Below are positions 1 through 64,000 of a DNA stretch of 64,000 bases, piece by piece. Both the position numbers and the translations under genes were made by a program. The stretch's first letter is position 1. The number at the start of each line of letters is the position of its first letter. A model generated the notes under the pieces. The model had not been told where the DNA came from, made no database searches, and saw nothing but the letters and a program-made list of their open reading frames with translations. Origin of the DNA: Azospirillaceae bacterium (GTDB lineage Bacteria > Pseudomonadota > Alphaproteobacteria > Azospirillales > Azospirillaceae). The stretch lies in NCBI GenBank assembly GCA_028283825.1, contig JAPWJW010000001.1:1736001-1800000 (forward strand), written 5' to 3'.

Positions 1-818
1 TACCCCGTGGGGTTCAGCACCGTGCGCGGGTCGACCGGCACCACCCGGCCGCCGCGCAACTTGCCCTGCACCAGCGGCGGCCGCGCCAGGGCGATGCCCA
101 GCCCGCAGGCGCAGGCGTCCAGCACCAGGTTGTAATCCTCGAACCGCCGATCCTGCGGCCGGGGGCGATAGTCCAACCCATGGGCACCGAACCACGCCCG
201 CCAGCCGGTGGCGTCGGAGTCGTGGATCAAGGGAAAGGCCAGCAACCGCTCCGGATCCCCCGCCCCGATCCCATCCGCTAGGCCGGGGGCGGCGATGGGG
301 TAGCACCATTCCTCGAACAACTTCAGCGACACCCGGCCCGGCATGGCGCCCCAGCCGCAGCGGATGGCCAGGTCCATGCCCTCATCCGCCAGATCCAGGG
401 CGCGATGATCCACCGACAGCAAGATTCGGAGTGCGCCCCCCGGATCGGAGTCCTTACCCTCCAGCACGGTCAGGCGGGGCATCAGCCACAGCCCGCAGAT
501 GGACGGCAGGGATGTCAGGCGCACCACCGCCCCGCCCCGCGGCTCCGTCCAGCGGTTGGAGGTGCCGGCGATCAGGGCGAAGGCCTCGCTGGTGCGCTGG
601 AACAGGCGCTGGCCGTCGGGCGTCATGGCGACACCGCGCGCCTGGCGGTGGAACAGGCGCAGGCCCAGCCACTGTTCCAGCTTGGCGATCTGCCTGCTGA
701 CGGCGCCATGGGTGACGTTCAGGCCCTCCGCCGCCGCGGAGAAGCTGCCGGTGCGGGCCGCCGCCTCGAAGGCGCGCAGCGCGTCCAGCGGCGGCAAGGG
801 GGCTGAGCTGTGATCCAT
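1..818 (-). CDS. LysR-family transcriptional regulator (GcvA-like), 3' end cut by window edge
   Basis: The reverse strand from ATG at 818 reads open for 272 codons and runs off the window. The N-terminus carries a LysR winged helix-turn-helix (about residues 10-68, with LDALRAFEAAARTGSFSAA and VSRQIAKLEQWLGLRLFHR). An effector-binding domain follows, with the GcvA-type stretch ALDLADEGMDLAIRCGWG. It is divergent from the EamA exporter at 928, with about 110 bp between the starts. In LysR pairs of this layout the regulator usually controls the divergent gene, so it probably controls the exporter; the ligand is unknown. The C-terminal residues lie outside the window. Confidence 0.9.
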   Translation of the reverse strand, partial: MDHSSAPLPPLDALRAFEAAARTGSFSAAAEGLNVTHGAVSRQIAKLEQWLGLRLFHRQARGVAMTPDGQRLFQRTSEAFALIAGTSNRWTEPRGGAVVRLTSLPSICGLWLMPRLTVLEGKDSDPGGALRILLSVDHRALDLADEGMDLAIRCGWGAMPGRVSLKLFEEWCYPIAAPGLADGIGAGDPERLLAFPLIHDSDATGWRAWFGAHGLDYRPRPQDRRFEDYNLVLDACACGLGIALARPPLVQGKLRGGRVVPVDPRTVLNPTG

Positions 819-927
819 GCTCACAGTTGGCTGCCGATTTGTTCGATTGTCAATCATCAGTCAACCGGGCCTAGTGGGGGCCGGCGGTTGTTCCCGTCAA
901 CAGTTCCGGCTCGAAAGGTTTCCGCCC

Positions 928-1863
928 ATGTCCCCCACGCCCGTCGCCGCCACCTGTGAATCCCCGGCCGCCGTGCCGGCCTCCGGCACCCCGCGCCTGG
1001 ACGGCGCGACGCTCGCCACGGTGGTCATCACCATCATCATCTGGGCGTCGGCCTTTCCCGCCATCCGTGCCGGCCTGACCGCCTTCGGGCCGCTGGAACT
1101 GGGGGCGGCGCGCTTCGGCATCGCGGCGGTGCCGGCGGCCCTGTACCTGGCCATCACCCGCCCGGCCCTGCCCCGCGTGGCGGAGCTTTGGCGCTTCGCC
1201 ACCGGCGGCCTGCTGTTCGTGGCCCTCTATACCGGCCTGCTGAACATGGGGGAGAAGACGGTGTCGTCGGGGGCCGCCGCCTTCATCATCAACATCAACC
1301 CCATCATCACCGCCGTGCTGGCCTCATCCCTGTTGGGGGAGCGATTCGGCCGCTGGGGCTGGATCGGCACCGCCGTGTCGTTCAGCGGCATCGGCCTGAT
1401 CGCCCTGAATGAGGCGGTGGGCACCGGCCACGGCCTGCAACTGGGCTGGGGCGCCCTGCTGGTGCTGGGGGCGGCCCTCTGCAACTCCGTCACCACCGTG
1501 GTGCAAAAGCCCCTGTTCGCCCGCCACAAGGCCCTGACCGTGTCGGCCACCAACATGGTGGTGGGGGCGCTGGCCCTGTCGCCCTGGCTGCCCGGCGCCT
1601 ATGCCCAGGCGCAAAGCGCCGCCGCGCCGGGCCTGGTGGTGGCCTTATACCTGGGCGTGATGCCCAGCCTGGTCGCCTACGCCACCTGGTCCATCGTGCT
1701 GTCGCGCCTGCCCGCCGCCCGCGCCAGCAACTTCCTCTACTGCGCCCCGCCGCTGGCTACGCTGATGGGCTTCCTCTGGCTGGGCGAGGTGCCGACGGTG
1801 ATGGGTGTGGTCGGCGGCCTGATGGCGCTGGGCGGCGTGATCCTGGTGAACCTGAAACGGTGA
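928..1863 (+). CDS. EamA/DMT-superfamily transporter
   Basis: A 311-residue hydrophobic protein with about ten predicted membrane segments in two EamA halves. The first starts near residue 30 (VVITIIIWASAFPAIRAGL); the second contains TTVVQKPLFARHKALT and ends with a glycine-rich helix. The family exports amino acids or other small metabolites across the inner membrane; the substrate cannot be read from sequence. The frame is open back to an ATG at 817, but the ATG at 928 is preferred: it has a purine-rich site (GAAAGG, 912-917), and the earlier start would overlap the start of the divergent LysR gene. Probably regulated by that LysR protein. Confidence 0.88.
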   Translation: MSPTPVAATCESPAAVPASGTPRLDGATLATVVITIIIWASAFPAIRAGLTAFGPLELGAARFGIAAVPAALYLAITRPALPRVAELWRFATGGLLFVALYTGLLNMGEKTVSSGAAAFIININPIITAVLASSLLGERFGRWGWIGTAVSFSGIGLIALNEAVGTGHGLQLGWGALLVLGAALCNSVTTVVQKPLFARHKALTVSATNMVVGALALSPWLPGAYAQAQSAAAPGLVVALYLGVMPSLVAYATWSIVLSRLPAARASNFLYCAPPLATLMGFLWLGEVPTVMGVVGGLMALGGVILVNLKR

Positions 1864-1868
1864 CGCCG

Positions 1869-3788
1869 TCAGCTGAGGAAGTACGCCAGTTCCTTGCCCC
1901 TGGTCCCCGCCAGATAGGCGTCCTGCCAGGTGTCCTTGGTGGACAGGAAACCGCCCTGGGGTGTCACCGGTGCGGCCTGGCCCTTGAGCAGGGCGTCGCG
2001 CAGCCGTTCTTCCAGGATGGCCCGCTGGCGGTAATGCTCATACACGTCCAGGACGTGGACGGCGTAGGCCTGGGCAAGGGCCTGGTTGCCCTGGATGACC
2101 AGCAGGTTGTCGTCGTTGGCGTATGACGCCTTGTAGCCCAGGTTGTGGCTGCCGGTAACGACCACGCAGTCTTCGTCGAAGGGATCGATCACCACGATCT
2201 TGTCATGGATGATGGCGGCCCCGGCGGTCAGCAGTTCCGGTTGCAGGTCGCCCGTGGGCGTATCGATGGCGGCGGCGCGCACCACCAGCACCTGCGGCGC
2301 GTCGGCCGGTGCATAGACGGACGGCCTGGGGATCTTGGCCTGGCCGTCGCCGCCTTCGTCCTTGTCATCCGCATCCCCCTCAATGGGCAGGGCCAGGGGG
2401 CTGCTGACAGCACCCATGACCATCAGGTCGGGACGCTGCCTGCCCAAATCCACCGCCGCCTCGATGATACTCTGTTTGCCTTCCAGCGAGGGGTAGAAGG
2501 TCAGGAACAGGATGGCGTGCCGCGCCCGATCCATCAGGGTGAAGACGTCGGCCAGGTCCGGCGGGGTGGCGGACGTCTTGGTGGTGGCCATCGTCGTGGG
2601 GGCGCACCAGATGCGCGGGTTGGCGCCGGCGGCCGGAAAGGCGTGGCCGCCCGCCTGGCGCAGGGGCTTTTGCTGGACGTTGTGGTTGGGGGCACCGGTG
2701 TCCACCTGCGTCGGGAAGCTGCCTGTGTCCGCCTTCAGCCGGTTCCAGTAATCCAGATAGATTTGTGCCAGGTCCGCCCGGGTGGTGGTGATGGTGTTGT
2801 TGGACTGGGTGCACAGGCCCGTGGGCGTCCAGTTGGTACTGCCCGACAGCAGGGCCAGCGGCCGGCCTTCCGCGTCGGTGTGCACCAGGAACTTGTTATG
2901 ACCGATATGGGCGCTGTTGTTGAACAGCCGGTCCACGACTTCCGCCGCCGTGCCGTGCAGGGCCGTGCGCGCGGCGGCGTTGGTGCGGTCCCAGGCGGGG
3001 TTGGTCTTGGTCCCCTCCCCCGCCGTGGACAGGATCAGGTGCAGGCGTTTGCCCAGGCCCGTCAGCCCGGCCACCAGTTCAGCGTCCGACAGTTCATAGA
3101 GGGCGGCGTGGACGGTGTCGTCGGGCCCCACCCGTTGCAGGAAATCCGTCAGGGTGGGCAGCACATCGCCGGTCAGGAAAGTGCGGATGGGGTTTCCCGG
3201 CTGCTTCACCTGGTCCAGCACATAACCCTTGCTGGGCGCCTGGCCCGCCGGGGTGTGCAGCTGTTGGCGCAAGTTCTGCGTCGACAGGATGCCATTGGTG
3301 AAGACGGCGGAGAAATCACCGTACTCCCAAGTCACGGTGATGGCGTCGGTGGTCAGCGCCGGGCCGCAGACGAACAGGGGCAGGGGCGTGCCCGTATAGG
3401 CGCCGGGCTGGGCACTGCTGAAGGTTCCCGTCTGCGCCACCCAATCCGCCGCCGACGGCCGGCCGGGGGCAGCATAGCCCACCGGAACGATCTCGTAGTG
3501 GCAGGTGAAGGGCTGCCGGACATCCAGGCTGTCCCGGCTGCGCCGCAAGGTCAGGTCGCGCCAGGAAAACTTCTGCACCGGCCAGACGCTGGTGTCCTGC
3601 TGGCGCCAATCAGGATTGGACTGACCCTGGAAGGCCACCCAGGTGGGCAACAGCCGCCGCTCGCCATCCTGATGCACGCGCACGATCATGAAACCCAGCA
3701 GGCCGTCGATGCGGGCATCCGGACGCCACGCCAGATAGGCCACTTCATTGTTGCACCAGGCGCGCGCGGACACAGGGGACGGGCACAT
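1869..3788 (-). CDS. Phospholipase D-like domain protein
   Basis: A 639-residue protein with two HKD-type motifs, the hallmark of the phospholipase D/nuclease superfamily. The second (IIHDKIVVID, about residue 528) fits HxKx4D. The first (IGHNKFLVHTD, about residue 297) has one extra residue before the Asp, followed by the usual Ser/Asn element (LLSGSTNW). The second is followed by VVVTGSHNLGYKAS. Such proteins cleave phosphodiester bonds in lipids or nucleic acids; the substrate here is unknown. The start at 3788 is chosen because a strong GGAGGTG site lies just upstream (3793-3799); an open extension to 3926 lacks one. No signal peptide is evident. It is convergent with the EamA gene, 5 bp apart. 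Confidence 0.85.
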   Translation of the reverse strand: MCPSPVSARAWCNNEVAYLAWRPDARIDGLLGFMIVRVHQDGERRLLPTWVAFQGQSNPDWRQQDTSVWPVQKFSWRDLTLRRSRDSLDVRQPFTCHYEIVPVGYAAPGRPSAADWVAQTGTFSSAQPGAYTGTPLPLFVCGPALTTDAITVTWEYGDFSAVFTNGILSTQNLRQQLHTPAGQAPSKGYVLDQVKQPGNPIRTFLTGDVLPTLTDFLQRVGPDDTVHAALYELSDAELVAGLTGLGKRLHLILSTAGEGTKTNPAWDRTNAAARTALHGTAAEVVDRLFNNSAHIGHNKFLVHTDAEGRPLALLSGSTNWTPTGLCTQSNNTITTTRADLAQIYLDYWNRLKADTGSFPTQVDTGAPNHNVQQKPLRQAGGHAFPAAGANPRIWCAPTTMATTKTSATPPDLADVFTLMDRARHAILFLTFYPSLEGKQSIIEAAVDLGRQRPDLMVMGAVSSPLALPIEGDADDKDEGGDGQAKIPRPSVYAPADAPQVLVVRAAAIDTPTGDLQPELLTAGAAIIHDKIVVIDPFDEDCVVVTGSHNLGYKASYANDDNLLVIQGNQALAQAYAVHVLDVYEHYRQRAILEERLRDALLKGQAAPVTPQGGFLSTKDTWQDAYLAGTRGKELAYFLS

Positions 3789-3982
3789 CGGGCACCTCCA
3801 TCGCGGGGCGGATGCGCCATGGTGCACCGCCCACATGACGGTTTCTATCAACGCGTGTGTTTCTGTCGACGTACCCCGCCAGGGTAGATGGGGAGTGCCG
3901 ATCTCGCCGACAACAATTCCTGGCAATCCTGCCGGCTTTCCTGATCGACGGCCATGGCATGCGCGGGCTAGTCTGCCCTCCC

Positions 3983-4018
3983 GCGCGGATGTGTCTTTAT
4001 AGGCGCGGATGTGTCTTT
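3983..4018. repeat. 16-bp direct repeat upstream of TPR gene
   Basis: GCGCGGATGTGTCTTT occurs at 3983-3998 and again at 4003-4018, a 20-bp period, just before the TPR gene start at 4037. It may be a paired regulator site or a small local duplication in the 5' leader. Confidence 0.6.
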
Positions 4019-4036
4019 CAGGAAAGTCCCGGCCCC

Positions 4037-6127
4037 ATGAACCGCAACCAGCGCCGCCTGGACAAGAAGCAGGGCGGCCCGCCGCCCGGCGCCCAGGCGC
4101 AGGCGCTGTTCGGCCAGGCGTCCCAGCACCACCAGGCCGGCCGGCTGGCGGAGGCGGAGGCCGGCTACCGCCAGGTGCTGGCCCTGGCCCCCCGGCATGC
4201 GGATGCGCTGTACCTGCTGGGTGTGATCCACCATCAGACCGGCCGCCCGGGGGAAGCTGCGGATCTGCTGGGCCAGGCCATCGCCGCCAAAGGCGACGCC
4301 GCCCATTTCCATGCCGCCCTGGGCACGGTGCTGTCGACCCTGGGCCGCACGGGCGACGCCGTGACCGCCCTCACCCGCGCCCTGGACCTGAAGCCCGATC
4401 AGGCGGAGGCGCACAACAATCTGGGCAACGCGCTGAAGGATCTGGGCCGGCTGGACGAGGCGGCGGCCCATTACCAGCGGGCCGTGGCGCAAAAGCCCGA
4501 TTACGCCAACGCCCACAACGGCCTGGGCAGCGTCCGCCAGGCCCAGGGCATGTTGGAGGATGCGGCCGGCCACTACGCCCGCGCCCTGGACCTGAACCCG
4601 CGCCTGGTGCTGGCCCTGGTCAATCTGGGCAAGGTGCTGGTGGAACTGGGGTCCCTGGACGTGGCGGAGGCCCGCCTGCGCCAGGCGCTGGCGCTGGATG
4701 CCACCAATGGCGACGCACTGGCCAATCTGGGGGCCGTGCTGCAGGCCCTGGGACGGGCGGCCGACGCCACGGCCTGCCTGCGCCGGGCCGTGACCGTGGC
4801 GCCGGAAAACGCCGATGCGCACATGAACCTGGGCATCCTGCTGGCCACCGACCTGATGGCGCCCGAGCCTGTGCTGAAGGAGGCGCGATCGCACCTGGAG
4901 CGGGCGCGGGTGCTGCGCCCCGGCCACGCCGTCACCCTCAACAACCTGGGCAGCGTGGCCCAGCGCTTAGGCCACCTGACGGAGGCGGAGGAATTGTACC
5001 GCCAGGCCGCCGGCCTGGCGCCGGACGATGGGGAGGTGCTGAACAACCTGGCCACCACCGTGCAACTGCTGGGCCGGCAGGATGAGGCCGCCGCCCTGTA
5101 TGAAAGGGTGGTGGCGCTGTCGCCCGCCCACGCCGACGCGCGCTTCAACCTGGCGCTGACCCAGTTGGCGGCAGGCGACCTGGCGGCAGGCTGGGATGGC
5201 TACGGCGCGCGCTGGCAGGGCCGGCAGCTGGCCCCGCACTGGCGCCCCTTTCCCGTGCCGCAATGGCAGGGGGAACCTCTCGCGGCCAAGCGCCTGCTGG
5301 TCTGGGCGGAACAGGGCCTGGGTGATGAGATCCTGTTCGCCAGCCTGCTGCCCGACTTGCGGGCCCGCGTGGCGGCGGAGGGCGGGCAGATGGTGGTGGA
5401 ATGCGCCCCCCGCCTGGTGGGCCTGATCGGCCGCGCGTTGCCGGGCGTGGTGGTGCGGGCGCCGACATCCCCGCCCGGCGCCCCGACGCTGACCGACATG
5501 GACCTGCATGTGCCCATGGGCAGCCTGCCGGGCCTGTTGCGCCCCGGCTTGGCCGGCTGGACCGGCTCCCCCTTCCTGGCGCCACGCGACGACCTGGCCG
5601 GCCTGTGGCGGGGCCGGCTGGCCGCCCTGCCGCCGGGCCTGCGTGTCGGCATCAGCTGGCGCAGCGGCCTGATGCGCGGCGACCGGTCGGGCGCTTACAC
5701 CGCCCTGGCGGACTGGGCGCCGCTGCTGACCTTGCCCGGCATCGTGCCGGTCACGCTGCAATACAGTGCGACGGAAGACGAGATCCGGCCGGTGGAGCAG
5801 GCGTTGGACCTGACGCTGCACCGCTGGCCCGACCTGGATCTGCGCGCGGATATCGAGGGCGTGGCCGCCCTGATGTCCAGCCTGGACCTGGTGGTCACCG
5901 CACCCACGGCGGTAGGGGAACTGGCGGGCGCCCTGGGCGTGCCTTGCTGGCGGGTGGGCACGGCGCACGACTGGACCATGCTGGGCACGCCCGTGCGGCC
6001 CTGGTTCGCCGGCATGGCGGTGATAGGGCGTGGCCGCGGGCCCGCCCTGGACGTGGCCGAGGCGGCGGAAAGGCTGGCCGGCCTTGGGCGAATCAGGGCT
6101 TGCCGCCCGCCGCCCCTTCCTGTATAA
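4037..6127 (+). CDS. TPR-repeat protein with C-terminal glycosyltransferase-like domain
   Basis: A 696-residue protein. Residues about 15-400 are tandem tetratricopeptide repeats with strongly repeated units (for example AEAHNNLGNALKDLGRLDEA and VTLNNLGSVAQRLGHLTEA). The C-terminal half (about 420-690) resembles the domain found after TPRs in many bacterial O-linked glycosylation and flagellin-modification proteins (LLVWAEQGLGDEILFASLLP; DLVVTAPTAVGELAGALGVP), similar to GT-B/ADP-heptose-transferase-like folds. A role in protein glycosylation is inferred from this architecture. The start at 4037 is preferred over the long open extension (from 3857) because the sequence looks like coding TPR protein only from here and an AGGAAAG site precedes it. 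The promoter for rpsF overlaps its last codons. Confidence 0.85.
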   Translation: MNRNQRRLDKKQGGPPPGAQAQALFGQASQHHQAGRLAEAEAGYRQVLALAPRHADALYLLGVIHHQTGRPGEAADLLGQAIAAKGDAAHFHAALGTVLSTLGRTGDAVTALTRALDLKPDQAEAHNNLGNALKDLGRLDEAAAHYQRAVAQKPDYANAHNGLGSVRQAQGMLEDAAGHYARALDLNPRLVLALVNLGKVLVELGSLDVAEARLRQALALDATNGDALANLGAVLQALGRAADATACLRRAVTVAPENADAHMNLGILLATDLMAPEPVLKEARSHLERARVLRPGHAVTLNNLGSVAQRLGHLTEAEELYRQAAGLAPDDGEVLNNLATTVQLLGRQDEAAALYERVVALSPAHADARFNLALTQLAAGDLAAGWDGYGARWQGRQLAPHWRPFPVPQWQGEPLAAKRLLVWAEQGLGDEILFASLLPDLRARVAAEGGQMVVECAPRLVGLIGRALPGVVVRAPTSPPGAPTLTDMDLHVPMGSLPGLLRPGLAGWTGSPFLAPRDDLAGLWRGRLAALPPGLRVGISWRSGLMRGDRSGAYTALADWAPLLTLPGIVPVTLQYSATEDEIRPVEQALDLTLHRWPDLDLRADIEGVAALMSSLDLVVTAPTAVGELAGALGVPCWRVGTAHDWTMLGTPVRPWFAGMAVIGRGRGPALDVAEAAERLAGLGRIRACRPPPLPV

Positions 6128-6128
6128 A
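6100..6128 (+). promoter_or_regulatory. Sigma-70-type promoter for rpsF-rpsR-rplI
   Basis: TTGCCG (6100-6105), a 17-bp spacer and TATAAA (6123-6128) give near-consensus boxes. They sit inside the last codons of the TPR gene and predict a leader of about 140 nt before rpsF. Confidence 0.6.
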
Positions 6129-6189
6129 CCCGCGCTTCAACCGCTCCTTGCCGGTGCCTAAGCCATGGCGCCGGCTAGGTCCGTGCGGC

Positions 6190-6273
6190 TGATCCATCCC
6201 GCGATGCCGGAATGATCCGGCACCCTGGGGCGGCTACAGCGGCGGACCACGTAACAGCCATGGGGAGTATCAA
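6190..6273 (+). promoter_or_regulatory. Candidate structured leader of rpsF (possible S6:S18 autoregulatory element)
   Basis: The leader contains the hairpin TGCCGGA-ATGA-TCCGGCA (6205-6222) followed by CCCTGGGG. Leaders of rpsF in many bacteria bind the S6:S18 complex through a conserved CCG-bearing structure. A CCG lies within this hairpin, but I cannot confirm that it matches the known motif. Confidence 0.35.
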
Positions 6274-6732
6274 ATGGCTTTGTATGAGACCGTGCTGATC
6301 GCACGGCAGGACATCACGTCCGCCCAGGTGGAAGGCCTGACCGAAACCTTCACCGGTATCCTCAAGGAGAACGGTGGCCAGGTTGCCAAGGTCGAGCAGT
6401 GGGGTCTGAAGACCCTCACCTACAAGATCAAGAAGAACCGCAAGGGTCACTACGTCTACTTCGCCCACGATTCCGCCCCGGCCGCCGTTGCCGAGATGGA
6501 GCGTAACATGGGCCTGAACGAAGACGTCCTGCGCTTCATGACCACCCGGATCGAAAAGATCGAGGAAGGTCAGACCGCGATGCTGTCCAACAAGGGCGAT
6601 CGTGGTGAGCGCGGCGAACGCGGTGATCGTGGCGACCGCGGTCCGCGTCGCTTCGAAGACCGTGGTGATCGTGGCGATCGCGGCCCCCGCCCGCCGCGTC
6701 GCACCGAAGCTTCTGAAGGAGACCGGGCATGA
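6274..6732 (+). CDS. rpsF: 30S ribosomal protein bS6
   Basis: 152 residues. The first about 100 form the standard S6 fold ([42 protein letters not shown]), which pairs with S18 in the central domain of the 30S subunit. The tail (about 107-145) is a run of Arg/Gly/Asp units ([16 protein letters not shown] and relatives), longer than in E. coli and probably disordered. The preceding leader gives GGGGAG before the ATG. Its TGA overlaps the rpsR start as ATGA, which implies translational coupling. Confidence 0.97.
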
Positions 6733-7022
6733 GCTTCACCCAGGGTAATGCTGGCCCGGGCGCTGGTGCGCCGCGCGCCGCTGGTGGCGGCGGTGGTGGC
6801 CGTCGTCCGTTCTTCCGCCGTCGCAAGACCTGCCCGTTCTCCGGTCCGAACGCTCCGGCGATCGACTACAAGGACGTGAAGCTGCTGTCGCGCTTCATTT
6901 CCGAGCGGGGCAAGATTGTGCCCAGCCGCATCACCGCGGTTTCGGCCAAGAAGCAGCGTGAGCTGGCCCGCGCCATTAAGCGCGCCCGCTTCCTCGCCCT
7001 GCTGCCTTACATTGTGAAGTAA
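6729..7022 (+). CDS. rpsR: 30S ribosomal protein bS18
   Basis: 97 residues. A Gly/Arg-rich N-terminal extension (about residues 8-28) is followed by the conserved core ([46 protein letters not shown]). S18 binds S6 and 16S rRNA in the 30S platform. The ATG at 6729 overlaps the rpsF stop by 4 nt. rplI follows after 12 nt with a GGAG site. Confidence 0.97.
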
Positions 7023-7034
7023 GGAGTAGGAACG

Positions 7035-7598
7035 ATGGAAGTCATTCTGCTGCAGCGCGTCGAGAAGCTCGGCCGCATGGGCGAAGTGGTGTCGGTGAAG
7101 CCGGGTTTCGCCCGTAATTACCTGCTGCCCCAGAAGAAGGCCCTGCGCGCCTCCAAGGACAATCTGGCTTTCTTCGAAAGCCAGAAGGTGAAGCTGGAAG
7201 CCCAGAACGCCGAGCGCAAGGTTGAAGCCGAAGCACTGGCCAAGAAGATCGCCGACCTGTCGGTGATCATCATCCGCCAGTCCGGCGAAACCGGCATCCT
7301 GTACGGCTCGGTCAGCGCCCGTGACGTCGCCGAAGTGGTCACCGCCACCGGCACCGTCATCGAGCGTGGCCAGGTCGCCATCGACACCCCGATCAAGACC
7401 CTGGGCCTGTTCAAGGTCCGCCTGGTCCTGCACCCGGAAGTGTCCGTGGCCATCACCGTGAACGTCGCCCGCACCACCGAAGAAGCCGGCCTGCAGGCCG
7501 CGCGCGGTGGCATGGTCGCCGGTCGTCGTGATGACGAGGACGAAGAGGAAGAGGTGGTGGAAGCCGCCGATGAGGCCACGGAAGAGACCGAGGCCTGA
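7035..7598 (+). CDS. rplI: 50S ribosomal protein bL9
   Basis: 187 residues. The N-terminal rRNA-binding domain shows the L9 signature ([20 protein letters not shown]), followed by the long connecting helix and a C-terminal domain. A strongly acidic tail ([16 protein letters not shown]) makes it longer than the roughly 150 residues of E. coli L9. It binds 23S rRNA near the L1 stalk. It is the last gene of the operon, preceded by AGGAG and followed by a UUCG terminator. Confidence 0.97.
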
Positions 7599-7628
7599 TC
7601 CTTCTTCGGATCGGTTGAGTATCGAGAC

Positions 7629-7658
7629 GGCGCGGTCCTTCGGGGCCGCGCCGTTTTG
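7629..7658 (+). terminator. Rho-independent terminator of the rpsF operon
   Basis: A 10-bp GC-rich stem (7629-7638 with 7643-7652, one G-T pair) is capped by a TTCG tetraloop and followed by GTTTT. It lies 30 nt after the rplI stop. Confidence 0.85.
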
Positions 7659-7729
7659 CTTTGTTGCCCAACACCCCTTCCCCGGCTAGCGTCAGCGCCG
7701 ATACGGTGGACGATGGGGAAACGACGATC

Positions 7730-8083
7730 ATGGCGAATGACAGGGGCGGCATCCGCCAGGCCGCCAAATGGGTGGCGATCATCGGCCTGGGCGGCAACCA
7801 CGTCCTGGCCTATCAGCAGGCGGTGGACCGCATCCGCGCCCCGTCGCGCGCCATCGCCGACATGGCGGGCGCCATCGGCCAGGTCTTCGGCCGATCACCG
7901 GGGGAATTCAAAGCAGGCGACCTCAGCTTCAGCGAAAAGGTCGACCTGTTCGTGAATCCCTACACCTCCATCCGCGACATGGCGCATTGGGAAGGGTTGA
8001 ACCACCTGCTGTTCTGGCCAGGATTGGCGGCACTGGCCCTGTTCCTGGCGCTGACGTTTGGTGGATCACGACGCGTCATCTAA
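7730..8083 (+). CDS. Small hypothetical membrane protein
   Basis: 117 residues, not recognised. One clear hydrophobic helix lies near the C-terminus (LLFWPGLAALALFLALTF) and a weaker one near the N-terminus (WVAIIGLGGNHVLAY). The start at 7730 is preferred over an earlier in-frame ATG at 7661, which would lie within the terminator's downstream flank. Codon use matches the neighbours. Confidence 0.6.
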   Translation: MANDRGGIRQAAKWVAIIGLGGNHVLAYQQAVDRIRAPSRAIADMAGAIGQVFGRSPGEFKAGDLSFSEKVDLFVNPYTSIRDMAHWEGLNHLLFWPGLAALALFLALTFGGSRRVI

Positions 8084-8108
8084 CCGCCTGCCCCCTTTAG
8101 CCCCGCGC

Positions 8109-8411
8109 TTACGAAGAAGTTTCCAAAGAGTAAGCGAAAAGAATATCACCGCCAGACGTGGCGTAGGCGATGGTATATCCGGCATAAACTGGAACCTTAA
8201 CAGCCGTCCCAAGCGAAATCTTCTCAACAACTATATTGCCGTGGTTTATCTGTAGCGTGCTACCGTTGCCACCACTCTCGAAATTTATGCTGAGCGTTCC
8301 CGCCGCGCCTATAATTATATTGCCGGAGGAGGCCGCTCCCCCATTGATCGCCACCCCCCATAACGGAGCGGAAGAGGCATCTTCTGATTTTCCAACGCTC
8401 TCCGTGACCAT
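8109..8411 (-). CDS. Hypothetical 100-residue protein in low-GC DNA
   Basis: Translated from an ATG at 8411 behind a good GAGGAGA site. The product is rich in Gly, Ser and Ile with alternating hydrophobic and polar residues (GNIIIGAAGTLSIN; GYTIAYATSGGDILFAYS), suggesting an all-beta protein. There is no Cys and no obvious signal peptide or membrane helix. The gene and its flanks (about 8100-8480) have markedly lower GC than the rest of the window, which suggests recent acquisition. I do not recognise a family. Confidence 0.5.
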   Translation of the reverse strand: MVTESVGKSEDASSAPLWGVAINGGAASSGNIIIGAAGTLSINFESGGNGSTLQINHGNIVVEKISLGTAVKVPVYAGYTIAYATSGGDILFAYSLETSS

Positions 8412-8617
8412 ATTTCCAGTCTCCTCGATTCAGGGGAATATTACGGCGAGAATTTAATAGTCACATGCGCCTTACTAATTGTAAATCATCTAACCATGAT
8501 GGATGAGGGGCGCTTCCCGGCAGGGCAGTTGATCTTGAGGATGCTACTCTTGATCACGGGCCCTGAAATGACGAGCCATGCCATGGACTTCCAATCACCC
8601 TGCAGGTTCGGCAAGCA

Positions 8618-9922
8618 ATGAAGGCCCGCGGCGCGTTTTTGGCGTCCTTGGCCGCCATACTCGTCTTTCTGCTCTTCTTTCAGGCTTCGGCGGGAAGCCC
8701 GCCGCGCGCTGACATCACCCTTAGCCTCCAAGGCGCCAGCCTGCGCGCCGACTATCGCCTGGACCAGCCGGTCACCAGCCTGCACCTGGGCCAGGGGCCT
8801 GTCGCCTGGCAGAACCCGGTGTGGCGGGTGGCGACGCCGGGCATGGTGCTGCAGAACCAGGAGGTCCGGGCGGCGGACGGCCGGGCGTTCAAGGAATTCA
8901 CCCTGGTGGTGAATGAGGACCGCCGGGTGGTGGACCGCACCTACCCGGTGCTGATCCGCCTGGGCGATGGCGGTTTCCTGGTCTACGGCCCCTTCCTGCG
9001 GGCCACATCCGGCACCGCAACCCTGCTGGCGAAAGGATCCGTCCCCACCTTGCCGGACGGTGACAGCGCCCTGCGCGGCTACGTCTTCGTGGGCGCCCCC
9101 AATTACATCGCACCGGTGGACGCCCGCCGGCCGGACCTGGGCCGGCTGGTGGCGCGGCCCGACCTGCCGCCGCAATGGAAAGCGGAGGTGGCGCCGGGCC
9201 TGGCGGAGGCGCTGGCCTATTACCGCCAACGCCTGCCCCTGCGCGATGGCGTCACACCCATCGTCGTCTACAAGGACCGGCCCGACCCGGTGCTGCGCGG
9301 CAATGTCACCGGCGGCGGCATGCTGCTGTTGCAGGTGGGGGGCGTCTGGCGGGTGCCCCGGCTGGAGATTCGACCGGAACGCAACCGCCTGCTGGCGCAC
9401 GAGGTGTTCCACCTGTTCCTGCGCCGGCACGACAACGCCGATTTCCCCGACTGGATGAACGAGGGTGCGGCCGATTACGCCGCCGGCCTGGTCATCCGCC
9501 ACGGCGCACCACCCAGCCTGGGGGAGGTGCAGTTGCAACTGGACCTGTGCGTCACCAGCTTGGCCGACCGGCCACTGGACAGCCCGACCACCGTGGCCCG
9601 CAACCGCATGCCCTATGCCTGCGGCTTCGTCGCCCACTGGATCGTCGACACCGCCCTGCGCCAAGGCCCCGGCCGTGCGGGCGGCAACGACACCCGCCTG
9701 TTCGCCCTGTGGGCCGACATGGCGGCGCGCGACGGTGCCACCGCCGGGGACGCCCTGCGCCAGGCCGTGGCCCCCTCACCCGCCGCCGCCAGGGCGCTGG
9801 CCCTGCTGCTGACGGGCAGCGGCGGGGACCGCTGGCCGCAATGGGCCGCCGCCATCACGCAGATGGGCGTGGCGGCCCGGTACGTGGGGGGACAGGACCC
9901 CCGGGTGGTGGTGGCACCCTAA
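8618..9922 (+). CDS. Secreted metallopeptidase-like protein (HExxH, gluzincin type)
   Basis: 434 residues with an N-terminal signal peptide ([20 protein letters not shown]), so periplasmic or secreted. The zinc site is HEVFH (residues 261-265). A Glu at residue 282 in [11 protein letters not shown], 16 residues on, fits the third ligand of gluzincin (peptidase MA clan) enzymes. The upstream half is a beta-rich domain like those that precede the catalytic domain in M1-like proteins. The substrate is unknown. The last codons overlap the stop of the convergent chemoreceptor gene by 4 nt. Confidence 0.72.
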
Positions 9923-12033
9923 GCCGCGCGGATGCCGTTCAGGAACTGGTCCACCGCCTCGCGCAGGCGATTGGCATCGCCGGTCAGGCCGTGCGCCGCC
10001 GCGTGCATGTCGGACACCGCCCGGCCCGTCTCACCCACCGCGGCCGAAACCTCAGCCACGTTGAGAGACACGTCGCGGGTGGCGTCCGCCGCCTGGCGGA
10101 CGTTGCGGCTGATCTCCCCGGTGGCGGCGGCCTGTTCCTCCACCGCGGCGGCGATGGCGGTCGACACCTCGCTCATGTCGCGGATGGAATGGCCGATGGT
10201 GCCGATGGCGCCCACCGCCTGGTCGGTCGCCTTCTGGATGGCGGTGATCTGCGCGCCGATCTCCTCCGTCGCCTTGGCGGTCTGGCCGGCCAGTTGCTTC
10301 ACCTCGTGCGCCACGACGGCGAAGCCCTTGCCGGCCTCACCGGCCCGCGCCGCCTCGATGGTGGCGTTCAGCGCCAGCAGGTTGGTCTGGCTGGCGATGT
10401 CGGTGATCATCTTGACCACGTCGCCGATGCGGCGCGCGGCCTCCGCCAGGCTGGCCACGGTCTCGTTGGTCTGTGCCGCCTCACCCACCGCCCGGGCGGC
10501 CATGGCGCTGGAATGGGCAACCTGCTGCCCGATTTCACGGACGGAGCTTTCCATCTCTTCCGTCGCGGCCGACACCGTCTGCACGTTGCCGGAGGTCTGT
10601 TCCGCCGCCGAGGCCGCGGCCACCACCTGACTGGAGGTGGCATCCGCCATGCCGCCCAGGGCGCCGGCGATCTGCGTCAGGTGGCCGGAGGACGCGTTGA
10701 CGGACTGCAACACCTCCTGCACCTGGCGGTCGAATTCACCCACCAGGGCATCGACGGCACGGGCGCGGCGTTCGCGCCCCTCATGCTCCTGCCGCTGCGC
10801 CTCTTCCAGGCGCTGTCGCTCCAACGCGTTGTCGCGGAAGATGGCCAGCGCGCCAGCCAAGTCGCCGATCTCATCCCGGTTGTCGGCATAGGGGATGTCG
10901 GCGGCCAGGTCGCCCTTGGCCACACGCAGCATCACGCCGGTCATGGCGGTCATGGGGCCGGTGACGCGGCGGGTCACCATGACCATGCCGGCGGCCCCCA
11001 GCAACAGGCAGATGACCACCAGGGCGCCATCCACCGCCAACCGCACGGCGGCGGCCGTGCCCTGCGCCTGCGCCAGGCTGTCCGCCGCGTCCAGCGCTGC
11101 GGTGGAGACGGCGGCCAGCACCTCGAACGAGGCATTGGAACGGGCCATCCACTGGTCCAGGCTCACGGGCGACGGCGTGCCGGCCAGCACCGCCTTCTCG
11201 ATGGTCTCGTGCAGGCCCAGCACTTCCTTGAAATACGCGGCATCGCCGGCGGCGATGGCCTGGCGCACGCTGTCGGGAATGTCCTCGCGCAGGCTCAGCG
11301 CCTTGGTCAGGCGCCAGCCGGCCTCCAATTGGCCGCGATAGCCGGCGGACTGGATCTGCATGGCCGGGGTGTAGGGCTGGCCCTGCAAGGCGAACATCAG
11401 CAGGTTGCGCTCCAGGCCCGCCGTGTCGCGGGTGACGTAAGCCGCGTCCTTCAGCGCGATCAGGCTGGCGAAGGCCGGGCTTTCATGGCTGATGCGGGCG
11501 CCCACGCTGGTGCCCGCCTGTTCCAGCTTGCCCACCAGGGCGTCGGTCGCCGCCGACCAGTTCTTGAACAGGTCGGCCGGGCGCTGGTCCTGCGGCTGGG
11601 CCACGGCGGCATCGGCAACGGCGCGCACCTCATCCAGGGCCTTGCGCGCGGCCTTCAGCGCCGGTGCGCTGACACCATCACCGCAATCCAGCACGGTGCA
11701 CTCGGCGATCACCTCATCCATGGCAGCGTTGGATTTGGCGCGCAGCGCCATCACGTCGGCCATGGCGGCGGGGGAGGCCAGGGTCTTTTCAGGAATCAGG
11801 CGCTTCACGGCGCCGCGCTCCAGCCGGGTGCTTTGCAGGGCGCGAAAGACGTCGCCCACCGCGTCGCCCATGCGCGCGGCGCGCGCGGCCCGGCGATAGT
11901 CGGTGTAGGCGCTTTCCGTGGCGATGCCCAGCACCACCACCAGCACAGCCAGCAGGATGCCCAGCACCGCGTTCAGCAGGACGGCGATACGCACGGACTT
12001 GAAAAACCCTGAACCCTTGAATTGCCCAGACAC
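9919..12033 (-). CDS. Methyl-accepting chemotaxis protein
   Basis: 704 residues from a GTG start. TM1 is at about residues 15-38 ([19 protein letters not shown]), followed by a periplasmic helical sensor region (about 40-330). TM2 is at about 330-352 ([18 protein letters not shown]), then HAMP, then the coiled-coil signalling domain. The hairpin tip is recognisable ([19 protein letters not shown]), as is the ATEEIGAQI segment that follows. It signals through CheW/CheA in the inner membrane. The ligand is not predictable; the sensor is not a PAS or Cache type I can name. No che genes lie nearby. Confidence 0.95.
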
Positions 12034-12127
12034 CCCGGTACCCCCTGGCCCGCTGGTCCCGACGACGGCCGGAACATCAATGCAGGTCTGCCACCTAAGC
12101 TTGGGCGAACGAGGTACCCCGGACCAC

Positions 12128-12592
12128 CTATACGGAAGGATCGGATTGGCTCGGGGGCTGCACCGAAAGCTGATCGAACAGGGGCCGGATCAATGGCGTG
12201 AGGCGGCGGATTTCCTGACGATGGGCCAGCGACAGGGCGGCCAGCACCGCCTCCGCCGCCGGGGTCAGGCTCAGCACCACCTGGCGCCTGTCCCCCGGCC
12301 CCGGCCGGCGCACGACCAGCCCATGGCTTTCCAGCCGATCCACCAGCCCCACCGCACTATGGGGCCGGACGCACAGCCGCTCCGCCAGTTCCCCCACCGT
12401 GACATGGTCACGACCGGGGAAACCCTTGATGGCCAGCAGGGCCTGGTGCTGCTGCGCCGTCAGGCCCGCCCCCGCCGCCGCATCCTCGCTGAATGACAGG
12501 AAGCGCCGCAACAGATGGCGGAATTCCGCCAACAGCACGTAGTCGGCCTTGTCCAAGGCGGGGGTGTCGGCGGGGTTTTGGGGGTGCGTCAT
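12128..12592 (-). CDS. MarR-family transcriptional regulator
   Basis: 154 residues with a central winged helix ([55 protein letters not shown]), the MarR fold. The ATG at 12592 is used because the frame upstream of it runs through the operator and the divergent gene. It is divergent from the ClC channel gene, with a palindrome between them that is its likely operator. Probably an autorepressor that also controls the channel. Confidence 0.88.
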
Positions 12593-12635
12593 GAGGCGGA
12601 GTCCGGGCGGCCTTGAAAAATCGACGCCTTTATAA

Positions 12636-12652
12636 ATATCGCAGTACGATAT
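12636..12652. promoter_or_regulatory. Palindromic operator between marR-like and ClC genes
   Basis: ATATCG-CAGTA-CGATAT, a 17-bp inverted repeat. The shape (TATCG..CGATA) is typical of MarR-family sites. It lies 44 bp upstream of the MarR start. Confidence 0.65.
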
Positions 12653-12705
12653 ATTAAGGGCGCGAACCGGCGGGAACGCCGGCCCTTCCCTTATAAGCGG
12701 TAACG

Positions 12706-14511
12706 ATGATGGCAAGCGATGCGCCGATGACGTCCTCCCGCCCACCTCGGGACATGCCCTGGGTGATTTCAGCGCCGACCGGCGCCTGCCGATGCTGATG
12801 GCCATGGCCGTGCTGGTGGGGGCTGCCGGGGCCGGGGCCGCCTGGGTGCTGCTGCGCCTGATCGACCTTGCCACCAACCCTGGCCTATTTCGGCCGGATC
12901 AGCGTGGCCCCGGCCCGGCCGGTGGACAGCCCGCTGGGCTGGTGGATGGTCCTGGTCCCGGTCGCGGGCTGCCTGATCATCGGGCTGATGGCGCGCTACG
13001 GTTCCGAAAAGATCCGGGGCCACGGCATTCCGGAGGCGATGGAGGCCATCCTGGTGGGCCGCAGCCGCATCCAACCCAAGGTGGCGCTGCTGAAACCGCT
13101 GTCGTCCGCCATTTCCATCGGGTCGGGCGGTCCCTTCGGCGCCGAGGGCCCCATCATCATGACCGGCGGGGCCATCGGATCGCTGTTCGCGCAGTTGTTC
13201 CACCTGACGGATGCGGAGCGCAAGACCCTGCTGGTGGCGGGTGCGGCCGCAGGCATGAGGGCCACCTTCGGCACACCGGTGGCCGCCATGCTGCTGGCCG
13301 TCGAACTGCTGCTGTTCGAATGGAAGCCGCGCAGCTTCATCCCCGTGGCCGTGGCGGCCGCCGTGGCCGCCGCCTGCCGCCCGGCCCTGCTGGGGGCCGG
13401 CCCCCTGTTCCCCCTGGCCGACAGCGCGCCCCTGCCGGCCCTGGGCCTGCTGCTGTGCGCCGTGCTGGGTGTGCTGGCCGGCCTGGGATCGGGCGTGCTG
13501 ACCCGCCTGGTCTATGGGTTCGAGGATTTGTTCGCCCGCCTGCCCCTGCACTGGATGTGGTGGCCCATGATCGGCGGCCTGGCGGTCGGCATCGGCGGCC
13601 TGGTCGATCCCCGCGCCCTGGGCGTGGGTTATGAGAACATCGCCGCCTTGCTGCATGCCGGCATGGGCATGGACGACGCCCTGCGCCTGGTGGTGGTCAA
13701 GGCGCTGATCTGGGCCATCGCCCTGGGGTCCGGCACCTCCGGCGGGGTGCTGGCGCCCTTGCTGATGATGGGGGGCGCCCTGGGCGCCGTGTTCGGCCTG
13801 ACCGTCCCTTACGGCACGCCCGGCGACTGGGCCCTGGTGGGCATGGCGGCGATGATGGGCGGCACCATGCGGGCGCCGCTGACCGCCATGATCTTCGCAC
13901 TGGAACTGTCGCACGACATGGGCGCCCTGCTACCGCTGGCCATCGCCTGCACCCTGTCGCATGGCACCACGGTGCTGCTGCTGAAACGCTCCATCCTGAC
14001 GGAGAAGGTGGCCCGGCGCGGCCATCACATCGTGCGTGAATACGGGGTCGATCCCTTCGACACCCTGCGTGTCGCCCAGATCATGGTGCGGCGGGTGGAC
14101 ACGCTGGCCAACGGCATGACCTTGGCCGACGCCGCCGCCTTTTTCCTGGACGGCGCCGACCGCCACAAAAGCTATCCCGTCGTGGACCAGGACGGCCGGG
14201 TATTGGGTATGGCATCCCGCGCAGACGCCCTGGTCTGGACACGGCAGGCGAATGACGGCCACACCCTGGCCGATCATTGCGCCGACAGCCCGCTGGCCGC
14301 CGCCTATGAAGATGAACTGGTCGGCGCCGTGGCCGACCGCATGGCCGACAGCGGCCACGGCCGCCTGCCGGTGCTGGACCGCGATACCGGCGCACTGGTC
14401 GGCCTGGTGGCCCGGCGGGACCTGCTGGCCGCCCGCGCACATGGCCAACGCCAGGAACGGGGTCGCGAAGCACTGCTGCGCCCCGGGCGGCGGATCAAAC
14501 AGGGGGCGTGA
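12706..14511 (+). pseudogene. ClC-type chloride channel/transporter with CBS domains, reading frame broken near the N-terminus
   Basis: The main frame gives a ClC core (GSGGPFGAEGPIIMTGGA ion-path motif; AGAAAGMRATFGTPVAAML; GSGTSGGVLAPLLMMGG) followed by two CBS domains (from about 14080). The first membrane helix (MLMAMAVLVGAAGAG through LRLIDLATN, from 12792) is in another frame. It joins the core (LAYFGRISVAP) only if one C is removed at about 12878-12880. Upstream, the best ATGs (12706) are again in the main frame, so a second, opposite shift near 12755-12765 may exist; the N-terminus is short and variable in this family, so that part is less certain. The fault may be a sequencing error or real inactivation. 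Divergent from marR. Confidence 0.7.
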
Positions 14512-14518
14512 GGAAAAC

Positions 14519-15019
14519 TCAGACGGTGAGTTCCACGTGGTGGATCTCGGCGTTCTGCGCCAGCAGCGCCTGTAGGTAGGTTGAGATCTTGCGGGCGCCA
14601 TCGCTGTTCACCGCCAGGCACTGGCGCAGGGCGTCGGCCAGACGGGCATTCTCCAGCCGCTCGGCATCGCTAAGGCCGGCGTGCTGGGGTGCAAGGTGGT
14701 CCACGATGTGGGCCAGTTCCATGCCGGGCTGGGGTTCCGCCATCGGGGCGCCGTCACGCACCAGGCCGCGTAAATTCTGCTGCAGCCGTTCCAGATGGTC
14801 GGGCGCCAGGGAGCCGGTGGGGTCGACCTCATCCACGATGTCGTCGAATACCGACCGGCCGTGGCGTTGCCCTTCCTGGGGCTGGCCGTCCCGCTGGCGC
14901 CGCCGGTCCTGCTGCCGCGCCTCACGTTCCTTCACCGCGCTCACCCGGTTGACGTTCAGCTGCGCCGCCGGCGGATGGGCGGGGCTGATATCGGGAATGG
15001 GGACGGGCGTGACAATCAT
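14519..15019 (-). CDS. Hypothetical protein
   Basis: 166 residues, not recognised. The N-terminus is Pro-rich (VTPVPIPDISPAHPP), followed by a highly charged region (VKEREARQQDRRRQRDGQ) and a helical C-terminal half (LRQCLAVNSDGARKISTYLQ). It is soluble, with no signal or membrane segment. The start at 15019 has a GGTGAG site, and the open extension beyond it has unusual composition. It is convergent with the ClC gene, 7 bp away. Confidence 0.6.
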   Translation of the reverse strand: MIVTPVPIPDISPAHPPAAQLNVNRVSAVKEREARQQDRRRQRDGQPQEGQRHGRSVFDDIVDEVDPTGSLAPDHLERLQQNLRGLVRDGAPMAEPQPGMELAHIVDHLAPQHAGLSDAERLENARLADALRQCLAVNSDGARKISTYLQALLAQNAEIHHVELTV

Positions 15020-15502
15020 GATCTCACCACCGTAGCGCGAATCGGAAATGCCGGCAAGATGGCACGGCGATTTCCTCAATAGACACCATGGACTGGGGCA
15101 AAATTTTGGCATGCCTGGGCGGCCATCCCCCGCATCCATCACAATCATTGAAAGATCACCAGGCCAAGCGGCACCGTTCTCCATCTGCCGCCAGCCGAAA
15201 ATGGAAAAACGGATTCATGGCGAAATTTATAGATGACGACACCGGCAATAACGATTTCACCCAACCACTGCCAATTCCTGTGCCCTTATCCAGTGCCTTC
15301 TTTACAGGTCGTAATAATGATGGTCCGGGTAAAGGGGCTGCCAGGCCACCGGCCTTATGGTCTAGATCGCCCGACAACGCTTTCCTGTCAGCCGCACGGC
15401 CCTTTTCCAGCAGGAGGCTGTCATAGGCCGGACGGGGGCTTGCCCCGGCCGGGCGCGCCCGCTACGGTCGCGGGCCAGGGCCAATAAAAAGGACCGGTCA
15501 TC
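15020..15502. other. Non-coding stretch, about 480 bp
   Basis: Between the hypothetical gene and the CoxG-like gene. Base composition is lower in GC around 15170-15320. Short open frames here lack ribosome sites and convincing codon use. It probably holds the divergent promoters. No repeat or RNA gene is seen. Confidence 0.5.
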
Positions 15503-16543
15503 GTGGACATCAACGGCGAATATTTGATCGCGTCACCCCGTGACCGGGTGTGGGCCGCGTTGCATGACGTCCGGCTCCTGGGCCTCAGCCTTCCCGGCGC
15601 CGAACAGGTGGAGCAGGCCAGCGACGGCAATTTCAGCCTGATCACGACATCGGCGCACGGGCCGCTGGCCGGCCGCTTCCACACCGCCGTCACCGTGTCG
15701 GAGCCGGTGCCGGCCGAGGCCGCAACACTCACCCTCGACATCCGCCAGGGGGCGGACGCCGTGGCACAGGGTACCGTCCGCGTTGCGCTGCACGACGCCG
15801 CCAACGGGCACACGCTGCTGACCTATGCCGCCGATCTGATCGTCAGCGGCGCGCTGTTGCACGTGGGGGCCCGGCCCCTGCACACCGCCGCCGCCACGCT
15901 GGCCGGCACCTTCATCAACAACCTCGCGGCCACCCTGGCGTCCGCCCATCCGGTCTTCGCCGAACCCGCCGTGGACGCCGCCGCCATCGCCGAAGTCGTG
16001 CCTGAGGAAACCATGCCTGAACCCACCGTCCCGCCGGAGGAAACCGCAACCGCCGACGCAACGCCCATCGCGGAGGCCAAGCCCAAGCGCACCCACAAAC
16101 CCAAGGCGGTGCCGCTGTCGGCGCCGGCACCGGAGGAGCCACCGCCCCAGGCGGAGGAAATCCCCCTGGTGGAACTGGCCCCCCTGAGCGAGGCGCTGGC
16201 CCCAACCCTGATGCTGGCCGCCCAGGAAGAGGCGGCGCTGAAGGCAGAAACCGCCCAGGAGGCGGCGCAGGCCGAAACCCTGGAGATCGACGCCCCGATG
16301 TCAGAGGCGGAGGCCCACGCGGCGGCGGAGGCCCACGCCCGTGCGGTGGAACACCAGGTGCGACCGACGGAGGCCGAGGCCCTGGGCTCCGCCGGCATCT
16401 CCCTGCCGCCGGAACCGGCCGCCCCCAACGGCGTGTCCCCACCGGCCCTGACGCCGCCGCAGCCCCATCCCGGCCTGCGCCCCATGATCTGGATCCCCAT
16501 CCTGGTCCTGATCCTGCTGCTGCTGATCGTCCTGATCCGCTGA
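15503..16543 (+). CDS. CoxG-like SRPBCC protein with C-terminal membrane anchor
   Basis: 346 residues from a GTG start preceded by AAAAAGGA. Residues about 1-150 match the CoxG family, START/SRPBCC fold (MDINGEYLIASPRDRVWAAL; LPGAEQVEQASDGNF). In carboxydotrophs CoxG helps anchor and mature CO dehydrogenase at the membrane. A long Ala/Glu/Pro-rich linker (about 155-320) leads to a terminal helix (MIWIPILVLILLLLIVLIR), making it a tail-anchored protein much longer than a minimal CoxG (about 150 residues plus anchor). It heads a group of molybdenum-hydroxylase accessory genes. Confidence 0.82.
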   Translation: MDINGEYLIASPRDRVWAALHDVRLLGLSLPGAEQVEQASDGNFSLITTSAHGPLAGRFHTAVTVSEPVPAEAATLTLDIRQGADAVAQGTVRVALHDAANGHTLLTYAADLIVSGALLHVGARPLHTAAATLAGTFINNLAATLASAHPVFAEPAVDAAAIAEVVPEETMPEPTVPPEETATADATPIAEAKPKRTHKPKAVPLSAPAPEEPPPQAEEIPLVELAPLSEALAPTLMLAAQEEAALKAETAQEAAQAETLEIDAPMSEAEAHAAAEAHARAVEHQVRPTEAEALGSAGISLPPEPAAPNGVSPPALTPPQPHPGLRPMIWIPILVLILLLLIVLIR

Positions 16544-16829
16544 GAGGGCCCCCAGGAAACATCGGTGACTTCGACGCGCGGGGCTCCGGTCCCGCGCGCC
16601 ATTGGCATTACACCCCGCCGTCCTATTGATAACGAACGCCACCCCCCTTAGCCTTAGGCGAGAGCGGGGGATATATACCACCCTGGGTGTGGCGGGCCGT
16701 CGCAGCGGCCGATGGCGCCGCACGGTATGACACCCCGGCGCGAGTAAGCTGAAGAGGCCAGACCAGAACGACAGCACGAAGACGACCAGGACCAGCGACC
16801 ATAACGGCCCGGCTGAAGGAGGAACGCCC

Positions 16830-17552
16830 ATGCATCCCGTGGACTTTCACCACCCGACCCGACCCACCCCGGCATCCAGGCCCCCCGACCAGGGCGTCCC
16901 CGCCCTGACCGGCATCGCCGCCACCGCCGACGGCCTGATGGTCGGCGCCTTCGCCACCCACACCACCATCGCCGCCAGTCCGCTGGTCGCCCGCATCCTG
17001 CCGGCCCTGGGCCGCCTGGCTGGCGGCGTGGGCGACCGCCGCAACCGCGATCACGACACCATCGGCGCACGGCTGGGCAATATCCGGCCCGGCGGCGCAA
17101 TGGATGAAGAGGGCGATGGCGACTATCCCGCGGCCCTGCTGGCCCTGGACGCCACCCTCCATGCCGCCGCCCCGGCCGGCCGGCGGCGGCTGGCGGCGCA
17201 GGAGTTCCTGTCCGGGAACGCGGTGGCGCCCGATACCCTGCTGGCCGTGCATTTCCCCCGCCCGCGTCGGGCCGCCTACGCCCGTTTCCGTACCCCCCAG
17301 GATCACCAGGCCATCGTCGGCGTGTTCGTCGCCGATACGCAGACGGGCGCCCGGGTGGTGGTCAGCGGCGGCGCCCCGGGCATCTTTCGCTGGACGGCGG
17401 CGGAGGACGCGCTGGATCAGGACTTCAGCCCCGACGCCCTGGCCGGCCTGGCCCTGGACACGGGCGCGTTCAGCAGCGACGGGCACGTCATCGCCGCCTA
17501 CCGCGCCCTGGTGGCGGCCGCCACGGCGCGCCGGGCGGTGGCGGCCTGCTGA
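16830..17552 (+). CDS. Reduced CoxM/XdhB-like FAD-binding subunit
   Basis: 240 residues with a perfect GGAGGA site before the ATG. From about residue 35 it follows the FAD-binding subunit of molybdenum hydroxylases (VGAFATHTTIAASPLV; LAGGVGDRRNRDHDTIG; DYPAALLALDATL). It ends with the CO-dehydrogenase flavoprotein C-terminal domain. The N-terminal segment that normally carries the AGGQS-type FAD loop is missing, and the second loop (TIGARLGNIRPGG) departs from the usual GTIGGSLAN. Family members are about 265-290 residues. It may no longer bind FAD normally. No large (CoxL) or iron-sulphur (CoxS) subunit lies beside it. Confidence 0.7.
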   Translation: MHPVDFHHPTRPTPASRPPDQGVPALTGIAATADGLMVGAFATHTTIAASPLVARILPALGRLAGGVGDRRNRDHDTIGARLGNIRPGGAMDEEGDGDYPAALLALDATLHAAAPAGRRRLAAQEFLSGNAVAPDTLLAVHFPRPRRAAYARFRTPQDHQAIVGVFVADTQTGARVVVSGGAPGIFRWTAAEDALDQDFSPDALAGLALDTGAFSSDGHVIAAYRALVAAATARRAVAAC

Positions 17553-17705
17553 AGCACCGGGCGGCATCGTCGCGGATATGGCATAATCCCAGTTGCGCCC
17601 GGTGGGGTTCATCGGCCAAACCTGGGATGCCCCCCTGGCGGATTGGCGGGCCGGACCCCATCTGGCTGGTGGCCCGTCCGGGCATATTTGACGCTTCGGG
17701 ACCCC

Positions 17706-18869
17706 ATGGCCGCAGACACCCTTCCCCCGCAATCCGTTTCACCCGCCCCGGTGCCCGATGCACCGGTGGACGACCTGTCCATCCTGCGCACGGTGGACGG
17801 CTGGCTGTCCCAAGGCCAGGTGGCGGCCATCGCCACGGTGATCGCCACCTGGGGCTCCTCCCCCCGTCCGGTGGGCAGCAAGCTGGCGGTGGATGCCCAG
17901 GGAAACATGATCGGGTCCGTCTCCGGCGGTTGCGTCGAGGGGGCGGTAGTGGAAGAGGCCCTGCGCGCGCTGGCGGATGGGGAACCCCGGCTGCTGACCT
18001 TCGGCGTGCCGGACGAACGCGCGTGGGAAGTGGGCCTGGCCTGTGGCGGCACCGTGCGCATCTATGTCGCCCCCATCGGACCCGGCCACGGCATCAGCCG
18101 CCGCCGCCTGCTGTCGGCGCTGGTCGCCGCGGCCGACGCCAAGCGCCCGGCGGCCCTGGTCACCGACCTGGCCACCGGCCAGCAAACCCTGCTGGAGCCC
18201 CGTGCGGAAGGGGACCGGCAATTGGGGGAGGTGGCGTTGCCCGTCTCCGTCCGCGACGCGGTGCTGGATGCCATCGCCGACGACCATTCCGCCCTCATCA
18301 CCTGCGATGGGGACGCCGATGGCGAATGGTTCGCGCAGGTGTGGAACCCGCCCCTGCGCCTGGTCATCATCGGCGCCGTGCACATCGCCCAGGCGCTGAC
18401 CCCCATGGCCCGGCTGGCGGGGTATGAGGTCACGGTGGTCGACCCGCGCGCCGCCTTCGCCAGTGCCGCGCGCTTTCCCACCACCACGGGTGTCAGCTTG
18501 GTCGGCGACTGGCCGGACGACGCCGTCGCCGCCCTGGCGCCCGATCGGCGCACGGCCGTGATCACGCTGACCCATGACGCCAAGCTGGATGAGCCCGCAC
18601 TGCGCGCCGCCCTGGAAAGCGATGCCTTCTTCATCGGCGCCCTGGGCAGCCGCAAGACCCACCACCGCCGCCTGGAACGGCTGGCGGATTTCGGGCCCAC
18701 CGCCCTGGAACGCATCCACGGGCCCGTCGGTCTGGACATCGGCGCGCTGACCCCGGCGGAGATCGCCGTTTCCATCCTGGCGCAAGTGACCCTGGCGCTG
18801 CGCGGCGCCAAGGCCGGCCGTTCGGTGCCATCCGGCGCGGTCCGCAAGGCCGTCTGTTTCGGAGCGTGA
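17706..18869 (+). CDS. XdhC/CoxI-family molybdenum cofactor insertion protein
   Basis: 387 residues. The N-terminal XdhC-CoxI domain (AAIATVIATWGSSPRPVGSK; GSVSGGCVEGAVVEEAL) is followed by a C-terminal Rossmann domain (HIAQALTPMARLAGYEVTVVD; FFIGALGSRKTHHRRLERL). The family binds and sulphurates molybdenum cofactor and delivers it to xanthine dehydrogenase-type enzymes in the cytoplasm. The start at 17706 is chosen because the residues before it do not resemble the family. It is followed after 7 nt by the molybdopterin-binding fusion gene, so they are co-transcribed. Confidence 0.9.
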   Translation: MAADTLPPQSVSPAPVPDAPVDDLSILRTVDGWLSQGQVAAIATVIATWGSSPRPVGSKLAVDAQGNMIGSVSGGCVEGAVVEEALRALADGEPRLLTFGVPDERAWEVGLACGGTVRIYVAPIGPGHGISRRRLLSALVAAADAKRPAALVTDLATGQQTLLEPRAEGDRQLGEVALPVSVRDAVLDAIADDHSALITCDGDADGEWFAQVWNPPLRLVIIGAVHIAQALTPMARLAGYEVTVVDPRAAFASAARFPTTTGVSLVGDWPDDAVAALAPDRRTAVITLTHDAKLDEPALRAALESDAFFIGALGSRKTHHRRLERLADFGPTALERIHGPVGLDIGALTPAEIAVSILAQVTLALRGAKAGRSVPSGAVRKAVCFGA

Positions 18870-18876
18870 TGCCACC

Positions 18877-20511
18877 ATGCGTTTCGGCCCCCTCACCCTC
18901 GCCGATGCCGAAGGGGCCGTGCTGGCCCACAGTGTGAAGGCTGGCGATACGCGCCTGCCCAAGGGCCGCGCGCTGACGGCCGATGATCTGGCCCAGTTGG
19001 CCGCCGCCGGGGTAGCGGAGGTGGTGGTCGCCCGCCCCGATGCGGATGAGGTAGGCGAGGATGGCGCCGCGACCCGCGTGGCCCGCGTCCTGGCCGGGCC
19101 GGGCCTGAACCTGACGGCGGCGGTGACGGGCCGCGTGAACCTGACGGCCGCCGCCCCCGGCCTGCTGCTGGCCGACGCCGATGCCATCAACCGCCTGAAC
19201 CGGGTGGACGAGGCCGTGACCGTGGCGACCGTGCCGGCGTACGCGCCGCTGGCGGCCGGCGCCCTGGCCGCCACCATCAAGCTCATTCCCTTCGCCATTC
19301 CCGAAAGCCTGCTGGACCGGGTGGAGCGCATCGCCGGCGAGACGGGGCCCGCCCTGCGCCTGGTACCCTGGACCGGCGTGCGTGCCGGCCTGGTGCAAAC
19401 CCGGCTGCCCGGCCTGAAGGTCTCGGTCCTGGACAAGACGGCGGCCGTCACCGCCAGCCGCCTGGCCGCCGTGGGCGGCACGCTGGTGGCGGAACGGCGC
19501 ACCGCCCACGATGCCGCCGCCGTCGCCGCCGCCCTGGCGGAACTGGACGGGCTGGACCTGCTGCTGGTGATCGGGGCCTCGGCCATCACCGACCGGCGCG
19601 ATGTCCTGCCCAGCGGCATCGAGCGGGCCGGCGGGCATGTGCTGCATTTCGGCATGCCGGTGGATCCCGGCAACCTGATGCTGCTGGCGCGGTTGGAAAC
19701 CACCCCGGTGCTGGGCCTGCCCGGCTGCGCCCGGTCCAGCCATCTCAACGGCTTCGACTGGATATTGCAGCGTCTGGCGGCCGGGCTGGACGTCACGGCC
19801 GCCGACATCATGGGCATGGGCGTGGGCGGCCTGCTGGTGGACATCCCCGACCGTCCCATGCCCCGGGCACCCAAGGCGCCGCCCCAGGCCAAGCCGGCCG
19901 CACCGAACGTGGCGACCCTGGTGCTGGCCGCCGGGTCGGCCCGGCGCATGGGGGCCAACAAGCTGCTGGCGGAATACGGCGGCCAGCCCCTGGTGCGCCA
20001 TGCCGTAGCCGCCGCCGTGGCCGCCAACCCCAGCCGGGTCACCGTGGTGCTGGGCCATCAGGGCGACCTGGTGCGGGCAGCGTTGGCCGGATTGGAAGTG
20101 GATTTCGTCGAGGCCCCCGACCACGCCCAGGGGCTCAGCGCCTCACTGAAGGCCGGGCTGGCCACCGTGGCGCCGGGGGATGCCGGCGTGCTGGTCTGCC
20201 TGGGCGACATGCCGCGCGTGGACGCGGACGTGCACCGCCGCCTGCTGGGCCGCTTCACGCTGTCAACCGCAAGCGGCAACGGCGCCATCGTCGTACCGGT
20301 GGCCGAGGGGCGGCGCGGCAACCCCGTGCTGTGGCCCCGCGACCTGCTGCCGGCCATGAACGCCATCACCGGCGACCAGGGCGCCCGCGCCCTGCTGGCG
20401 ATCCATGCCCCCCGGGTGGTTGAGGTGCCGGCCGACGGCGGCGTGCACCTGGACGTGGACACGCCCGACGCGCTGGCCGCCCTGCGGCGGGAACTGGAGC
20501 CTGTCTCTTAA
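18877..20511 (+). CDS. Fusion of molybdopterin-binding (MoeA/CinA-like) and MobA-like NTP-transferase domains
   Basis: 544 residues. Residues about 1-330 are a molybdopterin-binding domain (MRFGPLTLADAEGAVLAHS start; LLLVIGASAITDRRDVLPSG). About 345-540 are a MobA/MocA nucleotidyltransferase (LVLAAGSARRMGANKLL; VLVCLGDMPRV; GDQGARALL). This fusion recurs beside XdhC in alphaproteobacteria. It is expected to make the cytidylated (MCD) form of the cofactor used by xanthine dehydrogenase/CO dehydrogenase enzymes. The organisation with XdhC supports cofactor maturation as its job. It is convergent with the next gene, 16 bp away. Confidence 0.88.
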   Translation: MRFGPLTLADAEGAVLAHSVKAGDTRLPKGRALTADDLAQLAAAGVAEVVVARPDADEVGEDGAATRVARVLAGPGLNLTAAVTGRVNLTAAAPGLLLADADAINRLNRVDEAVTVATVPAYAPLAAGALAATIKLIPFAIPESLLDRVERIAGETGPALRLVPWTGVRAGLVQTRLPGLKVSVLDKTAAVTASRLAAVGGTLVAERRTAHDAAAVAAALAELDGLDLLLVIGASAITDRRDVLPSGIERAGGHVLHFGMPVDPGNLMLLARLETTPVLGLPGCARSSHLNGFDWILQRLAAGLDVTAADIMGMGVGGLLVDIPDRPMPRAPKAPPQAKPAAPNVATLVLAAGSARRMGANKLLAEYGGQPLVRHAVAAAVAANPSRVTVVLGHQGDLVRAALAGLEVDFVEAPDHAQGLSASLKAGLATVAPGDAGVLVCLGDMPRVDADVHRRLLGRFTLSTASGNGAIVVPVAEGRRGNPVLWPRDLLPAMNAITGDQGARALLAIHAPRVVEVPADGGVHLDVDTPDALAALRRELEPVS

Positions 20512-20527
20512 GAAGGCGCCAGTCCCA

Positions 20528-21742
20528 TCAGTCCAGCCGCCAGCCTTTATAGAAGGCTTGGCGGAAGGGATCGGCATGGGTCATGGCGCGGGCCAGCACG
20601 TCCAAGCGCCCCACCCGCTGTTCCATCCGTGCCAGGCCCGGCGCCCCGAACAGCCGCAGCCACTCCGCCGCGCGATGGGCGTCGGATTCGTTGCAGGACA
20701 GGGCGTGCAGGATGGCGGCGTCGGCCTCCATCGGCTCATCGCGCGGCATGCGGTGGATCAAGGCGGCGCAAAGCAGCCTCAGCCGCTCGTATTCCTCCGC
20801 CGTCAGCATGCCGTTGCCCGACAATTGCGACACCTGGCCACCCAGGAAGGCATCCGCCGCCAGGATGCGCTCCGGCCAGGGCGCCTGCAGCAGGCGCTCT
20901 TGCGCGGTGGCGTCCAGCGGAGCCAGCAATTCATCCAGGCGCTTGTCCACCGCCAGCGGCGTTTCGGCGTAGTGGGAAAAGTCCAGCTTGGCCACAAGAT
21001 CGGCCGGCAAAACCTCCGCCGCGTACCGGCGCCAGTTCTCCGCCTTCTGGGCGTGGACCATGGGCTGGTCGGTCAGCTTGTCGAAGGACAGGTCCTCCTG
21101 CCCTTCGCGCAGCAGGGTGATGCGCAGCGGCAGGGCCTTGACCGGCACCATGGCCACACCATCCAGGTATTGCCGCAGGATGATCTCGGGCTGGAAGACG
21201 TTGTAGCGATAGGTCTCCATCCCCCGGGGCAGCCAGTTGGCGAAGGCGGCGTACAGGCGCATGAAGGCCGGCCGGCCGAAGGCGAACTGGTCGTTGTACC
21301 CCTGCTCCGGGTGCCAGCTGTCGGGCGTGACGATGGCCCGTTCCTGAAACCAGGCATCGAGCATATGGTCGTCGAAGCGGCTGTCGTAGCGCACGCGCAG
21401 GATGGCATCGAACGGTGCTGCCTTGCCGTCGGGCCCCTTGTGCGCCAGCGCCAGGCCCAGGCTGAGACCGACGGCATGGAACATGTCGAAGATGGAAAAG
21501 GGCGGGCGGTAGTGCCAACGCTCCGCCATGCGCCGCTTCTCATCGGCGAAGGCCGGTCGCGCCGTCACCAGGTGCGCCGCCGGGCGATAGGCCGCCACCA
21601 GGGCCGCCACCTCATCCTCCGGCACCTCATCCCACAGATGCAGGAAGGTGGTGACCTCATGCCCATCGACGAAGCGGCGCAAGCTGTCGATGCAATGGCG
21701 CCAGGTCCGCGGCTGACCGCTCAGGCACAAGGCGACGCGCAT
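20528..21742 (-). CDS. Putative glycosyltransferase-like protein of unknown specificity
   Basis: 404 residues. The N-terminus (MRVALCLSGQPRTWRHCIDS) is the typical opening of a family of bacterial surface-polysaccharide proteins with a GT-A-like half (FDAILRVRYDSRFDDHMLDA, including a conserved acidic pair). The C-terminal part is helical (YERLRLLCAALIHRMPRDEP). No signal or membrane segment. A sugar-transfer role is an inference from the N-terminal pattern only. The start at 21742 is preferred; the upstream extension contains the tRNA promoter region. Confidence 0.55.
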   Translation of the reverse strand: MRVALCLSGQPRTWRHCIDSLRRFVDGHEVTTFLHLWDEVPEDEVAALVAAYRPAAHLVTARPAFADEKRRMAERWHYRPPFSIFDMFHAVGLSLGLALAHKGPDGKAAPFDAILRVRYDSRFDDHMLDAWFQERAIVTPDSWHPEQGYNDQFAFGRPAFMRLYAAFANWLPRGMETYRYNVFQPEIILRQYLDGVAMVPVKALPLRITLLREGQEDLSFDKLTDQPMVHAQKAENWRRYAAEVLPADLVAKLDFSHYAETPLAVDKRLDELLAPLDATAQERLLQAPWPERILAADAFLGGQVSQLSGNGMLTAEEYERLRLLCAALIHRMPRDEPMEADAAILHALSCNESDAHRAAEWLRLFGAPGLARMEQRVGRLDVLARAMTHADPFRQAFYKGWRLD

Positions 21743-21831
21743 TCCGATCCCTTCCAGACAACATCCAAAGCCGGCCGTCCGGCCCGCCAACGCCCCCAGA
21801 ATGGATTTATCGTTCCGCCCGAACAAGCATA

Positions 21832-21860
21832 TTGACACCCGCCCCGCCGCCCTCTACAAA
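21832..21860 (+). promoter_or_regulatory. Promoter of the tRNA-Val pair
   Basis: TTGACA (21832-21837), a 17-bp spacer and TACAAA (21855-21860) lie just upstream of the first tRNA at 21878. Confidence 0.75.
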
Positions 21861-21877
21861 CCGCCCCCACGACGAAT

Positions 21878-21952
21878 GGGCGCGTAGCTCAGCGGGAGAG
21901 CATCGCCTTCACACGGCGGGGGTCGTAGGTTCAATCCCTACCGCGCCCACCA
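21878..21952 (+). tRNA. tRNA-Val (CAC), copy 1
   Basis: A 75-nt cloverleaf with acceptor GGGCGCG/CGCGCCC, D-arm GCTC..GAGC, anticodon loop TTCACAC (anticodon CAC), T-loop TTCAATC and encoded ACCA. Confidence 0.96.
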
Positions 21953-21962
21953 TTCGTTGAAA

Positions 21963-22010
21963 GTAACATGATCAAGCACTTAGATCATGTTACGGCCATT
22001 TGATGGCCGC
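21963..22010 (+). other. Two consecutive hairpins in the tRNA-Val spacer
   Basis: An 11-bp perfect stem, GTAACATGATC/GATCATGTTAC (21963-21973 with 21983-21993), is followed directly by a 7-bp stem CGGCCAT/ATGGCCG (21994-22000 with 22004-22010). Likely an RNA-processing structure in the two-tRNA transcript. Confidence 0.6.
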
Positions 22011-22023
22011 CCTTGAAGCAGAT

Positions 22024-22098
22024 GGGCGCGTAGCTCAGCGGGAGAGCATCGCCTTCACACGGCGGGGGTCGTAGGTTCAATCCCTACCGCGCCCACCA
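22024..22098 (+). tRNA. tRNA-Val (CAC), copy 2
   Basis: Sequence identical to the copy at 21878-21952, including encoded ACCA; a tandem duplication separated by 71 bp. Confidence 0.96.
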
Positions 22099-22156
22099 TC
22101 TGCTTCCTCAATCTTTCCTTCCAAATTTGCCATATCAGAACTCGTGGCGTTGCCGC

Positions 22157-22909
22157 TCACGCCAGCCCTACGTCGCGTGCCAGGTTCAGGAAACGCAGGC
22201 CGCAATCGACGGCGATGTCCTGGTCGGTGATGGTGTCGTGGTTCAGCAGGAAGACGACGGCGTCGGCCACCTGCTGCGGGTCGGGCGTCTGGTCCAGGGG
22301 GTTGCGGCGGCTCAGGCGCCGGAATTCCGCCTCATCCTGGCCGGGGGCCGGCAGGACGTAGCCCGGTGAGACGCTGTTGACCCGCACGCGCGGCGCCAGG
22401 GCGCGCGCCAGCACGCGAGAGGCACCGGCCAGCGCGTATTTCGACAGCGTGTAGGACAGGTGGTCCGGGTTGGGGTTGGCCAGCTTGAAATCCAGGATGT
22501 TGACCACCGCCCCCCGCTGGTCCGCGCCCAGCCCCTGATATAGGGCGCGGGTCAGGACGACAGGCGCCAAAACGTTCACCGTCTGGTGTGCCAGGAAACC
22601 GTCCGCCGTCAGGCTGGCAGCGTCATCCCATTCGAACAAGGAGGCGGAGTTGACCAGGCCCGCCAGCGGGGCGCCGGCGGCTTCGGCGGCACGCGCCACC
22701 AGGGTTTCCACCTGCGCCGGATCGCCCAGATCGGCCTGGACCACCGCCGCCCGCGCGCCTAAGGCCCGCACCTCCTCCGCCGTGGTGGCGGCGACATCGG
22801 CCGAGGCATGGCAATGCAACACCACGTCCCAACCACTGCCGGCGGCCGTCAGCGCGATCAGGCGGCCCAGGCGCTTGGCCCCGCCGCTTACCAGCAGCCA
22901 GCGGCTCAT
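22157..22909 (-). CDS. Short-chain dehydrogenase/reductase, pteridine-reductase-like (FolM type)
   Basis: 250 residues. The nucleotide-binding loop SGGAKRLGR replaces the more usual TGxxxGIG, as in the FolM/pteridine reductase branch. The NSAS motif (LVNSASLFEWDD) and the catalytic YxxxK (YTLSKYAL) are present. Such enzymes reduce dihydropterins or other carbonyls with NAD(P)H in the cytoplasm. The start at 22909 is fixed by homology to the family N-terminus (MSRWLLVSGGAKRLG). It is divergent from the binding-protein gene at 23194. Confidence 0.82.
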   Translation of the reverse strand: MSRWLLVSGGAKRLGRLIALTAAGSGWDVVLHCHASADVAATTAEEVRALGARAAVVQADLGDPAQVETLVARAAEAAGAPLAGLVNSASLFEWDDAASLTADGFLAHQTVNVLAPVVLTRALYQGLGADQRGAVVNILDFKLANPNPDHLSYTLSKYALAGASRVLARALAPRVRVNSVSPGYVLPAPGQDEAEFRRLSRRNPLDQTPDPQQVADAVVFLLNHDTITDQDIAVDCGLRFLNLARDVGLA

Positions 22910-23193
22910 GCCCGCCCCCGTGAGGGGACGGAGACGTTCGGGCGGGCGAAGGATGGCACGACAGCAGGCATGGGATTCCGAAGACGGGGTGGAGGCCATC
23001 AGAGTCTTACAGGCCGCCTTTCCCCCACGGCAAGCGGCTAAATCCCGGAGCCCCCCAGCCGGCTGTCTGGCGGGCGCGGCAATCGCCCCCATGGCCACCG
23101 CTTCCCTCCCCCCGGCGTCGCCGCTATGCTGCCGCCCTTGGCCGCCCTTCCCGGCGCCTGGACACAACCGTTTCAGAAGAATGGGGAATTCCG

Positions 23194-24201
23194 ATGTCCG
23201 TCCGTTCCGCTCGCCATCATGGCCGCCGCACCCTGTTGAAGGCGGGCATCGCCTTGCTGGCCGTGGCCACCGCCTGGACCGGGGCCGCGCGCGCCGCGCA
23301 AGCGGCGGAAAAGCTGGTGTTCATGCTGGACTGGCAGGCGGAGGCAGAGCACGGCGGCTATTACCAGGCGGTGGCCGAGGGCCTGTACCAGAAGGCCGGG
23401 CTGGACGTGACCCTGGTGCCCGGCGGCCCGGGGATGAGCGCGCAGCAATTGCTGGCCGCCGGCAAGATCGACGGCACCATCGGGTCCAACGCCTTTTACG
23501 TGCTGAACCTGGTGGAGGCCGGCGCCAAGGTGAAGGCCGTGGCCGCCATGTTCCAGAAGGACCCCACCATCCTGATGGCCCATGCCCAGAACACCAGCAG
23601 CCTGGCCGACCTGAAGGGCCGGCCCGTGTTCCTGGGCGACCCCAGCATCAACACCCTGTGGCGCTGGCTGAAAAGCAAATACCCCTACAGCGATGACCAG
23701 ATCCGCCGCTACACCGGCAACATCGCCCCCTTCCTCACCACCCCCACCGCCGCCGTTCAGGGCTATGTGACCAGCGAGCCCGCCGCCGCCAAGAAGGCCG
23801 GCGCCAACGTGAAGATCTTCCTGCTGGCCGACCAGGGTTATGACGGCTACAGCGGGCTGGTGATGTTCAACCAGGCCTATCTCGGCCAGCACACCGCCGC
23901 CGTCCGCGCCTTCGTCGACGCCACGGCCGAGGGCTGGCGCCACTACCTGCACGGCGACGCGGCCGCCGCCGACGCCCTGATCCACAAGGCCAACCCGGAC
24001 ATGGACCTGGAGACCCTGGCCTATGCCCGCAAGGCGCTGCTGGACAACGGCATCGTGGAGGGCACACCCGCCATCCCCGACGCCATCGGCCACATGACCG
24101 CCGCCCGCTGGGACAGCTTCACCGCCGACATGAAACGCCTGGGCATCTACAAGGCCGGAACCGAATGGAAGGCCGGCGTGGAGATCCCGGGCGTGCCCTG
24201 A
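23194..24201 (+). CDS. NMT1/THI5-like ABC transporter substrate-binding protein (orphan)
   Basis: 335 residues with a twin-arginine-style leader (HHGRRTLLKAGIALLAVATA), then a periplasmic binding fold (LVFMLDWQAEAEHGGYYQAV; PGMSAQQLLAAGKIDGTIG). Relatives bind thiamine precursors, nitrate or sulphonates. The FMLDWQ..HGGYYQA opening is closest to the HMP/THI5 group. No ATPase or permease genes are adjacent, and I saw no thiamine riboswitch in the 284 bp upstream. GGGGAA precedes the ATG. Confidence 0.88.
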   Translation: MSVRSARHHGRRTLLKAGIALLAVATAWTGAARAAQAAEKLVFMLDWQAEAEHGGYYQAVAEGLYQKAGLDVTLVPGGPGMSAQQLLAAGKIDGTIGSNAFYVLNLVEAGAKVKAVAAMFQKDPTILMAHAQNTSSLADLKGRPVFLGDPSINTLWRWLKSKYPYSDDQIRRYTGNIAPFLTTPTAAVQGYVTSEPAAAKKAGANVKIFLLADQGYDGYSGLVMFNQAYLGQHTAAVRAFVDATAEGWRHYLHGDAAAADALIHKANPDMDLETLAYARKALLDNGIVEGTPAIPDAIGHMTAARWDSFTADMKRLGIYKAGTEWKAGVEIPGVP

Positions 24202-24449
24202 GTTTTTCTGTTCCTCAGGCGCCGGCAGGGCCGTCCGGCCCTTTGGCTATCCTCGTTTTGCAGTCCGCCTTCGGCTCCCCGCAAAACTCCGGCGGACGCG
24301 GTCGCGTCCTATGGTTTTTCTGTTCCTCAGGCGCCGGCAGGGCCGTCCGGCCCTTTGGCTATCCTCGTTTTGCAGTCCGCCTTCGGCTTCCCGCAAAACT
24401 CCGGCGGACGCGGTCGCGTCCTATGGTTTTTCTGTCCCAGGCGCCGGCA
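24202..24449 (+). repeat. Nested-hairpin element, copy A: 112-bp tandem array (two full units plus a partial third)
   Basis: Units at 24202-24313 and 24314-24425 differ at about one base; a third unit is truncated at about 24449. Each unit holds hairpin 2 (AGGGCC-GTCC-GGCCCT, 24227-24242), hairpin 3 (GTTTTGC/GCAAAAC, 24255-24261 with 24281-24287) and hairpin 4 (GGACGC-GGTC-GCGTCC, 24294-24309) of the dispersed family. Hairpins 1 and 5 are absent. The array starts at the stop codon of the binding-protein gene. It runs into the 3' end of the GGDEF-EAL gene, supplying that gene's stop codon (24421-24423) and last codons. Confidence 0.85.
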
Positions 24450-26544
24450 ATAAGGCCATCAGGTTGGCTTCCGGCATGGGTTTGCCCAGCAGGTAGCCCT
24501 GGATGATGTCGCAGCCGAGTTCGCGCAGGCAATCCAGCTGGGGTTCGGTCTCGATGCCTTCCGCGATGGTTTCCAGGCCCAGATGGTGGGCCATGGCGAT
24601 GACGGCGGCCACGATCTGGCGGCTGGCCTCGTCATGCGGCAGGCCATCGACGAAGGATTTGTCGATCTTCACATAGGTGGCCGCGAACTTGCGCAGGTAG
24701 GCCAGCGAGGAATAGCCGGTGCCGAAATCGTCGATGGCAAAGCGGAAACCGTTGGCGCGCAGTTCATGCACCGCCTGCAAATTGCCTTCCGCGTCGCCCA
24801 TCAGGGCGCTTTCGGTGATCTCCAGGGCGATATCGGCCGAGGTGCAGCCCTCCTCCTCCAGAATGCGCAGCAGGCGGTCGCCGCAACCGCCATCGCGCAA
24901 CTGCACGGCCGACAGGTTGACCGCCATCTTGAAGCCGGTCACGCCCCGGGCGCGGATGGCGCGCACGGTGCGGCAGGCGGTGCGGAACACCCAGTCGCCC
25001 AGCGGCACGATCAGGCCCGTCTCCTCCGCCACCGGGATGAAGCGGGCGGGCGACACCGGCGCCAGATCCTCCGGATGGCGCCAGCGCACCAACGCCTCCG
25101 CCCCCATCAGGGTACCGCCCAGGCCGCTGGGATCGGGCCGGTACTGCGGCTGGTAGACCAGGCTGAAGCCGTCGGTGTCGGCGCCCTGGCCGCTTCCAGT
25201 CCCCGTCCCTTCCAGCGAGACGCGCAGGCCTTCCTCGATCCAGGTGCGGTCACGCACGCGGTCGCCGATCTCCGGCGTGAAGAAATGATAGCGGTCGCGG
25301 CCCGCACTCTTGGCGGCATACAGCGCCACGTCGGCATGGCGCAGCAAGGTCTCCCACGTGTCGCCGTCGCCGGGCGCCACCGCCACGCCGATGGAACAGG
25401 CCAGCCGCACCTCCCCCCCGCCGGGCCCGTCCAGCAACAGCGGCTGCTGGAAGGCCGCGACCAGGCGGGCGGCCACCTGGCTGACGGTGGTGATGGCGCC
25501 GTCGCGGTCCATCATGTCGCTGCTGCCGGCCGCGGCCCCGCCGGTCAGGATGACCGCGAATTCATCCCCGCCCAGCCGAGCCACGGTATCGCCCGGCCGC
25601 ACCGTGCGGCGGATGCGTTCGCCCGCCGCGATCAGGGCGGCATCGCCGGCGGGATGGCCCCGCGTGTCGTTCAGCAGCTTGAAATGATCCAGGTCGATCA
25701 GCAGCAGGGCCATGGGCGCGCCCTCGCGCCGGCTGGCCGCCAGCGCCAGGCGCACGCGGCCGATCAGCAGGGTGCGGTTGGCCAGGCCGGTCAGCGGATC
25801 GTGGAAAGCCAGGTGGCGGCTGCGTTCCGCCGCCTCCTTCTTCTCCGTCAGGTCGCTGAAGACGGCGATGTGGTGGGTGATGTTGCCGGCATCATCGCGC
25901 AGCAGGGTGATGCGCAGCCATTCCGGATAGATCGTGCCGTCCTTGCGGCGGTTCCAGATTTCCCCGGCCCAGGTGCCCTCGTCCCGCAAGGACCGCCACA
26001 TGACGCGGTAATATTCGGGGCCCTGGCGGCCGGAATTCAGCATGCGCGGGTCGTGGCCCAGCACGTCGGCCGGGCTGTAACCGGAAATGTCGGTGAAGGC
26101 GCGGTTGACCAGGACGATGCGGTTGGCGGCGTCGGTGACGATGATGCCATCGACGCTGTGCTCTATCACCCGACCGGCCACGCGCAGGTCGCGGTTGGCC
26201 AGCGCCAGTTCGGCCGCCTGCGCCTCCGCCTGATGGCGCGCCTGTTCCAGTTCATGCGTGCGCTGGCGCACCAGGCCGCGCATCACCTCATGCCGGCGGA
26301 TGCGGCCATGGACAAAGGCCGCCAGGGTCAGGCCCGACACCACGCCCACCGCCACCAGCCCAGCCTCCAGCGCGCCGCCCATGCCGGTCTCGCGCCCCAG
26401 GTCGGCGGCGAACAGCCCCGTGAACGACAGCACGGCCAGGCTGGTCCCGGTCGCCAAGGGGGACCACCGCCGCCCCCTCGCCACCGGGGCCGCGAGCTCC
26501 GGAGACGGTGCCGGGTCGGAAGGATCATCGCCGGAAAGCAACAT
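24421..26544 (-). CDS. PAS-GGDEF-EAL cyclic-di-GMP signalling protein
   Basis: 707 residues. Two N-terminal membrane helices (LAVLSFTGLFAADLG; AGLVAVGVVSGLTLAAFVHG) lead to a short coiled coil, then a PAS domain (SVDGIIVTDAANRIVLVNRA). The diguanylate cyclase domain has an intact GGDEF (RLGGDEFAVI). The phosphodiesterase domain has an intact EAL (MGAEALVRWRHPE) and catalytic DDFGTGYSSLAYL. Both activities look possible. It is inner-membrane anchored. The start at 26544 is chosen; 26607 is also open. Its last eight codons and stop fall in the repeat array of copy A. Confidence 0.93.
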   Translation of the reverse strand: MLLSGDDPSDPAPSPELAAPVARGRRWSPLATGTSLAVLSFTGLFAADLGRETGMGGALEAGLVAVGVVSGLTLAAFVHGRIRRHEVMRGLVRQRTHELEQARHQAEAQAAELALANRDLRVAGRVIEHSVDGIIVTDAANRIVLVNRAFTDISGYSPADVLGHDPRMLNSGRQGPEYYRVMWRSLRDEGTWAGEIWNRRKDGTIYPEWLRITLLRDDAGNITHHIAVFSDLTEKKEAAERSRHLAFHDPLTGLANRTLLIGRVRLALAASRREGAPMALLLIDLDHFKLLNDTRGHPAGDAALIAAGERIRRTVRPGDTVARLGGDEFAVILTGGAAAGSSDMMDRDGAITTVSQVAARLVAAFQQPLLLDGPGGGEVRLACSIGVAVAPGDGDTWETLLRHADVALYAAKSAGRDRYHFFTPEIGDRVRDRTWIEEGLRVSLEGTGTGSGQGADTDGFSLVYQPQYRPDPSGLGGTLMGAEALVRWRHPEDLAPVSPARFIPVAEETGLIVPLGDWVFRTACRTVRAIRARGVTGFKMAVNLSAVQLRDGGCGDRLLRILEEEGCTSADIALEITESALMGDAEGNLQAVHELRANGFRFAIDDFGTGYSSLAYLRKFAATYVKIDKSFVDGLPHDEASRQIVAAVIAMAHHLGLETIAEGIETEPQLDCLRELGCDIIQGYLLGKPMPEANLMALLPAPGTEKP

Positions 26545-26958
26545 GGCGTTGGTTCCTGAAGGAAGAAGGGACACCAGCAGGCTGGGGGGATGAAGGCGAT
26601 TCTGCAAGCGGTGGGCCTGAAGGCAACGGGATCATTGGTCTGGAGAACGATGCGCTGGCCAGACCGTACGGGACAGACATGATGCGTCAAGCCCGGTGAT
26701 GAGGATTTGATCCAACGCAATCCGGCGACGATGCCGCCCAAGCGCTGAGAAAAGCTTAAGAAAACTGAAGCTTAGGTATTGCAAACCTTGGTTTGGCGTG
26801 AATGGGAATTCTGCAACTTTCCCTGAAACGTCATTGATGTCATTGCCTATTCCGGCTGGCTGTCTTGTTACCGCAACCCGCCGTCGGGCATGATAGCAGG
26901 AGAGCATCAAGGCGCGCCGGGCGGCCACGCCCGGACAGAATGACCCAAACGGGGTACC
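26545..26958. other. Intergenic region between divergent genes
   Basis: About 410 bp, AT-richer than average around 26740-26830. It holds an imperfect AAGCTTAAG..GAAGCTTA repeat and presumably both promoters. No gene is supported here. Confidence 0.5.
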
Positions 26959-28983
26959 ATGGCGGCAGAACAAGATTCCCTGGGTTCCGACCTGGGACCG
27001 ATCGACCTGGGCGGCCGGGCCGAGATCCAGCCGGGGGCCCCCCTGCCCGCCTTCGACACGCCGGGCGGCCGCGCCTATCTGTGCCACCGCGCCCGGGAAA
27101 AGAAGACGGAACTGTTCGCCATCGTCTGCGACCGGTCGGTGCCGCCCCGCATCGACGCGATGAGCAGCTTTCGCGCCATCGACAACAACAACCTGCTGCA
27201 CCTCATGGATTGGGGCGTGGTGGACTGGTCGCCGGAGAATCGGCGCCGCTTCGTCTGCGTGTTCGAACGGCCGTCCGGCCGCCGCATCATGGAACGCCTG
27301 GACGATGTGATCGAGGGTGTGGCCGACGACGCCCTGCTGCGGGTGGTGATGCCGCAGCTGGCCACCGTGCTGCGCGACATCGCCCAGCGCAGCCTCATCT
27401 GCGGCGCGCTGAACCCCACCAACCTGTTCATCCGGGAATCGGCCGCCGCCGCCGTGGTGCTGGGCGACTGCGTCAGCCTGCCGCCGGGGTACGCCCAGCC
27501 GCTGATGTTCGAGCCGCTGGAACGCGCGCTGGCCGACCGCAACGGCCGGGGCAACGGCACCATCGCCGACGATCTGTTCGCGCTGGGCGTCACCCTGCTG
27601 ACCCTGTACCTGGGCCGCGCCCCGGCGCGCGGCATGGATGAGCAGAGCCTGCTGCAGGCCCGCATGGACCGGGGCACCTACGCCACGCTGACGGCCGGCG
27701 TGCGCGTGCCGCAGTCGCTGGTGGAACCGCTGCGCGGGCTGATCACCGACGACCCCCGCCAGCGCTGGACCCTGAACGACCTGGACATGTGGATGCAGGG
27801 CCGGCGGCTCAGCCCCAAGCAGGCGCAGTTGCCCAAGCGGGCGCCCCGCCCGCTGGAATTCCAGGGCAAGGAGATCTGGCACGTCCGCGGGGCGGCCTGG
27901 GCCTTTTCCAAGGCGCCCATCGCCGCCGCCCAGATCATCGAGCGCGGCGACCTGGACCGCTGGCTGCGCCGGTCGCTGAACGATGAGGCGAGGGCCGACA
28001 GCGTGACCAACGCCATCCGCAGCGCCACTTCCGGCGGCCGCGCCTCCAACATGGAGGAACGGCTGGTGGCGCGGGTGTGCACCGCCCTCGATCCCACGGC
28101 GCCCCTGCGCTACAAGGGCCGCGCCATCATGCCCGACGGCTTTGGCAGCGCGCTGGCGGAAGGCATCGCCAATGGCGAGGGCGGACAGGCCGTGGCGGAG
28201 ATGATCACCGGCCAGCTGCCGGCCTTCTGGATCAGCGTCCAGGCCGAATACCGGCCGGAACAAGTATTGCTGATCCACCAGTTCGATGCCGTCCGGGCGG
28301 TGCTGGAGAATACCAGCCCCGGATTCGGCATCGAACGCGCGCTTTATTCCCTGAACCAGATGGCGCCCTGCTACAGCCCGACGGTGGCGGACTGGTACGC
28401 CCTGACCCTGGGCGACCTGATGGCGGCACTGGACGCCGCGGAGACCGGCGGCACCACCGGCCGCGACCCCATGGACCGGCACGTGGCCGCCTTTATCGCC
28501 ACCCGCAACCCCAAGCTGAACGAGCGCCTGCTGGCCACCCTGGCGGCGGAGTCGGCCCGGCGGCCGGTGGGCGTGCTGGCCATCCTGGCCGACACCCAGC
28601 GCCGCGCCGGGCCGCCCAAGGTGCCAGGCCTGGCAACGTGGATGACCGGCATCCTGGAGCCATCCTTCAAGCGGTTCCGCAATCTGCGCAAACGCGAAGA
28701 GGTGCGGCAGGCCGCCCAGAAGGCCGCGCGGGAGGGTGTGCTGGACGCCCTGCTCAGCATCGTGGACGATCCCAAGGCCCTGACCCAGGACCATCACGGC
28801 TTCATCGACGCCATGCGCAAGCATGAGGGGCTGACCGCCCGCATCGGCAAGATCGAGGATACGCTGGGCGATCGTAGCGAGATCGCGGCCTCAAAAGGCA
28901 AGCGCGTGGCCGCCATGGTGGCCAGCGGCATCTCCCTGGCCGGGTTGGCCGTGATCGTCACCTTGATGGCGGGGCTGAAGTGA
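26959..28983 (+). CDS. Degenerate kinase-like protein with C-terminal membrane anchor
   Basis: 674 residues. The first about 290 resemble a protein-kinase fold that has lost catalysis. SLICGALNPTNLFIRE sits where HxDLKPxN is expected, with no catalytic Asp. The DFG position reads LGDC. Subdomain IX is recognisable (DDLFALGVTLLTLYLGRAP). The remaining helical region has no domain I can name. A terminal helix (VAAMVASGISLAGLAVIVTLMAGL) suggests tail anchoring with the bulk in the cytoplasm. The stop overlaps the next gene region, so the two are likely co-transcribed. A scaffold or receiver role is inference only. Confidence 0.65.
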   Translation: MAAEQDSLGSDLGPIDLGGRAEIQPGAPLPAFDTPGGRAYLCHRAREKKTELFAIVCDRSVPPRIDAMSSFRAIDNNNLLHLMDWGVVDWSPENRRRFVCVFERPSGRRIMERLDDVIEGVADDALLRVVMPQLATVLRDIAQRSLICGALNPTNLFIRESAAAAVVLGDCVSLPPGYAQPLMFEPLERALADRNGRGNGTIADDLFALGVTLLTLYLGRAPARGMDEQSLLQARMDRGTYATLTAGVRVPQSLVEPLRGLITDDPRQRWTLNDLDMWMQGRRLSPKQAQLPKRAPRPLEFQGKEIWHVRGAAWAFSKAPIAAAQIIERGDLDRWLRRSLNDEARADSVTNAIRSATSGGRASNMEERLVARVCTALDPTAPLRYKGRAIMPDGFGSALAEGIANGEGGQAVAEMITGQLPAFWISVQAEYRPEQVLLIHQFDAVRAVLENTSPGFGIERALYSLNQMAPCYSPTVADWYALTLGDLMAALDAAETGGTTGRDPMDRHVAAFIATRNPKLNERLLATLAAESARRPVGVLAILADTQRRAGPPKVPGLATWMTGILEPSFKRFRNLRKREEVRQAAQKAAREGVLDALLSIVDDPKALTQDHHGFIDAMRKHEGLTARIGKIEDTLGDRSEIAASKGKRVAAMVASGISLAGLAVIVTLMAGLK

Positions 28984-28997
28984 GCCAGGGTGGTATC

Positions 28998-29550
28998 ATG
29001 AATCGCGCCGCCCCTTCCCACCGACGGAGTTACGGCAGCCTGCTGGCCGTGGCCGTGCTGCTGCTGCCGCTGGGGGCCCTGGTCATGCCCACCACCGTGC
29101 TGGGCGTCGTCGGCATGATCCCAACCCTGGTCGCCCTGATCGTGGACCGCGATCCGGACAAGCCGGCGGCCGTGACGGTGGGCGCGCTCAACATCTGTGG
29201 CGTCATGCCCTTCTGCATCCAGCTGTGGCAGCACGGGCATACCATGGAGTACGCCTCCGGCCTGCTGGTGCAGCCGGTGACCTGGCTGGTGATGTATTCC
29301 GCCGCCGGTGTGGGCTGGCTGCTGTACTTCGGCATCCCGCCGCTGGTCGCCGGCTGGTCCGTCGCCCGCGACCAGGCCCGCCATACGCGAGTTGGAGGAC
29401 CAGCGCCAGAAACTGGTGGAGGAATGGGGGGTGGAGGTCAGCGGCAAGGGCCTGAAGCCCGAACCCGTCCTGGACGCCGACGGCCTGCCGACGGAAGCGC
29501 CGGACCCGCTGGCCGAAGCCGTCGATCCCGACACACCGCCGGCCGCGTGA
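28998..29550 (+). pseudogene. Small membrane protein paired with the kinase-like gene, frame broken near 29382
   Basis: The N-terminal frame encodes about four hydrophobic segments (LLAVAVLLLPLGALVMPTTV; VTWLVMYSAAGVGWLLYFG). The natural ending, a coiled segment and acidic tail (IRELEDQRQKLVEEWG onward), continues in another frame. Removing one C at about 29382 joins them as VARDQARIRELEDQ, giving about 183 residues. As written, the first frame reads on with atypical composition to about 29759. AGGGTGG precedes the ATG at 28998, and a GTG at 28980 overlapping the upstream stop is an alternative start. It may be a sequencing error rather than a dead gene. Function unknown. Confidence 0.6.
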
Positions 29551-29572
29551 GCCAACTCCGTATAATGCGCGT

Positions 29573-29729
29573 GGCATTTGATCGTAACCTCTCAAATGCC
29601 CCCTCAAACGCCGGGCGCCAGCATCCGCTGGCTTGGGCTTCCTCAGTTTTCAGTCCGCTACGCTCCCCGAAAACTTCCGGCGGCCGCGGTCGCGGCCTAC
29701 AGCGGCACGAGTCAAAATTTCGTGCCGCT
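29573..29729 (+). repeat. Nested-hairpin element, copy B
   Basis: Five stems in order: GGCATTTGA/TCAAATGCC (29573-29581, 29592-29600); GCCAGC-ATCC-GCTGGC (29617-29632); AGTTTTC/GAAAACT (29645-29651, 29669-29675); GGCCGC-GGTC-GCGGCC (29682-29697); AGCGGCACGA/TCGTGCCGCT (29701-29710, 29720-29729). It lies 22 bp after the stop of the kinase-partner gene. Confidence 0.88.
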
Positions 29730-29774
29730 GGTATAAACATCCGCAATCCCGCCTTTTGAGACTGGCCTGCCCTC

Positions 29775-30566
29775 ATGACCCCATCCCGCCTCCGCGCCCT
29801 TGCCGCCCTTGTCCTACTGGTCCTGGCGACCACCCTGCCCGTGCGGGGTTGGGCGCAACAGCCGCCGCAGAAATACGGGTTCGAGGTCGTGCATATTTAT
29901 GCCCACGACCGCCAGGCCTTCACGGAGGGCCTCTTCTACCTGAACGGCTTTTTGTATGAGAGCACGGGGCTGGAGGGCCGGTCGGACATCCGCAAGGTGG
30001 CGCTGGAGACCGGCCAGGTGGTGCAGACCCAGACCCTGGCGCCGCAGTATTTCGGCGAGGGCATCGTCAACTGGAAGGACCGGCTGGTCCAGCTGACCTA
30101 CCGCACCCAGGTGGGGTTCGTGTACGGCCTCGGGGATTTCAAGCAGCACGCCACCTTCCAGTATCCTGGCGAAGGCTGGTCCCTGACCCAGGACGGCCAC
30201 CGCCTGATCATGAGCGACGGCACGCCGCAACTGCGCTTCCTGGATCCGGAGACGCTGAAGGAAACCGGCCGCCTGACCGTCACCGACAATGGCTATCCCA
30301 TCCGCAACCTGAATGAGCTGGAGTTTGTGAAGGGCGAGATCCTGGCCAACATCTGGCAGACCAGCCTGATCGCCCGCATCGATCCCGCCACCGGCAATGT
30401 CACCGGCTGGATCGACCTGGCGGGCCTGGTCAAGATGTCGGGCGCCGGGCCCGATGCCGACAACGTGCTGAACGGCATCGCCTACGACGCCAAGGGCGAC
30501 CGCCTGTTCGTCACCGGCAAGCGCTGGCCCAAGCTGTTCGAGATCAAGCTGGTGCCGCTGAAGTAA
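29775..30566 (+). CDS. Glutaminyl-peptide cyclotransferase (plant/bacterial beta-propeller type)
   Basis: 263 residues with a signal peptide (LAALVLLVLATTLPVRGWAQ), so periplasmic. Family motifs are clear (FTEGLFYLNGFLYESTGLEG; YGEGWSLTQDG-like PGEGWSLTQDG; LNELEFVKGEILANIWQTS; VLNGIAYD). The enzyme converts N-terminal Gln to pyroglutamate on exported peptides. The length is typical. Repeat copies B and C flank the gene on both sides. Confidence 0.93.
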   Translation: MTPSRLRALAALVLLVLATTLPVRGWAQQPPQKYGFEVVHIYAHDRQAFTEGLFYLNGFLYESTGLEGRSDIRKVALETGQVVQTQTLAPQYFGEGIVNWKDRLVQLTYRTQVGFVYGLGDFKQHATFQYPGEGWSLTQDGHRLIMSDGTPQLRFLDPETLKETGRLTVTDNGYPIRNLNELEFVKGEILANIWQTSLIARIDPATGNVTGWIDLAGLVKMSGAGPDADNVLNGIAYDAKGDRLFVTGKRWPKLFEIKLVPLK

Positions 30567-30574
30567 TAATGCGC

Positions 30575-30726
30575 GCGGCGTTTGTTCAAACGCCGCCCCT
30601 CAGGCGCCGGGCGCCAGCATCCGCTGGCTTGGGCTTCCTCGCTTTCCAGTCCACTCCGTTCCCCGGAAAGCTCCGGCGGACGCGGTCGCGTCCTACAGCG
30701 GCACGAATCAGAATTTCGTGCCGCTG
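30575..30726 (+). repeat. Nested-hairpin element, copy C
   Basis: Stems: GCGGCGTTTG/CAAACGCCGC (30575-30584, 30587-30596); GCCAGC-ATCC-GCTGGC (30613-30628); GCTTTCC/GGAAAGC (30641-30647, 30665-30671); GGACGC-GGTC-GCGTCC (30678-30693); AGCGGCACGAA/TTCGTGCCGCT (30697-30707, 30715-30725). It fills the gap between convergent stops at 30566 and 30734. Confidence 0.88.
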
Positions 30727-30733
30727 GCGTCCA

Positions 30734-31219
30734 TCAGCCTTCGCCCAGGCTGGCCGACAGCTGGTGGACCCGGTCGCGCAGGTCGGCCAGGTCGGCCAGG
30801 GGCATGGACAGGCGGCACAGCATGGCGCCGGGGATGGCCAGGGCCTTTTCCCGCAATTCCCACGCCGCCGGCGTCAAATCCACCAGCACCCGGCGTTCGT
30901 CCGCCGTGTCGCGGCGGCGCGCCACCAGGCCGGCCCCCTCCATCCGTTTCAGCAGGGGTGTGAGGGTGCCGGAATCCAGGTCCAGCCGGCCGCCCAGTTC
31001 ACCCACGGTGACGGGCGCCCCCTCCCACAACACCATCAGCACCAGGTATTGGGAATATGTGAGGCCCAGCGCGTCCAGCATGGGGCGGTAAGCGCGGGTG
31101 ATGCGGTTGGTCGCCTGGTAAAGGGCGAAGCACAGCTGCCGGTCCAGCTCCAGCGGGTTGATGCCCTCCACACCCTCTTGGGCGACACCGTCTTCGGGCT
31201 GGGGTGCGGAACCGGTCAT
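30734..31219 (-). CDS. OhrR-like MarR-family peroxide-sensing regulator
   Basis: About 161 residues. The N-terminal LDRQLCFALYQATNRITRAY carries the single reactive Cys typical of OhrR, which senses organic hydroperoxides. The winged helix follows (LTYSQYLVLMVLWEG; LDLDSGTLTPLLKRMEGAGL; DERRVLVDLTPA). The start is uncertain: 31219 has a GAAGG site, while 31252 and a TTG at 31282 are also open. No ohr peroxidase gene is adjacent, so its target lies elsewhere or is the gene itself. Confidence 0.82.
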   Translation of the reverse strand: MTGSAPQPEDGVAQEGVEGINPLELDRQLCFALYQATNRITRAYRPMLDALGLTYSQYLVLMVLWEGAPVTVGELGGRLDLDSGTLTPLLKRMEGAGLVARRRDTADERRVLVDLTPAAWELREKALAIPGAMLCRLSMPLADLADLRDRVHQLSASLGEG

Positions 31220-31312
31220 GCCGCCTTCACCGTCAAATGCGAAATCCTTCATGCCGGAATAGGGGCAGACCTTGGGCGCCAAGGCAATCCGCCATTTCAG
31301 GGGCCGGGGCCG

Positions 31313-32362
31313 TCAGACCTGCAGCACCTCGACCTTGACGCCCTGGACGCCGGTCACGCCCTCCACCCCATTCTTCAGCTTGGTCAGGAAGGTGAAGTTG
31401 ATGCCGTCGCGGCCGGCCAGCAGGGTGGTGAGCTTGTGCCGGGGCATGTCCACCCGCTTGGCCAACTCCTCCATCAGGCCCTTGCCGCGCAGGGACTTCA
31501 CCGCGTCCGCCGACATTTCCGGGTCGATGTAGAGTTTGCCCTCGCGGCGCACCAGGTACAGCGTGCCCGACGCCGACGCGCCGGCTTGGCCCGGTCCGGG
31601 CAACGCGGCAGCGCGGTTGCCCGCCACCGCGACCGCCCCTTTGGCACCGGGAACGTCGGGGGGCGGCCCCCAGAGATAGGCCTGCACCACCTGTTCCTGC
31701 CGGCCATTGGTGAAATCCGGCAGGCTGGGGGCCGACTGCACGACCTGCTGCGCCAACACGCGCGACCGGACGATGGCGCCGGTCACCCGGCCGTACCCCG
31801 CCACGGTGGCGAGATAGGCGGCCTCGGCCGCGTCCCGCTGCAACAGGGGGGCGGTGCCATCGCCGGCGGGCGCCGCCTCAGCCTGGGCGGCGACCTGCAA
31901 CGCCGCGTCGCGCAAGCGTTCCAGTTCACCGACGGCCTGCCCAACGTCCTGCGCCGTCAAATCCAGGTGGGCCACCCACTTTTCCATGACATAGCCCACG
32001 CCCAGGCCCATGGGCTCATCATGACCGACCAGGGCCTGCAGCACGGGCTCGACCGAGCGGATGTGCAGTTCCGTCACCGTCTGGCGCAGCTGGGCCAGGC
32101 GGATCAGGGTGGCCGGCCGCTTGGCCTCGTCCAACCCTTCGCCCTTGGCCGCCAGGATGGTGATGAAGGACAGGGTGTCCCCCGCCTCCACCCCCAGCTT
32201 GCGGAAGGCGTTCAGGTCCCGGGTGCGCGCCACCCTCTGGCAAGTGCGCTGCAGGGCCGCCACCGACTGTTCCAGCTGCCGGATGTCGGCCATGATGCGC
32301 GTGTACAGCCGCCCCTTGTCGGGCTGCTTCTTCCACGATTGGGTCGCATCGGCGCGCGGCAC
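31313..32362 (-). CDS. Hypothetical protein, 349 residues
   Basis: Not recognised. Soluble and largely helical in the first 190 residues (IRQLEQSVAALQRTCQRVAR; LRQTVTELHIRSVEPVLQAL). A Pro/Gly-rich linker (about 220-245) leads to a C-terminal domain (GTLYLVRREGKLYIDPEMSA; LAGRDGINFTFLTKLKNGV). A GTG at 32362 preceded by AGGAG at the right spacing (32372-32376) is the chosen start; a later ATG (MADIRQLEQ) is possible. It is followed closely by the OhrR-like gene on the same strand. Confidence 0.65.
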   Translation of the reverse strand: MPRADATQSWKKQPDKGRLYTRIMADIRQLEQSVAALQRTCQRVARTRDLNAFRKLGVEAGDTLSFITILAAKGEGLDEAKRPATLIRLAQLRQTVTELHIRSVEPVLQALVGHDEPMGLGVGYVMEKWVAHLDLTAQDVGQAVGELERLRDAALQVAAQAEAAPAGDGTAPLLQRDAAEAAYLATVAGYGRVTGAIVRSRVLAQQVVQSAPSLPDFTNGRQEQVVQAYLWGPPPDVPGAKGAVAVAGNRAAALPGPGQAGASASGTLYLVRREGKLYIDPEMSADAVKSLRGKGLMEELAKRVDMPRHKLTTLLAGRDGINFTFLTKLKNGVEGVTGVQGVKVEVLQV

Positions 32363-32755
32363 GGGCTTAAGCTCCTGGTGATGAGGCCGCCCATGGTAGC
32401 AGGCGGCGGCGACGCGCCCCACCGTCATTTGCGGCGGGCCCCGGGGGCCCCGCCCGGCAGCGGGGAAGCGCTGTGCGGGAAAGCCGCACCGACAGCACAA
32501 AATCACTCCCGCGTCGCGGCGCACGCCGAACGATAGACCGGATCTGGTGCCCGAATTGCATAAAATTGTCAGAAACGACACCCCGGGTGAAAATCTTTGC
32601 CCATCAATTTTTTTGGCCGCCGTTTAAGGTGACAGCGCCCCTGGCAGCAGGTACATCCACAGGCAAGCAATACGCGGGGCATCACATCACACCGGAGGCA
32701 CCAAGGGACGAAACCGTCCCCGCCGATGGTATGGACGACGACGGGAGAGGTGGTT
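32363..32755. other. Divergent intergenic region, about 390 bp
   Basis: It separates the hypothetical gene from the permease. There is an AT-rich patch with a T-run at 32608-32614. It presumably holds both promoters. No gene or structured element is identified. Confidence 0.45.
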
Positions 32756-34199
32756 TTGAGCCTTTGGACCAAGAAGACCATTGAAGAGGCCAGCGCCGAC
32801 GGTGACGGCGACGAGGGCCGCCCCACGCTGGCACGCAGTCTGAACGCCTGGAACCTGACCGCCCTGGGCGTCGGCGCCATCCATCGGCGCCGGCATCTTC
32901 GTCCTGACGGGCTCAGCCGCGGCCCAGTACGCCGGCCCCGGCATCGTCCTGTCCTTCGTGCTGGCGGCGACCGCCTGCCTGTTCGCCGGCCTGTGCTACG
33001 CCGAATTCGCCGCCATGGTACCGGTGGCGGGCAGCGCCTACACCTATGCCTATGTCACCGTCGGGCAATTCCTGGCCTGGATCATCGGCTGGGACCTGGC
33101 GCTGGAATATCTGTTCGCCTCGGGCACGGTGGCCGTCGGCTGGTCGGGCTATTTCGTTGATCTGCTGAAACAGTTCGGCATTGTCATCCCGGCGGCCCTC
33201 ACCTCCGCCCCGCTGACGGTCAAGGACGGCTTCCACTTCCAGACCACGGGCGCCATCCTGAACCTGCCGGCCGTGGTGCTTGTGGGTGTCATCTCCGCCC
33301 TGCTGTACATGGGCATCCGCAACTCCGCCCGCGTCAACGGCGCCATCGTGCTGCTGAAGCTGCTGGTGGTGTTCCTGGTGATCGGTTTCGGCCTGATGTA
33401 CGTCGTGCCGGCCCACTGGTCGCCCCTGATCCCGCCCGAGGTGGTGGACGCCAAGGGCTCCCACTACGGGTGGAGCGGCGTGCTGCGCGGCGCCGGCGTC
33501 ATCTTCTTCGCCTATATCGGCTTCGACGCCGTCTCCACCACGGCGCAGGAAGCGGTCCGGCCCCAGCGCGACATGCCCATCGGCATCCTGGGCTCGCTGG
33601 TGTTCTGCACCATCCTGTACATCCTGATGTCGCTGGTCCTGACCGGACTGGTGCCCTACACCGAACTGAACGTGCCCCACCCCGTCGTGGTCGCCATCGA
33701 GAATGTGCGGCAGCTGCACTGGCTGGCCCTGCCGGTAGACATCGGCGCGGTCGCCGGCCTGACCACCGTCATGCTGGTGATGATGTTGGGCCAGTCGCGC
33801 GTGCTGTATGCCATGTCGCGCGACAAGCTGCTGCCCGACGTGCTGAGCAAGGTGCACCCCAAGTTCCGCACCCCCCACGTGGCGACGGTGGTGACGGGCG
33901 TGCTGGCGGCCTTGCTGGCCGGCCTGTTCCCCATCGACATCCTGGGTGAGCTGGTGTCCATCGGCACCCTGCTGGCCTTCGCCATCGTCTGCGCCTGCGT
34001 GCTGGTGCTGCGCATCACCCGGCCGGAACTGGAGCGCCCGTTCAAGACGCCGGTCTTCTGGCTGGTCTGCCCGTTGGGCGTCCTGGTCTGCGGCTATCTG
34101 ATGTACGGCCTGCCGGGCGACACCTGGCTGCGGCTGATCATCTGGATGATCTTCGGCTTCGGCGTCTATTTCGGCTACAGCCGCCGCCGCGCGGCCTGA
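32756..34199 (+). pseudogene. APC-family amino acid permease, single-base frame break near 32882
   Basis: From a TTG at 32756 (behind GAGAGG) the protein opens as a cationic amino acid transporter (SLWTKKTIEEAS; RSLNAWNLTALGVGAI). The frame is lost at GCCATCCATCGG. Removing one C (32881-32882) gives the family motif GVGAIIGAGIFVLTG and continues in the frame that ends at 34199. The rest shows about twelve membrane helices with normal motifs (YAEFAAMVPVAGSAYTYAY; FFAYIGFDAVSTTAQEA), about 480 residues. Everything else is intact, so a sequencing error is plausible. It would import amino acids across the inner membrane. A terminator follows. Confidence 0.8.
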
Positions 34200-34220
34200 A
34201 GCCAGGTATCCCCGTGATGG

Positions 34221-34256
34221 AAAGGGGCCGGGCGGCGCTGTCGCTCGGCCCTTTTT
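34221..34256 (+). terminator. Terminator after the permease
   Basis: GGGCCG/CGGCCC stem (34225-34230 with 34246-34251) followed by TTTTT. The A-run on the 5' side lets it serve the convergent MerR gene too. Confidence 0.7.
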
Positions 34257-34621
34257 CATTCCTGAAAGGAATACATCTCTTCCATCCGCTGGATCAGGCC
34301 GGCGACGCGCTGGCGACGGCGCATCACCTCCTGAAGATGCTGATCCATGGTTTCCAGCTTGTGCCGCAGCGCGTCGTAAAGCTCCCGCTTCTTCGCCCGG
34401 TTGCTCCTGTCCGGCTGGGACAGGTAGGCGGCGATCTCGGTGAGTGAGAAACCCAGCCCCTGCGCCTCATCGATCAGGCGCAGGGTGCCCACCGTACTTT
34501 CCGGATAGTCGCGGTAGCCGTTGCCGGTCCGCGCGGCCGGCGGAATCAGGCCATGCTTCTCATAAAAGCGGATGCGGGACGCGCTCAACCCGGACTGCGT
34601 GGCCACGTCACCGATCCGCAT
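34256..34621 (-). CDS. MerR-family transcriptional regulator
   Basis: 121 residues. The N-terminal MerR helix-turn-helix (MRIGDVATQSGLSASRIRFY; YRDYPESTVGTLRLIDEAQ) is followed by a dimerisation helix. There are no Cys residues, so it is not a metal or redox sensor of the classical kind; it resembles regulators of small-molecule stress genes. It is divergent from the reductase at 34698 and shares with it a palindrome placed between promoter boxes. Confidence 0.9.
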   Translation of the reverse strand: MRIGDVATQSGLSASRIRFYEKHGLIPPAARTGNGYRDYPESTVGTLRLIDEAQGLGFSLTEIAAYLSQPDRSNRAKKRELYDALRHKLETMDQHLQEVMRRRQRVAGLIQRMEEMYSFQE

Positions 34622-34632
34622 TGGAAAACCCC

Positions 34633-34662
34633 TTGACCTTAAACCTGGGTTTAAGGTGTAGC
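34633..34662 (+). promoter_or_regulatory. MerR-type promoter with operator for the downstream reductase
   Basis: The perfect 9-bp inverted repeat CCTTAAACC-TG-GGTTTAAGG (34637-34656) lies between a -35-like TTGACC (34633-34638) and a weak -10 near 34657-34662. The 18-19 bp spacing is the stretched geometry that MerR activators act on. Confidence 0.75.
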
Positions 34663-34697
34663 GACTTGCCCTCGGGTTGAAAAGTCGGAGGGTTTGA

Positions 34698-35726
34698 ATG
34701 TCACGCGTTCTGGTTACCGGTGGGACGGGCTTCGTCGGCGCCCACTGCCTGATCCAACTGCTTGAGGCGGGGCATGCGGTGCGGACCACCGTCCGCAATC
34801 TTGCCCGCGAGGGCGACGTGCGGGCCATGCTTGCCCAAGGCGGCGCCGGCGACGTGGGGGACCGGCTGGCCCTGTATGCCGCCGACCTGACCCAGGACGC
34901 CGGCTGGTCCCAAGCGATGGAGGGTTGCGACTTCGTGCTGCATGTCGCCTCCCCCTTCCCGGATCGGGCGCCTAAGGATGAGAACGAGTTGATCATCCCC
35001 GCCCGGGACGGCGCCCTGCGTGTCCTGCGGGCGGCCCGCGACGCCGGCGTCAAGCGCGTGGTGCTGACCTCGTCCTTCGCCGCCATCGGTTATGGGCATG
35101 AAAGCCGGACGGCGGCATTCACGGAAGACGACTGGACGAACCTGGGCAGTCCCCGTGTCCAGCCTTATCAGAAATCCAAGACCATCGCCGAACGCGCCGC
35201 CTGGGATTTCATCGCGCGGGAGGGTGGCGGGCTGGAACTTGCCGTGGTCAATCCCGTCGGCATCTTCGGGCCCGTGCTGGGTCCGGACTATTCGACCTCG
35301 ATCCTGGTGGTGAAGCGGCTGTTGGATGGCTCGATACCGGGCTGCCTCGATCTGTGGTTTGAGGCGGTCGATGTCCGCGACGTCGCCGCCCTGCACCTGA
35401 AAGCGATGACGGAACCCGCCGCGGCCGGGAACCGCTACCTCGCCACCGCCGGCCTGACGGTCAGCATGCGCGACGTCGCCGGCATCCTCCGGGACAATCT
35501 CGGTGCGGCGGCAGCCAAGGTGCCGACACGCGTGCTGCCAAGCCCGCTGCTGCGCGTGCTCAGCCTGTTCGACGCCCAGGTCCGGGCGGTGATGCCGGAA
35601 CTGGGCAAGCGAAAAAGCGCGTCTTATGAGAAGGCCCATCGCGACCTGGGCTGGCAGCCGAGAAGCACACGGGACGCCATCCTTGGCACCGCGCGCAGCC
35701 TGTTGGATCTCAAGCTGGTGGGTTGA
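34698..35726 (+). CDS. NAD(P)-dependent epimerase/dihydroflavonol-4-reductase-like oxidoreductase
   Basis: 342 residues of the extended SDR type. The nucleotide loop is VLVTGGTGFVGAHC. The SSFAA element (VVLTSSFAAIGYG) and YxxxK (PYQKSKTIAE) are present, and the C-terminus has a DFR-like substrate half (FEAVDVRDVAALHLKAM). Such enzymes reduce aldehydes or ketones with NADPH; the physiological substrate is unknown. The GGAGGG site is well placed. Control by the divergent MerR regulator is likely from the operator geometry. Confidence 0.87.
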   Translation: MSRVLVTGGTGFVGAHCLIQLLEAGHAVRTTVRNLAREGDVRAMLAQGGAGDVGDRLALYAADLTQDAGWSQAMEGCDFVLHVASPFPDRAPKDENELIIPARDGALRVLRAARDAGVKRVVLTSSFAAIGYGHESRTAAFTEDDWTNLGSPRVQPYQKSKTIAERAAWDFIAREGGGLELAVVNPVGIFGPVLGPDYSTSILVVKRLLDGSIPGCLDLWFEAVDVRDVAALHLKAMTEPAAAGNRYLATAGLTVSMRDVAGILRDNLGAAAAKVPTRVLPSPLLRVLSLFDAQVRAVMPELGKRKSASYEKAHRDLGWQPRSTRDAILGTARSLLDLKLVG

Positions 35727-35735
35727 GATTTTCTT

Positions 35736-37473
35736 TCAGGCGCTTCGCCGCCAGGCGTAGCTGCCCAGCGGGCCGCCGGTGGCAGCCGGCCAGCCGAAAC
35801 CCAGCACCGCCGCCAGGTCGGCGGTGGCGCCGTCCTTCAGCAAGCCCTCCGCCAGGGCCTGCACCACGGCCGTGCGCACGGCGGCCAGCAGGCGGGCGCC
35901 GGCATCGGCCGGTGCCGCTTCGCCCCCGGGGCGCTTCAGCGCCGCCAGCACGGCGGCGGCCGCCTCATCCCCCATCAAATCCAGCACGGCGGCATAACCC
36001 AGGCGGCGGGCCAGGGCGCAGGGCCCTTCCGCCAGGCCGGCGGCAAGGGCGGCGGCGTCCAGGTCGGCGGGGGCGATGTCATCACCCAACTCCAGGGCCG
36101 CGCGCAAATAGGCGGCGTTCAGCCGGGCGGTATAGCGGCCGTCGCCATCCTCGATCGGGAACGGCGTACGGCCCAGGCGCCGTGCCGCATCCACCGCAAT
36201 GGACAAGGCGGGGGCCGATGTCGCGGGGCCGGCCACCACCTCCGCCACCCCGCCATCGGCCGGCAGGTACAGGCCCACCAGCCGGTCGGGCCAGGCGAGG
36301 CCACGCGCCACCGACGCCACCGACAGGCGCGGGCCCGTCAGGGCGATCAGGGCATCGTCGCCCAGCGCCTTTTCGGCCTGCGCCAGCAGGGCGCGCTTGG
36401 CCATCAGGTCTTCGCGCGTGGCATCGAACAGGATCTCGATCTTGTGGCCGCCCAGATTTTCCGGCGCCAAGCCGGCCAGCCCCTCGGCATCGGCCACGGC
36501 GTGCACGTCCAGCCCGGCGCGGCGGGCGGCCAGGGCCACGGCGTCCGCCGCCGGCCCGCGCCCCAGCACCGCCACCCTTGACAGTTCCGCCACCGGCATC
36601 GCTGGGCGCCACGCGGCCTTGTCGGCCTCCGCCTTGGCCAGCACCAGGGTGCGCACCAGGGCCGACACCTCACCCCGGCGCAGCAGGCCGGCGGCCAGGG
36701 CCCGTTCCAGCGCCAGACCCTCATCCAGCGACAGGCTGAGGCCCTGCACGATGGCGGCATCGATGGCAGCGGCGGTGGAGGCCACGGCCATAGGCTTGCG
36801 CGGACTGAAGACGACGAAGGGTGGCTCCACCGTCCGGCCCAGTTGACCCCGCACCCAGTTGAGAGCGGCGGAGCGGACGTGGCTGGCCGGCACCACCTGG
36901 TCAACCAGCTTGGTGGTCAAAGCCACGGCCGAGGTCACGCTATGGCCACCCGTCAGCAAATCGTTGGCGGCGATCCAACCCACCAGGCGCGGCAGGCGCT
37001 GGGTCCCGCCGGCCATGGGCATCAGGCCCAGGCGCTGGTCGGGAAAGCCCAGGCGCAAGCCCGGATGGTCGCTGGCGACGCGATGGCCGCAGGCCAGCGC
37101 CAATTCCAGACCCGGCCCCAGGGCGGAGCCGTTGAGTGCCGCGGCGATGGGTTTGGCCGCCCCCTCCAGCCGGCGCAGAACCGCGCCATAGGGCGCGATG
37201 GCGGCCAGCAGAGCCTCATCCGTCATCACCGGCGCGGCATCGGCCAGAGCCAGCAGGCCGTTGGGCTCCCGCCCCAGCAGGAAGTGGCCCTTGGCGGAGG
37301 TGATGACCAGGCCACGCACGTCGTCGCGGGTTTCCAGCGCCTCCGCCAGCTCATCCAACGCCGCGATCAGGGCGTCGTCCACGCAGGTTGGCGCGGCCGG
37401 CGGCCTCCAGCGTGGCGACGGCGATGCCGTCGTCATCCAGGGTCAGGTGCAGGGGAAATTGGGGATCAAGCAT
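35736..37473 (-). pseudogene. FadB-like enoyl-CoA hydratase / degenerate hydroxyacyl-CoA dehydrogenase, frame broken near 37383
   Basis: Starting at MLDPQFPLHLTLDDDGIAV (37473), the frame shifts after GRAN. Dropping one base at about 37383 restores RANLVDDALIAALDEL and the rest, about 578 residues. The N-terminal crotonase half is recognisable (GLVITSAKGHFLLGRE; PIAAALNGSALGPGLELALA; LGLMPMAGGTQRLPRLVG). The C-terminal half follows FadB dehydrogenase order, but its Rossmann loop reads VLGRGPAADAV rather than GxGxMG and the catalytic elements are blurred. It is also shorter than the about 700-residue FadB. Even with the frame repaired, the dehydrogenase is doubtful. No thiolase gene is beside it. 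Confidence 0.7.
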
Positions 37474-37524
37474 ACCCGCACTGTGCCGGTACGGACCGGG
37501 GCCGCGCAAGCCGAAGCCACGCGA

Positions 37525-37572
37525 CAAAAAAGAATAGGGCGCCGACGGTAAGGAACCATCGGCGCCCATTTT
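37525..37572 (-). terminator. Terminator downstream of the TonB receptor and repeat copy D
   Basis: A 13-bp stem with one mismatch (37537-37549 with 37555-37567). On the reverse strand it is followed by TATTCTTTTTT. It lies beyond the receptor stop and repeat copy D. Confidence 0.75.
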
Positions 37573-37585
37573 ACTTATGCTCACC

Positions 37586-37743
37586 GCATTTGATCGTAGC
37601 TGCTCAAATGCCCCTCATGTGCCGGGCGCTGACATCCGTCAGCTTGGCTAATCCTCGATTTCCAGTCCGCTATCGCTCCCCAGAAATCTCCGGCGGCCGC
37701 AGTCGCGGCCTACGGCGGCATGAAGCTTTGCCTCATGCCGCCG
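37586..37743 (+). repeat. Nested-hairpin element, copy D
   Basis: Stems: GCATTTGA/TCAAATGC (37586-37593, 37604-37611); GCTGAC-ATCC-GTCAGC (37628-37643); GATTTC/GAAATC (37657-37662, 37683-37688); GGCCGC-AGTC-GCGGCC (37695-37710); CGGCGGCATGA/TCATGCCGCCG (37713-37723, 37733-37743). It abuts the stop codon of the TonB receptor (37744-37746). Confidence 0.88.
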
Positions 37744-40680
37744 CTAAAACTCACACGTCAGGCCCCACAGGATGGTGCGGCCGCTGGAGGTGTTCACCAG
37801 GATGCGGCGGGCCGTCAGGTCGGTGAACTGCACAATGTGCTGGTCGGTCAGGTTCAGGCCCTCCACCGTCGCCTTCAGATGCCGGTTGATGTTGTAGTGG
37901 GCGGAGACGTCGATGTTGTTGGTGGGCTCGAACCCCTCGCCCACATTGCCGTTGCTGCCGATGCTGCTGAGGTATTGGCCGCGATAGGCTTCCGAGACGC
38001 GCACGCCCCAGCTGTCGGTCTCATAATACAGGGTGGCGTTGGCGGAGAAGCGCGACAGGTTGGTCAGGGGCAGGTTCACCGACTTTCCGCCGATGAGGGC
38101 CGCCGAACTGCCGTCGGCGAAGGTGCCGTTGGCGACCATGCCCAGATGGTTGAAGGGTTCCGGCAGGAAGTCGAAGTCGCGCTGGGCGGCCACCTCCACC
38201 CCCTTGATGCTGGCGCCGCTGACATTCACCGGCTGGGTGACGTTGTAGAGGATGGTCCCCGTCTGTCCCGGCAACAGGAAGGAGGTGGGGTAGCCCGTCT
38301 CCGAATACGGTTCCTGCACCGTGGTGGAACTGATGAAGGAGTTCAGCTTCTTGTAAAAGGCGCCGACGGACAGGAAACCCACCTTGCCGTCGTAATATTC
38401 CAGCGAGCCTTCCACCGCGTCGGCGGTGAAGGGCTTAAGGTTGGGATTGCCGATGGTCAGGCTGCCGCCGAAGGGGGCGGTGGTGATGGTGCCGGCGGCG
38501 GCCAGGTCCGACAGGGCCGGGCGGCTGATGTTACGGTCGGCGCTGACGCGGGCCACCAGGTCGGGTTCCAGGAACACGGCGACGTTGGCCGCCGGCAGCA
38601 CGCCGCTGTAGGTGTGCTGCACCGACACCGGCGTCAGACCGCTGCCGGAATTGACCGAGCCGGCGGAGGTCAGGTCGGTGCTGTAATACCGCACGCCGGC
38701 GTTGGCCATCACCCGGTGGTCCCAGACATTGGTGTCCAGGTCATACTGCACGAAGCCGGCCATCGTCTCTTCGGTCACGTGATAGTCGGACCCCGGCGAC
38801 AGATAGGCGGTGGACATGATGTTCCGCGTCTGGCCGATCAGGTTATAGACGCCGTTCACGTCGCCGACGATGTAGGGCACGTTGGTGTCATAGGGCACCA
38901 GGTACTTCAGGTTGGCCGGCAGCACCTTGTCGTCCGGCACGTTGTAGAAGACCTTGTTGTTGTACTGCGCGCCCTGGTCCTTGAAATTCTTGTATTCAAA
39001 GCCCGCCTTGATGCTTGAGGCGTCATTCAGGGCGTATTCGCCGTCGAACTTGCCGTTGGTGTAGGAGTTCACGATCTTGTTGGCCTGGGTGTCCAGGCGC
39101 ATCAGCTTCCACAACGACGGGTCGGCAGTGTTGAAGTCATAGGTGCTGGTCGGCATGGTGGTGCGGTCGTCGAAGGCGATGCCCTGGTTCTTGGATTCCA
39201 GGAATACCTTGTCGAAGTACGGCAGCTCATAGTCCGAGCGCGAATACCCCACCATGCCGCTGAGCTTCAGCCGGTCCGTCACCTGGTCGGAACCGTGCAG
39301 CACCGCCTGGTAGAATTCCGTGCTGTCGCTTTCGGTGTTGTACTCATCGCGCATGTCCACGCCGGTGTAATGCGCCGCCACCAGCGAATTGCCCTGGATG
39401 ACGGCGGATTGCAGCACCTGCGTGCCCGAGATGTTGCCGGTCAGGGCATTGGTGCCGCCGGCGGCGATGGAATAGTCCTGGCGGTCGTTGGTCAGGCGGC
39501 TGTACAGCGCGTCGAACCCCAGCTTCAGGCCGTTGTCGGGTTCGTACTGCAGGGCCATCGTGCTGCCCAGGCGGGTGCGGTGGTCGTACCAGGTGGAATA
39601 GCTGTCGGCCTGGGGCGCGAAGATGGTGCCGGATTCCAGCTTGGCGGCATCGGCGGCGCTGACACCCGGGCCGATGTTGGCGGCGTTGACTTTGATGGCG
39701 CCCCAGCCCCAGTTGCGGTAGCCGTACTCATTGCTGTCGTTGATGCTGTAGGCGACGGACACCAGGGCGCCGAAGTCGCCCCAGCGGTCGGACAGCAGGC
39801 CGACGATGCGCGGCGTCACGCTGTCGGTGTTGCTGTTGTTCTGCCCCTTGGCCGACAGCACCGCCTTGAAGCCCGGATAGTCGAAGGGCTTGGCGGTGCT
39901 GAGTTGCACGGTGCCGCCGATGCCGCCCTCATCCTGTTCGGCGGCGTAGGATTTCTGCACCGTCACCCGGTCGAACAGTTCCGAGGCGAACAGGCTGTAG
40001 TCGAAGCTGCGGGTGCGGCTGACGCCGCCGCGGTTGTCCATGCCCGACGCCGTGTTGCCCAGCACCTCCATCCCGTTCAACTGGGTGCGGGTGAAATCGG
40101 GCCCCAGGCCGCGCAGGGTGATCTGCCGGCCCTCGCCGGAATCGCGGTTGATGGTGACGCCGGCGATACGCTGCAAGGATTCCGCCAGGTTAAGGTCGGG
40201 AAATGCGGCGATATCTTCCGCCACGATCACGTCCTCGGCGATCACCGCCTCGCGTTTGATGGCCTGGGCCTGCGCCAGGCTTTCGTGGAAGCCGCTGACC
40301 ACCACCTCCTCCACCGGCGGCGGCGGTTCGTCGCCGCCGGGCAGGCGGTCGGCGCGGGGGCCGGCCTTCTTTTCCGCCAGTTGCAGCACCACCACCGTGC
40401 CGTCGTCGGACGACACCACCAGGGGCGTGCCCTGCAACAGGGTAGCCAGCGCCTTATGGCGGTCGATCTCGCCATGAATGGCCTGGGTGGTGATGCCCGC
40501 CAGTTGCCCCGCCGGTGCCACGATCTGGATGCCCGCCTGCTTGGCGAACATGGGAATGGCGCTGACCGCCGGCTGGGCCGGCAGGTCGAAGCTGCGCGTC
40601 TGCGCCATCGCCGGCCCACCCAAGGCGATGATGATGGACGCGGCGCCGCACAGCAGCGCCGGACGCAAGGATTTGAACAT
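37744..40680 (-). CDS. TonB-dependent receptor with N-terminal STN signalling domain
   Basis: 978 residues. A signal peptide (LLCGAASIIIALGGPAMAQ) is followed by an STN domain (about 30-105; FDLPAQPAVSAIPMFAKQAG), used to talk to a FecR-type regulator. The plug follows (FPDLNLAESLQRIAGVTINR; RQITLRGLGPDFTRTQLNGM), then a 22-strand barrel ending in Phe (LWGLTCEF). It imports a siderophore or other large nutrient through the outer membrane. The start at 40680 has a GGGGGA site. With the FecR and FecI genes upstream it makes a cell-surface signalling system. Confidence 0.95.
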   Translation of the reverse strand: MFKSLRPALLCGAASIIIALGGPAMAQTRSFDLPAQPAVSAIPMFAKQAGIQIVAPAGQLAGITTQAIHGEIDRHKALATLLQGTPLVVSSDDGTVVVLQLAEKKAGPRADRLPGGDEPPPPVEEVVVSGFHESLAQAQAIKREAVIAEDVIVAEDIAAFPDLNLAESLQRIAGVTINRDSGEGRQITLRGLGPDFTRTQLNGMEVLGNTASGMDNRGGVSRTRSFDYSLFASELFDRVTVQKSYAAEQDEGGIGGTVQLSTAKPFDYPGFKAVLSAKGQNNSNTDSVTPRIVGLLSDRWGDFGALVSVAYSINDSNEYGYRNWGWGAIKVNAANIGPGVSAADAAKLESGTIFAPQADSYSTWYDHRTRLGSTMALQYEPDNGLKLGFDALYSRLTNDRQDYSIAAGGTNALTGNISGTQVLQSAVIQGNSLVAAHYTGVDMRDEYNTESDSTEFYQAVLHGSDQVTDRLKLSGMVGYSRSDYELPYFDKVFLESKNQGIAFDDRTTMPTSTYDFNTADPSLWKLMRLDTQANKIVNSYTNGKFDGEYALNDASSIKAGFEYKNFKDQGAQYNNKVFYNVPDDKVLPANLKYLVPYDTNVPYIVGDVNGVYNLIGQTRNIMSTAYLSPGSDYHVTEETMAGFVQYDLDTNVWDHRVMANAGVRYYSTDLTSAGSVNSGSGLTPVSVQHTYSGVLPAANVAVFLEPDLVARVSADRNISRPALSDLAAAGTITTAPFGGSLTIGNPNLKPFTADAVEGSLEYYDGKVGFLSVGAFYKKLNSFISSTTVQEPYSETGYPTSFLLPGQTGTILYNVTQPVNVSGASIKGVEVAAQRDFDFLPEPFNHLGMVANGTFADGSSAALIGGKSVNLPLTNLSRFSANATLYYETDSWGVRVSEAYRGQYLSSIGSNGNVGEGFEPTNNIDVSAHYNINRHLKATVEGLNLTDQHIVQFTDLTARRILVNTSSGRTILWGLTCEF

Positions 40681-40867
40681 CTGCACTGAATCCCCCAAAA
40701 ATATCAGTGTGCGGTTTCTGGAAGCGTCAGGGTCCCCGTCGACCCTTCACACTCACTAGATTATTTCCGCCGCTGAACCACGCCATCCGTAATGAAACTT
40801 TTATATTTCCAGTTTTGTTTATTTATTTTCCATTTCACGGCAAACATTATACCCGAAGGGCGTATTT
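40681..40867. promoter_or_regulatory. AT-rich leader between fecR-like and TonB-receptor genes
   Basis: About 185 bp, unusually AT-rich at 40790-40860 against the local background. The upstream position and FecI-type gene order suggest the sigma-factor-dependent promoter of the receptor lies here. I could not assign boxes. Confidence 0.45.
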
Positions 40868-41923
40868 CTACTTATAAAGGGCGATCCCATCGCCCTCCGC
40901 CTTGGACTTGATGCGCAGGCCTTGGGCGACGGCATGGGCGAACCCGGCCGGATCGGTGGCGGCGAATAGGCCGGAGATGCGTTCGCGCGCCACCGCCCCC
41001 TTGGGGATGATCTTCTGGCGGGAATAGCGGGCGAACTCGGCGGCGGCCTCCGCCAGGGTCACGCCTTCGAAGGACAGCAGGCCCTCCCGCCACATCAGAA
41101 TGCGGCCCAGCACGGCGGACGGCACATCACGGATGGAGACCTGTATCTCCTCCCCGCCTGAGCCGGCATGGCCGACACGCACCTCCGCCTCCTGGTCGGC
41201 GCTGACATAGGTGCCGTTCACAGCCGTGGCGACCAGCTGCGACCAGACCTGGCGTACGGTGCCCCACGGGCCCGCGGCCGGTTCCGGCTGCGGCAGTTCC
41301 ACCGCCACCCTGCCGGAGGCCACCTGCACCCGCATGCCGCCGTCCTCCCCCGCCAGACGCACGGCATAGGCGGTGCCGACCGCCCGCGCCTGGGCCTTGG
41401 GCCCCATGACGACAAAGGGCCGGTCGGGGTTCTTGGCCACCTCGAAAAAGGCTTCGCCGCGCAGCAGGCGCACCAGGCGGCGATCTTCGCGATAGTCCAC
41501 CTCCAGCGCGCTGTCGGTGTTCAGGGTGATGCGCGATCCGTCGGCCAGGGGTATCTGCCGCACCTCGCCCAGGGCGGAGACATACCGCTGTGCCGGCTGG
41601 ACGGTGCGCGGGCGCAGGACGACGGCGGCCCCCAGGGCGGAGGCAGCCACCGCACCGCCCAGGAAGGCGCGCCGGTGCAGCCCCACCCAGCCGGACGCCG
41701 ACGGTGGCGGCGATTGCCTGAGGATACGCATCGCGCGTGTCATGCGCGGGCTGACGAAGACGGCGCGGGCGCGGGCCAGCGCGCCGACGCAGCGGATGTC
41801 GCCGTCCAGCCAGGCGGACAGTTCCGCCTCCTCCGCCGGGGTCAGGTCGCCGGCGTCCAGGCGGGCGACCCAGCGGGCCGCCGCCTCATCAATGGACTTT
41901 GCGTTTTGCCGCTGCGTGATCAC
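40868..41923 (-). CDS. FecR-family anti-sigma regulator
   Basis: 351 residues from a GTG start. The N-terminal DUF4880-like cytoplasmic part (DEAAARWVARLDAGDLTPAE; ELSAWLDGD) is followed by a membrane helix (FLGGAVAASALGAAVVL) and the FecR periplasmic domain (GEVRQIPLADGSRITLNTDS; RLLRGEAFFEVAKNPDRPF). It passes the signal from the receptor STN domain to the sigma factor. Its start overlaps the sigma-factor gene by 35 nt, a sign of translational coupling. Confidence 0.94.
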   Translation of the reverse strand: MITQRQNAKSIDEAAARWVARLDAGDLTPAEEAELSAWLDGDIRCVGALARARAVFVSPRMTRAMRILRQSPPPSASGWVGLHRRAFLGGAVAASALGAAVVLRPRTVQPAQRYVSALGEVRQIPLADGSRITLNTDSALEVDYREDRRLVRLLRGEAFFEVAKNPDRPFVVMGPKAQARAVGTAYAVRLAGEDGGMRVQVASGRVAVELPQPEPAAGPWGTVRQVWSQLVATAVNGTYVSADQEAEVRVGHAGSGGEEIQVSIRDVPSAVLGRILMWREGLLSFEGVTLAEAAAEFARYSRQKIIPKGAVARERISGLFAATDPAGFAHAVAQGLRIKSKAEGDGIALYK

Positions 41924-42524
41924 GCTCTACCGACCTTGTCTTCTTTTTCCGATCCGCAACGCCGTCGTCGCCGGCCTCTGTCCGGCCCAACTGGGCCAGC
42001 AACAGCTTGATGCCCCGCGCCACCTGTTTCTGGACGGTGTGCTGCGACAGGTTCAGGCGCCGGGCGATCTCCTGCTGCGACAGTCCCTCCACCCGGCGCA
42101 TGATGAAGGCGGCGCGGGTCTTGCGCGGCAGGGCGTCGATGGCGCGCTGCACGTGCGCCAGTTCGAACCGCGCCAGCACCGTGTCCTCCGGCGACGGCTG
42201 GTCCACCGCCGCCTCCAGCATGCCGATGTCGGCCACGGCGGTGATGGGGACCACGCGGGAATGGCGCAACTGCTGCAGGATGACGGAATAGGCGACCTGG
42301 AACGTGTAGGTCTTGGGATCGAGGATGCCGTCGATCGACGCCTTGGTGGCCAGGATGGCGTAGGTTTCCTGCACCACGTCGTCGACGTCGCAGTGCAGGC
42401 CCGCCTTGCGCTTCAGCCAGGCGCGCAGCGCCGGCTCATGCGGCACGACGTGCAGCGCCAGCCAATGCGCCCGCTCGATCGTAATCTGCTTGGTGGATGT
42501 CAACGTCGCCCCGCATCTAAGCAC
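41889..42524 (-). CDS. FecI-like ECF sigma factor
   Basis: 211 residues. Region 2 (LRAWLKRKAGLHCDVDDVVQ) and region 4 (IDALPRKTRAAFIMRRVEGL; SQQEIARRLNLSQHTVQKQV) are clear. It directs RNA polymerase to the receptor gene when released by FecR. A GTG at 42524 is used; a TTG at 42503 (MTSTKQITIE) is an alternative. A basic C-terminal tail (RKKKTRSVERDHAAAKRK) extends beyond region 4. Confidence 0.92.
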   Translation of the reverse strand: MLRCGATLTSTKQITIERAHWLALHVVPHEPALRAWLKRKAGLHCDVDDVVQETYAILATKASIDGILDPKTYTFQVAYSVILQQLRHSRVVPITAVADIGMLEAAVDQPSPEDTVLARFELAHVQRAIDALPRKTRAAFIMRRVEGLSQQEIARRLNLSQHTVQKQVARGIKLLLAQLGRTEAGDDGVADRKKKTRSVERDHAAAKRKVH

Positions 42525-42620
42525 TGGTCCCTAGATGCGCGGACTGTGTGACAAACGCCATTTGTCACGAAAATTTAGGAATTGGCGGCCGGCGAGATTG
42601 GCGCATAATTCAGCCATATT

Positions 42621-42636
42621 GTTTCTTATAGAGAAC
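42621..42636. promoter_or_regulatory. LysR-type site upstream of the lysR gene
   Basis: GTTTCTTATAGAGAAC shares GTTTC..ATAG..AAC with the perfect palindrome at 43553-43568. It sits 15 bp before the regulator start, consistent with autoregulation. Confidence 0.55.
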
Positions 42637-42650
42637 GATGGGTGGGTGCC

Positions 42651-43541
42651 ATGGATTTGAACGCCATCGCGATGTTCGTCGCCGTCATCAAGGCGCAGAG
42701 CTTTTCCAAGGCGGCGACGGACCTGGGCGTGACCAAGTCCACCATCTCAAAGAAGATCAGCGAGTTGGAGGCCTACCTCGGCACCACCCTGATCCGGCGC
42801 ACGACACGCAGCCTGCAACTGACCCAGATGGGGGCGGAGTTCTACGAGCAATGCACCGCATCACTCGCCGGCCTGCGTGACGCTGCGGAAAGCGCCCAGG
42901 CAGCGGGGACGGAACCGCGGGGGCATCTGCGCGTGACCTGCCCGGCGGACTTCGTGCCCGCCATCATGGGTCCGGTCTTCGCCGGCTTCATGCGGGAATA
43001 CCCGAAGATCACGCTTGAGGTTGTCCTGACGGACAAGCCGCTGGACCTCGTCATGGACAACATCGACGTGGCGATCCGGATTGGAAACCTGAGCGATTCC
43101 GCGCTGATGTCCCGCCGCATCGGGCGTGAGGTCTTCCAGTTGCTGGCCAGCCCCACCTATTTCGACCGCGCCCCGGCATTGCGCGAACCGGGCGACCTGC
43201 GGGATCACGAATGCCTGATCTTCGCGCCCAAGCCCGAACTGCGGGTCTGGCATCTGCAGGACGGCGAGCGCCGGCTGCGGATAGAACCGGGCGTCAAGTT
43301 CATCTCCAACAACATCTCGATGATCAAGACGCTGGCCGTGCTGGGCGCCGGCATCACGCTGCTGCCCGTCTCAAGCTGCCAGGAGGAGATCGCCACCGGG
43401 AAGCTGGTCGTCCTCCTCCCCGAACTGTCCATGGGCGCCACGCCCATCCACCTCGTCTACCAGAAGCAGCCCTTCAGATCGCCCAAGATCCAGACCTTCG
43501 TCTCTTACGTCGAAACACACGTCCGGAGCCAATTCCCGTAA
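42651..43541 (+). CDS. LysR-family transcriptional regulator
   Basis: 296 residues. The helix-turn-helix (MDLNAIAMFVAVIKAQSFSK; LGVTKSTISKKISELEAYLG) and substrate-binding domain (GHLRVTCPADFVPAIMGPVF; VLTDKPLDLVMDNIDVAIRI) are typical of the AaeR/DmlR-like group. The ATG at 42651 is chosen behind GGTGGG. A matching pair of operator-like sequences before this gene and before the next suggests it controls itself and the two exported proteins downstream. Confidence 0.92.
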   Translation: MDLNAIAMFVAVIKAQSFSKAATDLGVTKSTISKKISELEAYLGTTLIRRTTRSLQLTQMGAEFYEQCTASLAGLRDAAESAQAAGTEPRGHLRVTCPADFVPAIMGPVFAGFMREYPKITLEVVLTDKPLDLVMDNIDVAIRIGNLSDSALMSRRIGREVFQLLASPTYFDRAPALREPGDLRDHECLIFAPKPELRVWHLQDGERRLRIEPGVKFISNNISMIKTLAVLGAGITLLPVSSCQEEIATGKLVVLLPELSMGATPIHLVYQKQPFRSPKIQTFVSYVETHVRSQFP

Positions 43542-43552
43542 GCATTGATAGT

Positions 43553-43568
43553 TTCCAATAGGAAACAA
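43553..43568. promoter_or_regulatory. Palindromic LysR site before the exported-protein pair
   Basis: GTTTCCAATAGGAAAC, arms GTTTCC/GGAAAC. It is a close match to the site at 42621-42636 and lies 103 bp upstream of the SnoaL-like gene. Confidence 0.65.
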
Positions 43569-43670
43569 TGTTTTCATTATTGCGTTTATTATCAAACAAT
43601 CCTCGCCGGGGTACGGTTTGCCCAGATCGAAACGGGCACCGGCCCGTTGCCCCCGCGAAGGATCAAGGCG

Positions 43671-44150
43671 ATGAAAACCCCCTCGAAATTCGGCTTGCTG
43701 ATGCTGGCCCTGTTCTCCACGGCCGCTGCCGCCACCCATAGCGCCCATGCCGCCCGAGCCCAGACACAAGTGCTGGACACCGCGCCGGCGACGAATGAGC
43801 AGATCGCCTCCGCCCAGACGCTGATCGACAAGCACTTCGCGCTGTGGAACAGCAACGACGTGTCCAAGTACCGGCAGGCCTACGATGAGATTTACGCCAA
43901 GAATTTCCTGATGGCGGACTATAGCGGCCTGGCCCGGAACTACGACGACGTGGTGGCACTGATCCAGAAGGTCCAGTCGGCCCATCCCGGTTTCCATTTC
44001 ACGCCCAAGCCCGTCGCCATCAACCACGGCCTGGGCCGCGTCACCTGGGGCTACGGCCCCGCTGACAACCCCACCCTCATCACCGGCGAAGACATCTTCA
44101 CCATCGAAGGCGGCAAGATATCCAGCCTTCGCGTCTTCCTGAACAAGTAA
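43671..44150 (+). CDS. Exported SnoaL/NTF2-like protein
   Basis: 159 residues with a signal peptide (FGLLMLALFSTAAAATHSAHA), so periplasmic. The mature part has an NTF2-like cone fold pattern (IDKHFALWNSNDVSKYRQAY; FTIEGGKISSLRVF). Family members bind small hydrophobic ligands or act as isomerases; the function here is unknown. The ATG at 43671 follows AAGG. The next gene starts 18 nt after the stop, in an evident two-gene operon. Confidence 0.78.
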   Translation: MKTPSKFGLLMLALFSTAAAATHSAHAARAQTQVLDTAPATNEQIASAQTLIDKHFALWNSNDVSKYRQAYDEIYAKNFLMADYSGLARNYDDVVALIQKVQSAHPGFHFTPKPVAINHGLGRVTWGYGPADNPTLITGEDIFTIEGGKISSLRVFLNK

Positions 44151-44168
44151 GCCCGCCCGAGAGAGATC

Positions 44169-44759
44169 ATGAAAATCGTCAACACCCTGCTGGTGGCCGG
44201 CCTGCTGGCTTTCGGCACCCAGGCCCATGCGCAGGACGTGAAGGTCGCCGGCATCGACCATGTCGGTATCACCGTGCCCGACCTGCGGCAGGCCGAGGAA
44301 TTCTTCTCATCCACCTTCGGCTGCGTGCCCGTCACCCACATCGGCCCCTTCCCCGTGGGTACTTCCCTGTCGCCGGATCGCCGGCAGGCCGTGGCGCCCC
44401 GCGCGACCAGCCTGTCGCTGGCCATGCTCCGTTGCGGCACCGGGTCCAACATCGAACTGTTCGCGTATAAGGACTCGACCGGCTCGACCGTCATCCCCAA
44501 TAACGAGGATCTGGGGCAGTCGCACATCGCCTTCTATACCGACGACGTGAAGGCCGGTGTCGCGGCGCTGAAGGCCAAGGGCCTGCTCATCATCGGCGAG
44601 CCCATCACCATGCCCAGTGGCGACACGGCGGGCGAGACCTGGGTGCATTTCCTGTCGCCCTGGGGGGCGGAGATGGAACTGGTCGGCTATCCCAACGGCA
44701 AGGGGTATGAGAAGACCGCCAAGCTGAAGCTCTGGAACGCCAAGCACCCCGCCGATTGA
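44169..44759 (+). CDS. Exported VOC (glyoxalase-fold) protein
   Basis: 196 residues with a signal peptide (IVNTLLVAGLLAFGTQAHAQ). The VOC fold is clear (VAGIDHVGITVPDLRQAEEF; GQSHIAFYTDDVKAGVAALK; LSPWGAEMELVGYPNGKGYE). His and Glu at the usual metal positions are present (DHVGI, SHIAF, MELVG). Periplasmic VOC proteins of this kind have no assigned reaction. It is the second gene of the LysR-linked pair. Repeat copy E begins 15 bp after its stop. Confidence 0.83.
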   Translation: MKIVNTLLVAGLLAFGTQAHAQDVKVAGIDHVGITVPDLRQAEEFFSSTFGCVPVTHIGPFPVGTSLSPDRRQAVAPRATSLSLAMLRCGTGSNIELFAYKDSTGSTVIPNNEDLGQSHIAFYTDDVKAGVAALKAKGLLIIGEPITMPSGDTAGETWVHFLSPWGAEMELVGYPNGKGYEKTAKLKLWNAKHPAD

Positions 44760-44774
44760 CCTCCTGGTACGTGC

Positions 44775-44936
44775 GGCATTTGAACGCGACCGTTCAAATG
44801 CCCCCTCACGCGCCGGGCGGCAGACATCCGTCTGCCTTGGCTTATCCTCGATTTCCAGTCCGCTTGCGGCTCCCCGGAAATCTCCGGCGGACGCCGTCGC
44901 GTCCTACAGCGGCACGATCCAAAATCTCGTGCCGCT
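44775..44936 (+). repeat. Nested-hairpin element, copy E (most complete)
   Basis: Stems: GGCATTTGAACG/CGTTCAAATGCC (44775-44786, 44791-44802); GGCAGAC-ATCC-GTCTGCC (44819-44836); GATTTCC/GGAAATC (44850-44856, 44876-44882) with an inner CCGC/GCGG; GGACGC-CGTC-GCGTCC (44889-44904); AGCGGCACGA/TCGTGCCGCT (44908-44917, 44927-44936). It lies between convergent VOC and eda genes. Confidence 0.9.
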
Positions 44937-44946
44937 AGAATGAGAC

Positions 44947-44988
44947 AAAAAAAGCCCCGACCGGTGTTCAGACCGATCGGGGCTTTTG
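44947..44988 (-). terminator. Bidirectional terminator after eda
   Basis: The stem AAAAGCCCCGA..TCGGGGCTTTT has T-runs on both strands. It lies 13 bp beyond the eda stop and next to repeat copy E. Confidence 0.85.
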
Positions 44989-45001
44989 TTTTGGAAAATG
45001 C

Positions 45002-45646
45002 TTACTTGCCCAGCGACGAAGCCTCACGCGCCAGCTTGGTGATACCGGCCCAATCCTTGGCCGCCACCAGATCCGCCGGGGTCAGCCAGGATCCGCCGAC
45101 GCAGGCCACGTTGGGCTGGGCCAGGTAGTCGGGTGCGGTCTTCACGGTGATGCCGCCGGTGGGGCAGAAGGTGACGTTGGCCAGGGGCGAGGCCAGCGAC
45201 TTGATCAGTTTCAGGCCGCCCACGGCCTCGGCCGGGAACAGCTTCACATGCCGCAGGCCCCGGGCCTGAAGGGCCATCACCTCCGACGGGGTGGCGGTGC
45301 CGGGCAGGAAGGGCACGCCCTTGGCCAGCACCTCATCCAGCAGGGCGGGATAGCAGCCGGGGCTGACGATGAACTTGGCACCGGCGTCGCGCACGCGGCC
45401 CACCTGGTCCGGCGTCACCACCGTGCCCGCACCGACCACGGCGTCGGGCAATGCGGCGGCCACCTTCTCCATCGCGGCCAGGGCGGCCTCGGTCCGCAAG
45501 GTGATTTCCAGTACCCGCACGCCGCCTTCCAGCAACGCTTCCGCCAACGGCAGGGCGTCTTCCACCTTGTCGATGATCAGGACGGGGACGACGGGGCCCA
45601 GGGCCAGGATTTCACCGACGTTCAGGGGCTTGGTCTGCGAACTCAT
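45002..45646 (-). CDS. eda: 2-keto-3-deoxy-6-phosphogluconate aldolase
   Basis: 214 residues. The Schiff-base Lys lies in HVKLFPAE and the acid/base Glu in [19 protein letters not shown] and FCPTGGI complete the family pattern. It splits KDPG into pyruvate and glyceraldehyde-3-phosphate, the last step of the Entner-Doudoroff pathway in the cytoplasm. Its start overlaps the edd stop as ATGA, so translation is coupled. A strong terminator follows. Confidence 0.96.
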
Positions 45647-47481
45647 GCGAAATCCTCTCCGAAACTGTGGGCGCCTTCCTCGGCGCCGGTCACATGCGCC
45701 CGCATGCCCCCGAACAGGCTGCGACCGGTCCCCCAGGTGTTGCCGGTCAGGTCGGGGGTGACGGGTTCGCGGGCGGCGAACTCATCGGCATCGACCAGGA
45801 TGTCCAGCGTCCCGGCCTCACCATCCAGGCGGACGATGTCGCCGGTGCGCACCCGCGCCAATGAGCCGCCCTTCAGCGCCTCCGGCGTCAGGTGGATGGC
45901 GGCCGGCACTTTGCCCGAGGCGCCGGACATGCGGCCGTCGGTGACCAGCGCCACCTTGAAGCCCTTGTCCTGCAACACGCCCAGCTGCGGCGTCAGCTTG
46001 TGCAATTCCGGCATGCCGTTGGCGGCGGGGCCCTGGAAGCGCAGCACGGCGATGAAGTCGCGCTCCAGCTCACCGCGCTTGAAGGCGGCCAGCACATCGT
46101 CCTGGTCGTCGAACACGATGGCCGGCGCCTCGACGATGCGATGCTGCGGCTTCACGGCCGAGACCTTGATGATGGCGCGGCCGGCATTGCCGGTCAGCAG
46201 GCGGATGCCGCCCGACGGGTCGAACGGATCGCTGGCCGGGCGCAGGATGCTGGTATCGGCGCTGGCGGGCGTGCCGGGACGCCAGGTGGCTTTGCCGTCC
46301 TTCAGCCAGGCCTCGTGGCGATAGGCGTCCAGGCCCTGGCCCAGTTCGCCATCGGCCACGGTGGTGACGTCGCCGTGCAGCAGGCCGGCGTCCAGCAGGG
46401 TGCTGATCAGGAACTGCAAGCCGCCGGCGGCGTGGAAATGGTTCACGTCGGCAACGCCGTTGGGATAGACGCGGGCCAGCAAGGGCACCGCCCCCGACAG
46501 GTCGCTGAAATCCTGCCAATCAATGCGAATGCCGGCGGCGCGCGCCATGGCGACCAGGTGCAGGGTGTGGTTGGTCGACCCGCCGGTGGCCAGCAAGCCC
46601 ACGATGGCGTTGACGATGCTGCGCTCATCCACCAGGCGGCCGATGGGCGTGTAGTTGCCGGCCTGATCCGTCAGCTGGGCCACGCGGTGGGTGGCGGCCA
46701 CGGTCAGGGCGTCGCGCAACTCGGTGTTGGGATTGATGAAGGAAGATCCGGGCAGGTGCAGGCCCATGATCTCCATCAGCATCTGGTTGGAATTGGCCGT
46801 GCCGTAGAAGGTGCAGGTGCCCGGCGAATGGTAGGATTTGGACTCCGCCTCCAGCAAATCGTCGCGGGTGGCCTTGCCCTCCGCGTACAACTGGCGTACC
46901 CGGGCCTTTTCCGGGTTGGACAGGCCGGACGGCATGGGGCCGGCGGGCACGAAGATGGCCGGCAGGTAGCCGAAGGTCAGCGCGCCGATCAGCAGGCCCG
47001 GGACGATCTTGTCGCACACGCCCAGGTACAGGGCGGCGTCGAACATGTCGTGCGACAGGGCGATGGCGGTGGATTGGGCGATGACATCGCGGGAGAACAG
47101 CGACAGTTCCATGCCGTCGCGGCCCTGGGTGACACCGTCGCACATGGCGGGCACGCCGCCGGCGAACTGGGCCACCACGCCCGCCTCATGCGCCGCCTGA
47201 CGGATGAGGGCGGGGAAACGCTCGAACGGCTGATGGGCCGACAGCATGTCGTTATAGGCGGACACGATGGCGATGTTGGATTTGCGGCCAGCCGACAGGG
47301 CCGCCTTGTCGTCCAGGGCGCAGCCGGCGAAACCGTGGGCCAGGTTGCCACAGCCCAGCGCGCCACGGCGCGGGTTCTGGCCCTTCTGGGCGTCCAGGCG
47401 CTTCAGGTAAAGGGCGCGGCTCTGGGCGCTGCGCTCAACGATACGGTCGGTGACCCGCCGCAAGGCGTCGTGTAAGGCCAT
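45643..47481 (-). CDS. edd: Phosphogluconate dehydratase
   Basis: 612 residues of the IlvD/Edd family. The iron-sulphur ligands are in place ([30 protein letters not shown]). The substrate loop ([13 protein letters not shown]) and C-terminal [20 protein letters not shown] are typical. It dehydrates 6-phosphogluconate to KDPG. The ATG at 47481 follows GGGAGGA; the upstream ATG-like start at 47499 is not needed. It is coupled to eda; zwf lies 104 bp upstream. Confidence 0.96.
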
Positions 47482-47500
47482 GGGGATCCTCCCTGGCAAG

Positions 47501-47548
47501 GCGTGAAGCAGGCGTCACGCGGACTGGGGCGATGCGGCACCCCAGTCC
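47501..47548 (-). other. Hairpins in the zwf-edd gap
   Basis: GCGTGA/TCACGC (47501-47506 with 47515-47520) and GGACTGGGG/CCCCAGTCC (47521-47529 with 47540-47548). There is no U-run, so these are more likely mRNA-processing or stability structures than a terminator. Confidence 0.5.
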
Positions 47549-47585
47549 CCGCGGCAGTAAAATCAACTCAAGGCCCCAGGCCGGT

Positions 47586-49058
<1,473 letters not shown>

Positions 49059-49262
49059 GATGGCGCCTTGGCTTTTGGTTTCCCAGGGATGGCTGGAGCG
49101 CCATCCACCCGTTATCAATTATGCGGTTATTTCACTACCACAAATCCCCGGAAGCGCCACCGGAAAATCACCCCCGATGTAACGGCAAGGGCGACTTTCC
49201 GGTAATTCCGTAACATGACAGCCCTGCGATGCAAGGCCGCCCGGGGATGCCCGCCCTTGGGG

Positions 49263-50777
49263 TCAGGCCTTCAGGCCGCCCATCAGCAGGTACTTCACCT
49301 CCAGGTAATCCTCGATCCCGTACTTGGAACCTTCGCGGCCCTGGCCGCTCTGCTTCACGCCGCCGAAGGGCGCCACCTCGGTGGACAGAATGCCCTCATT
49401 GATGGCGACCATGCCGTATTCCAGCGCCTCCGCCACCCGCCAGACGCGGCCGATGTCGCGGCTGTAGAAATAGGCAGCCAGGCCGAATTCAGTGTCGTTG
49501 GCCATGTGGATGGCCTCCGCCTCATCCTTGAAGCGGAACAGCGGGGCCACGGGGCCGAACGTCTCCTCCCGCGCCACCACCATCTCCGGCGTCACGTCCA
49601 GCAGGATGGTGGGCTCGAAGAAGTTGCCGCCCAGGGCGTGGCGATGGCCGCCCATGGCGACGCGGGCCCCCTTCTCCACCGCGTCGGCCACATGGCGTTC
49701 CGCCTTCTCCACCCCAGCGCCGTTGATCAGCGGGCCGGTGGTGATGTCCTTCTCCGCCCCGTTGCCGACGCGCAGGCGACCTACCGCCTCCGCCAGGCGG
49801 GCGGCGAAGGCCTCATACACACCGTCCTGCACCAGCAGGCGGTTGGCGCAGACGCAGGTCTGGCCGGCATTGCGGTATTTGGAGGCCATGGCCCCCTCCA
49901 CCGCCGCGTCCAGGTCGGCGTCGTCGAACACGATGAAGGGGGCGTTGCCGCCCAGTTCCAGCGACAGCTTCTTCAGCGTGTCGGCGCTCTGCTTCATCAG
50001 CAGCTTGCCCACGGGCGTGGAGCCGGTGAAGGACAGCTTGCGCACGATTGCGTTGGACGTCAGCTCACCGCCAATGGGCTTGGGATGACCGGTGACGACG
50101 TTCAGCACACCGGCCGGCACGCCGGCCCGTTCCGCCAGCACGGCCAGCGCCAGGGCACTGTAGGGCGTGACCTCCGACGGGCGCACCACGATGGGGCAGC
50201 CGGCGGCCAGGGCGGGGCCCACCTTGCGGGTGATCATGGCGATGGGGAAGTTCCAGGGCGTGATGGCGGCCACCACGCCGATGGGCTCCTTCGTCACCAC
50301 GATGCGCTTGTCGTTGGCGAAGCTGGGGATGGTATCGCCATAGACGCGCCGGCCTTCCTCCGCGAACCAATCGATGAAGCTGGCGCCGTAGGCAACCTCG
50401 CCCTTCGCCTCGGCCAGGGGCTTGCCCTGCTCCGCCGTCATGATGCGACCCAGATCGTCCTGGGCAGCCATGATCAGGTCGTACCAGCGGCGCAGGACCA
50501 CGGCGCGATCCTTGGCGGTGCGGGCGCGCCAGGCACCCCAGGCGGCGTTGGCGGAATCGATGGCGCGCGCGGTTTCAGCGGCACCCATAGCCGGAATGGT
50601 GCCCAGGATCTCCCCCGTCGCCGGGTTGTCCACATCGATGGTCCCGCCGTCATCGGCATCGACCCAGGCGCCGCCGACATAGGCCTGGTCGCGCAGCAGA
50701 TCATGGTCCGCCAGGCCCAGCTTGGTGGCGATGGCCGACAGCGAGGCGCGGGCGGAACGGGGGGCAGACGTATCCAT
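49263..50777 (-). CDS. gabD: NAD(P)-dependent aldehyde dehydrogenase, succinate-semialdehyde dehydrogenase type
   Basis: 504 residues. The catalytic Cys is in GQTCVCANRLLVQ and the general-base Glu in LELGGNAPFIVFDDADLDAA. The cofactor segment VVAAITPWNFPIAMITRKVG and the terminal EGSKYGIEDYLEVKYL match GabD-like enzymes. It would oxidise succinate semialdehyde to succinate; other short semialdehydes are possible. No gabT is adjacent. Single-gene unit. Confidence 0.88.
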   Translation of the reverse strand: MDTSAPRSARASLSAIATKLGLADHDLLRDQAYVGGAWVDADDGGTIDVDNPATGEILGTIPAMGAAETARAIDSANAAWGAWRARTAKDRAVVLRRWYDLIMAAQDDLGRIMTAEQGKPLAEAKGEVAYGASFIDWFAEEGRRVYGDTIPSFANDKRIVVTKEPIGVVAAITPWNFPIAMITRKVGPALAAGCPIVVRPSEVTPYSALALAVLAERAGVPAGVLNVVTGHPKPIGGELTSNAIVRKLSFTGSTPVGKLLMKQSADTLKKLSLELGGNAPFIVFDDADLDAAVEGAMASKYRNAGQTCVCANRLLVQDGVYEAFAARLAEAVGRLRVGNGAEKDITTGPLINGAGVEKAERHVADAVEKGARVAMGGHRHALGGNFFEPTILLDVTPEMVVAREETFGPVAPLFRFKDEAEAIHMANDTEFGLAAYFYSRDIGRVWRVAEALEYGMVAINEGILSTEVAPFGGVKQSGQGREGSKYGIEDYLEVKYLLMGGLKA

Positions 50778-50919
50778 GGGATGGGAACTCCGGTTTCAGG
50801 GAGGGCAGAACGTTTCTGGGGTTGTTAACCTTCTTACTAGATAGGTCGCCGGCCACACGGTTGAAAGCGGCCGGGGCGCCTCTGCCCATCCAACGAACAG
50901 GCGGGACAGTGTCTGGTTC

Positions 50920-51058
50920 CGTTAAAACGTGCCCTCAATCGCCGGGCGCCGGCATCCGCCGGCTTGGCTTCCTCGCCTTCCAGTCCACTCCGTTCCCCGG
51001 AAGGCTCCGGCGGCTGCGGTCGCAGCCTACACCGGCACGAGACCAATCTCGTGCCGGT
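50920..51058 (+). repeat. Nested-hairpin element, copy F
   Basis: Stems: GCCGGC-ATCC-GCCGGC (50948-50963); GCCTTCC/GGAAGGC (50975-50981, 50999-51005); GGCTGC-GGTC-GCAGCC (51012-51027); ACCGGCACGAGA/TCTCGTGCCGGT (51031-51042, 51047-51058). The first hairpin is degenerate. It lies 17 bp beyond the glmU stop. Confidence 0.85.
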
Positions 51059-51075
51059 GACGTTATCCTTCGCCC

Positions 51076-52449
51076 TCAGCCCTTCTTCTGGGCGGCCTTG
51101 CGCGCCTTTTGCTTGGCAGCGAAGGCCGCGGCCCAGCCTTCCTTCACCGCCTGGCGGCCACGCCCCAGGGCCAGGGCGTCGGCCGGCACGGGGTCGGTGA
51201 TGGTGCTGCCGGCGGCCACGAACGCGCCGTCGCCAATGGCTACCGGCGCCACCAGGGTGGCATTGCTGCCGACGAAGACGTTGCGGCCCACCTGGGTGCG
51301 GTACTTGAAGGTGCCGTCATAGTTGCAGGTGATGGCGCCGGCGCCGATGTTGGTGCCCTCGCCCACATCCGTGTCCCCGACATAGGCCAGGTGGTTGGCC
51401 TTGGCCCCGATGCCGAGGGTTGAGGCCTTGATCTCCACAAAGTTGCCGACATGGGCGCCGGCGCCGATGTCGGACCCGGGACGCAGGCGGGCATACGGGC
51501 CGATGATGGCCTCACGCCGCACCGTCACCCCCTCCAGATGGCAGAAGGGCCGGATGGTGACGCCATCCTCCACCACCACGCCAGGGGCGAAGACCACGTT
51601 CTGGCCCACCGTGACGTCGCGGCCCAGCACCGTGTCGGATGAGAACCACACCGTGTCCGGATCGGCCAGGGTAGCGCCGTTGGCCATGGCCCGGTCGCGC
51701 AGGCGACCCTGCATGATCTTTTCCAGCTTGGCCAACTCGGCGCGGGAATTGACGCCCTCGACGTCGTCAGCGTCACCCACCGCCACGGCGCAGGCGTGCC
51801 CTTGGGCGCGGGCCACGGCCACGGCGTCGGTCAGGTAATATTCACCCTTGGCGTTGGCGTTGCCGATGGCGTCCAGGATGCCCCATAGCCGCCGGCCGTC
51901 GAAGGCCATCAGGCCGGCGTTGCACAGGCCGATGGCCCGCTCATCCGCCGTCGCGTCCAGATATTCCACGATCTTGACCAGGCTGCCGTCCGCATCCTGC
52001 ACCAGGCGGCCGTAGGCGGCGGGGTCGGCCGGGCGCATACCCAGCACCGCCACGGCGGGGTTGCCGGCGCCGCGCCGGGCATCCAGCAGCAGCGACAGCG
52101 TCTCCGGCCGCACCAGCGGCGTGTCGCCGAACAGCACCAGCACGTCGCCGTCGAAATCACCCAGCGCCGCGCGCGCCGCCTTCACCGCGTCGCCCGTGCC
52201 CAGCTGGTTGGCCTGCAACACGCTGGCGTGTGGGGCTGCCGCCTTGGCCACCGCCTCCTGACCCGGGCCCACCACCACGATGACACGGTCGGGCGACAGC
52301 GCCGCCGCCGCGCGCAGCACGTGGGCCAGCATGGGCTCGTTGGCGATTGCGTGCAGCACCTTGGGCAGGTCGGATTTCATCCGCGTGCCCTTGCCGGCCG
52401 CCAGGACGATACAGGCCAGGGCATTTGATTTCGGGGTCGAAACGGTCAT
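51076..52449 (-). CDS. glmU: Bifunctional N-acetylglucosamine-1-phosphate uridyltransferase / glucosamine-1-phosphate acetyltransferase
   Basis: 457 residues. The N-terminal pyrophosphorylase has VLAAGKGTRMKSDLPKVLH, and the C-terminal left-handed beta-helix has repeated hexapeptides (IGAGAHVGNFVEIKASTLG; NIGAGAITCNYDG). It makes UDP-GlcNAc for peptidoglycan and lipopolysaccharide. The start at 52449 is preferred over 52479. It is divergent from gph with about 125 bp between. Confidence 0.96.
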   Translation of the reverse strand: MTVSTPKSNALACIVLAAGKGTRMKSDLPKVLHAIANEPMLAHVLRAAAALSPDRVIVVVGPGQEAVAKAAAPHASVLQANQLGTGDAVKAARAALGDFDGDVLVLFGDTPLVRPETLSLLLDARRGAGNPAVAVLGMRPADPAAYGRLVQDADGSLVKIVEYLDATADERAIGLCNAGLMAFDGRRLWGILDAIGNANAKGEYYLTDAVAVARAQGHACAVAVGDADDVEGVNSRAELAKLEKIMQGRLRDRAMANGATLADPDTVWFSSDTVLGRDVTVGQNVVFAPGVVVEDGVTIRPFCHLEGVTVRREAIIGPYARLRPGSDIGAGAHVGNFVEIKASTLGIGAKANHLAYVGDTDVGEGTNIGAGAITCNYDGTFKYRTQVGRNVFVGSNATLVAPVAIGDGAFVAAGSTITDPVPADALALGRGRQAVKEGWAAAFAAKQKARKAAQKKG

Positions 52450-52574
52450 CGGCTGTGCCTTCGGGTGCTGTCGTTCCATAGGATGAGGCAGGCGCCGACC
52501 GGGTCGGACGCCATTGCCATCCGGGCCCCCTTACTGCCACAACGGTGGGTACCAGCGAAACCGCCTTTGCCGGG

Positions 52575-53270
52575 ATGACCGACACCATGACGATTCCGCC
52601 CGCCACCTTCACGCCTGACGCCGTGCTGTTCGACTTCGACGGCACCCTGATCGACAGCGCGCCGGACATCCTGACGGGCGTCAACCGCCTGCTGGAAAAC
52701 GAAGGCCTGCCGCCCCTGAGCCTGGCGCAGGTGCACCAGTTCATCGGCGACGGCGCCCCCATGCTGGTGACCCGCGCCTTCGCCGCCGCCGGCCGGCCCC
52801 TGGCGCCCGATGCCCTACCCGCCATGACCGACCGCTATATGGCGATTTATGAGGCGCTGCCGGCCGACCCGTCCTGTGTTTTCCCGGGCGTGGCGGAAAC
52901 GCTGGCGACCCTGAGTGCCCAGGTACCGCTGGGCCTGGTGACCAACAAGCCGGAACGGGCGACCCACGCCGTCCTGCAGGCACTGGACCTCGCGCGGCAT
53001 TTCGCCGCCGTGGTCGGGGGCGACACCCTGGCCACGCGCAAGCCCCATCCGGGACCGCTGCTGCATGCCATGACGCAGTTGGGCGCTGATCCGGCCCGCA
53101 CGGTCATGGTGGGCGACGGCGCCAACGACGTGACGGCGGGGCGCGCCGCCGGCGCCCGCGTGGTCTGCGTCACCTTCGGGTATCCGCGCATGCCGGTGAC
53201 GGAACTGGGCGCCGACCGCCTGATCGACCGGTTCGCCGATCTGCCGGCGGCACTGGCGGCCCTGGACTGA
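52575..53270 (+). CDS. gph: Phosphoglycolate phosphatase-like HAD hydrolase
   Basis: 231 residues. HAD motif I is AVLFDFDGTLIDSAPD, motif II GLVTNKPE, and motifs III and IV are ATRKPHPGPLLHAM and VMVGDGANDVTAGRAAG, with a four-helix cap between. Gph removes 2-phosphoglycolate formed in DNA repair and photorespiration-like metabolism. The start may be ATG 52575 or 52587. A broader phosphatase specificity cannot be excluded. Confidence 0.87.
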   Translation: MTDTMTIPPATFTPDAVLFDFDGTLIDSAPDILTGVNRLLENEGLPPLSLAQVHQFIGDGAPMLVTRAFAAAGRPLAPDALPAMTDRYMAIYEALPADPSCVFPGVAETLATLSAQVPLGLVTNKPERATHAVLQALDLARHFAAVVGGDTLATRKPHPGPLLHAMTQLGADPARTVMVGDGANDVTAGRAAGARVVCVTFGYPRMPVTELGADRLIDRFADLPAALAALD

Positions 53271-53348
53271 GAGGCCGCTGCCCCATATGGTGCCGGCATG
53301 GCGCGGGCGGGGGGCCCGGCGGCCGGTGCGTGGGGACCTGGGACAACG

Positions 53349-54410
53349 ATGACGATGAGTGACGGGAAGACGGATACCGGGGCCGGCCCATTGACCGGCC
53401 GGCGGATGGAAACCCTGTTGCCCTGGGGGGCCGCCCTACTGCTGTGCCTGGCGCAATGGCGGCACATGCTGTTCTACTTTTCCGGCACCGGCGTCGCGCG
53501 TTGGGTGGATGCGGCCAACGGCGTGCTGATCGGCCTGCCACATTGGCGGGTGTACCAATCCCGCCTGCTGGGCCCGGCACTGGTCAAACTGGTCAGCTTC
53601 ACCGGCCTCAGCTTCTTCAATGCCTATTTCCTGGTGACCATCGTCCTGCTCACCTGCTGTAGCGTCCTCGCGTTCGAGACCGGGCGCAAGCTGGGCGGCA
53701 CGCGCACCGGCGGTTGGGCGGCGATGTTGACCCTGCACGCCCTGTTTCTGCTGACCCAGGCGCCGCCGTGGCTGTACATCTGGGACTTCCTGATCCTGCT
53801 GACCGGTTTCGCCCTGCTGCGCCTGATGATCGCCGGCGCGCCGTGGTGGGCCTACCTGATCCTGATGGCCATCGCCTTCCTGAACCATGAAAGCGGCTTT
53901 TTCATCGGCGTGTGGATGGGCGTGCAGGGCCTGGCCGACAATCTGGCCAACCACAGGCTGGACTGGCGCCGCTGGCGCTGGGGCCTGATGGCCGCCGGCG
54001 GCCTGGGCGGCATCGCCGGGTTGGAGATCACCGAGGTCATCCGCAGCGCCCTACTAGTGCGCGAGATCGGGCCGGAGATATTCCAGGACACCAGCAACAC
54101 CGGCGCGCAAATCCATCTGAAGCTGTTCCAGAACCTGTCCCTGCTGGGCCAGTGGTTCACGTCCTTCGATTATTCCTTCCAGGTGCTGGTGCCGCTGATG
54201 CTGCTGGCCTGCGCCGGCATCGCCGTGGCCCTGGTCGTGCGCCACGGCTATCGCGCCGCCGGCCTGGCGGCCTATGTGCTGGTGCAGGTGGTGGCCCTGG
54301 TCATCGCCGCCGAACTGCGCGAAACCCGCGTGCTGCTGCAGCTGGTACCGTTCCTCTGCCTGGGCGGTCGCATGCTGACCCAGCACATTTGGCCCAAGGA
54401 AGCAGCTTGA
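53349..54410 (+). CDS. Polytopic membrane protein of unknown function
   Basis: 353 residues with about eight to nine hydrophobic helices (LLPWGAALLLCLAQW; YFLVTIVLLTCCSVLAF; WAYLILMAIAFLNHESGFFI; VLVPLMLLACAGIAVALVV). The NHES motif in a membrane-edge loop and the general layout recall inner-membrane proteins linked to polysaccharide or glycosyl-lipid handling, but I do not recognise the family with confidence. The start at 53349 is chosen after a long non-conserved open extension. It is followed by convergent brnA, 12 bp away. Confidence 0.65.
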   Translation: MTMSDGKTDTGAGPLTGRRMETLLPWGAALLLCLAQWRHMLFYFSGTGVARWVDAANGVLIGLPHWRVYQSRLLGPALVKLVSFTGLSFFNAYFLVTIVLLTCCSVLAFETGRKLGGTRTGGWAAMLTLHALFLLTQAPPWLYIWDFLILLTGFALLRLMIAGAPWWAYLILMAIAFLNHESGFFIGVWMGVQGLADNLANHRLDWRRWRWGLMAAGGLGGIAGLEITEVIRSALLVREIGPEIFQDTSNTGAQIHLKLFQNLSLLGQWFTSFDYSFQVLVPLMLLACAGIAVALVVRHGYRAAGLAAYVLVQVVALVIAAELRETRVLLQLVPFLCLGGRMLTQHIWPKEAA

Positions 54411-54422
54411 TCGAGCCGGCGC

Positions 54423-54713
54423 TTATCGCCCGCTGCGATCAGGCCCACCATGGGCCTGGATATACTCACGCAGCGCGGCGTTGATGCGGGTTTGGTACCC
54501 GTCCCCTTGCCGCCGGAACCAATCCACCACATCAGCGTCCAACCGCAGCGACAACGCCGTCTTGACGGGGCGATAGAACATCCCCCGCTTGGCGCCGGAC
54601 CAATCGGTGACTTCTGGAGCGTCACTGGTGTCTATCGGGCTGTCATCAGCCGACAGCGCCTCAAGCTCGGCCCTGAGATGCGGCTCCAGCGGCTGAGGGT
54701 TACCCTTCTTCAT
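54423..54713 (-). CDS. brnA: BrnA-family antitoxin
   Basis: 96 residues. The C-terminal ribbon-helix-helix-like part (ALSLRLDADVVDWFRRQGDG; YQTRINAALREYIQAH) is the BrnA DNA-binding segment. The N-terminal charged region wraps the toxin. BrnA neutralises BrnT and represses the operon. It overlaps brnT by 14 nt, with toxin first, the order usual for this family. Confidence 0.9.
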   Translation of the reverse strand: MKKGNPQPLEPHLRAELEALSADDSPIDTSDAPEVTDWSGAKRGMFYRPVKTALSLRLDADVVDWFRRQGDGYQTRINAALREYIQAHGGPDRSGR

Positions 54714-54981
54714 AGGCTTTCCTTTCAGCGGGTGTGGCACGGCGGGCGGAGATGATGCGGCCCGTTCCGCCATCACTGGCAGCGTCGGTGTGAACGACAA
54801 ACAAGACGCCCGGCAAATCCGCGTAAGGGCGACCAATGGTCCACCATCGCTCTTCATCCGGGTGGGAATCGGGAAGCGTTATCGCCCAAGGATCGCCAAA
54901 GACCCTTTCCGCCAGTTCAAAGCTGATCTTGTGTTTCACAAGATTAGCCTGGGCCTTTTCCAGATCCCACGTCCAGGTCAA
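54700..54981 (-). CDS. brnT: BrnT-family ribonuclease toxin
   Basis: 93 residues. The family opening is exact in style (WDLEKAQANLVKHKISFELA, then VFGDPWAITLPDS). The RelE-like core continues with EERWWTIG and ends RIISARRATPAERKAYEE. BrnT cleaves mRNA when BrnA is lost. A palindrome lies just upstream of the start. Confidence 0.92.
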   Translation of the reverse strand: MTWTWDLEKAQANLVKHKISFELAERVFGDPWAITLPDSHPDEERWWTIGRPYADLPGVLFVVHTDAASDGGTGRIISARRATPAERKAYEEG

Positions 54982-54994
54982 TAACAGGCCCTCC

Positions 54995-55016
54995 GTAGAT
55001 ACATAATTGTATATAC
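54995..55016. promoter_or_regulatory. Palindromic operator/promoter of brnTA
   Basis: A 22-bp imperfect inverted repeat from GTAGATAC to GTATATAC centred on TAATT, 14 bp upstream of brnT. This AT-rich patch in high-GC DNA also contains plausible -10-like TATA on the reverse strand. Confidence 0.6.
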
Positions 55017-55110
55017 GAAAACAGGCGCGTCAAGCCGATACCAGGACACAGACACGGGTGTGGTGGCGGACAGCATTGATCAAGGCGATCAACGCTGTCC
55101 GCCACGCACC

Positions 55111-57765
55111 TCACCCCAGGCGGGCCAGCGCTTCGGCCAGCTTGGCGCGGGTGCCCTCGGCCTCGGCGCGACGCTCGCGCTGTTCCTCGATCACTTCGGG
55201 CGGGGCCTTGTCGACGAAGTTGGGGTTGCCCAGCTTGCCGTCGACCTTGGCGATCTCCCCCACCAGCTTCTGGATTTCCTTGGCCAGGCGGGCTTTTTCC
55301 TTGTCCAGGTCGATGAAGTCGGCCAGCGGCAGGACCAGCGTCGCGTCGTCCACCACCGCCTGCACGGCACCGCTCGCCGGCGCCTCGGCCGTGGTTGTGA
55401 TGTCCGACAGGCGGGCCAGCTTCAGGATCAGGTCGCGGTGGGTGGTCAGGCGTGCGGCCGTCACATCGCCCGCGTCCTTGACCAGCAAGGGCAGCTGCGC
55501 CGACGGTGGCACGTTCATTTCCGAGCGGATGGTGCGGATGGTGGAGATGAAACGCACCACCCAGTCCATCTCGGCCTGAGCACCGGCGTCCTTATAGGCG
55601 GCCGGGTACTGTGGCCAGACGGCGGTGATGAGGCCGTCGCCGGCATCGGCCTGGCGGTCGCCCAGCTGCTCCCACAGCTCTTCCGTCAGGAAGGGCATGA
55701 TGGGGTGCAGCAGGTGCAGGATCTGGTCCAGCACCCAGGCGGTGACGGCGCGGGTCTCGGCCTTCGCCGCCTCATCCTCGCCCTGCAGGATGGGCTTGGT
55801 GAATTCCAGGTACCAGTCGCAGAAGCTGCCCCAGGCGAAGTGGTAGAGGCCGTTGGCGGCATCGTTGAAACGATAGCCCTCCAGCGCCTCCGTCACCTGG
55901 GTGGCGCAGTCGGCGACGGCGCCCACGATCCAGCGGTTGACCGTCTGGGTCAGGTTGGTGGGTGCGAAGCCCGCCACCGGCGCCACCTGGTTCATCTGGG
56001 CGTAGCGCGCCGCGTTCCATAGCTTGGTCGCGAAGTTGCGATAGCCCTCGACCCGCGAGGTCGCCAGCTTGATGTCGCGCCCCTGGGCCGCCATGGCCGT
56101 CAGGGTGAAGCGCAGGGCGTCGCAGCCGTACTGGTCGATCAGGTCCAGCGGGTCGATGACGTTGCCCTTGGACTTCGACATCTTCTGCCCCTTCTCATCC
56201 CGCACCAGGGCGTGGATGTAGATGGTGCGGAAGGGCACGTCGCCCATGAAGTGGATGCCCATCATCATCATGCGGGCGACCCAGAAGAAGATGATGTCGA
56301 AGCCGGTGACCAGCACGTCGCCGGGGTAATAACGCGCCACCTCCGGCGTCTGTTCCGGCCACCCCAGGGTAGAGAACGGCCACAGGGCGGAGGAGAACCA
56401 CGTGTCCAGCACGTCCGGGTCGCGGTTCAGCAGGGTCGGCGCGCCGTAGTGGGCATCGGCCTCGGCCTGGGCTTCGGCCTCCATCTCCGCGACGAAGAAC
56501 TTGCCGTCAGGCCCGAACCAGGCGGGGATCTGGTGGCCCCACCACAGCTGGCGGCTGATGCACCACGGCTGGATGTTGCGCATCCATTCGTAATAGGTGT
56601 TTTCCCACTGCTTGGGCACGAACTGGGTCCGGCCCTGCTCCACCGCTTCCAGCGCCGGCTTCGCCAGGGTGACGGCGTCGCAATACCACTGGTCGGTCAG
56701 CCACGGCTCGATCACCACGCCGCTGCGGTCACCGTGCGGCTGCATCAGGGTGTGCGGGTCGATCTTCTCCAGCAGGCCCAGGGCCTCAATCTCCTCCACC
56801 ACCTTCTTGCGGGCGACGAAGCGGTCCATCCCCTGGTATTCCGGCGGCACGTGCTCGTTCAGCTTCGCGTCGCGGTCGAACAGGTTGATCATGGGCAGGT
56901 TGTGGCGCTTGCCCACTTCGAAATCGTTGAAGTCGTGGGCAGGCGTGATCTTCACGGCACCGGTGCCGGTCTCGGGATCGGCATATTCATCGGCGACGAT
57001 GGGGATGCGGCGGCCGGTGATGGGCAGGATGACGTTGCGGCCCACCAGGTCCTTATAACGCTCATCCTCCGGATGCACGGCCACGCCGGTGTCGCCCAGC
57101 ATGGTTTCCGGTCGGGTGGTCGCCACGGTGATGAACGTGTCCGCCAGCCCCTCGACTGGATAGCGGAAGTACCACAGGCTGCCCTTCACCTCCTTCTGCT
57201 CGACCTCCAGATCGGAGATGGCGGTGTGCAGCTTGGGGTCCCAGTTGACCAGGCGCTTGTCACGGTAGATCAGACCCTGGCGGAACAACTCCACGAACAC
57301 CTTGCGGACGGCGGCGTTCAGCCCCTCATCCATGGTGAAGCGTTCACGCGACCAGTCGGGGGAGGCGCCCAGGCGGCGCAGCTGGCGGGTGATGGTGCCG
57401 CCGGATTCCGCCTTCCATTCCCAGACCTTCTGCAGGAAGGCCTCGCGGCCCAGATCGTGGCGCGTCTTGCCTTCCTTGGCCAGGTTGCGCTCCACCACCA
57501 TCTGCGTCGCGATGCCGGCATGGTCGGTGCCGGGCTGCCACAGCGCGTCGCGACCGGTCATCCGCTTGTAGCGGATCAGGATGTCCTGCAGCGTGAAGGT
57601 CAGCGCGTGGCCCATGTGCAGGCTGCCCGTCACGTTGGGCGGCGGCATCATGATGGTGTAGGGCTGGGCGTTGCTGTCCACATGGGCGGCGAAAGCGCCC
57701 GAGCGCTCCCACCGCTCATAGCGGCTGCTTTCGACATCGGCGGGGGAGAAGGTCTTGTCCAGCAT
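55111..57765 (-). CDS. valS: Valyl-tRNA synthetase
   Basis: 884 residues of the class I type. The HIGH motif is [17 protein letters not shown] and the KMSKS motif [13 protein letters not shown]. The editing domain ([19 protein letters not shown]) and a C-terminal coiled-coil arm ([20 protein letters not shown]) are present. It charges tRNA-Val and removes mischarged Thr. ATG 57765 has an AGGTG site; a GTG at 57783 is an alternative. It lies downstream of popZ, separated by a terminator. Confidence 0.97.
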
Positions 57766-57796
57766 GGCGGGCACCTGAATCACGGGCTCAAAAGCG

Positions 57797-57836
57797 GAAA
57801 AAGGAAAAGGGCGGCGCGGGGTCCGGCGCCGCCCTT
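57797..57836 (-). terminator. Terminator between popZ and valS
   Basis: The 11-bp stem AAGGGCGGCGC/GCGCCGCCCTT (57807-57817 with 57826-57836) is followed on the reverse strand by TTCCTTTTTC. Confidence 0.8.
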
Positions 57837-57869
57837 GATCAAAGCCAAGGTTTATCGAAGCGGCGCGCC

Positions 57870-58487
57870 TCAGTCGAGTCCGCGCCGTACCACCTTTTCG
57901 ATCTCGCGCTTGACCAGGCGCTCGACCAGCGACGGCAGGTTCTCATCCAGCCATTCCCGCAGGATGGGCCGGACCAGGACGTGCACGATCTCCTCCAGCG
58001 TGGTGTCGGACCGGCCGATCGGCCCCTCCCCCGTCAGGCTGGGGCCGCCGCGGCGGAAGCTGGACAATCCGGCGAAGGCGCGGCTGGCCGCGTCCTCGGT
58101 GAACTGCGACATCAGCCGGCCGTCATCGTCATCCATGGGCGGCGGACGGCGCGGCGGCGGGGGCGGCGGATCATAGGCGAAGGGATCCGGGAACGGCTCG
58201 GGTTCCGGCAACGGCTCATCCGGCACCACCTCGGTCAGTTCCAGCACGTCGTCTTCCGGCGGGGGCGGCGGCGGCGGGGGAGGAGGTGGGGGCGGCGGCA
58301 TGGGCACCGCCTCGAAGAAATCATCCTCGGGGGGCGGCGGTGGCGGAGGCGGGGGTGGCGGAGGGGGCGGAGGCGGGGGCGGCGCTTCCGGCTCGGCCGC
58401 CGGCGCATCGGTGTCTTCGGAAATGATTCGCCGGATGGAGGCGAGGATTTCCTCCATCGAAGGTTCTTGTTGTGACTTGTCAGCCAT
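57870..58487 (-). CDS. popZ: PopZ-like polar organising protein (DUF2497)
   Basis: 205 residues. The N-terminal helix [16 protein letters not shown] and C-terminal helices ([37 protein letters not shown]) are the two conserved ends of PopZ, which polymerises at cell poles and holds ParB/centromere. The middle is an intrinsically disordered linker with two long polyproline tracts interrupted by acidic [10 protein letters not shown] and [11 protein letters not shown] segments. The proline runs are unusually long. Upstream of valS as in other alphaproteobacteria. Confidence 0.9.
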
Positions 58488-58655
58488 TGTTGCCTAACCT
58501 GCCCCTATAACGGCGTGGACCTCTACGGCCTGAACTTATACCGGCGTGACCGGCAGCCTAGGGCAAGAACAGTAAAAATGCCATTGGGTTAATTACTGTG
58601 CCGGAGGCGCCCATTCCGCCAACGCACTTCCCCTGCCCTGCCGGCCACGTCCATT

Positions 58656-58699
58656 ACAAAAACGCAACGGGCGGCACCTTCCGGGGAAGGTACCGCCCG
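58656..58699 (-). terminator. Terminator of tolC
   Basis: The stem CGGGCGG..ACCTT / AAGGT..CCGCCCG (58668-58699, one mismatch) is followed on the reverse strand by TTGCGTTTTTG. It lies about 27 bp beyond the tolC stop. Confidence 0.8.
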
Positions 58700-58725
58700 C
58701 GTGCCGTAAAGTCGAAAGCGACCGC

Positions 58726-60132
58726 TCAGTTGCGGGCGCTTATGGGCTTGTTCTCGTCAACCCCGGGGCCCCACAGCTTGTCCTTCACTTCCTCATAGTG
58801 CGCCTTCACGTCGTAAAGGGGCACGTTCAGGCCCAGCTTCACGGCGGTCAGGTCGCCGATGGAGGACAGCACCTGGTATGACGCCACCTGCTCGTCATGC
58901 TGGGCACGCACCAGTTCCACCTTGGTGTTCACCAGTTCCTGTTCGGCGTTCAGCACGTCCAGGATGGTGCGTGAGCCCACCGCCTGTTCCTGCCGCACGC
59001 CTTCCAGCGCGATTTCGTTGGCGGAGACGGCGCTCTTGTACGCCTCGATGGCGGCGCGGGCGGTGATCAGGGCCTGCCAGGCCTTGATGGCGGTTTCACG
59101 GGCGGAACGGGCCGCTTCCATCATCTGGGTGCGGCGCTGCTGTTCCGTCTGCTTGGCGCCACGCACCTTGGCCGACGTGCCGCCGCCCTCATACAGCGGG
59201 ATGGAGATGTTGGCCGAGATGACGGCCGTGTCGTACTGGGTGTTGGGCGTGGACTGGTCCCAGTTGCGGTAGTACTGGGCCGAGGCCGACAGCTGCGGCA
59301 GCATCTGGCCGAAGGCAGCGTCGATCGCGTCCCGGGACGCTTCGTGGTTGAAACGCGCGGACACGACCACCGGCGCCGACACCTCGGCGGCGGCCACGGT
59401 CTCATCCTCATTGACCGGCAGGTTCGCCAAGCGCGCCGGCTGCGTCAGTGAGCCGGGCATCTCGCCCATCAGCCGGGCATAGGTGGCGCGGCTAGAGGCC
59501 AGCGAACCCTGGGCGGAAATACGGTCGGCGGTGGCGCCGGCCAGACGCGACTCGGACTGGCTGACGTCGGTGCGGGTCAGCTCACCCACACGGAAGCGGT
59601 CACGCGACGCCTCCAGCTGGCGGGTCAGCACCTGCTCATTATTGATGTTGAGATCCAGCACCGCCTGGTCGCGCACCACGTCCAGATAGGCGGTGGCGGC
59701 GTTCAGCAGGATGGTCTGTTCATTATCCAGCAGGGTGGCGCGGCCGGCCTCCACCAGGTTTTCGGCCTGGCTGATGTTGGCCTGGATGGTGCCGCCGGCG
59801 TAGATGGCCTGGTTCACGGTCACGCCGGACTGGGCGGGGTTCATGTGCTCAATGAAGCGGCCTTCGGACAGGCGCTCCTTGCCCACGTTGCCCGAGGCCG
59901 TCACGGTCGGCAGCATCGAGGCACGGGCCTGGGGCACGCCTTCATCAACGGCGCGCTGCCCGGCACGGCCGGCCTCCAGCGTGGGGTTGTTCAGATAGGC
60001 CTGGCTCAACGCGTCCTGCAGCGACTGGCCCTGGGCGGTGCCGCCCATGCCGGCAAGCCCCACGGCCAGCGCCGTCAACGGCAGCGTCGCCACCAGGCGG
60101 CGCGCCCGCTTCACCCATTTTCCGGTTCCCAT
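58726..60132 (-). CDS. tolC: TolC-family outer-membrane efflux/secretion channel
   Basis: 468 residues from ATG 60132 (GAAGG upstream), which gives a regular signal peptide (RARRLVATLPLTALAVGLAG). Upstream ATGs at 60183 and 60189 would add a long extension before it. Two outer membrane efflux repeats are visible (LQDALSQAYLNNPTLEAGRA; AIYAGGTIQANISQAE; YEGGGTSAKVRGAKQTEQQ). It forms the outer-membrane exit duct for type I secretion or RND pumps; no pump genes are in the window. pcm lies upstream, as is conserved in related bacteria. Confidence 0.94.
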   Translation of the reverse strand: MGTGKWVKRARRLVATLPLTALAVGLAGMGGTAQGQSLQDALSQAYLNNPTLEAGRAGQRAVDEGVPQARASMLPTVTASGNVGKERLSEGRFIEHMNPAQSGVTVNQAIYAGGTIQANISQAENLVEAGRATLLDNEQTILLNAATAYLDVVRDQAVLDLNINNEQVLTRQLEASRDRFRVGELTRTDVSQSESRLAGATADRISAQGSLASSRATYARLMGEMPGSLTQPARLANLPVNEDETVAAAEVSAPVVVSARFNHEASRDAIDAAFGQMLPQLSASAQYYRNWDQSTPNTQYDTAVISANISIPLYEGGGTSAKVRGAKQTEQQRRTQMMEAARSARETAIKAWQALITARAAIEAYKSAVSANEIALEGVRQEQAVGSRTILDVLNAEQELVNTKVELVRAQHDEQVASYQVLSSIGDLTAVKLGLNVPLYDVKAHYEEVKDKLWGPGVDENKPISARN

Positions 60133-60495
60133 GCCTTCAGCCCCCATGCCGTCAGACCCACCCGCAGCGGTGTTCTCATGCATCGCCATTTTCCCCAAAA
60201 CACCTTAAGCAAATATATACAGCATCGACTGCGACGCACGGCCAGCTGGAAAAGCCCGCGCCCTATTCCCCATCGGCGCCAACACCGATGTCCTTCTATT
60301 AACACGCCCGGCGACCGCGCATAGGTCCACTTATGGGCAGTGCCGCTGTCTTTCCGATACCAGGCTATACCGATACCATAAACCATTCCCAAGAGCCGCC
60401 AGGGCACCGGGATTACAGCCGGCGCCGAATGGCGGAACGGGAACGGACTCCATCCCGGGGGTGGCGTTATGCGCCAGCCCCCGGGACGGCCTTCA
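60133..60495. other. Gap between tolC and pcm
   Basis: About 360 bp. It contains the alternative tolC starts, an AT-rich patch with TATATA near 60214 that may be part of the tolC promoter, and otherwise no recognisable gene or RNA. Confidence 0.45.
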
Positions 60496-61149
60496 TCAGA
60501 ACACGAATTCCGGACGGCGCTCAAAGCCCGGCAGCGGCTGCACCGCCGCGTCGAACAGCGTGCGGTGGGACACCACGCCGCCGAACTTGCGGTAATAGCG
60601 GGCCTCGCCGATGCCGCGGTCGTTGATGACCACGGCGGCCAGGCGGCCACCTTCGGCCAACTGGTCCAGCAACGCCGCCGGGACCTCGGTCACCGAACCG
60701 TCCAGCAGGATGGCGCCGTAGGGCGCCTTGGCGGCGTGGCCGGCGGCCAGATCGCCCTCGACCACGGTGACGCCGGCAACGCCGGACAGGGCCTTGCGCG
60801 CGGCCTCCACCAGGGCGGCGTCACTTTCCAGCGCCACGACGGAACCGGCCAGCTCGGCCATCAACGCGGCGGAGTAACCGGTGGCGACACCGACGGCCAG
60901 CACCTTGTCGGCCCGGGTCAGGGCCAGTTCCTGCACCAGGCGGGCCAGCACCATCGGCTCCATCAGGTAGCGGCCCGGGGCCACGGCCACATCCTCATCG
61001 ACATAGGCGATACCGGCCAGCGCCTCCGGCACGAAGCGCTCACGCGGAATGGCCAGGAAGGCCTCCACCACGAACGGGTCGGTCACCTTGTTGGGACGAA
61101 TCTGGCCCTCGATCATGTTGATGCGGGCGGCGGTGTAGTCGGCGGCCAT
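60496..61149 (-). CDS. pcm: Protein-L-isoaspartate O-methyltransferase family protein
   Basis: 217 residues. The opening ARINMIEGQIRPNKVTDPFV and IPRERFVPEAL are those of the PCM family members that sit before tolC in alphaproteobacteria. The SAM-binding loop is modified (VLAVGVATGYSAALMAELAG, where GxGxG is usual). It would methylate isoaspartyl residues for protein repair. The start at 61149 is fixed by the family N-terminus. Confidence 0.9.
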   Translation of the reverse strand: MAADYTAARINMIEGQIRPNKVTDPFVVEAFLAIPRERFVPEALAGIAYVDEDVAVAPGRYLMEPMVLARLVQELALTRADKVLAVGVATGYSAALMAELAGSVVALESDAALVEAARKALSGVAGVTVVEGDLAAGHAAKAPYGAILLDGSVTEVPAALLDQLAEGGRLAAVVINDRGIGEARYYRKFGGVVSHRTLFDAAVQPLPGFERRPEFVF

Positions 61150-61345
61150 GGGATATACCGGTCTTATGGGAAGGATCGGGCGGGAGCGCGCATGGGGACG
61201 ATCGCCCCGCACACGCTTGAAAAACCAGGATCGGTATATATCCCGCCCGCCGCCCGAAGACAATTGGCGCATGCGCCGCGCCGGATCGCGCGCCTCCTCC
61301 GGGGCATGGCGTTAACAGAAACGTAAAACGGGACCACCGGCACGC

Positions 61346-61374
61346 TTGACCGCCCCGAACGGCAACGCTATAGA
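61346..61374 (+). promoter_or_regulatory. Promoter of tRNA-Cys
   Basis: TTGACC (61346-61351), a 17-bp spacer and TATAGA (61369-61374), upstream of the tRNA at 61433. Confidence 0.7.
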
Positions 61375-61432
61375 GGCGCCCTGCCCCGATCAACGGCGCC
61401 CCAGCGGCTCAGGCGATCGGTTCACTGTGGAT

Positions 61433-61506
61433 GGCGCGGTGGCAGAATGGTGATGCAACGGACTGCAAATCCGTGAATCCGGGTTCGATTCCCGGCCGTG
61501 CCTCCA
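61433..61506 (+). tRNA. tRNA-Cys (GCA)
   Basis: A 74-nt cloverleaf with acceptor GGCGCGG/CCGTGCC, anticodon loop CTGCAAA (GCA), T-loop TTCGATT and encoded TCCA. Confidence 0.95.
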
Positions 61507-61584
61507 GTGACTTAGCAGAGTTATCCACAGAAGACACGCCAGTCGGGTAATCACCCGGTAGTCACGGGATTGCGCCGTCAGTCC

Positions 61585-62589
61585 TCAGGTGAACCGGGCT
61601 GCCGCCTTGGGTTTGCCGTCCTGCGCCGGCAGCCCCAGGCGCGCCATGAACTCGCGCTCATCGATAATCTCCGGACGACCGAGTCTCGCCGCTTTGCTGC
61701 GCGCGAGGTTCAACTTGGTCGCCCCCGGATCATGGCCGACAACCAGGATGTCCGTGTCGTTCCTGACGCCCGGTTGCCAGCGGCCGCCGGCCTCTTCCAC
61801 CAGACGCCCCGCCGTCTCACGGGGAAGCGTGGAAAGGGTGCCCGTGAACACCACCCCCTTGCCCCGGAACAGCCCCGCATCGGCCGCCCGGACCAGCGGT
61901 GCCAGCCGCTTGTCCAGCGCCGGCACACCCGACGCCGGGCGGGGCGCCCGGAAGGAACAGGGATCATAAGAATGGGGCGTCAGTTTTCCCGCCGACGCAC
62001 CGAGGCCCCGCAGAAGCTCATCCACCGTCGGGTGACCACGGAGGTCCATGGCCCGCATCGCGATGTGGGCACAGGCCTGCGCGTCGCTCAGCGCATCGTG
62101 ATGCCTAAGATCAATCCCCAGATACCCAGCCACGGTCGGCAGGCGGTGATTGGTGAGATCCGGCCAGATCGCCTCGGAAATCTTTACCGTGCAGGCCACG
62201 CCGGCATTCGGCGGCATAAGCCCGTAGCCGGCCAAGGTCGCCTTGAGAACACTGATATCGAAGCTGGCGTTGTGCGCCATGACCAGGCGCCCATCGACAT
62301 GACTTCGGATCATCTCCCAAATCTGCGGAAACTCGGGCGCATGCCGGACGTCCTCCGCCGTGATGCCGTGGATCATGGAATTGCGGGCGTCGAACCGCAT
62401 TTCCCGGGGCCGGATGAGCCAGTGCCCGCTGTGGACAATCCGCCGGCCCGACACCCACACGACCCCGATCGCGCAGGCGCTGTCCCGTTTCGCGTTCGCC
62501 GTCTCAAAGTCGATCGCCACGAAGTCGGCACACGCGAGCGCCTCGGCCAAAGCCATGTCGTCGTTCAGGCTTGTAGGGTTTTCACCCAT
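61585..62589 (-). CDS. DnaQ-like 3'-5' exonuclease with C-terminal BRCT domain
   Basis: 334 residues. The DEDDh exonuclease core has FVAIDFETANAKRDSACAIG (Asp/Glu), MAHNASFDISVLKATL and HHDALSDAQACAHIA (His and Asp). The C-terminal BRCT domain follows (GLFRGKGVVFTGTLSTLPRE; TDILVVGHDPGATKLN), as in ligase NAD-type BRCTs. This fusion occurs in proteins implicated in DNA repair or end processing. The start at 62589 is an estimate. It sits beside a tRNA-Cys gene, a common island integration point, but no integrase or att repeat is visible. Confidence 0.88.
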   Translation of the reverse strand: MGENPTSLNDDMALAEALACADFVAIDFETANAKRDSACAIGVVWVSGRRIVHSGHWLIRPREMRFDARNSMIHGITAEDVRHAPEFPQIWEMIRSHVDGRLVMAHNASFDISVLKATLAGYGLMPPNAGVACTVKISEAIWPDLTNHRLPTVAGYLGIDLRHHDALSDAQACAHIAMRAMDLRGHPTVDELLRGLGASAGKLTPHSYDPCSFRAPRPASGVPALDKRLAPLVRAADAGLFRGKGVVFTGTLSTLPRETAGRLVEEAGGRWQPGVRNDTDILVVGHDPGATKLNLARSKAARLGRPEIIDEREFMARLGLPAQDGKPKAAARFT

Positions 62590-62626
62590 GCGTCCCATCC
62601 CCCAGGCTTGCATGTTTTGCCCCCGC

Positions 62627-63259
62627 TTAAGCCACGAACCCGGCGGCCACCAGGGGCGCCAGGTCGGGCGGCAACGTGCCTTCCAGGTGCATCAGACGTA
62701 CGCGCAGCAGGGCCGCCACCGTCATCGCGTCCTGGATTTCACCCGACAGCGCCATGGCCAGCGCGTCCTTCAGCGGCAGGCGACGGATGACCAGCTGTTC
62801 GGTGTCGTCCGGCGCCACGGGCACGGGCGACAGGCCCCAGGCCAGGTACAGGTGGGCGTGCTCGTTGGTCATGCTGTTGGACATGTCCAGCCGCTGGATC
62901 TCCAGCCACTGTTCGGCGCGCAAGCCCGCCTCTTCCCGCAATTCATCCTGCGCGCCCGCCAGCGGCCCCACCGCCTTGGGGCCGGCCAGGGGAATGCCGC
63001 CCTCCACCATCTCCCAGCTGTAATGGCCGATGGCGAAGCGCCACTGTCCCACCAGCCAGGTGTCGCCGTTCTCCGCCACCGGCAGGACGCCCACGGCCAC
63101 GGTGCTGAGTTCCACCGTGCCATAGAGGCCGGGGCCGCCATCGGGGCGCAGCACGTCGTGGTGCCAGACGCGCATCCACGGCGTCTCATACTTCAGTTCC
63201 CGGCTCAGCACGGTCCAGGGGTTCACGAGGGCGGACGGGGGCGGGGCTTCACGGGACAT
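62627..63259 (-). CDS. NUDIX hydrolase (ADP-ribose pyrophosphatase-like)
   Basis: 210 residues. The NUDIX helix reads AQDELREEAGL, keeping the ELxEExG core but with Asp where the first Arg of the REUxEE signature is expected. Upstream, YSWEMVEGGIPLAG is the strand usual in ADP-sugar hydrolases. It probably cleaves a nucleoside diphosphate derivative. The start at 63259 follows a non-conserved extension. Confidence 0.85.
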   Translation of the reverse strand: MSREAPPPSALVNPWTVLSRELKYETPWMRVWHHDVLRPDGGPGLYGTVELSTVAVGVLPVAENGDTWLVGQWRFAIGHYSWEMVEGGIPLAGPKAVGPLAGAQDELREEAGLRAEQWLEIQRLDMSNSMTNEHAHLYLAWGLSPVPVAPDDTEQLVIRRLPLKDALAMALSGEIQDAMTVAALLRVRLMHLEGTLPPDLAPLVAAGFVA

Positions 63260-63424
63260 GCTTGGAACTTCCTGGCGACCGACGGCGTTACGCCAGGGAT
63301 AAGGCAAAAGCGCCGATGACGGATACCCCCCATCCACCATATCTGGCAGCACCCGCGGAAAACCCCCTAGATCAAGGCGTTATGTGGAACCGTCATTTTT
63401 TTTCCATTTCGCCAAACAAAGGGG

Positions 63425-63453
63425 TTCCAATCCCAAAAACGCTTTGCTATATC
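63425..63453 (+). promoter_or_regulatory. Candidate promoter of tRNA-Asn
   Basis: TTCCAA, a 17-bp spacer and TATATC, 60 bp before the tRNA. The upstream T-rich stretch may act as an UP-like element. Confidence 0.45.
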
Positions 63454-63512
63454 ACCGCCCACCGCAGCGCCGCTGACTGATCGGTCAAACGAAAACGAAG
63501 CAGGCGCGCTGA

Positions 63513-63588
<76 letters not shown>

Positions 63589-63594
63589 ATAGAG

Positions 63595-63632
63595 CCCCCC
63601 GGAACCGCAAGGTTCCGGGGGGTTTTCTTTTG
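63595..63632 (+). terminator. Terminator after tRNA-Asn
   Basis: A 12-bp perfect stem, CCCCCCGGAACC/GGTTCCGGGGGG, with GCAA loop, followed by TTTTCTTTT. Confidence 0.92.
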
Positions 63633-63754
63633 CCCCACTCAGATATTCCTTCGATCAAGTCCGAACGTCCTGGCCGGGCCGGCAGCCGGGTGCTGCGGTA
63701 GGTCAAGCGTTTGCGACGCCGCCCTTCGCCTTGACGGGCGCCACGCTCCAGCGG

Positions 63755-63786
63755 ATATTTAATGAACGGTAGCGTTCATTAAATAT
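63755..63786. promoter_or_regulatory. Large palindromic operator before the hydrolase gene
   Basis: ATATTTAATGAACG-GTAG-CGTTCATTAAATAT, 14-bp perfect arms with a 4-bp spacer, 25 bp before the start codon. The TGAACG..CGTTCA core looks like a TetR-family site. TTGACG at 63731-63736 may be the -35 box, with the -10 inside the palindrome. Confidence 0.75.
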
Positions 63787-63811
63787 GCCGGCGGGGCGGC
63801 AGGAGGGGGCC

Positions 63812-64000
63812 ATGAAGCTCGACTTCAGCAAAAAGGCCATGGACATCGGCACCGCCGAATTCAATTTCATGCGGACGCTCATGGTCGCGGGCACCGGGGG
63901 TGCCGAGGTCAACGAGTGCTTTCTGGCCCTTGGCCGCATCAAGGCCAATGATCCGGAAAGCTGGGTGCGCGAATGGGCACTCCTCGCGGATCGCCGCCGA
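63812..64000 (+). CDS. Alpha/beta-hydrolase-like protein, start only (cut by window edge)
   Basis: 63 residues are visible from an ATG behind a strong AGGAGGGGG site. The opening (IGTAEFNFMRTLMVAGTGGA; NDPESWVREWALLADR) matches the N-terminal cap of esterase-like alpha/beta hydrolases of the pseudooxynicotine-hydrolase/FrsA-like group. The catalytic domain lies outside the window, so the assignment is tentative. Repression through the palindrome upstream is likely. Confidence 0.5.
   Translation, partial: MKLDFSKKAMDIGTAEFNFMRTLMVAGTGGAEVNECFLALGRIKANDPESWVREWALLADRRR

What the first reader, a model, noticed from the sequence alone, without database searches (positions are those of the whole stretch)
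24202..51058. Dispersed family of five-hairpin elements with compensatory stem changes
Six sites (24202-24449, 29573-29729, 30575-30726, 37586-37743, 44775-44936, 50920-51058) share one architecture of up to five successive stems joined by constant linkers (GCGCCGGGCG, TTGG/CTTCCTCG, CTCCGGCGG, CCTACA). Stem sequences differ but stay paired. Hairpin 2: GCCAGC/GCTGGC, GCTGAC/GTCAGC, GCAGAC/GTCTGC, GCCGGC/GCCGGC, AGGGCC/GGCCCT, always with an RTCC loop. Hairpin 3: TTTTC/GAAAA, TTTCC/GGAAA, CTTCC/GGAAG, TTTGC/GCAAA; its inner stem also covaries (CCGC/GCGG against AC/GT). Hairpin 4: GGCCGC, GGACGC, GGCTGC, each with its complement. This is strong direct evidence for selection on a folded DNA or RNA. 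All copies have the same orientation whatever the flanking genes do. It fits no family I can name; it could be a non-autonomous mobile element, a multi-stem terminator or a small RNA.
Basis: seen in the sequence. Interest (0 to 1): 0.88.

Follow-up and report, generated by a model that had tools for sequence, protein, structure and literature searches.

The report
Five-hairpin miniature transposon of Nitrospirillum
A short, apparently non-coding piece of jumping DNA with five hairpins has spread to hundreds of places, mostly just after genes, in a soil bacterium, and its hairpin arms change together so that the DNA stays foldable.

Summary
The six sites belong to a dispersed family in a Nitrospirillum genome: 318 exact core motifs, against 68-95 in six congeners and at most 3 for the reversed control. 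A full copy is about 168 bp, with short inverted ends (TACnnGCGGC), five hairpins, and "constant linkers" that partly pair around hairpins 2 and 3. It lies in a 3-bp TNA duplication: 18 of 45 copies exact, 6.5 expected, 0 of 20,000 shuffles as high. No element was detected in any aligned congener at 13 of 17 alignable sites. It is a MITE-type mobile element. It sits beside gene 3' ends and favours convergent pairs. Covariation is strong (171 double-change cells against 47.6 shuffled), but G.T cells do not exceed A.C mismatches (51 against 93), so the fold looks like DNA, not RNA. At one orthologous site in seven genomes hairpin 2 occurs as three fully paired stems between nearly unchanged linkers. 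Relatives occur in other genera. No Y1/RAYT transposase was found, T-runs are rare, and no credible Rfam match appeared. The mobilising enzyme was not found. Ten paper searches showed no description.

The parts
24212..24311 (+). tandem unit 1: core only (H2, closing helix, H3, H4), no H1/H5
   Evidence: period 112 bp
24324..24423 (+). tandem unit 2: core only
29566..29733 (+). full five-hairpin element, TAA on both sides (29563-29565, 29734-29736)
   Evidence: 195.5 bits
30570..30729 (+). full element with shortened H1, between convergent genes; no element at the orthologous place in 5 congeners
37578..37746 (+). full element with worn ends; its end overlaps the stop codon (37744-37746) of the TonB receptor gene on the other strand
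44768..44940 (+). full element, flanks TGG / TGA, between convergent genes; a terminator-like hairpin (read on the minus strand) lies just outside at 44950-44987
   Evidence: empty site in G002
50932..51059 (+). core plus H5, no clear H1
29574..29599 (+). hairpin 1 of the 29566 copy (GCATTTGA / TCAAATGC)
29617..29632 (+). hairpin 2 of the 29566 copy (GCCAGC ATCC GCTGGC)
29677..29697 (+). closing-helix 3' arm (CCGGC) and hairpin 4 (GGCCGC GGTC GCGGCC)
29701..29733 (+). hairpin 5 with right inverted end ...GCCGCTGGTA

Best explanation
It is a family of non-autonomous DNA transposons (MITE type), about 168 bp long. Shown: inverted ends TACnnGCGGC, a TNA target with a 3-bp duplication, empty orthologous sites, hundreds of copies, and hairpins conserved by Watson-Crick covariation. 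Inferred: a DDE transposase encoded elsewhere moves it in trans (IS5/IS1031-type is a guess from the TNA duplication, recalled); copies are found mainly just after stop codons because insertions elsewhere do harm; and the hairpins matter as folded DNA at some step of the element's own multiplication, so the arms are free to drift as long as they still pair.
For: TSD: 18 of 45 full copies exact, shuffled mean 6.5, 0 of 20,000 as high; with TNA on both sides the middle base agrees in 18 of 23. Empty sites: of 19 sites tested (the window tandem counted as two) 17 had aligned flanks in at least one congener, and at 13 of these 17 no element was detected in any aligned congener; at two full copies of 168-169 bp (L018:8428, L022:14810) the own sequence was longer by exactly 171 bp in 5 of 8 comparisons, element plus 3 bp or nearly. 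Copy number: 318 core motifs, 86 H1 motifs with up to 2 mismatches against 0 in the control, 9 copies in 8 stretches of 20 kb placed without regard to hits. Context: 98 of 98 copies between genes, 47 of 98 in convergent gaps (88 of 543 gaps are convergent), 6 divergent; 102 of 139 neighbouring gene 3' ends lie within 25 bp. Covariation. G.T 51, A.C 93, other mismatch 98, Watson-Crick 4446, against G.T 92 of 1203 paired cells in 48 tRNA genes of this and other alphaproteobacterial loci.
Against: No autonomous partner was found: exact end pairs 0.8-3 kb apart gave one case in G000 (L064), which reads as a transposase gene inserted in a copy. Many copies lack one or both ends: of 105 nhmmer copies 35 were scored full, 11 H1 only, 17 H5 only and 42 neither. 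I saw no duplication by eye at core-only copies, so how they spread is unexplained. The copy upstream of obgE is present in every genome aligned there and is nearly unchanged in its linkers, more than a dead copy should be. The further-pair-types measure did not exceed shuffles.
Confidence: 0.82

Rival explanations
1. About the stems only, and compatible with mobility: stems are swapped and kept paired by recombination or gene conversion between the hundreds of copies, or by copying one arm from the other during replication (template switching), not by selection on the fold.
For: At the obgE site H2 occurs as GCGGGC, GGCCAC and GCCGGC and H4 as GGCCCC and GGACGC, in combinations that do not go together, between linkers of 95-96% identity, in seven genomes, one of them seen in part. 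Hybrid and fused copies exist: L092, L093, L027, L100.
Against: Exchange explains swapping but not how the many paired stem types first arose (28 distinct H2 arms in 123 copies). Relatives in other genera keep the order of hairpins with unrelated H3-H5 stems.
Confidence: 0.45
2. It is a host RNA element: a 3'-end mRNA stabiliser, terminator or small RNA.
For: Lies at gene 3' ends, often between convergent genes; compact multi-hairpin fold with a long-range closing helix in some single-sequence folds; an old copy just upstream of obgE keeps its linkers. On the reverse strand the 93 A.C cells would read as G.U against 51.
Against: No G.U preference on the forward strand; of the 93 A.C cells 20 come from one H3 pair and 8 from one H5 pair. 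TTTT in 4 of 92 and 1 of 92. No credible Rfam hit. Both orientations beside genes (16 same, 29 opposite).
Confidence: 0.12
3. It is a REP/BIME-type element moved by a RAYT (Y1/HUH) transposase.
For: Reverse complement of H4 reads GTAG followed by a palindrome in copies ending CCTAC; same 3'-end and convergent-gene location as REPs (PMC3733652, passages seen).
Against: No PF01797 match in G000, while the control rings in 6 of 14 genomes. Copies without H5 end mostly CTAG, by eye, without the GTAG tag. A TNA duplication is not expected of HUH transposition (recalled).
Confidence: 0.05

Closest known systems
Bacterial MITEs (RUP, Correia/NEMIS)
   Same: short, intergenic, inverted ends, many copies (RUP: 107 bp, 108 copies; PMC2229807, section 5 part 1 read)
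   Different: 3-bp TNA duplication instead of a TA target; five hairpins in a row with covarying stems; partner IS not found
REP/BIME with RAYT
   Same: palindromes near gene 3' ends, mostly convergent or unidirectional gaps (PMC3733652, passages)
   Different: no Y1 transposase found in the genome, no constant GTAG tag, inverted ends and TSD, 168 bp
CGTC-tagged REPs
   Same: predominate in alphaproteobacteria; A. lipoferum is among the species listed in PMC3733652 (passages)
   Different: those are 8-9 bp stems with complementary A/T at the first two positions and a CGTC tag; I did not see this here (by eye)
CIR repeats (Caulobacter)
   Same: alphaproteobacterial intergenic repeats of about 110 bp with two folded arms (PMC2229807)
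   Different: GANTC in the H5 end of only 26 of 45 full copies; five hairpins; sequences not compared
IS5-family (IS1031-type) insertion sequences
   Same: TNA target duplication (recalled from IS classification)
   Different: no such IS with these ends was found; IS5-family genes were not searched for

Membership tests
MITE | terminal inverted repeats | tested here: met
   TACGCGCGGC / GCCGCTGGTA ends; end pattern TNATACNNGCGGC 77 hits in G000 against 9 in the reversed control; in the six congeners 22-32 against 6-21
MITE | target site duplication | tested here: met
   18 of 45 exact 3-mers, 0 of 20,000 shuffles as high
MITE | empty sites in relatives | tested here: met
   13 of 17 alignable sites have no detected element in any aligned congener
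MITE | autonomous IS sharing the ends | tested here: inconclusive
   none with exact ends in G000; the congener list was cut off and its end pairs were not followed up
MITE | no coding capacity | not tested
   length and hairpins make coding unlikely; no dedicated test
REP with RAYT | Y1 transposase (PF01797) present | tested here: not met
   no match in G000; control positive in 6 of 14 genomes
REP with RAYT | constant GTAG tag at the hairpin foot | tested here: not met
   copies without H5 mostly end CTAG, by eye
CIR repeat | conserved GANTC in a loop | tested here: inconclusive
   26 of 45 full copies have GANTC in the last 38 bases
IS630-type MITE (RUP, Correia) | TA duplication | tested here: not met
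   duplication is 3 bp, TNA
intrinsic terminator | T-run after the stem | tested here: not met
   TTTT in 4 of 92 forward, 1 of 92 reverse
Rfam RNA family | covariance model match | tested here: not met
   only tRNAs in the window at gathering; over window 29500-30800, E up to 5, five matches all far below their gathering scores

The most novel reading that the evidence does not exclude
The stems are rewritten wholesale at fixed chromosomal sites by a DNA process that replaces both arms of a hairpin together while leaving loop and linkers alone, so the element carries self-correcting palindromes that diversify fast and rarely lose pairing. This would be compensatory evolution without RNA function.
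Probability: 0.2. Interest if true: 0.8.

Novelty: new variant of a known kind. Interest (0 to 1): 0.56.

Why it matters
Covariation is widely read as proof of a functional RNA. Here is a family with dense covariation, several Watson-Crick pair types at many positions and little wobble, in what looks like a DNA transposon. It gives a natural test set, including an orthologous site in seven genomes, for how hairpins in DNA keep both arms matched. It is also an unusual multi-hairpin MITE whose layout recurs in other genera.

Tried and rejected
Plasmid search with one copy: no match. Rfam at gathering and at E up to 5: nothing credible. Y1/RAYT search in G000: none; congeners were not searched for it. 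Autonomous copy by exact end pairs in G000: one candidate, L064, reads as a transposase gene inserted in H5 of a copy. Strand against local GC skew: no clear link (G>C stretches 29 minus, 20 plus; C>G stretches 23 minus, 26 plus). "Targets stop codons as such": 18 of 35 full copies abut a stop exactly, far above the share of stops among permitted TNA sites (9.7%). But stop TNA (507) and TNA within 40 bp downstream (489) are about equal in supply, while 28 of 35 copies lie within 40 bp of a stop, so the preference is for gene 3' ends, not clearly for the stop codon itself. The family-wide pattern had one N too many and finds only copies with 7-bp H2 stems; its counts are lower bounds. The tRNA control cannot give A.C counts, because ARAGORN marks only paired bases; only the G.T share can be compared. 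Gene calls come from my own codon-usage script, not from an annotation.

Rows dropped: one search used the best 117 of 150 aligned rows (153 matches) and skipped helices with under 70% letters or under 60% Watson-Crick cells (rows used: H1 79, P0 117, H2 114, H3 100, H3 inner 104, H4 115, H5 98). One search used 98 of 105 copies (score 40 or more); one search used 92 of 105 for the T-run count (score 60 or more), with ends extrapolated where a hairpin is missing. The alignment has 34 of the 35 full copies (one under 163 bases dropped) plus 2 window copies. In one search hairpin 2 was found in 123 of 137 copies and hairpin 4 in 115 of 137; that search takes the best-pairing stem near the expected place, counts G.T as paired, and so leans towards pairing. 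One search's full set is the 35 copies plus 10 from L078-L097, which were picked mostly by the H1 motif.

Full report
What is there. The genome (G000, 7.16 Mb, 5 contigs) belongs to Nitrospirillum: contig lengths tie the congeners G006 to N. viridazoti CBAmc and G004 to N. amazonense BR 11622, and the Obg protein is 98% identical to theirs. Exact counts of the core motif CTCANNCGCCGGGCG are 318 in G000 (160 forward, 158 reverse) and 68-95 in the other six genomes of the genus, with 0-3 for the reversed motif. The hairpin-1 motif, with up to 2 mismatches, occurs 86 times, control 0. Eight 20-kb stretches at places set without regard to hits hold 9 copies, which would be about 400 in the genome.

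Anatomy. Full copies are about 168 bp: TACGCGCGGC - H1 - CCCTCA - nnCGCCGG - H2 (loop RTCC) - TTGG and CCTC linkers - H3 with a small inner stem - CCGGC - H4 (loop mostly NGTC) - TACA - H5 - GCCGCTGGTA. The GCCGG and CCGGC linkers pair in some single-sequence folds and at 97.2% of cells in the alignment, although that helix hardly varies and so says little. Of 105 copies in 860 kb, 35 were scored with both ends, 11 with H1 only, 17 with H5 only and 42 with neither. Smaller forms with the same ends exist: a 44-bp single hairpin flanked by TTA on both sides (L079) and a short form with other inner parts (L078). Tandem arrays with a 112-bp period occur in the window and in G004, and a 143-bp one in G002.

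Mobility. With 45 full copies the three bases on the left equal the three on the right in 18, against 6.5 in shuffles and 0 of 20,000 shuffles as high; 34 of 45 have TNA on the left, 28 on the right, and of the 23 with TNA on both sides the middle base agrees in 18. At 19 G000 sites compared with congeners (the window tandem counted as two), 2 had no aligned flanks. At 13 of the remaining 17 no element was detected in any aligned congener; at four of these 13 rows (the two tandem rows, L018:16957 and window:50920) at least one congener has longer sequence in place. The other four sites hold an element in at least one congener (L018:5433, L022:2128, L022:11728, L022:18642). At two full copies of 168-169 bp, L018:8428 and L022:14810, the own sequence is longer by exactly 171 bp in 5 of 8 comparisons (others 159, 173, 175). 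At L022:11728 the G004 element is in the opposite orientation.

Place. By my own gene of 98 copies lie between genes: 47 convergent, 45 tandem, 6 divergent, whereas 88 of 543 gaps are convergent. Among full copies 18 of 35 begin exactly at a stop codon and 28 of 35 lie within 40 bp of one. TNA sites within 40 bp downstream of stops are about as many as stop TNA sites, so the supported statement is preference for, or survival at, gene 3' ends.

Pairing. On 36 full copies 95.8% of cells pair; 171 cells have changes on both sides against 47.6 (sd 5.2) in shuffles; sliding partners by 1-3 columns gives 32-44%. Further standard pair types were not above shuffles (42 against 39.2; 72 of 500 as high), a result against the strongest reading; and related copies can exceed such shuffles without structure, as that tool warns. 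Of 123 copies in which H2 was found, 116 pair at all six positions with 28 different arms. In the wider set G.T cells are 51, A.C 93, other mismatches 98, Watson-Crick 4446. An RNA of the forward strand should tolerate G.U more than A.C; that is not seen. An RNA of the reverse strand would turn A.C into G.U, so this count leaves room for it, but 20 of the 93 come from one H3 pair and 8 from one H5 pair. The tRNA comparison gave 92 G.T in 1203 paired cells, 7.6%, against 1.1% (forward) or 2.0% (reverse reading) here. I conclude that pairing is most likely kept at the DNA level.

One site in seven genomes. Upstream of obgE the same insertion is found in G000, CBAmc, B4, BR 11622, BR 11880, G002 and (in part) G005. 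H2 has three versions and H4 two, all fully paired, in mixed combinations; H1 there is less regular, with unpaired bases in some rows (B4, G002), and B4 has an insertion in H3. Pairwise identity is 0.96 and 0.95 in the linkers, 0.67 in H2 arms and 0.84 in H4 arms; it is 0.98 in the left flank towards obgE, 0.45 in the adjoining right flank and 0.97 further right. Conserved linkers beside a diverged right flank mean either selection in place or frequent exchange with other copies; swapped stems fit exchange, or a two-arm rewriting process.

Beyond the genus. The first relatives search matched 14 of 40 genomes: all seven of the genus and seven outside it, these with E from 4e-4 to 2e-8. Elements with H1 - CCCTCA - nnCGCCGG - H2 (ATCC) - TTGG - H3 - H4 - H5 are in other genera of the family (g11: L101-L107; g12: L015, L016), though L103 has no H5. 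I folded seven of these nine: five hairpins stand out in L104, L106, L107, L015 and L016, while in L101 and L105 the lowest-energy fold merges H4 with other pairs. A core form is in Aerophototrophica crusticola (L114), the only hit outside Nitrospirillum among 80 named loci around obgE scanned with a strict regular expression (938 kb). A loosely similar layout is seen by eye in G034 of another family (L017). L108 looks like a chance match inside other sequence. H3-H5 sequences differ between genera while the order is kept.

What it is not. There is no Y1 transposase match in G000. TTTT follows the element in 4 of 92 copies and 1 of 92 on the other strand. The copy at 44768 lies beside a terminator-like hairpin whose sequence is also present at the empty site of G002. 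There is no credible Rfam match. In print: ten paper searches showed no description of this family; I saw their listings, the abstract and section 5 part 1 of PMC2229807, and passages only of PMC2267715, PMC3733652, PMC8266576 and PMC10969869. Subscription papers and ISfinder were not searched.

Verdict. A multi-hairpin MITE family, undescribed as far as these searches go, mobilised by an enzyme not yet identified. The unusual part is covariation that is nearly all Watson-Crick, and stem replacement at a fixed site.

Noticed in passing
L077:14778-17450: An IS66-family element (PF03050) sits inside an H1-bearing copy, with GCCTCATA repeated on both sides.
   Followed up: partly
L064:8471-10150: A transposase gene (PF05598, PF01609, PF13751; IS1182-like by recall) reads as inserted inside hairpin 5 of a copy; the hairpins may be landing sites for IS elements.
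   Followed up: partly
L079 (G000:C5:88398-88441): A 44-bp single-hairpin element with the family ends and TTA on both sides; its middle resembles the end of the IS1182-like element of L064.
   Followed up: no
window 24212-24423; L098; L099: Tandem arrays that repeat about 10 bp of upstream flank with each unit; the last unit is truncated in L098 and L099.
   Followed up: no
L027:14528-14759; L100: Fused inverted copies.
   Followed up: no
L022:11728 and L057:10217-10322: Orthologous gap carries elements in opposite orientation in two species.
   Followed up: no
G000 against congeners: The core motif is about three to five times more abundant in this species (318 against 68-95), which suggests a recent expansion.
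   Followed up: no
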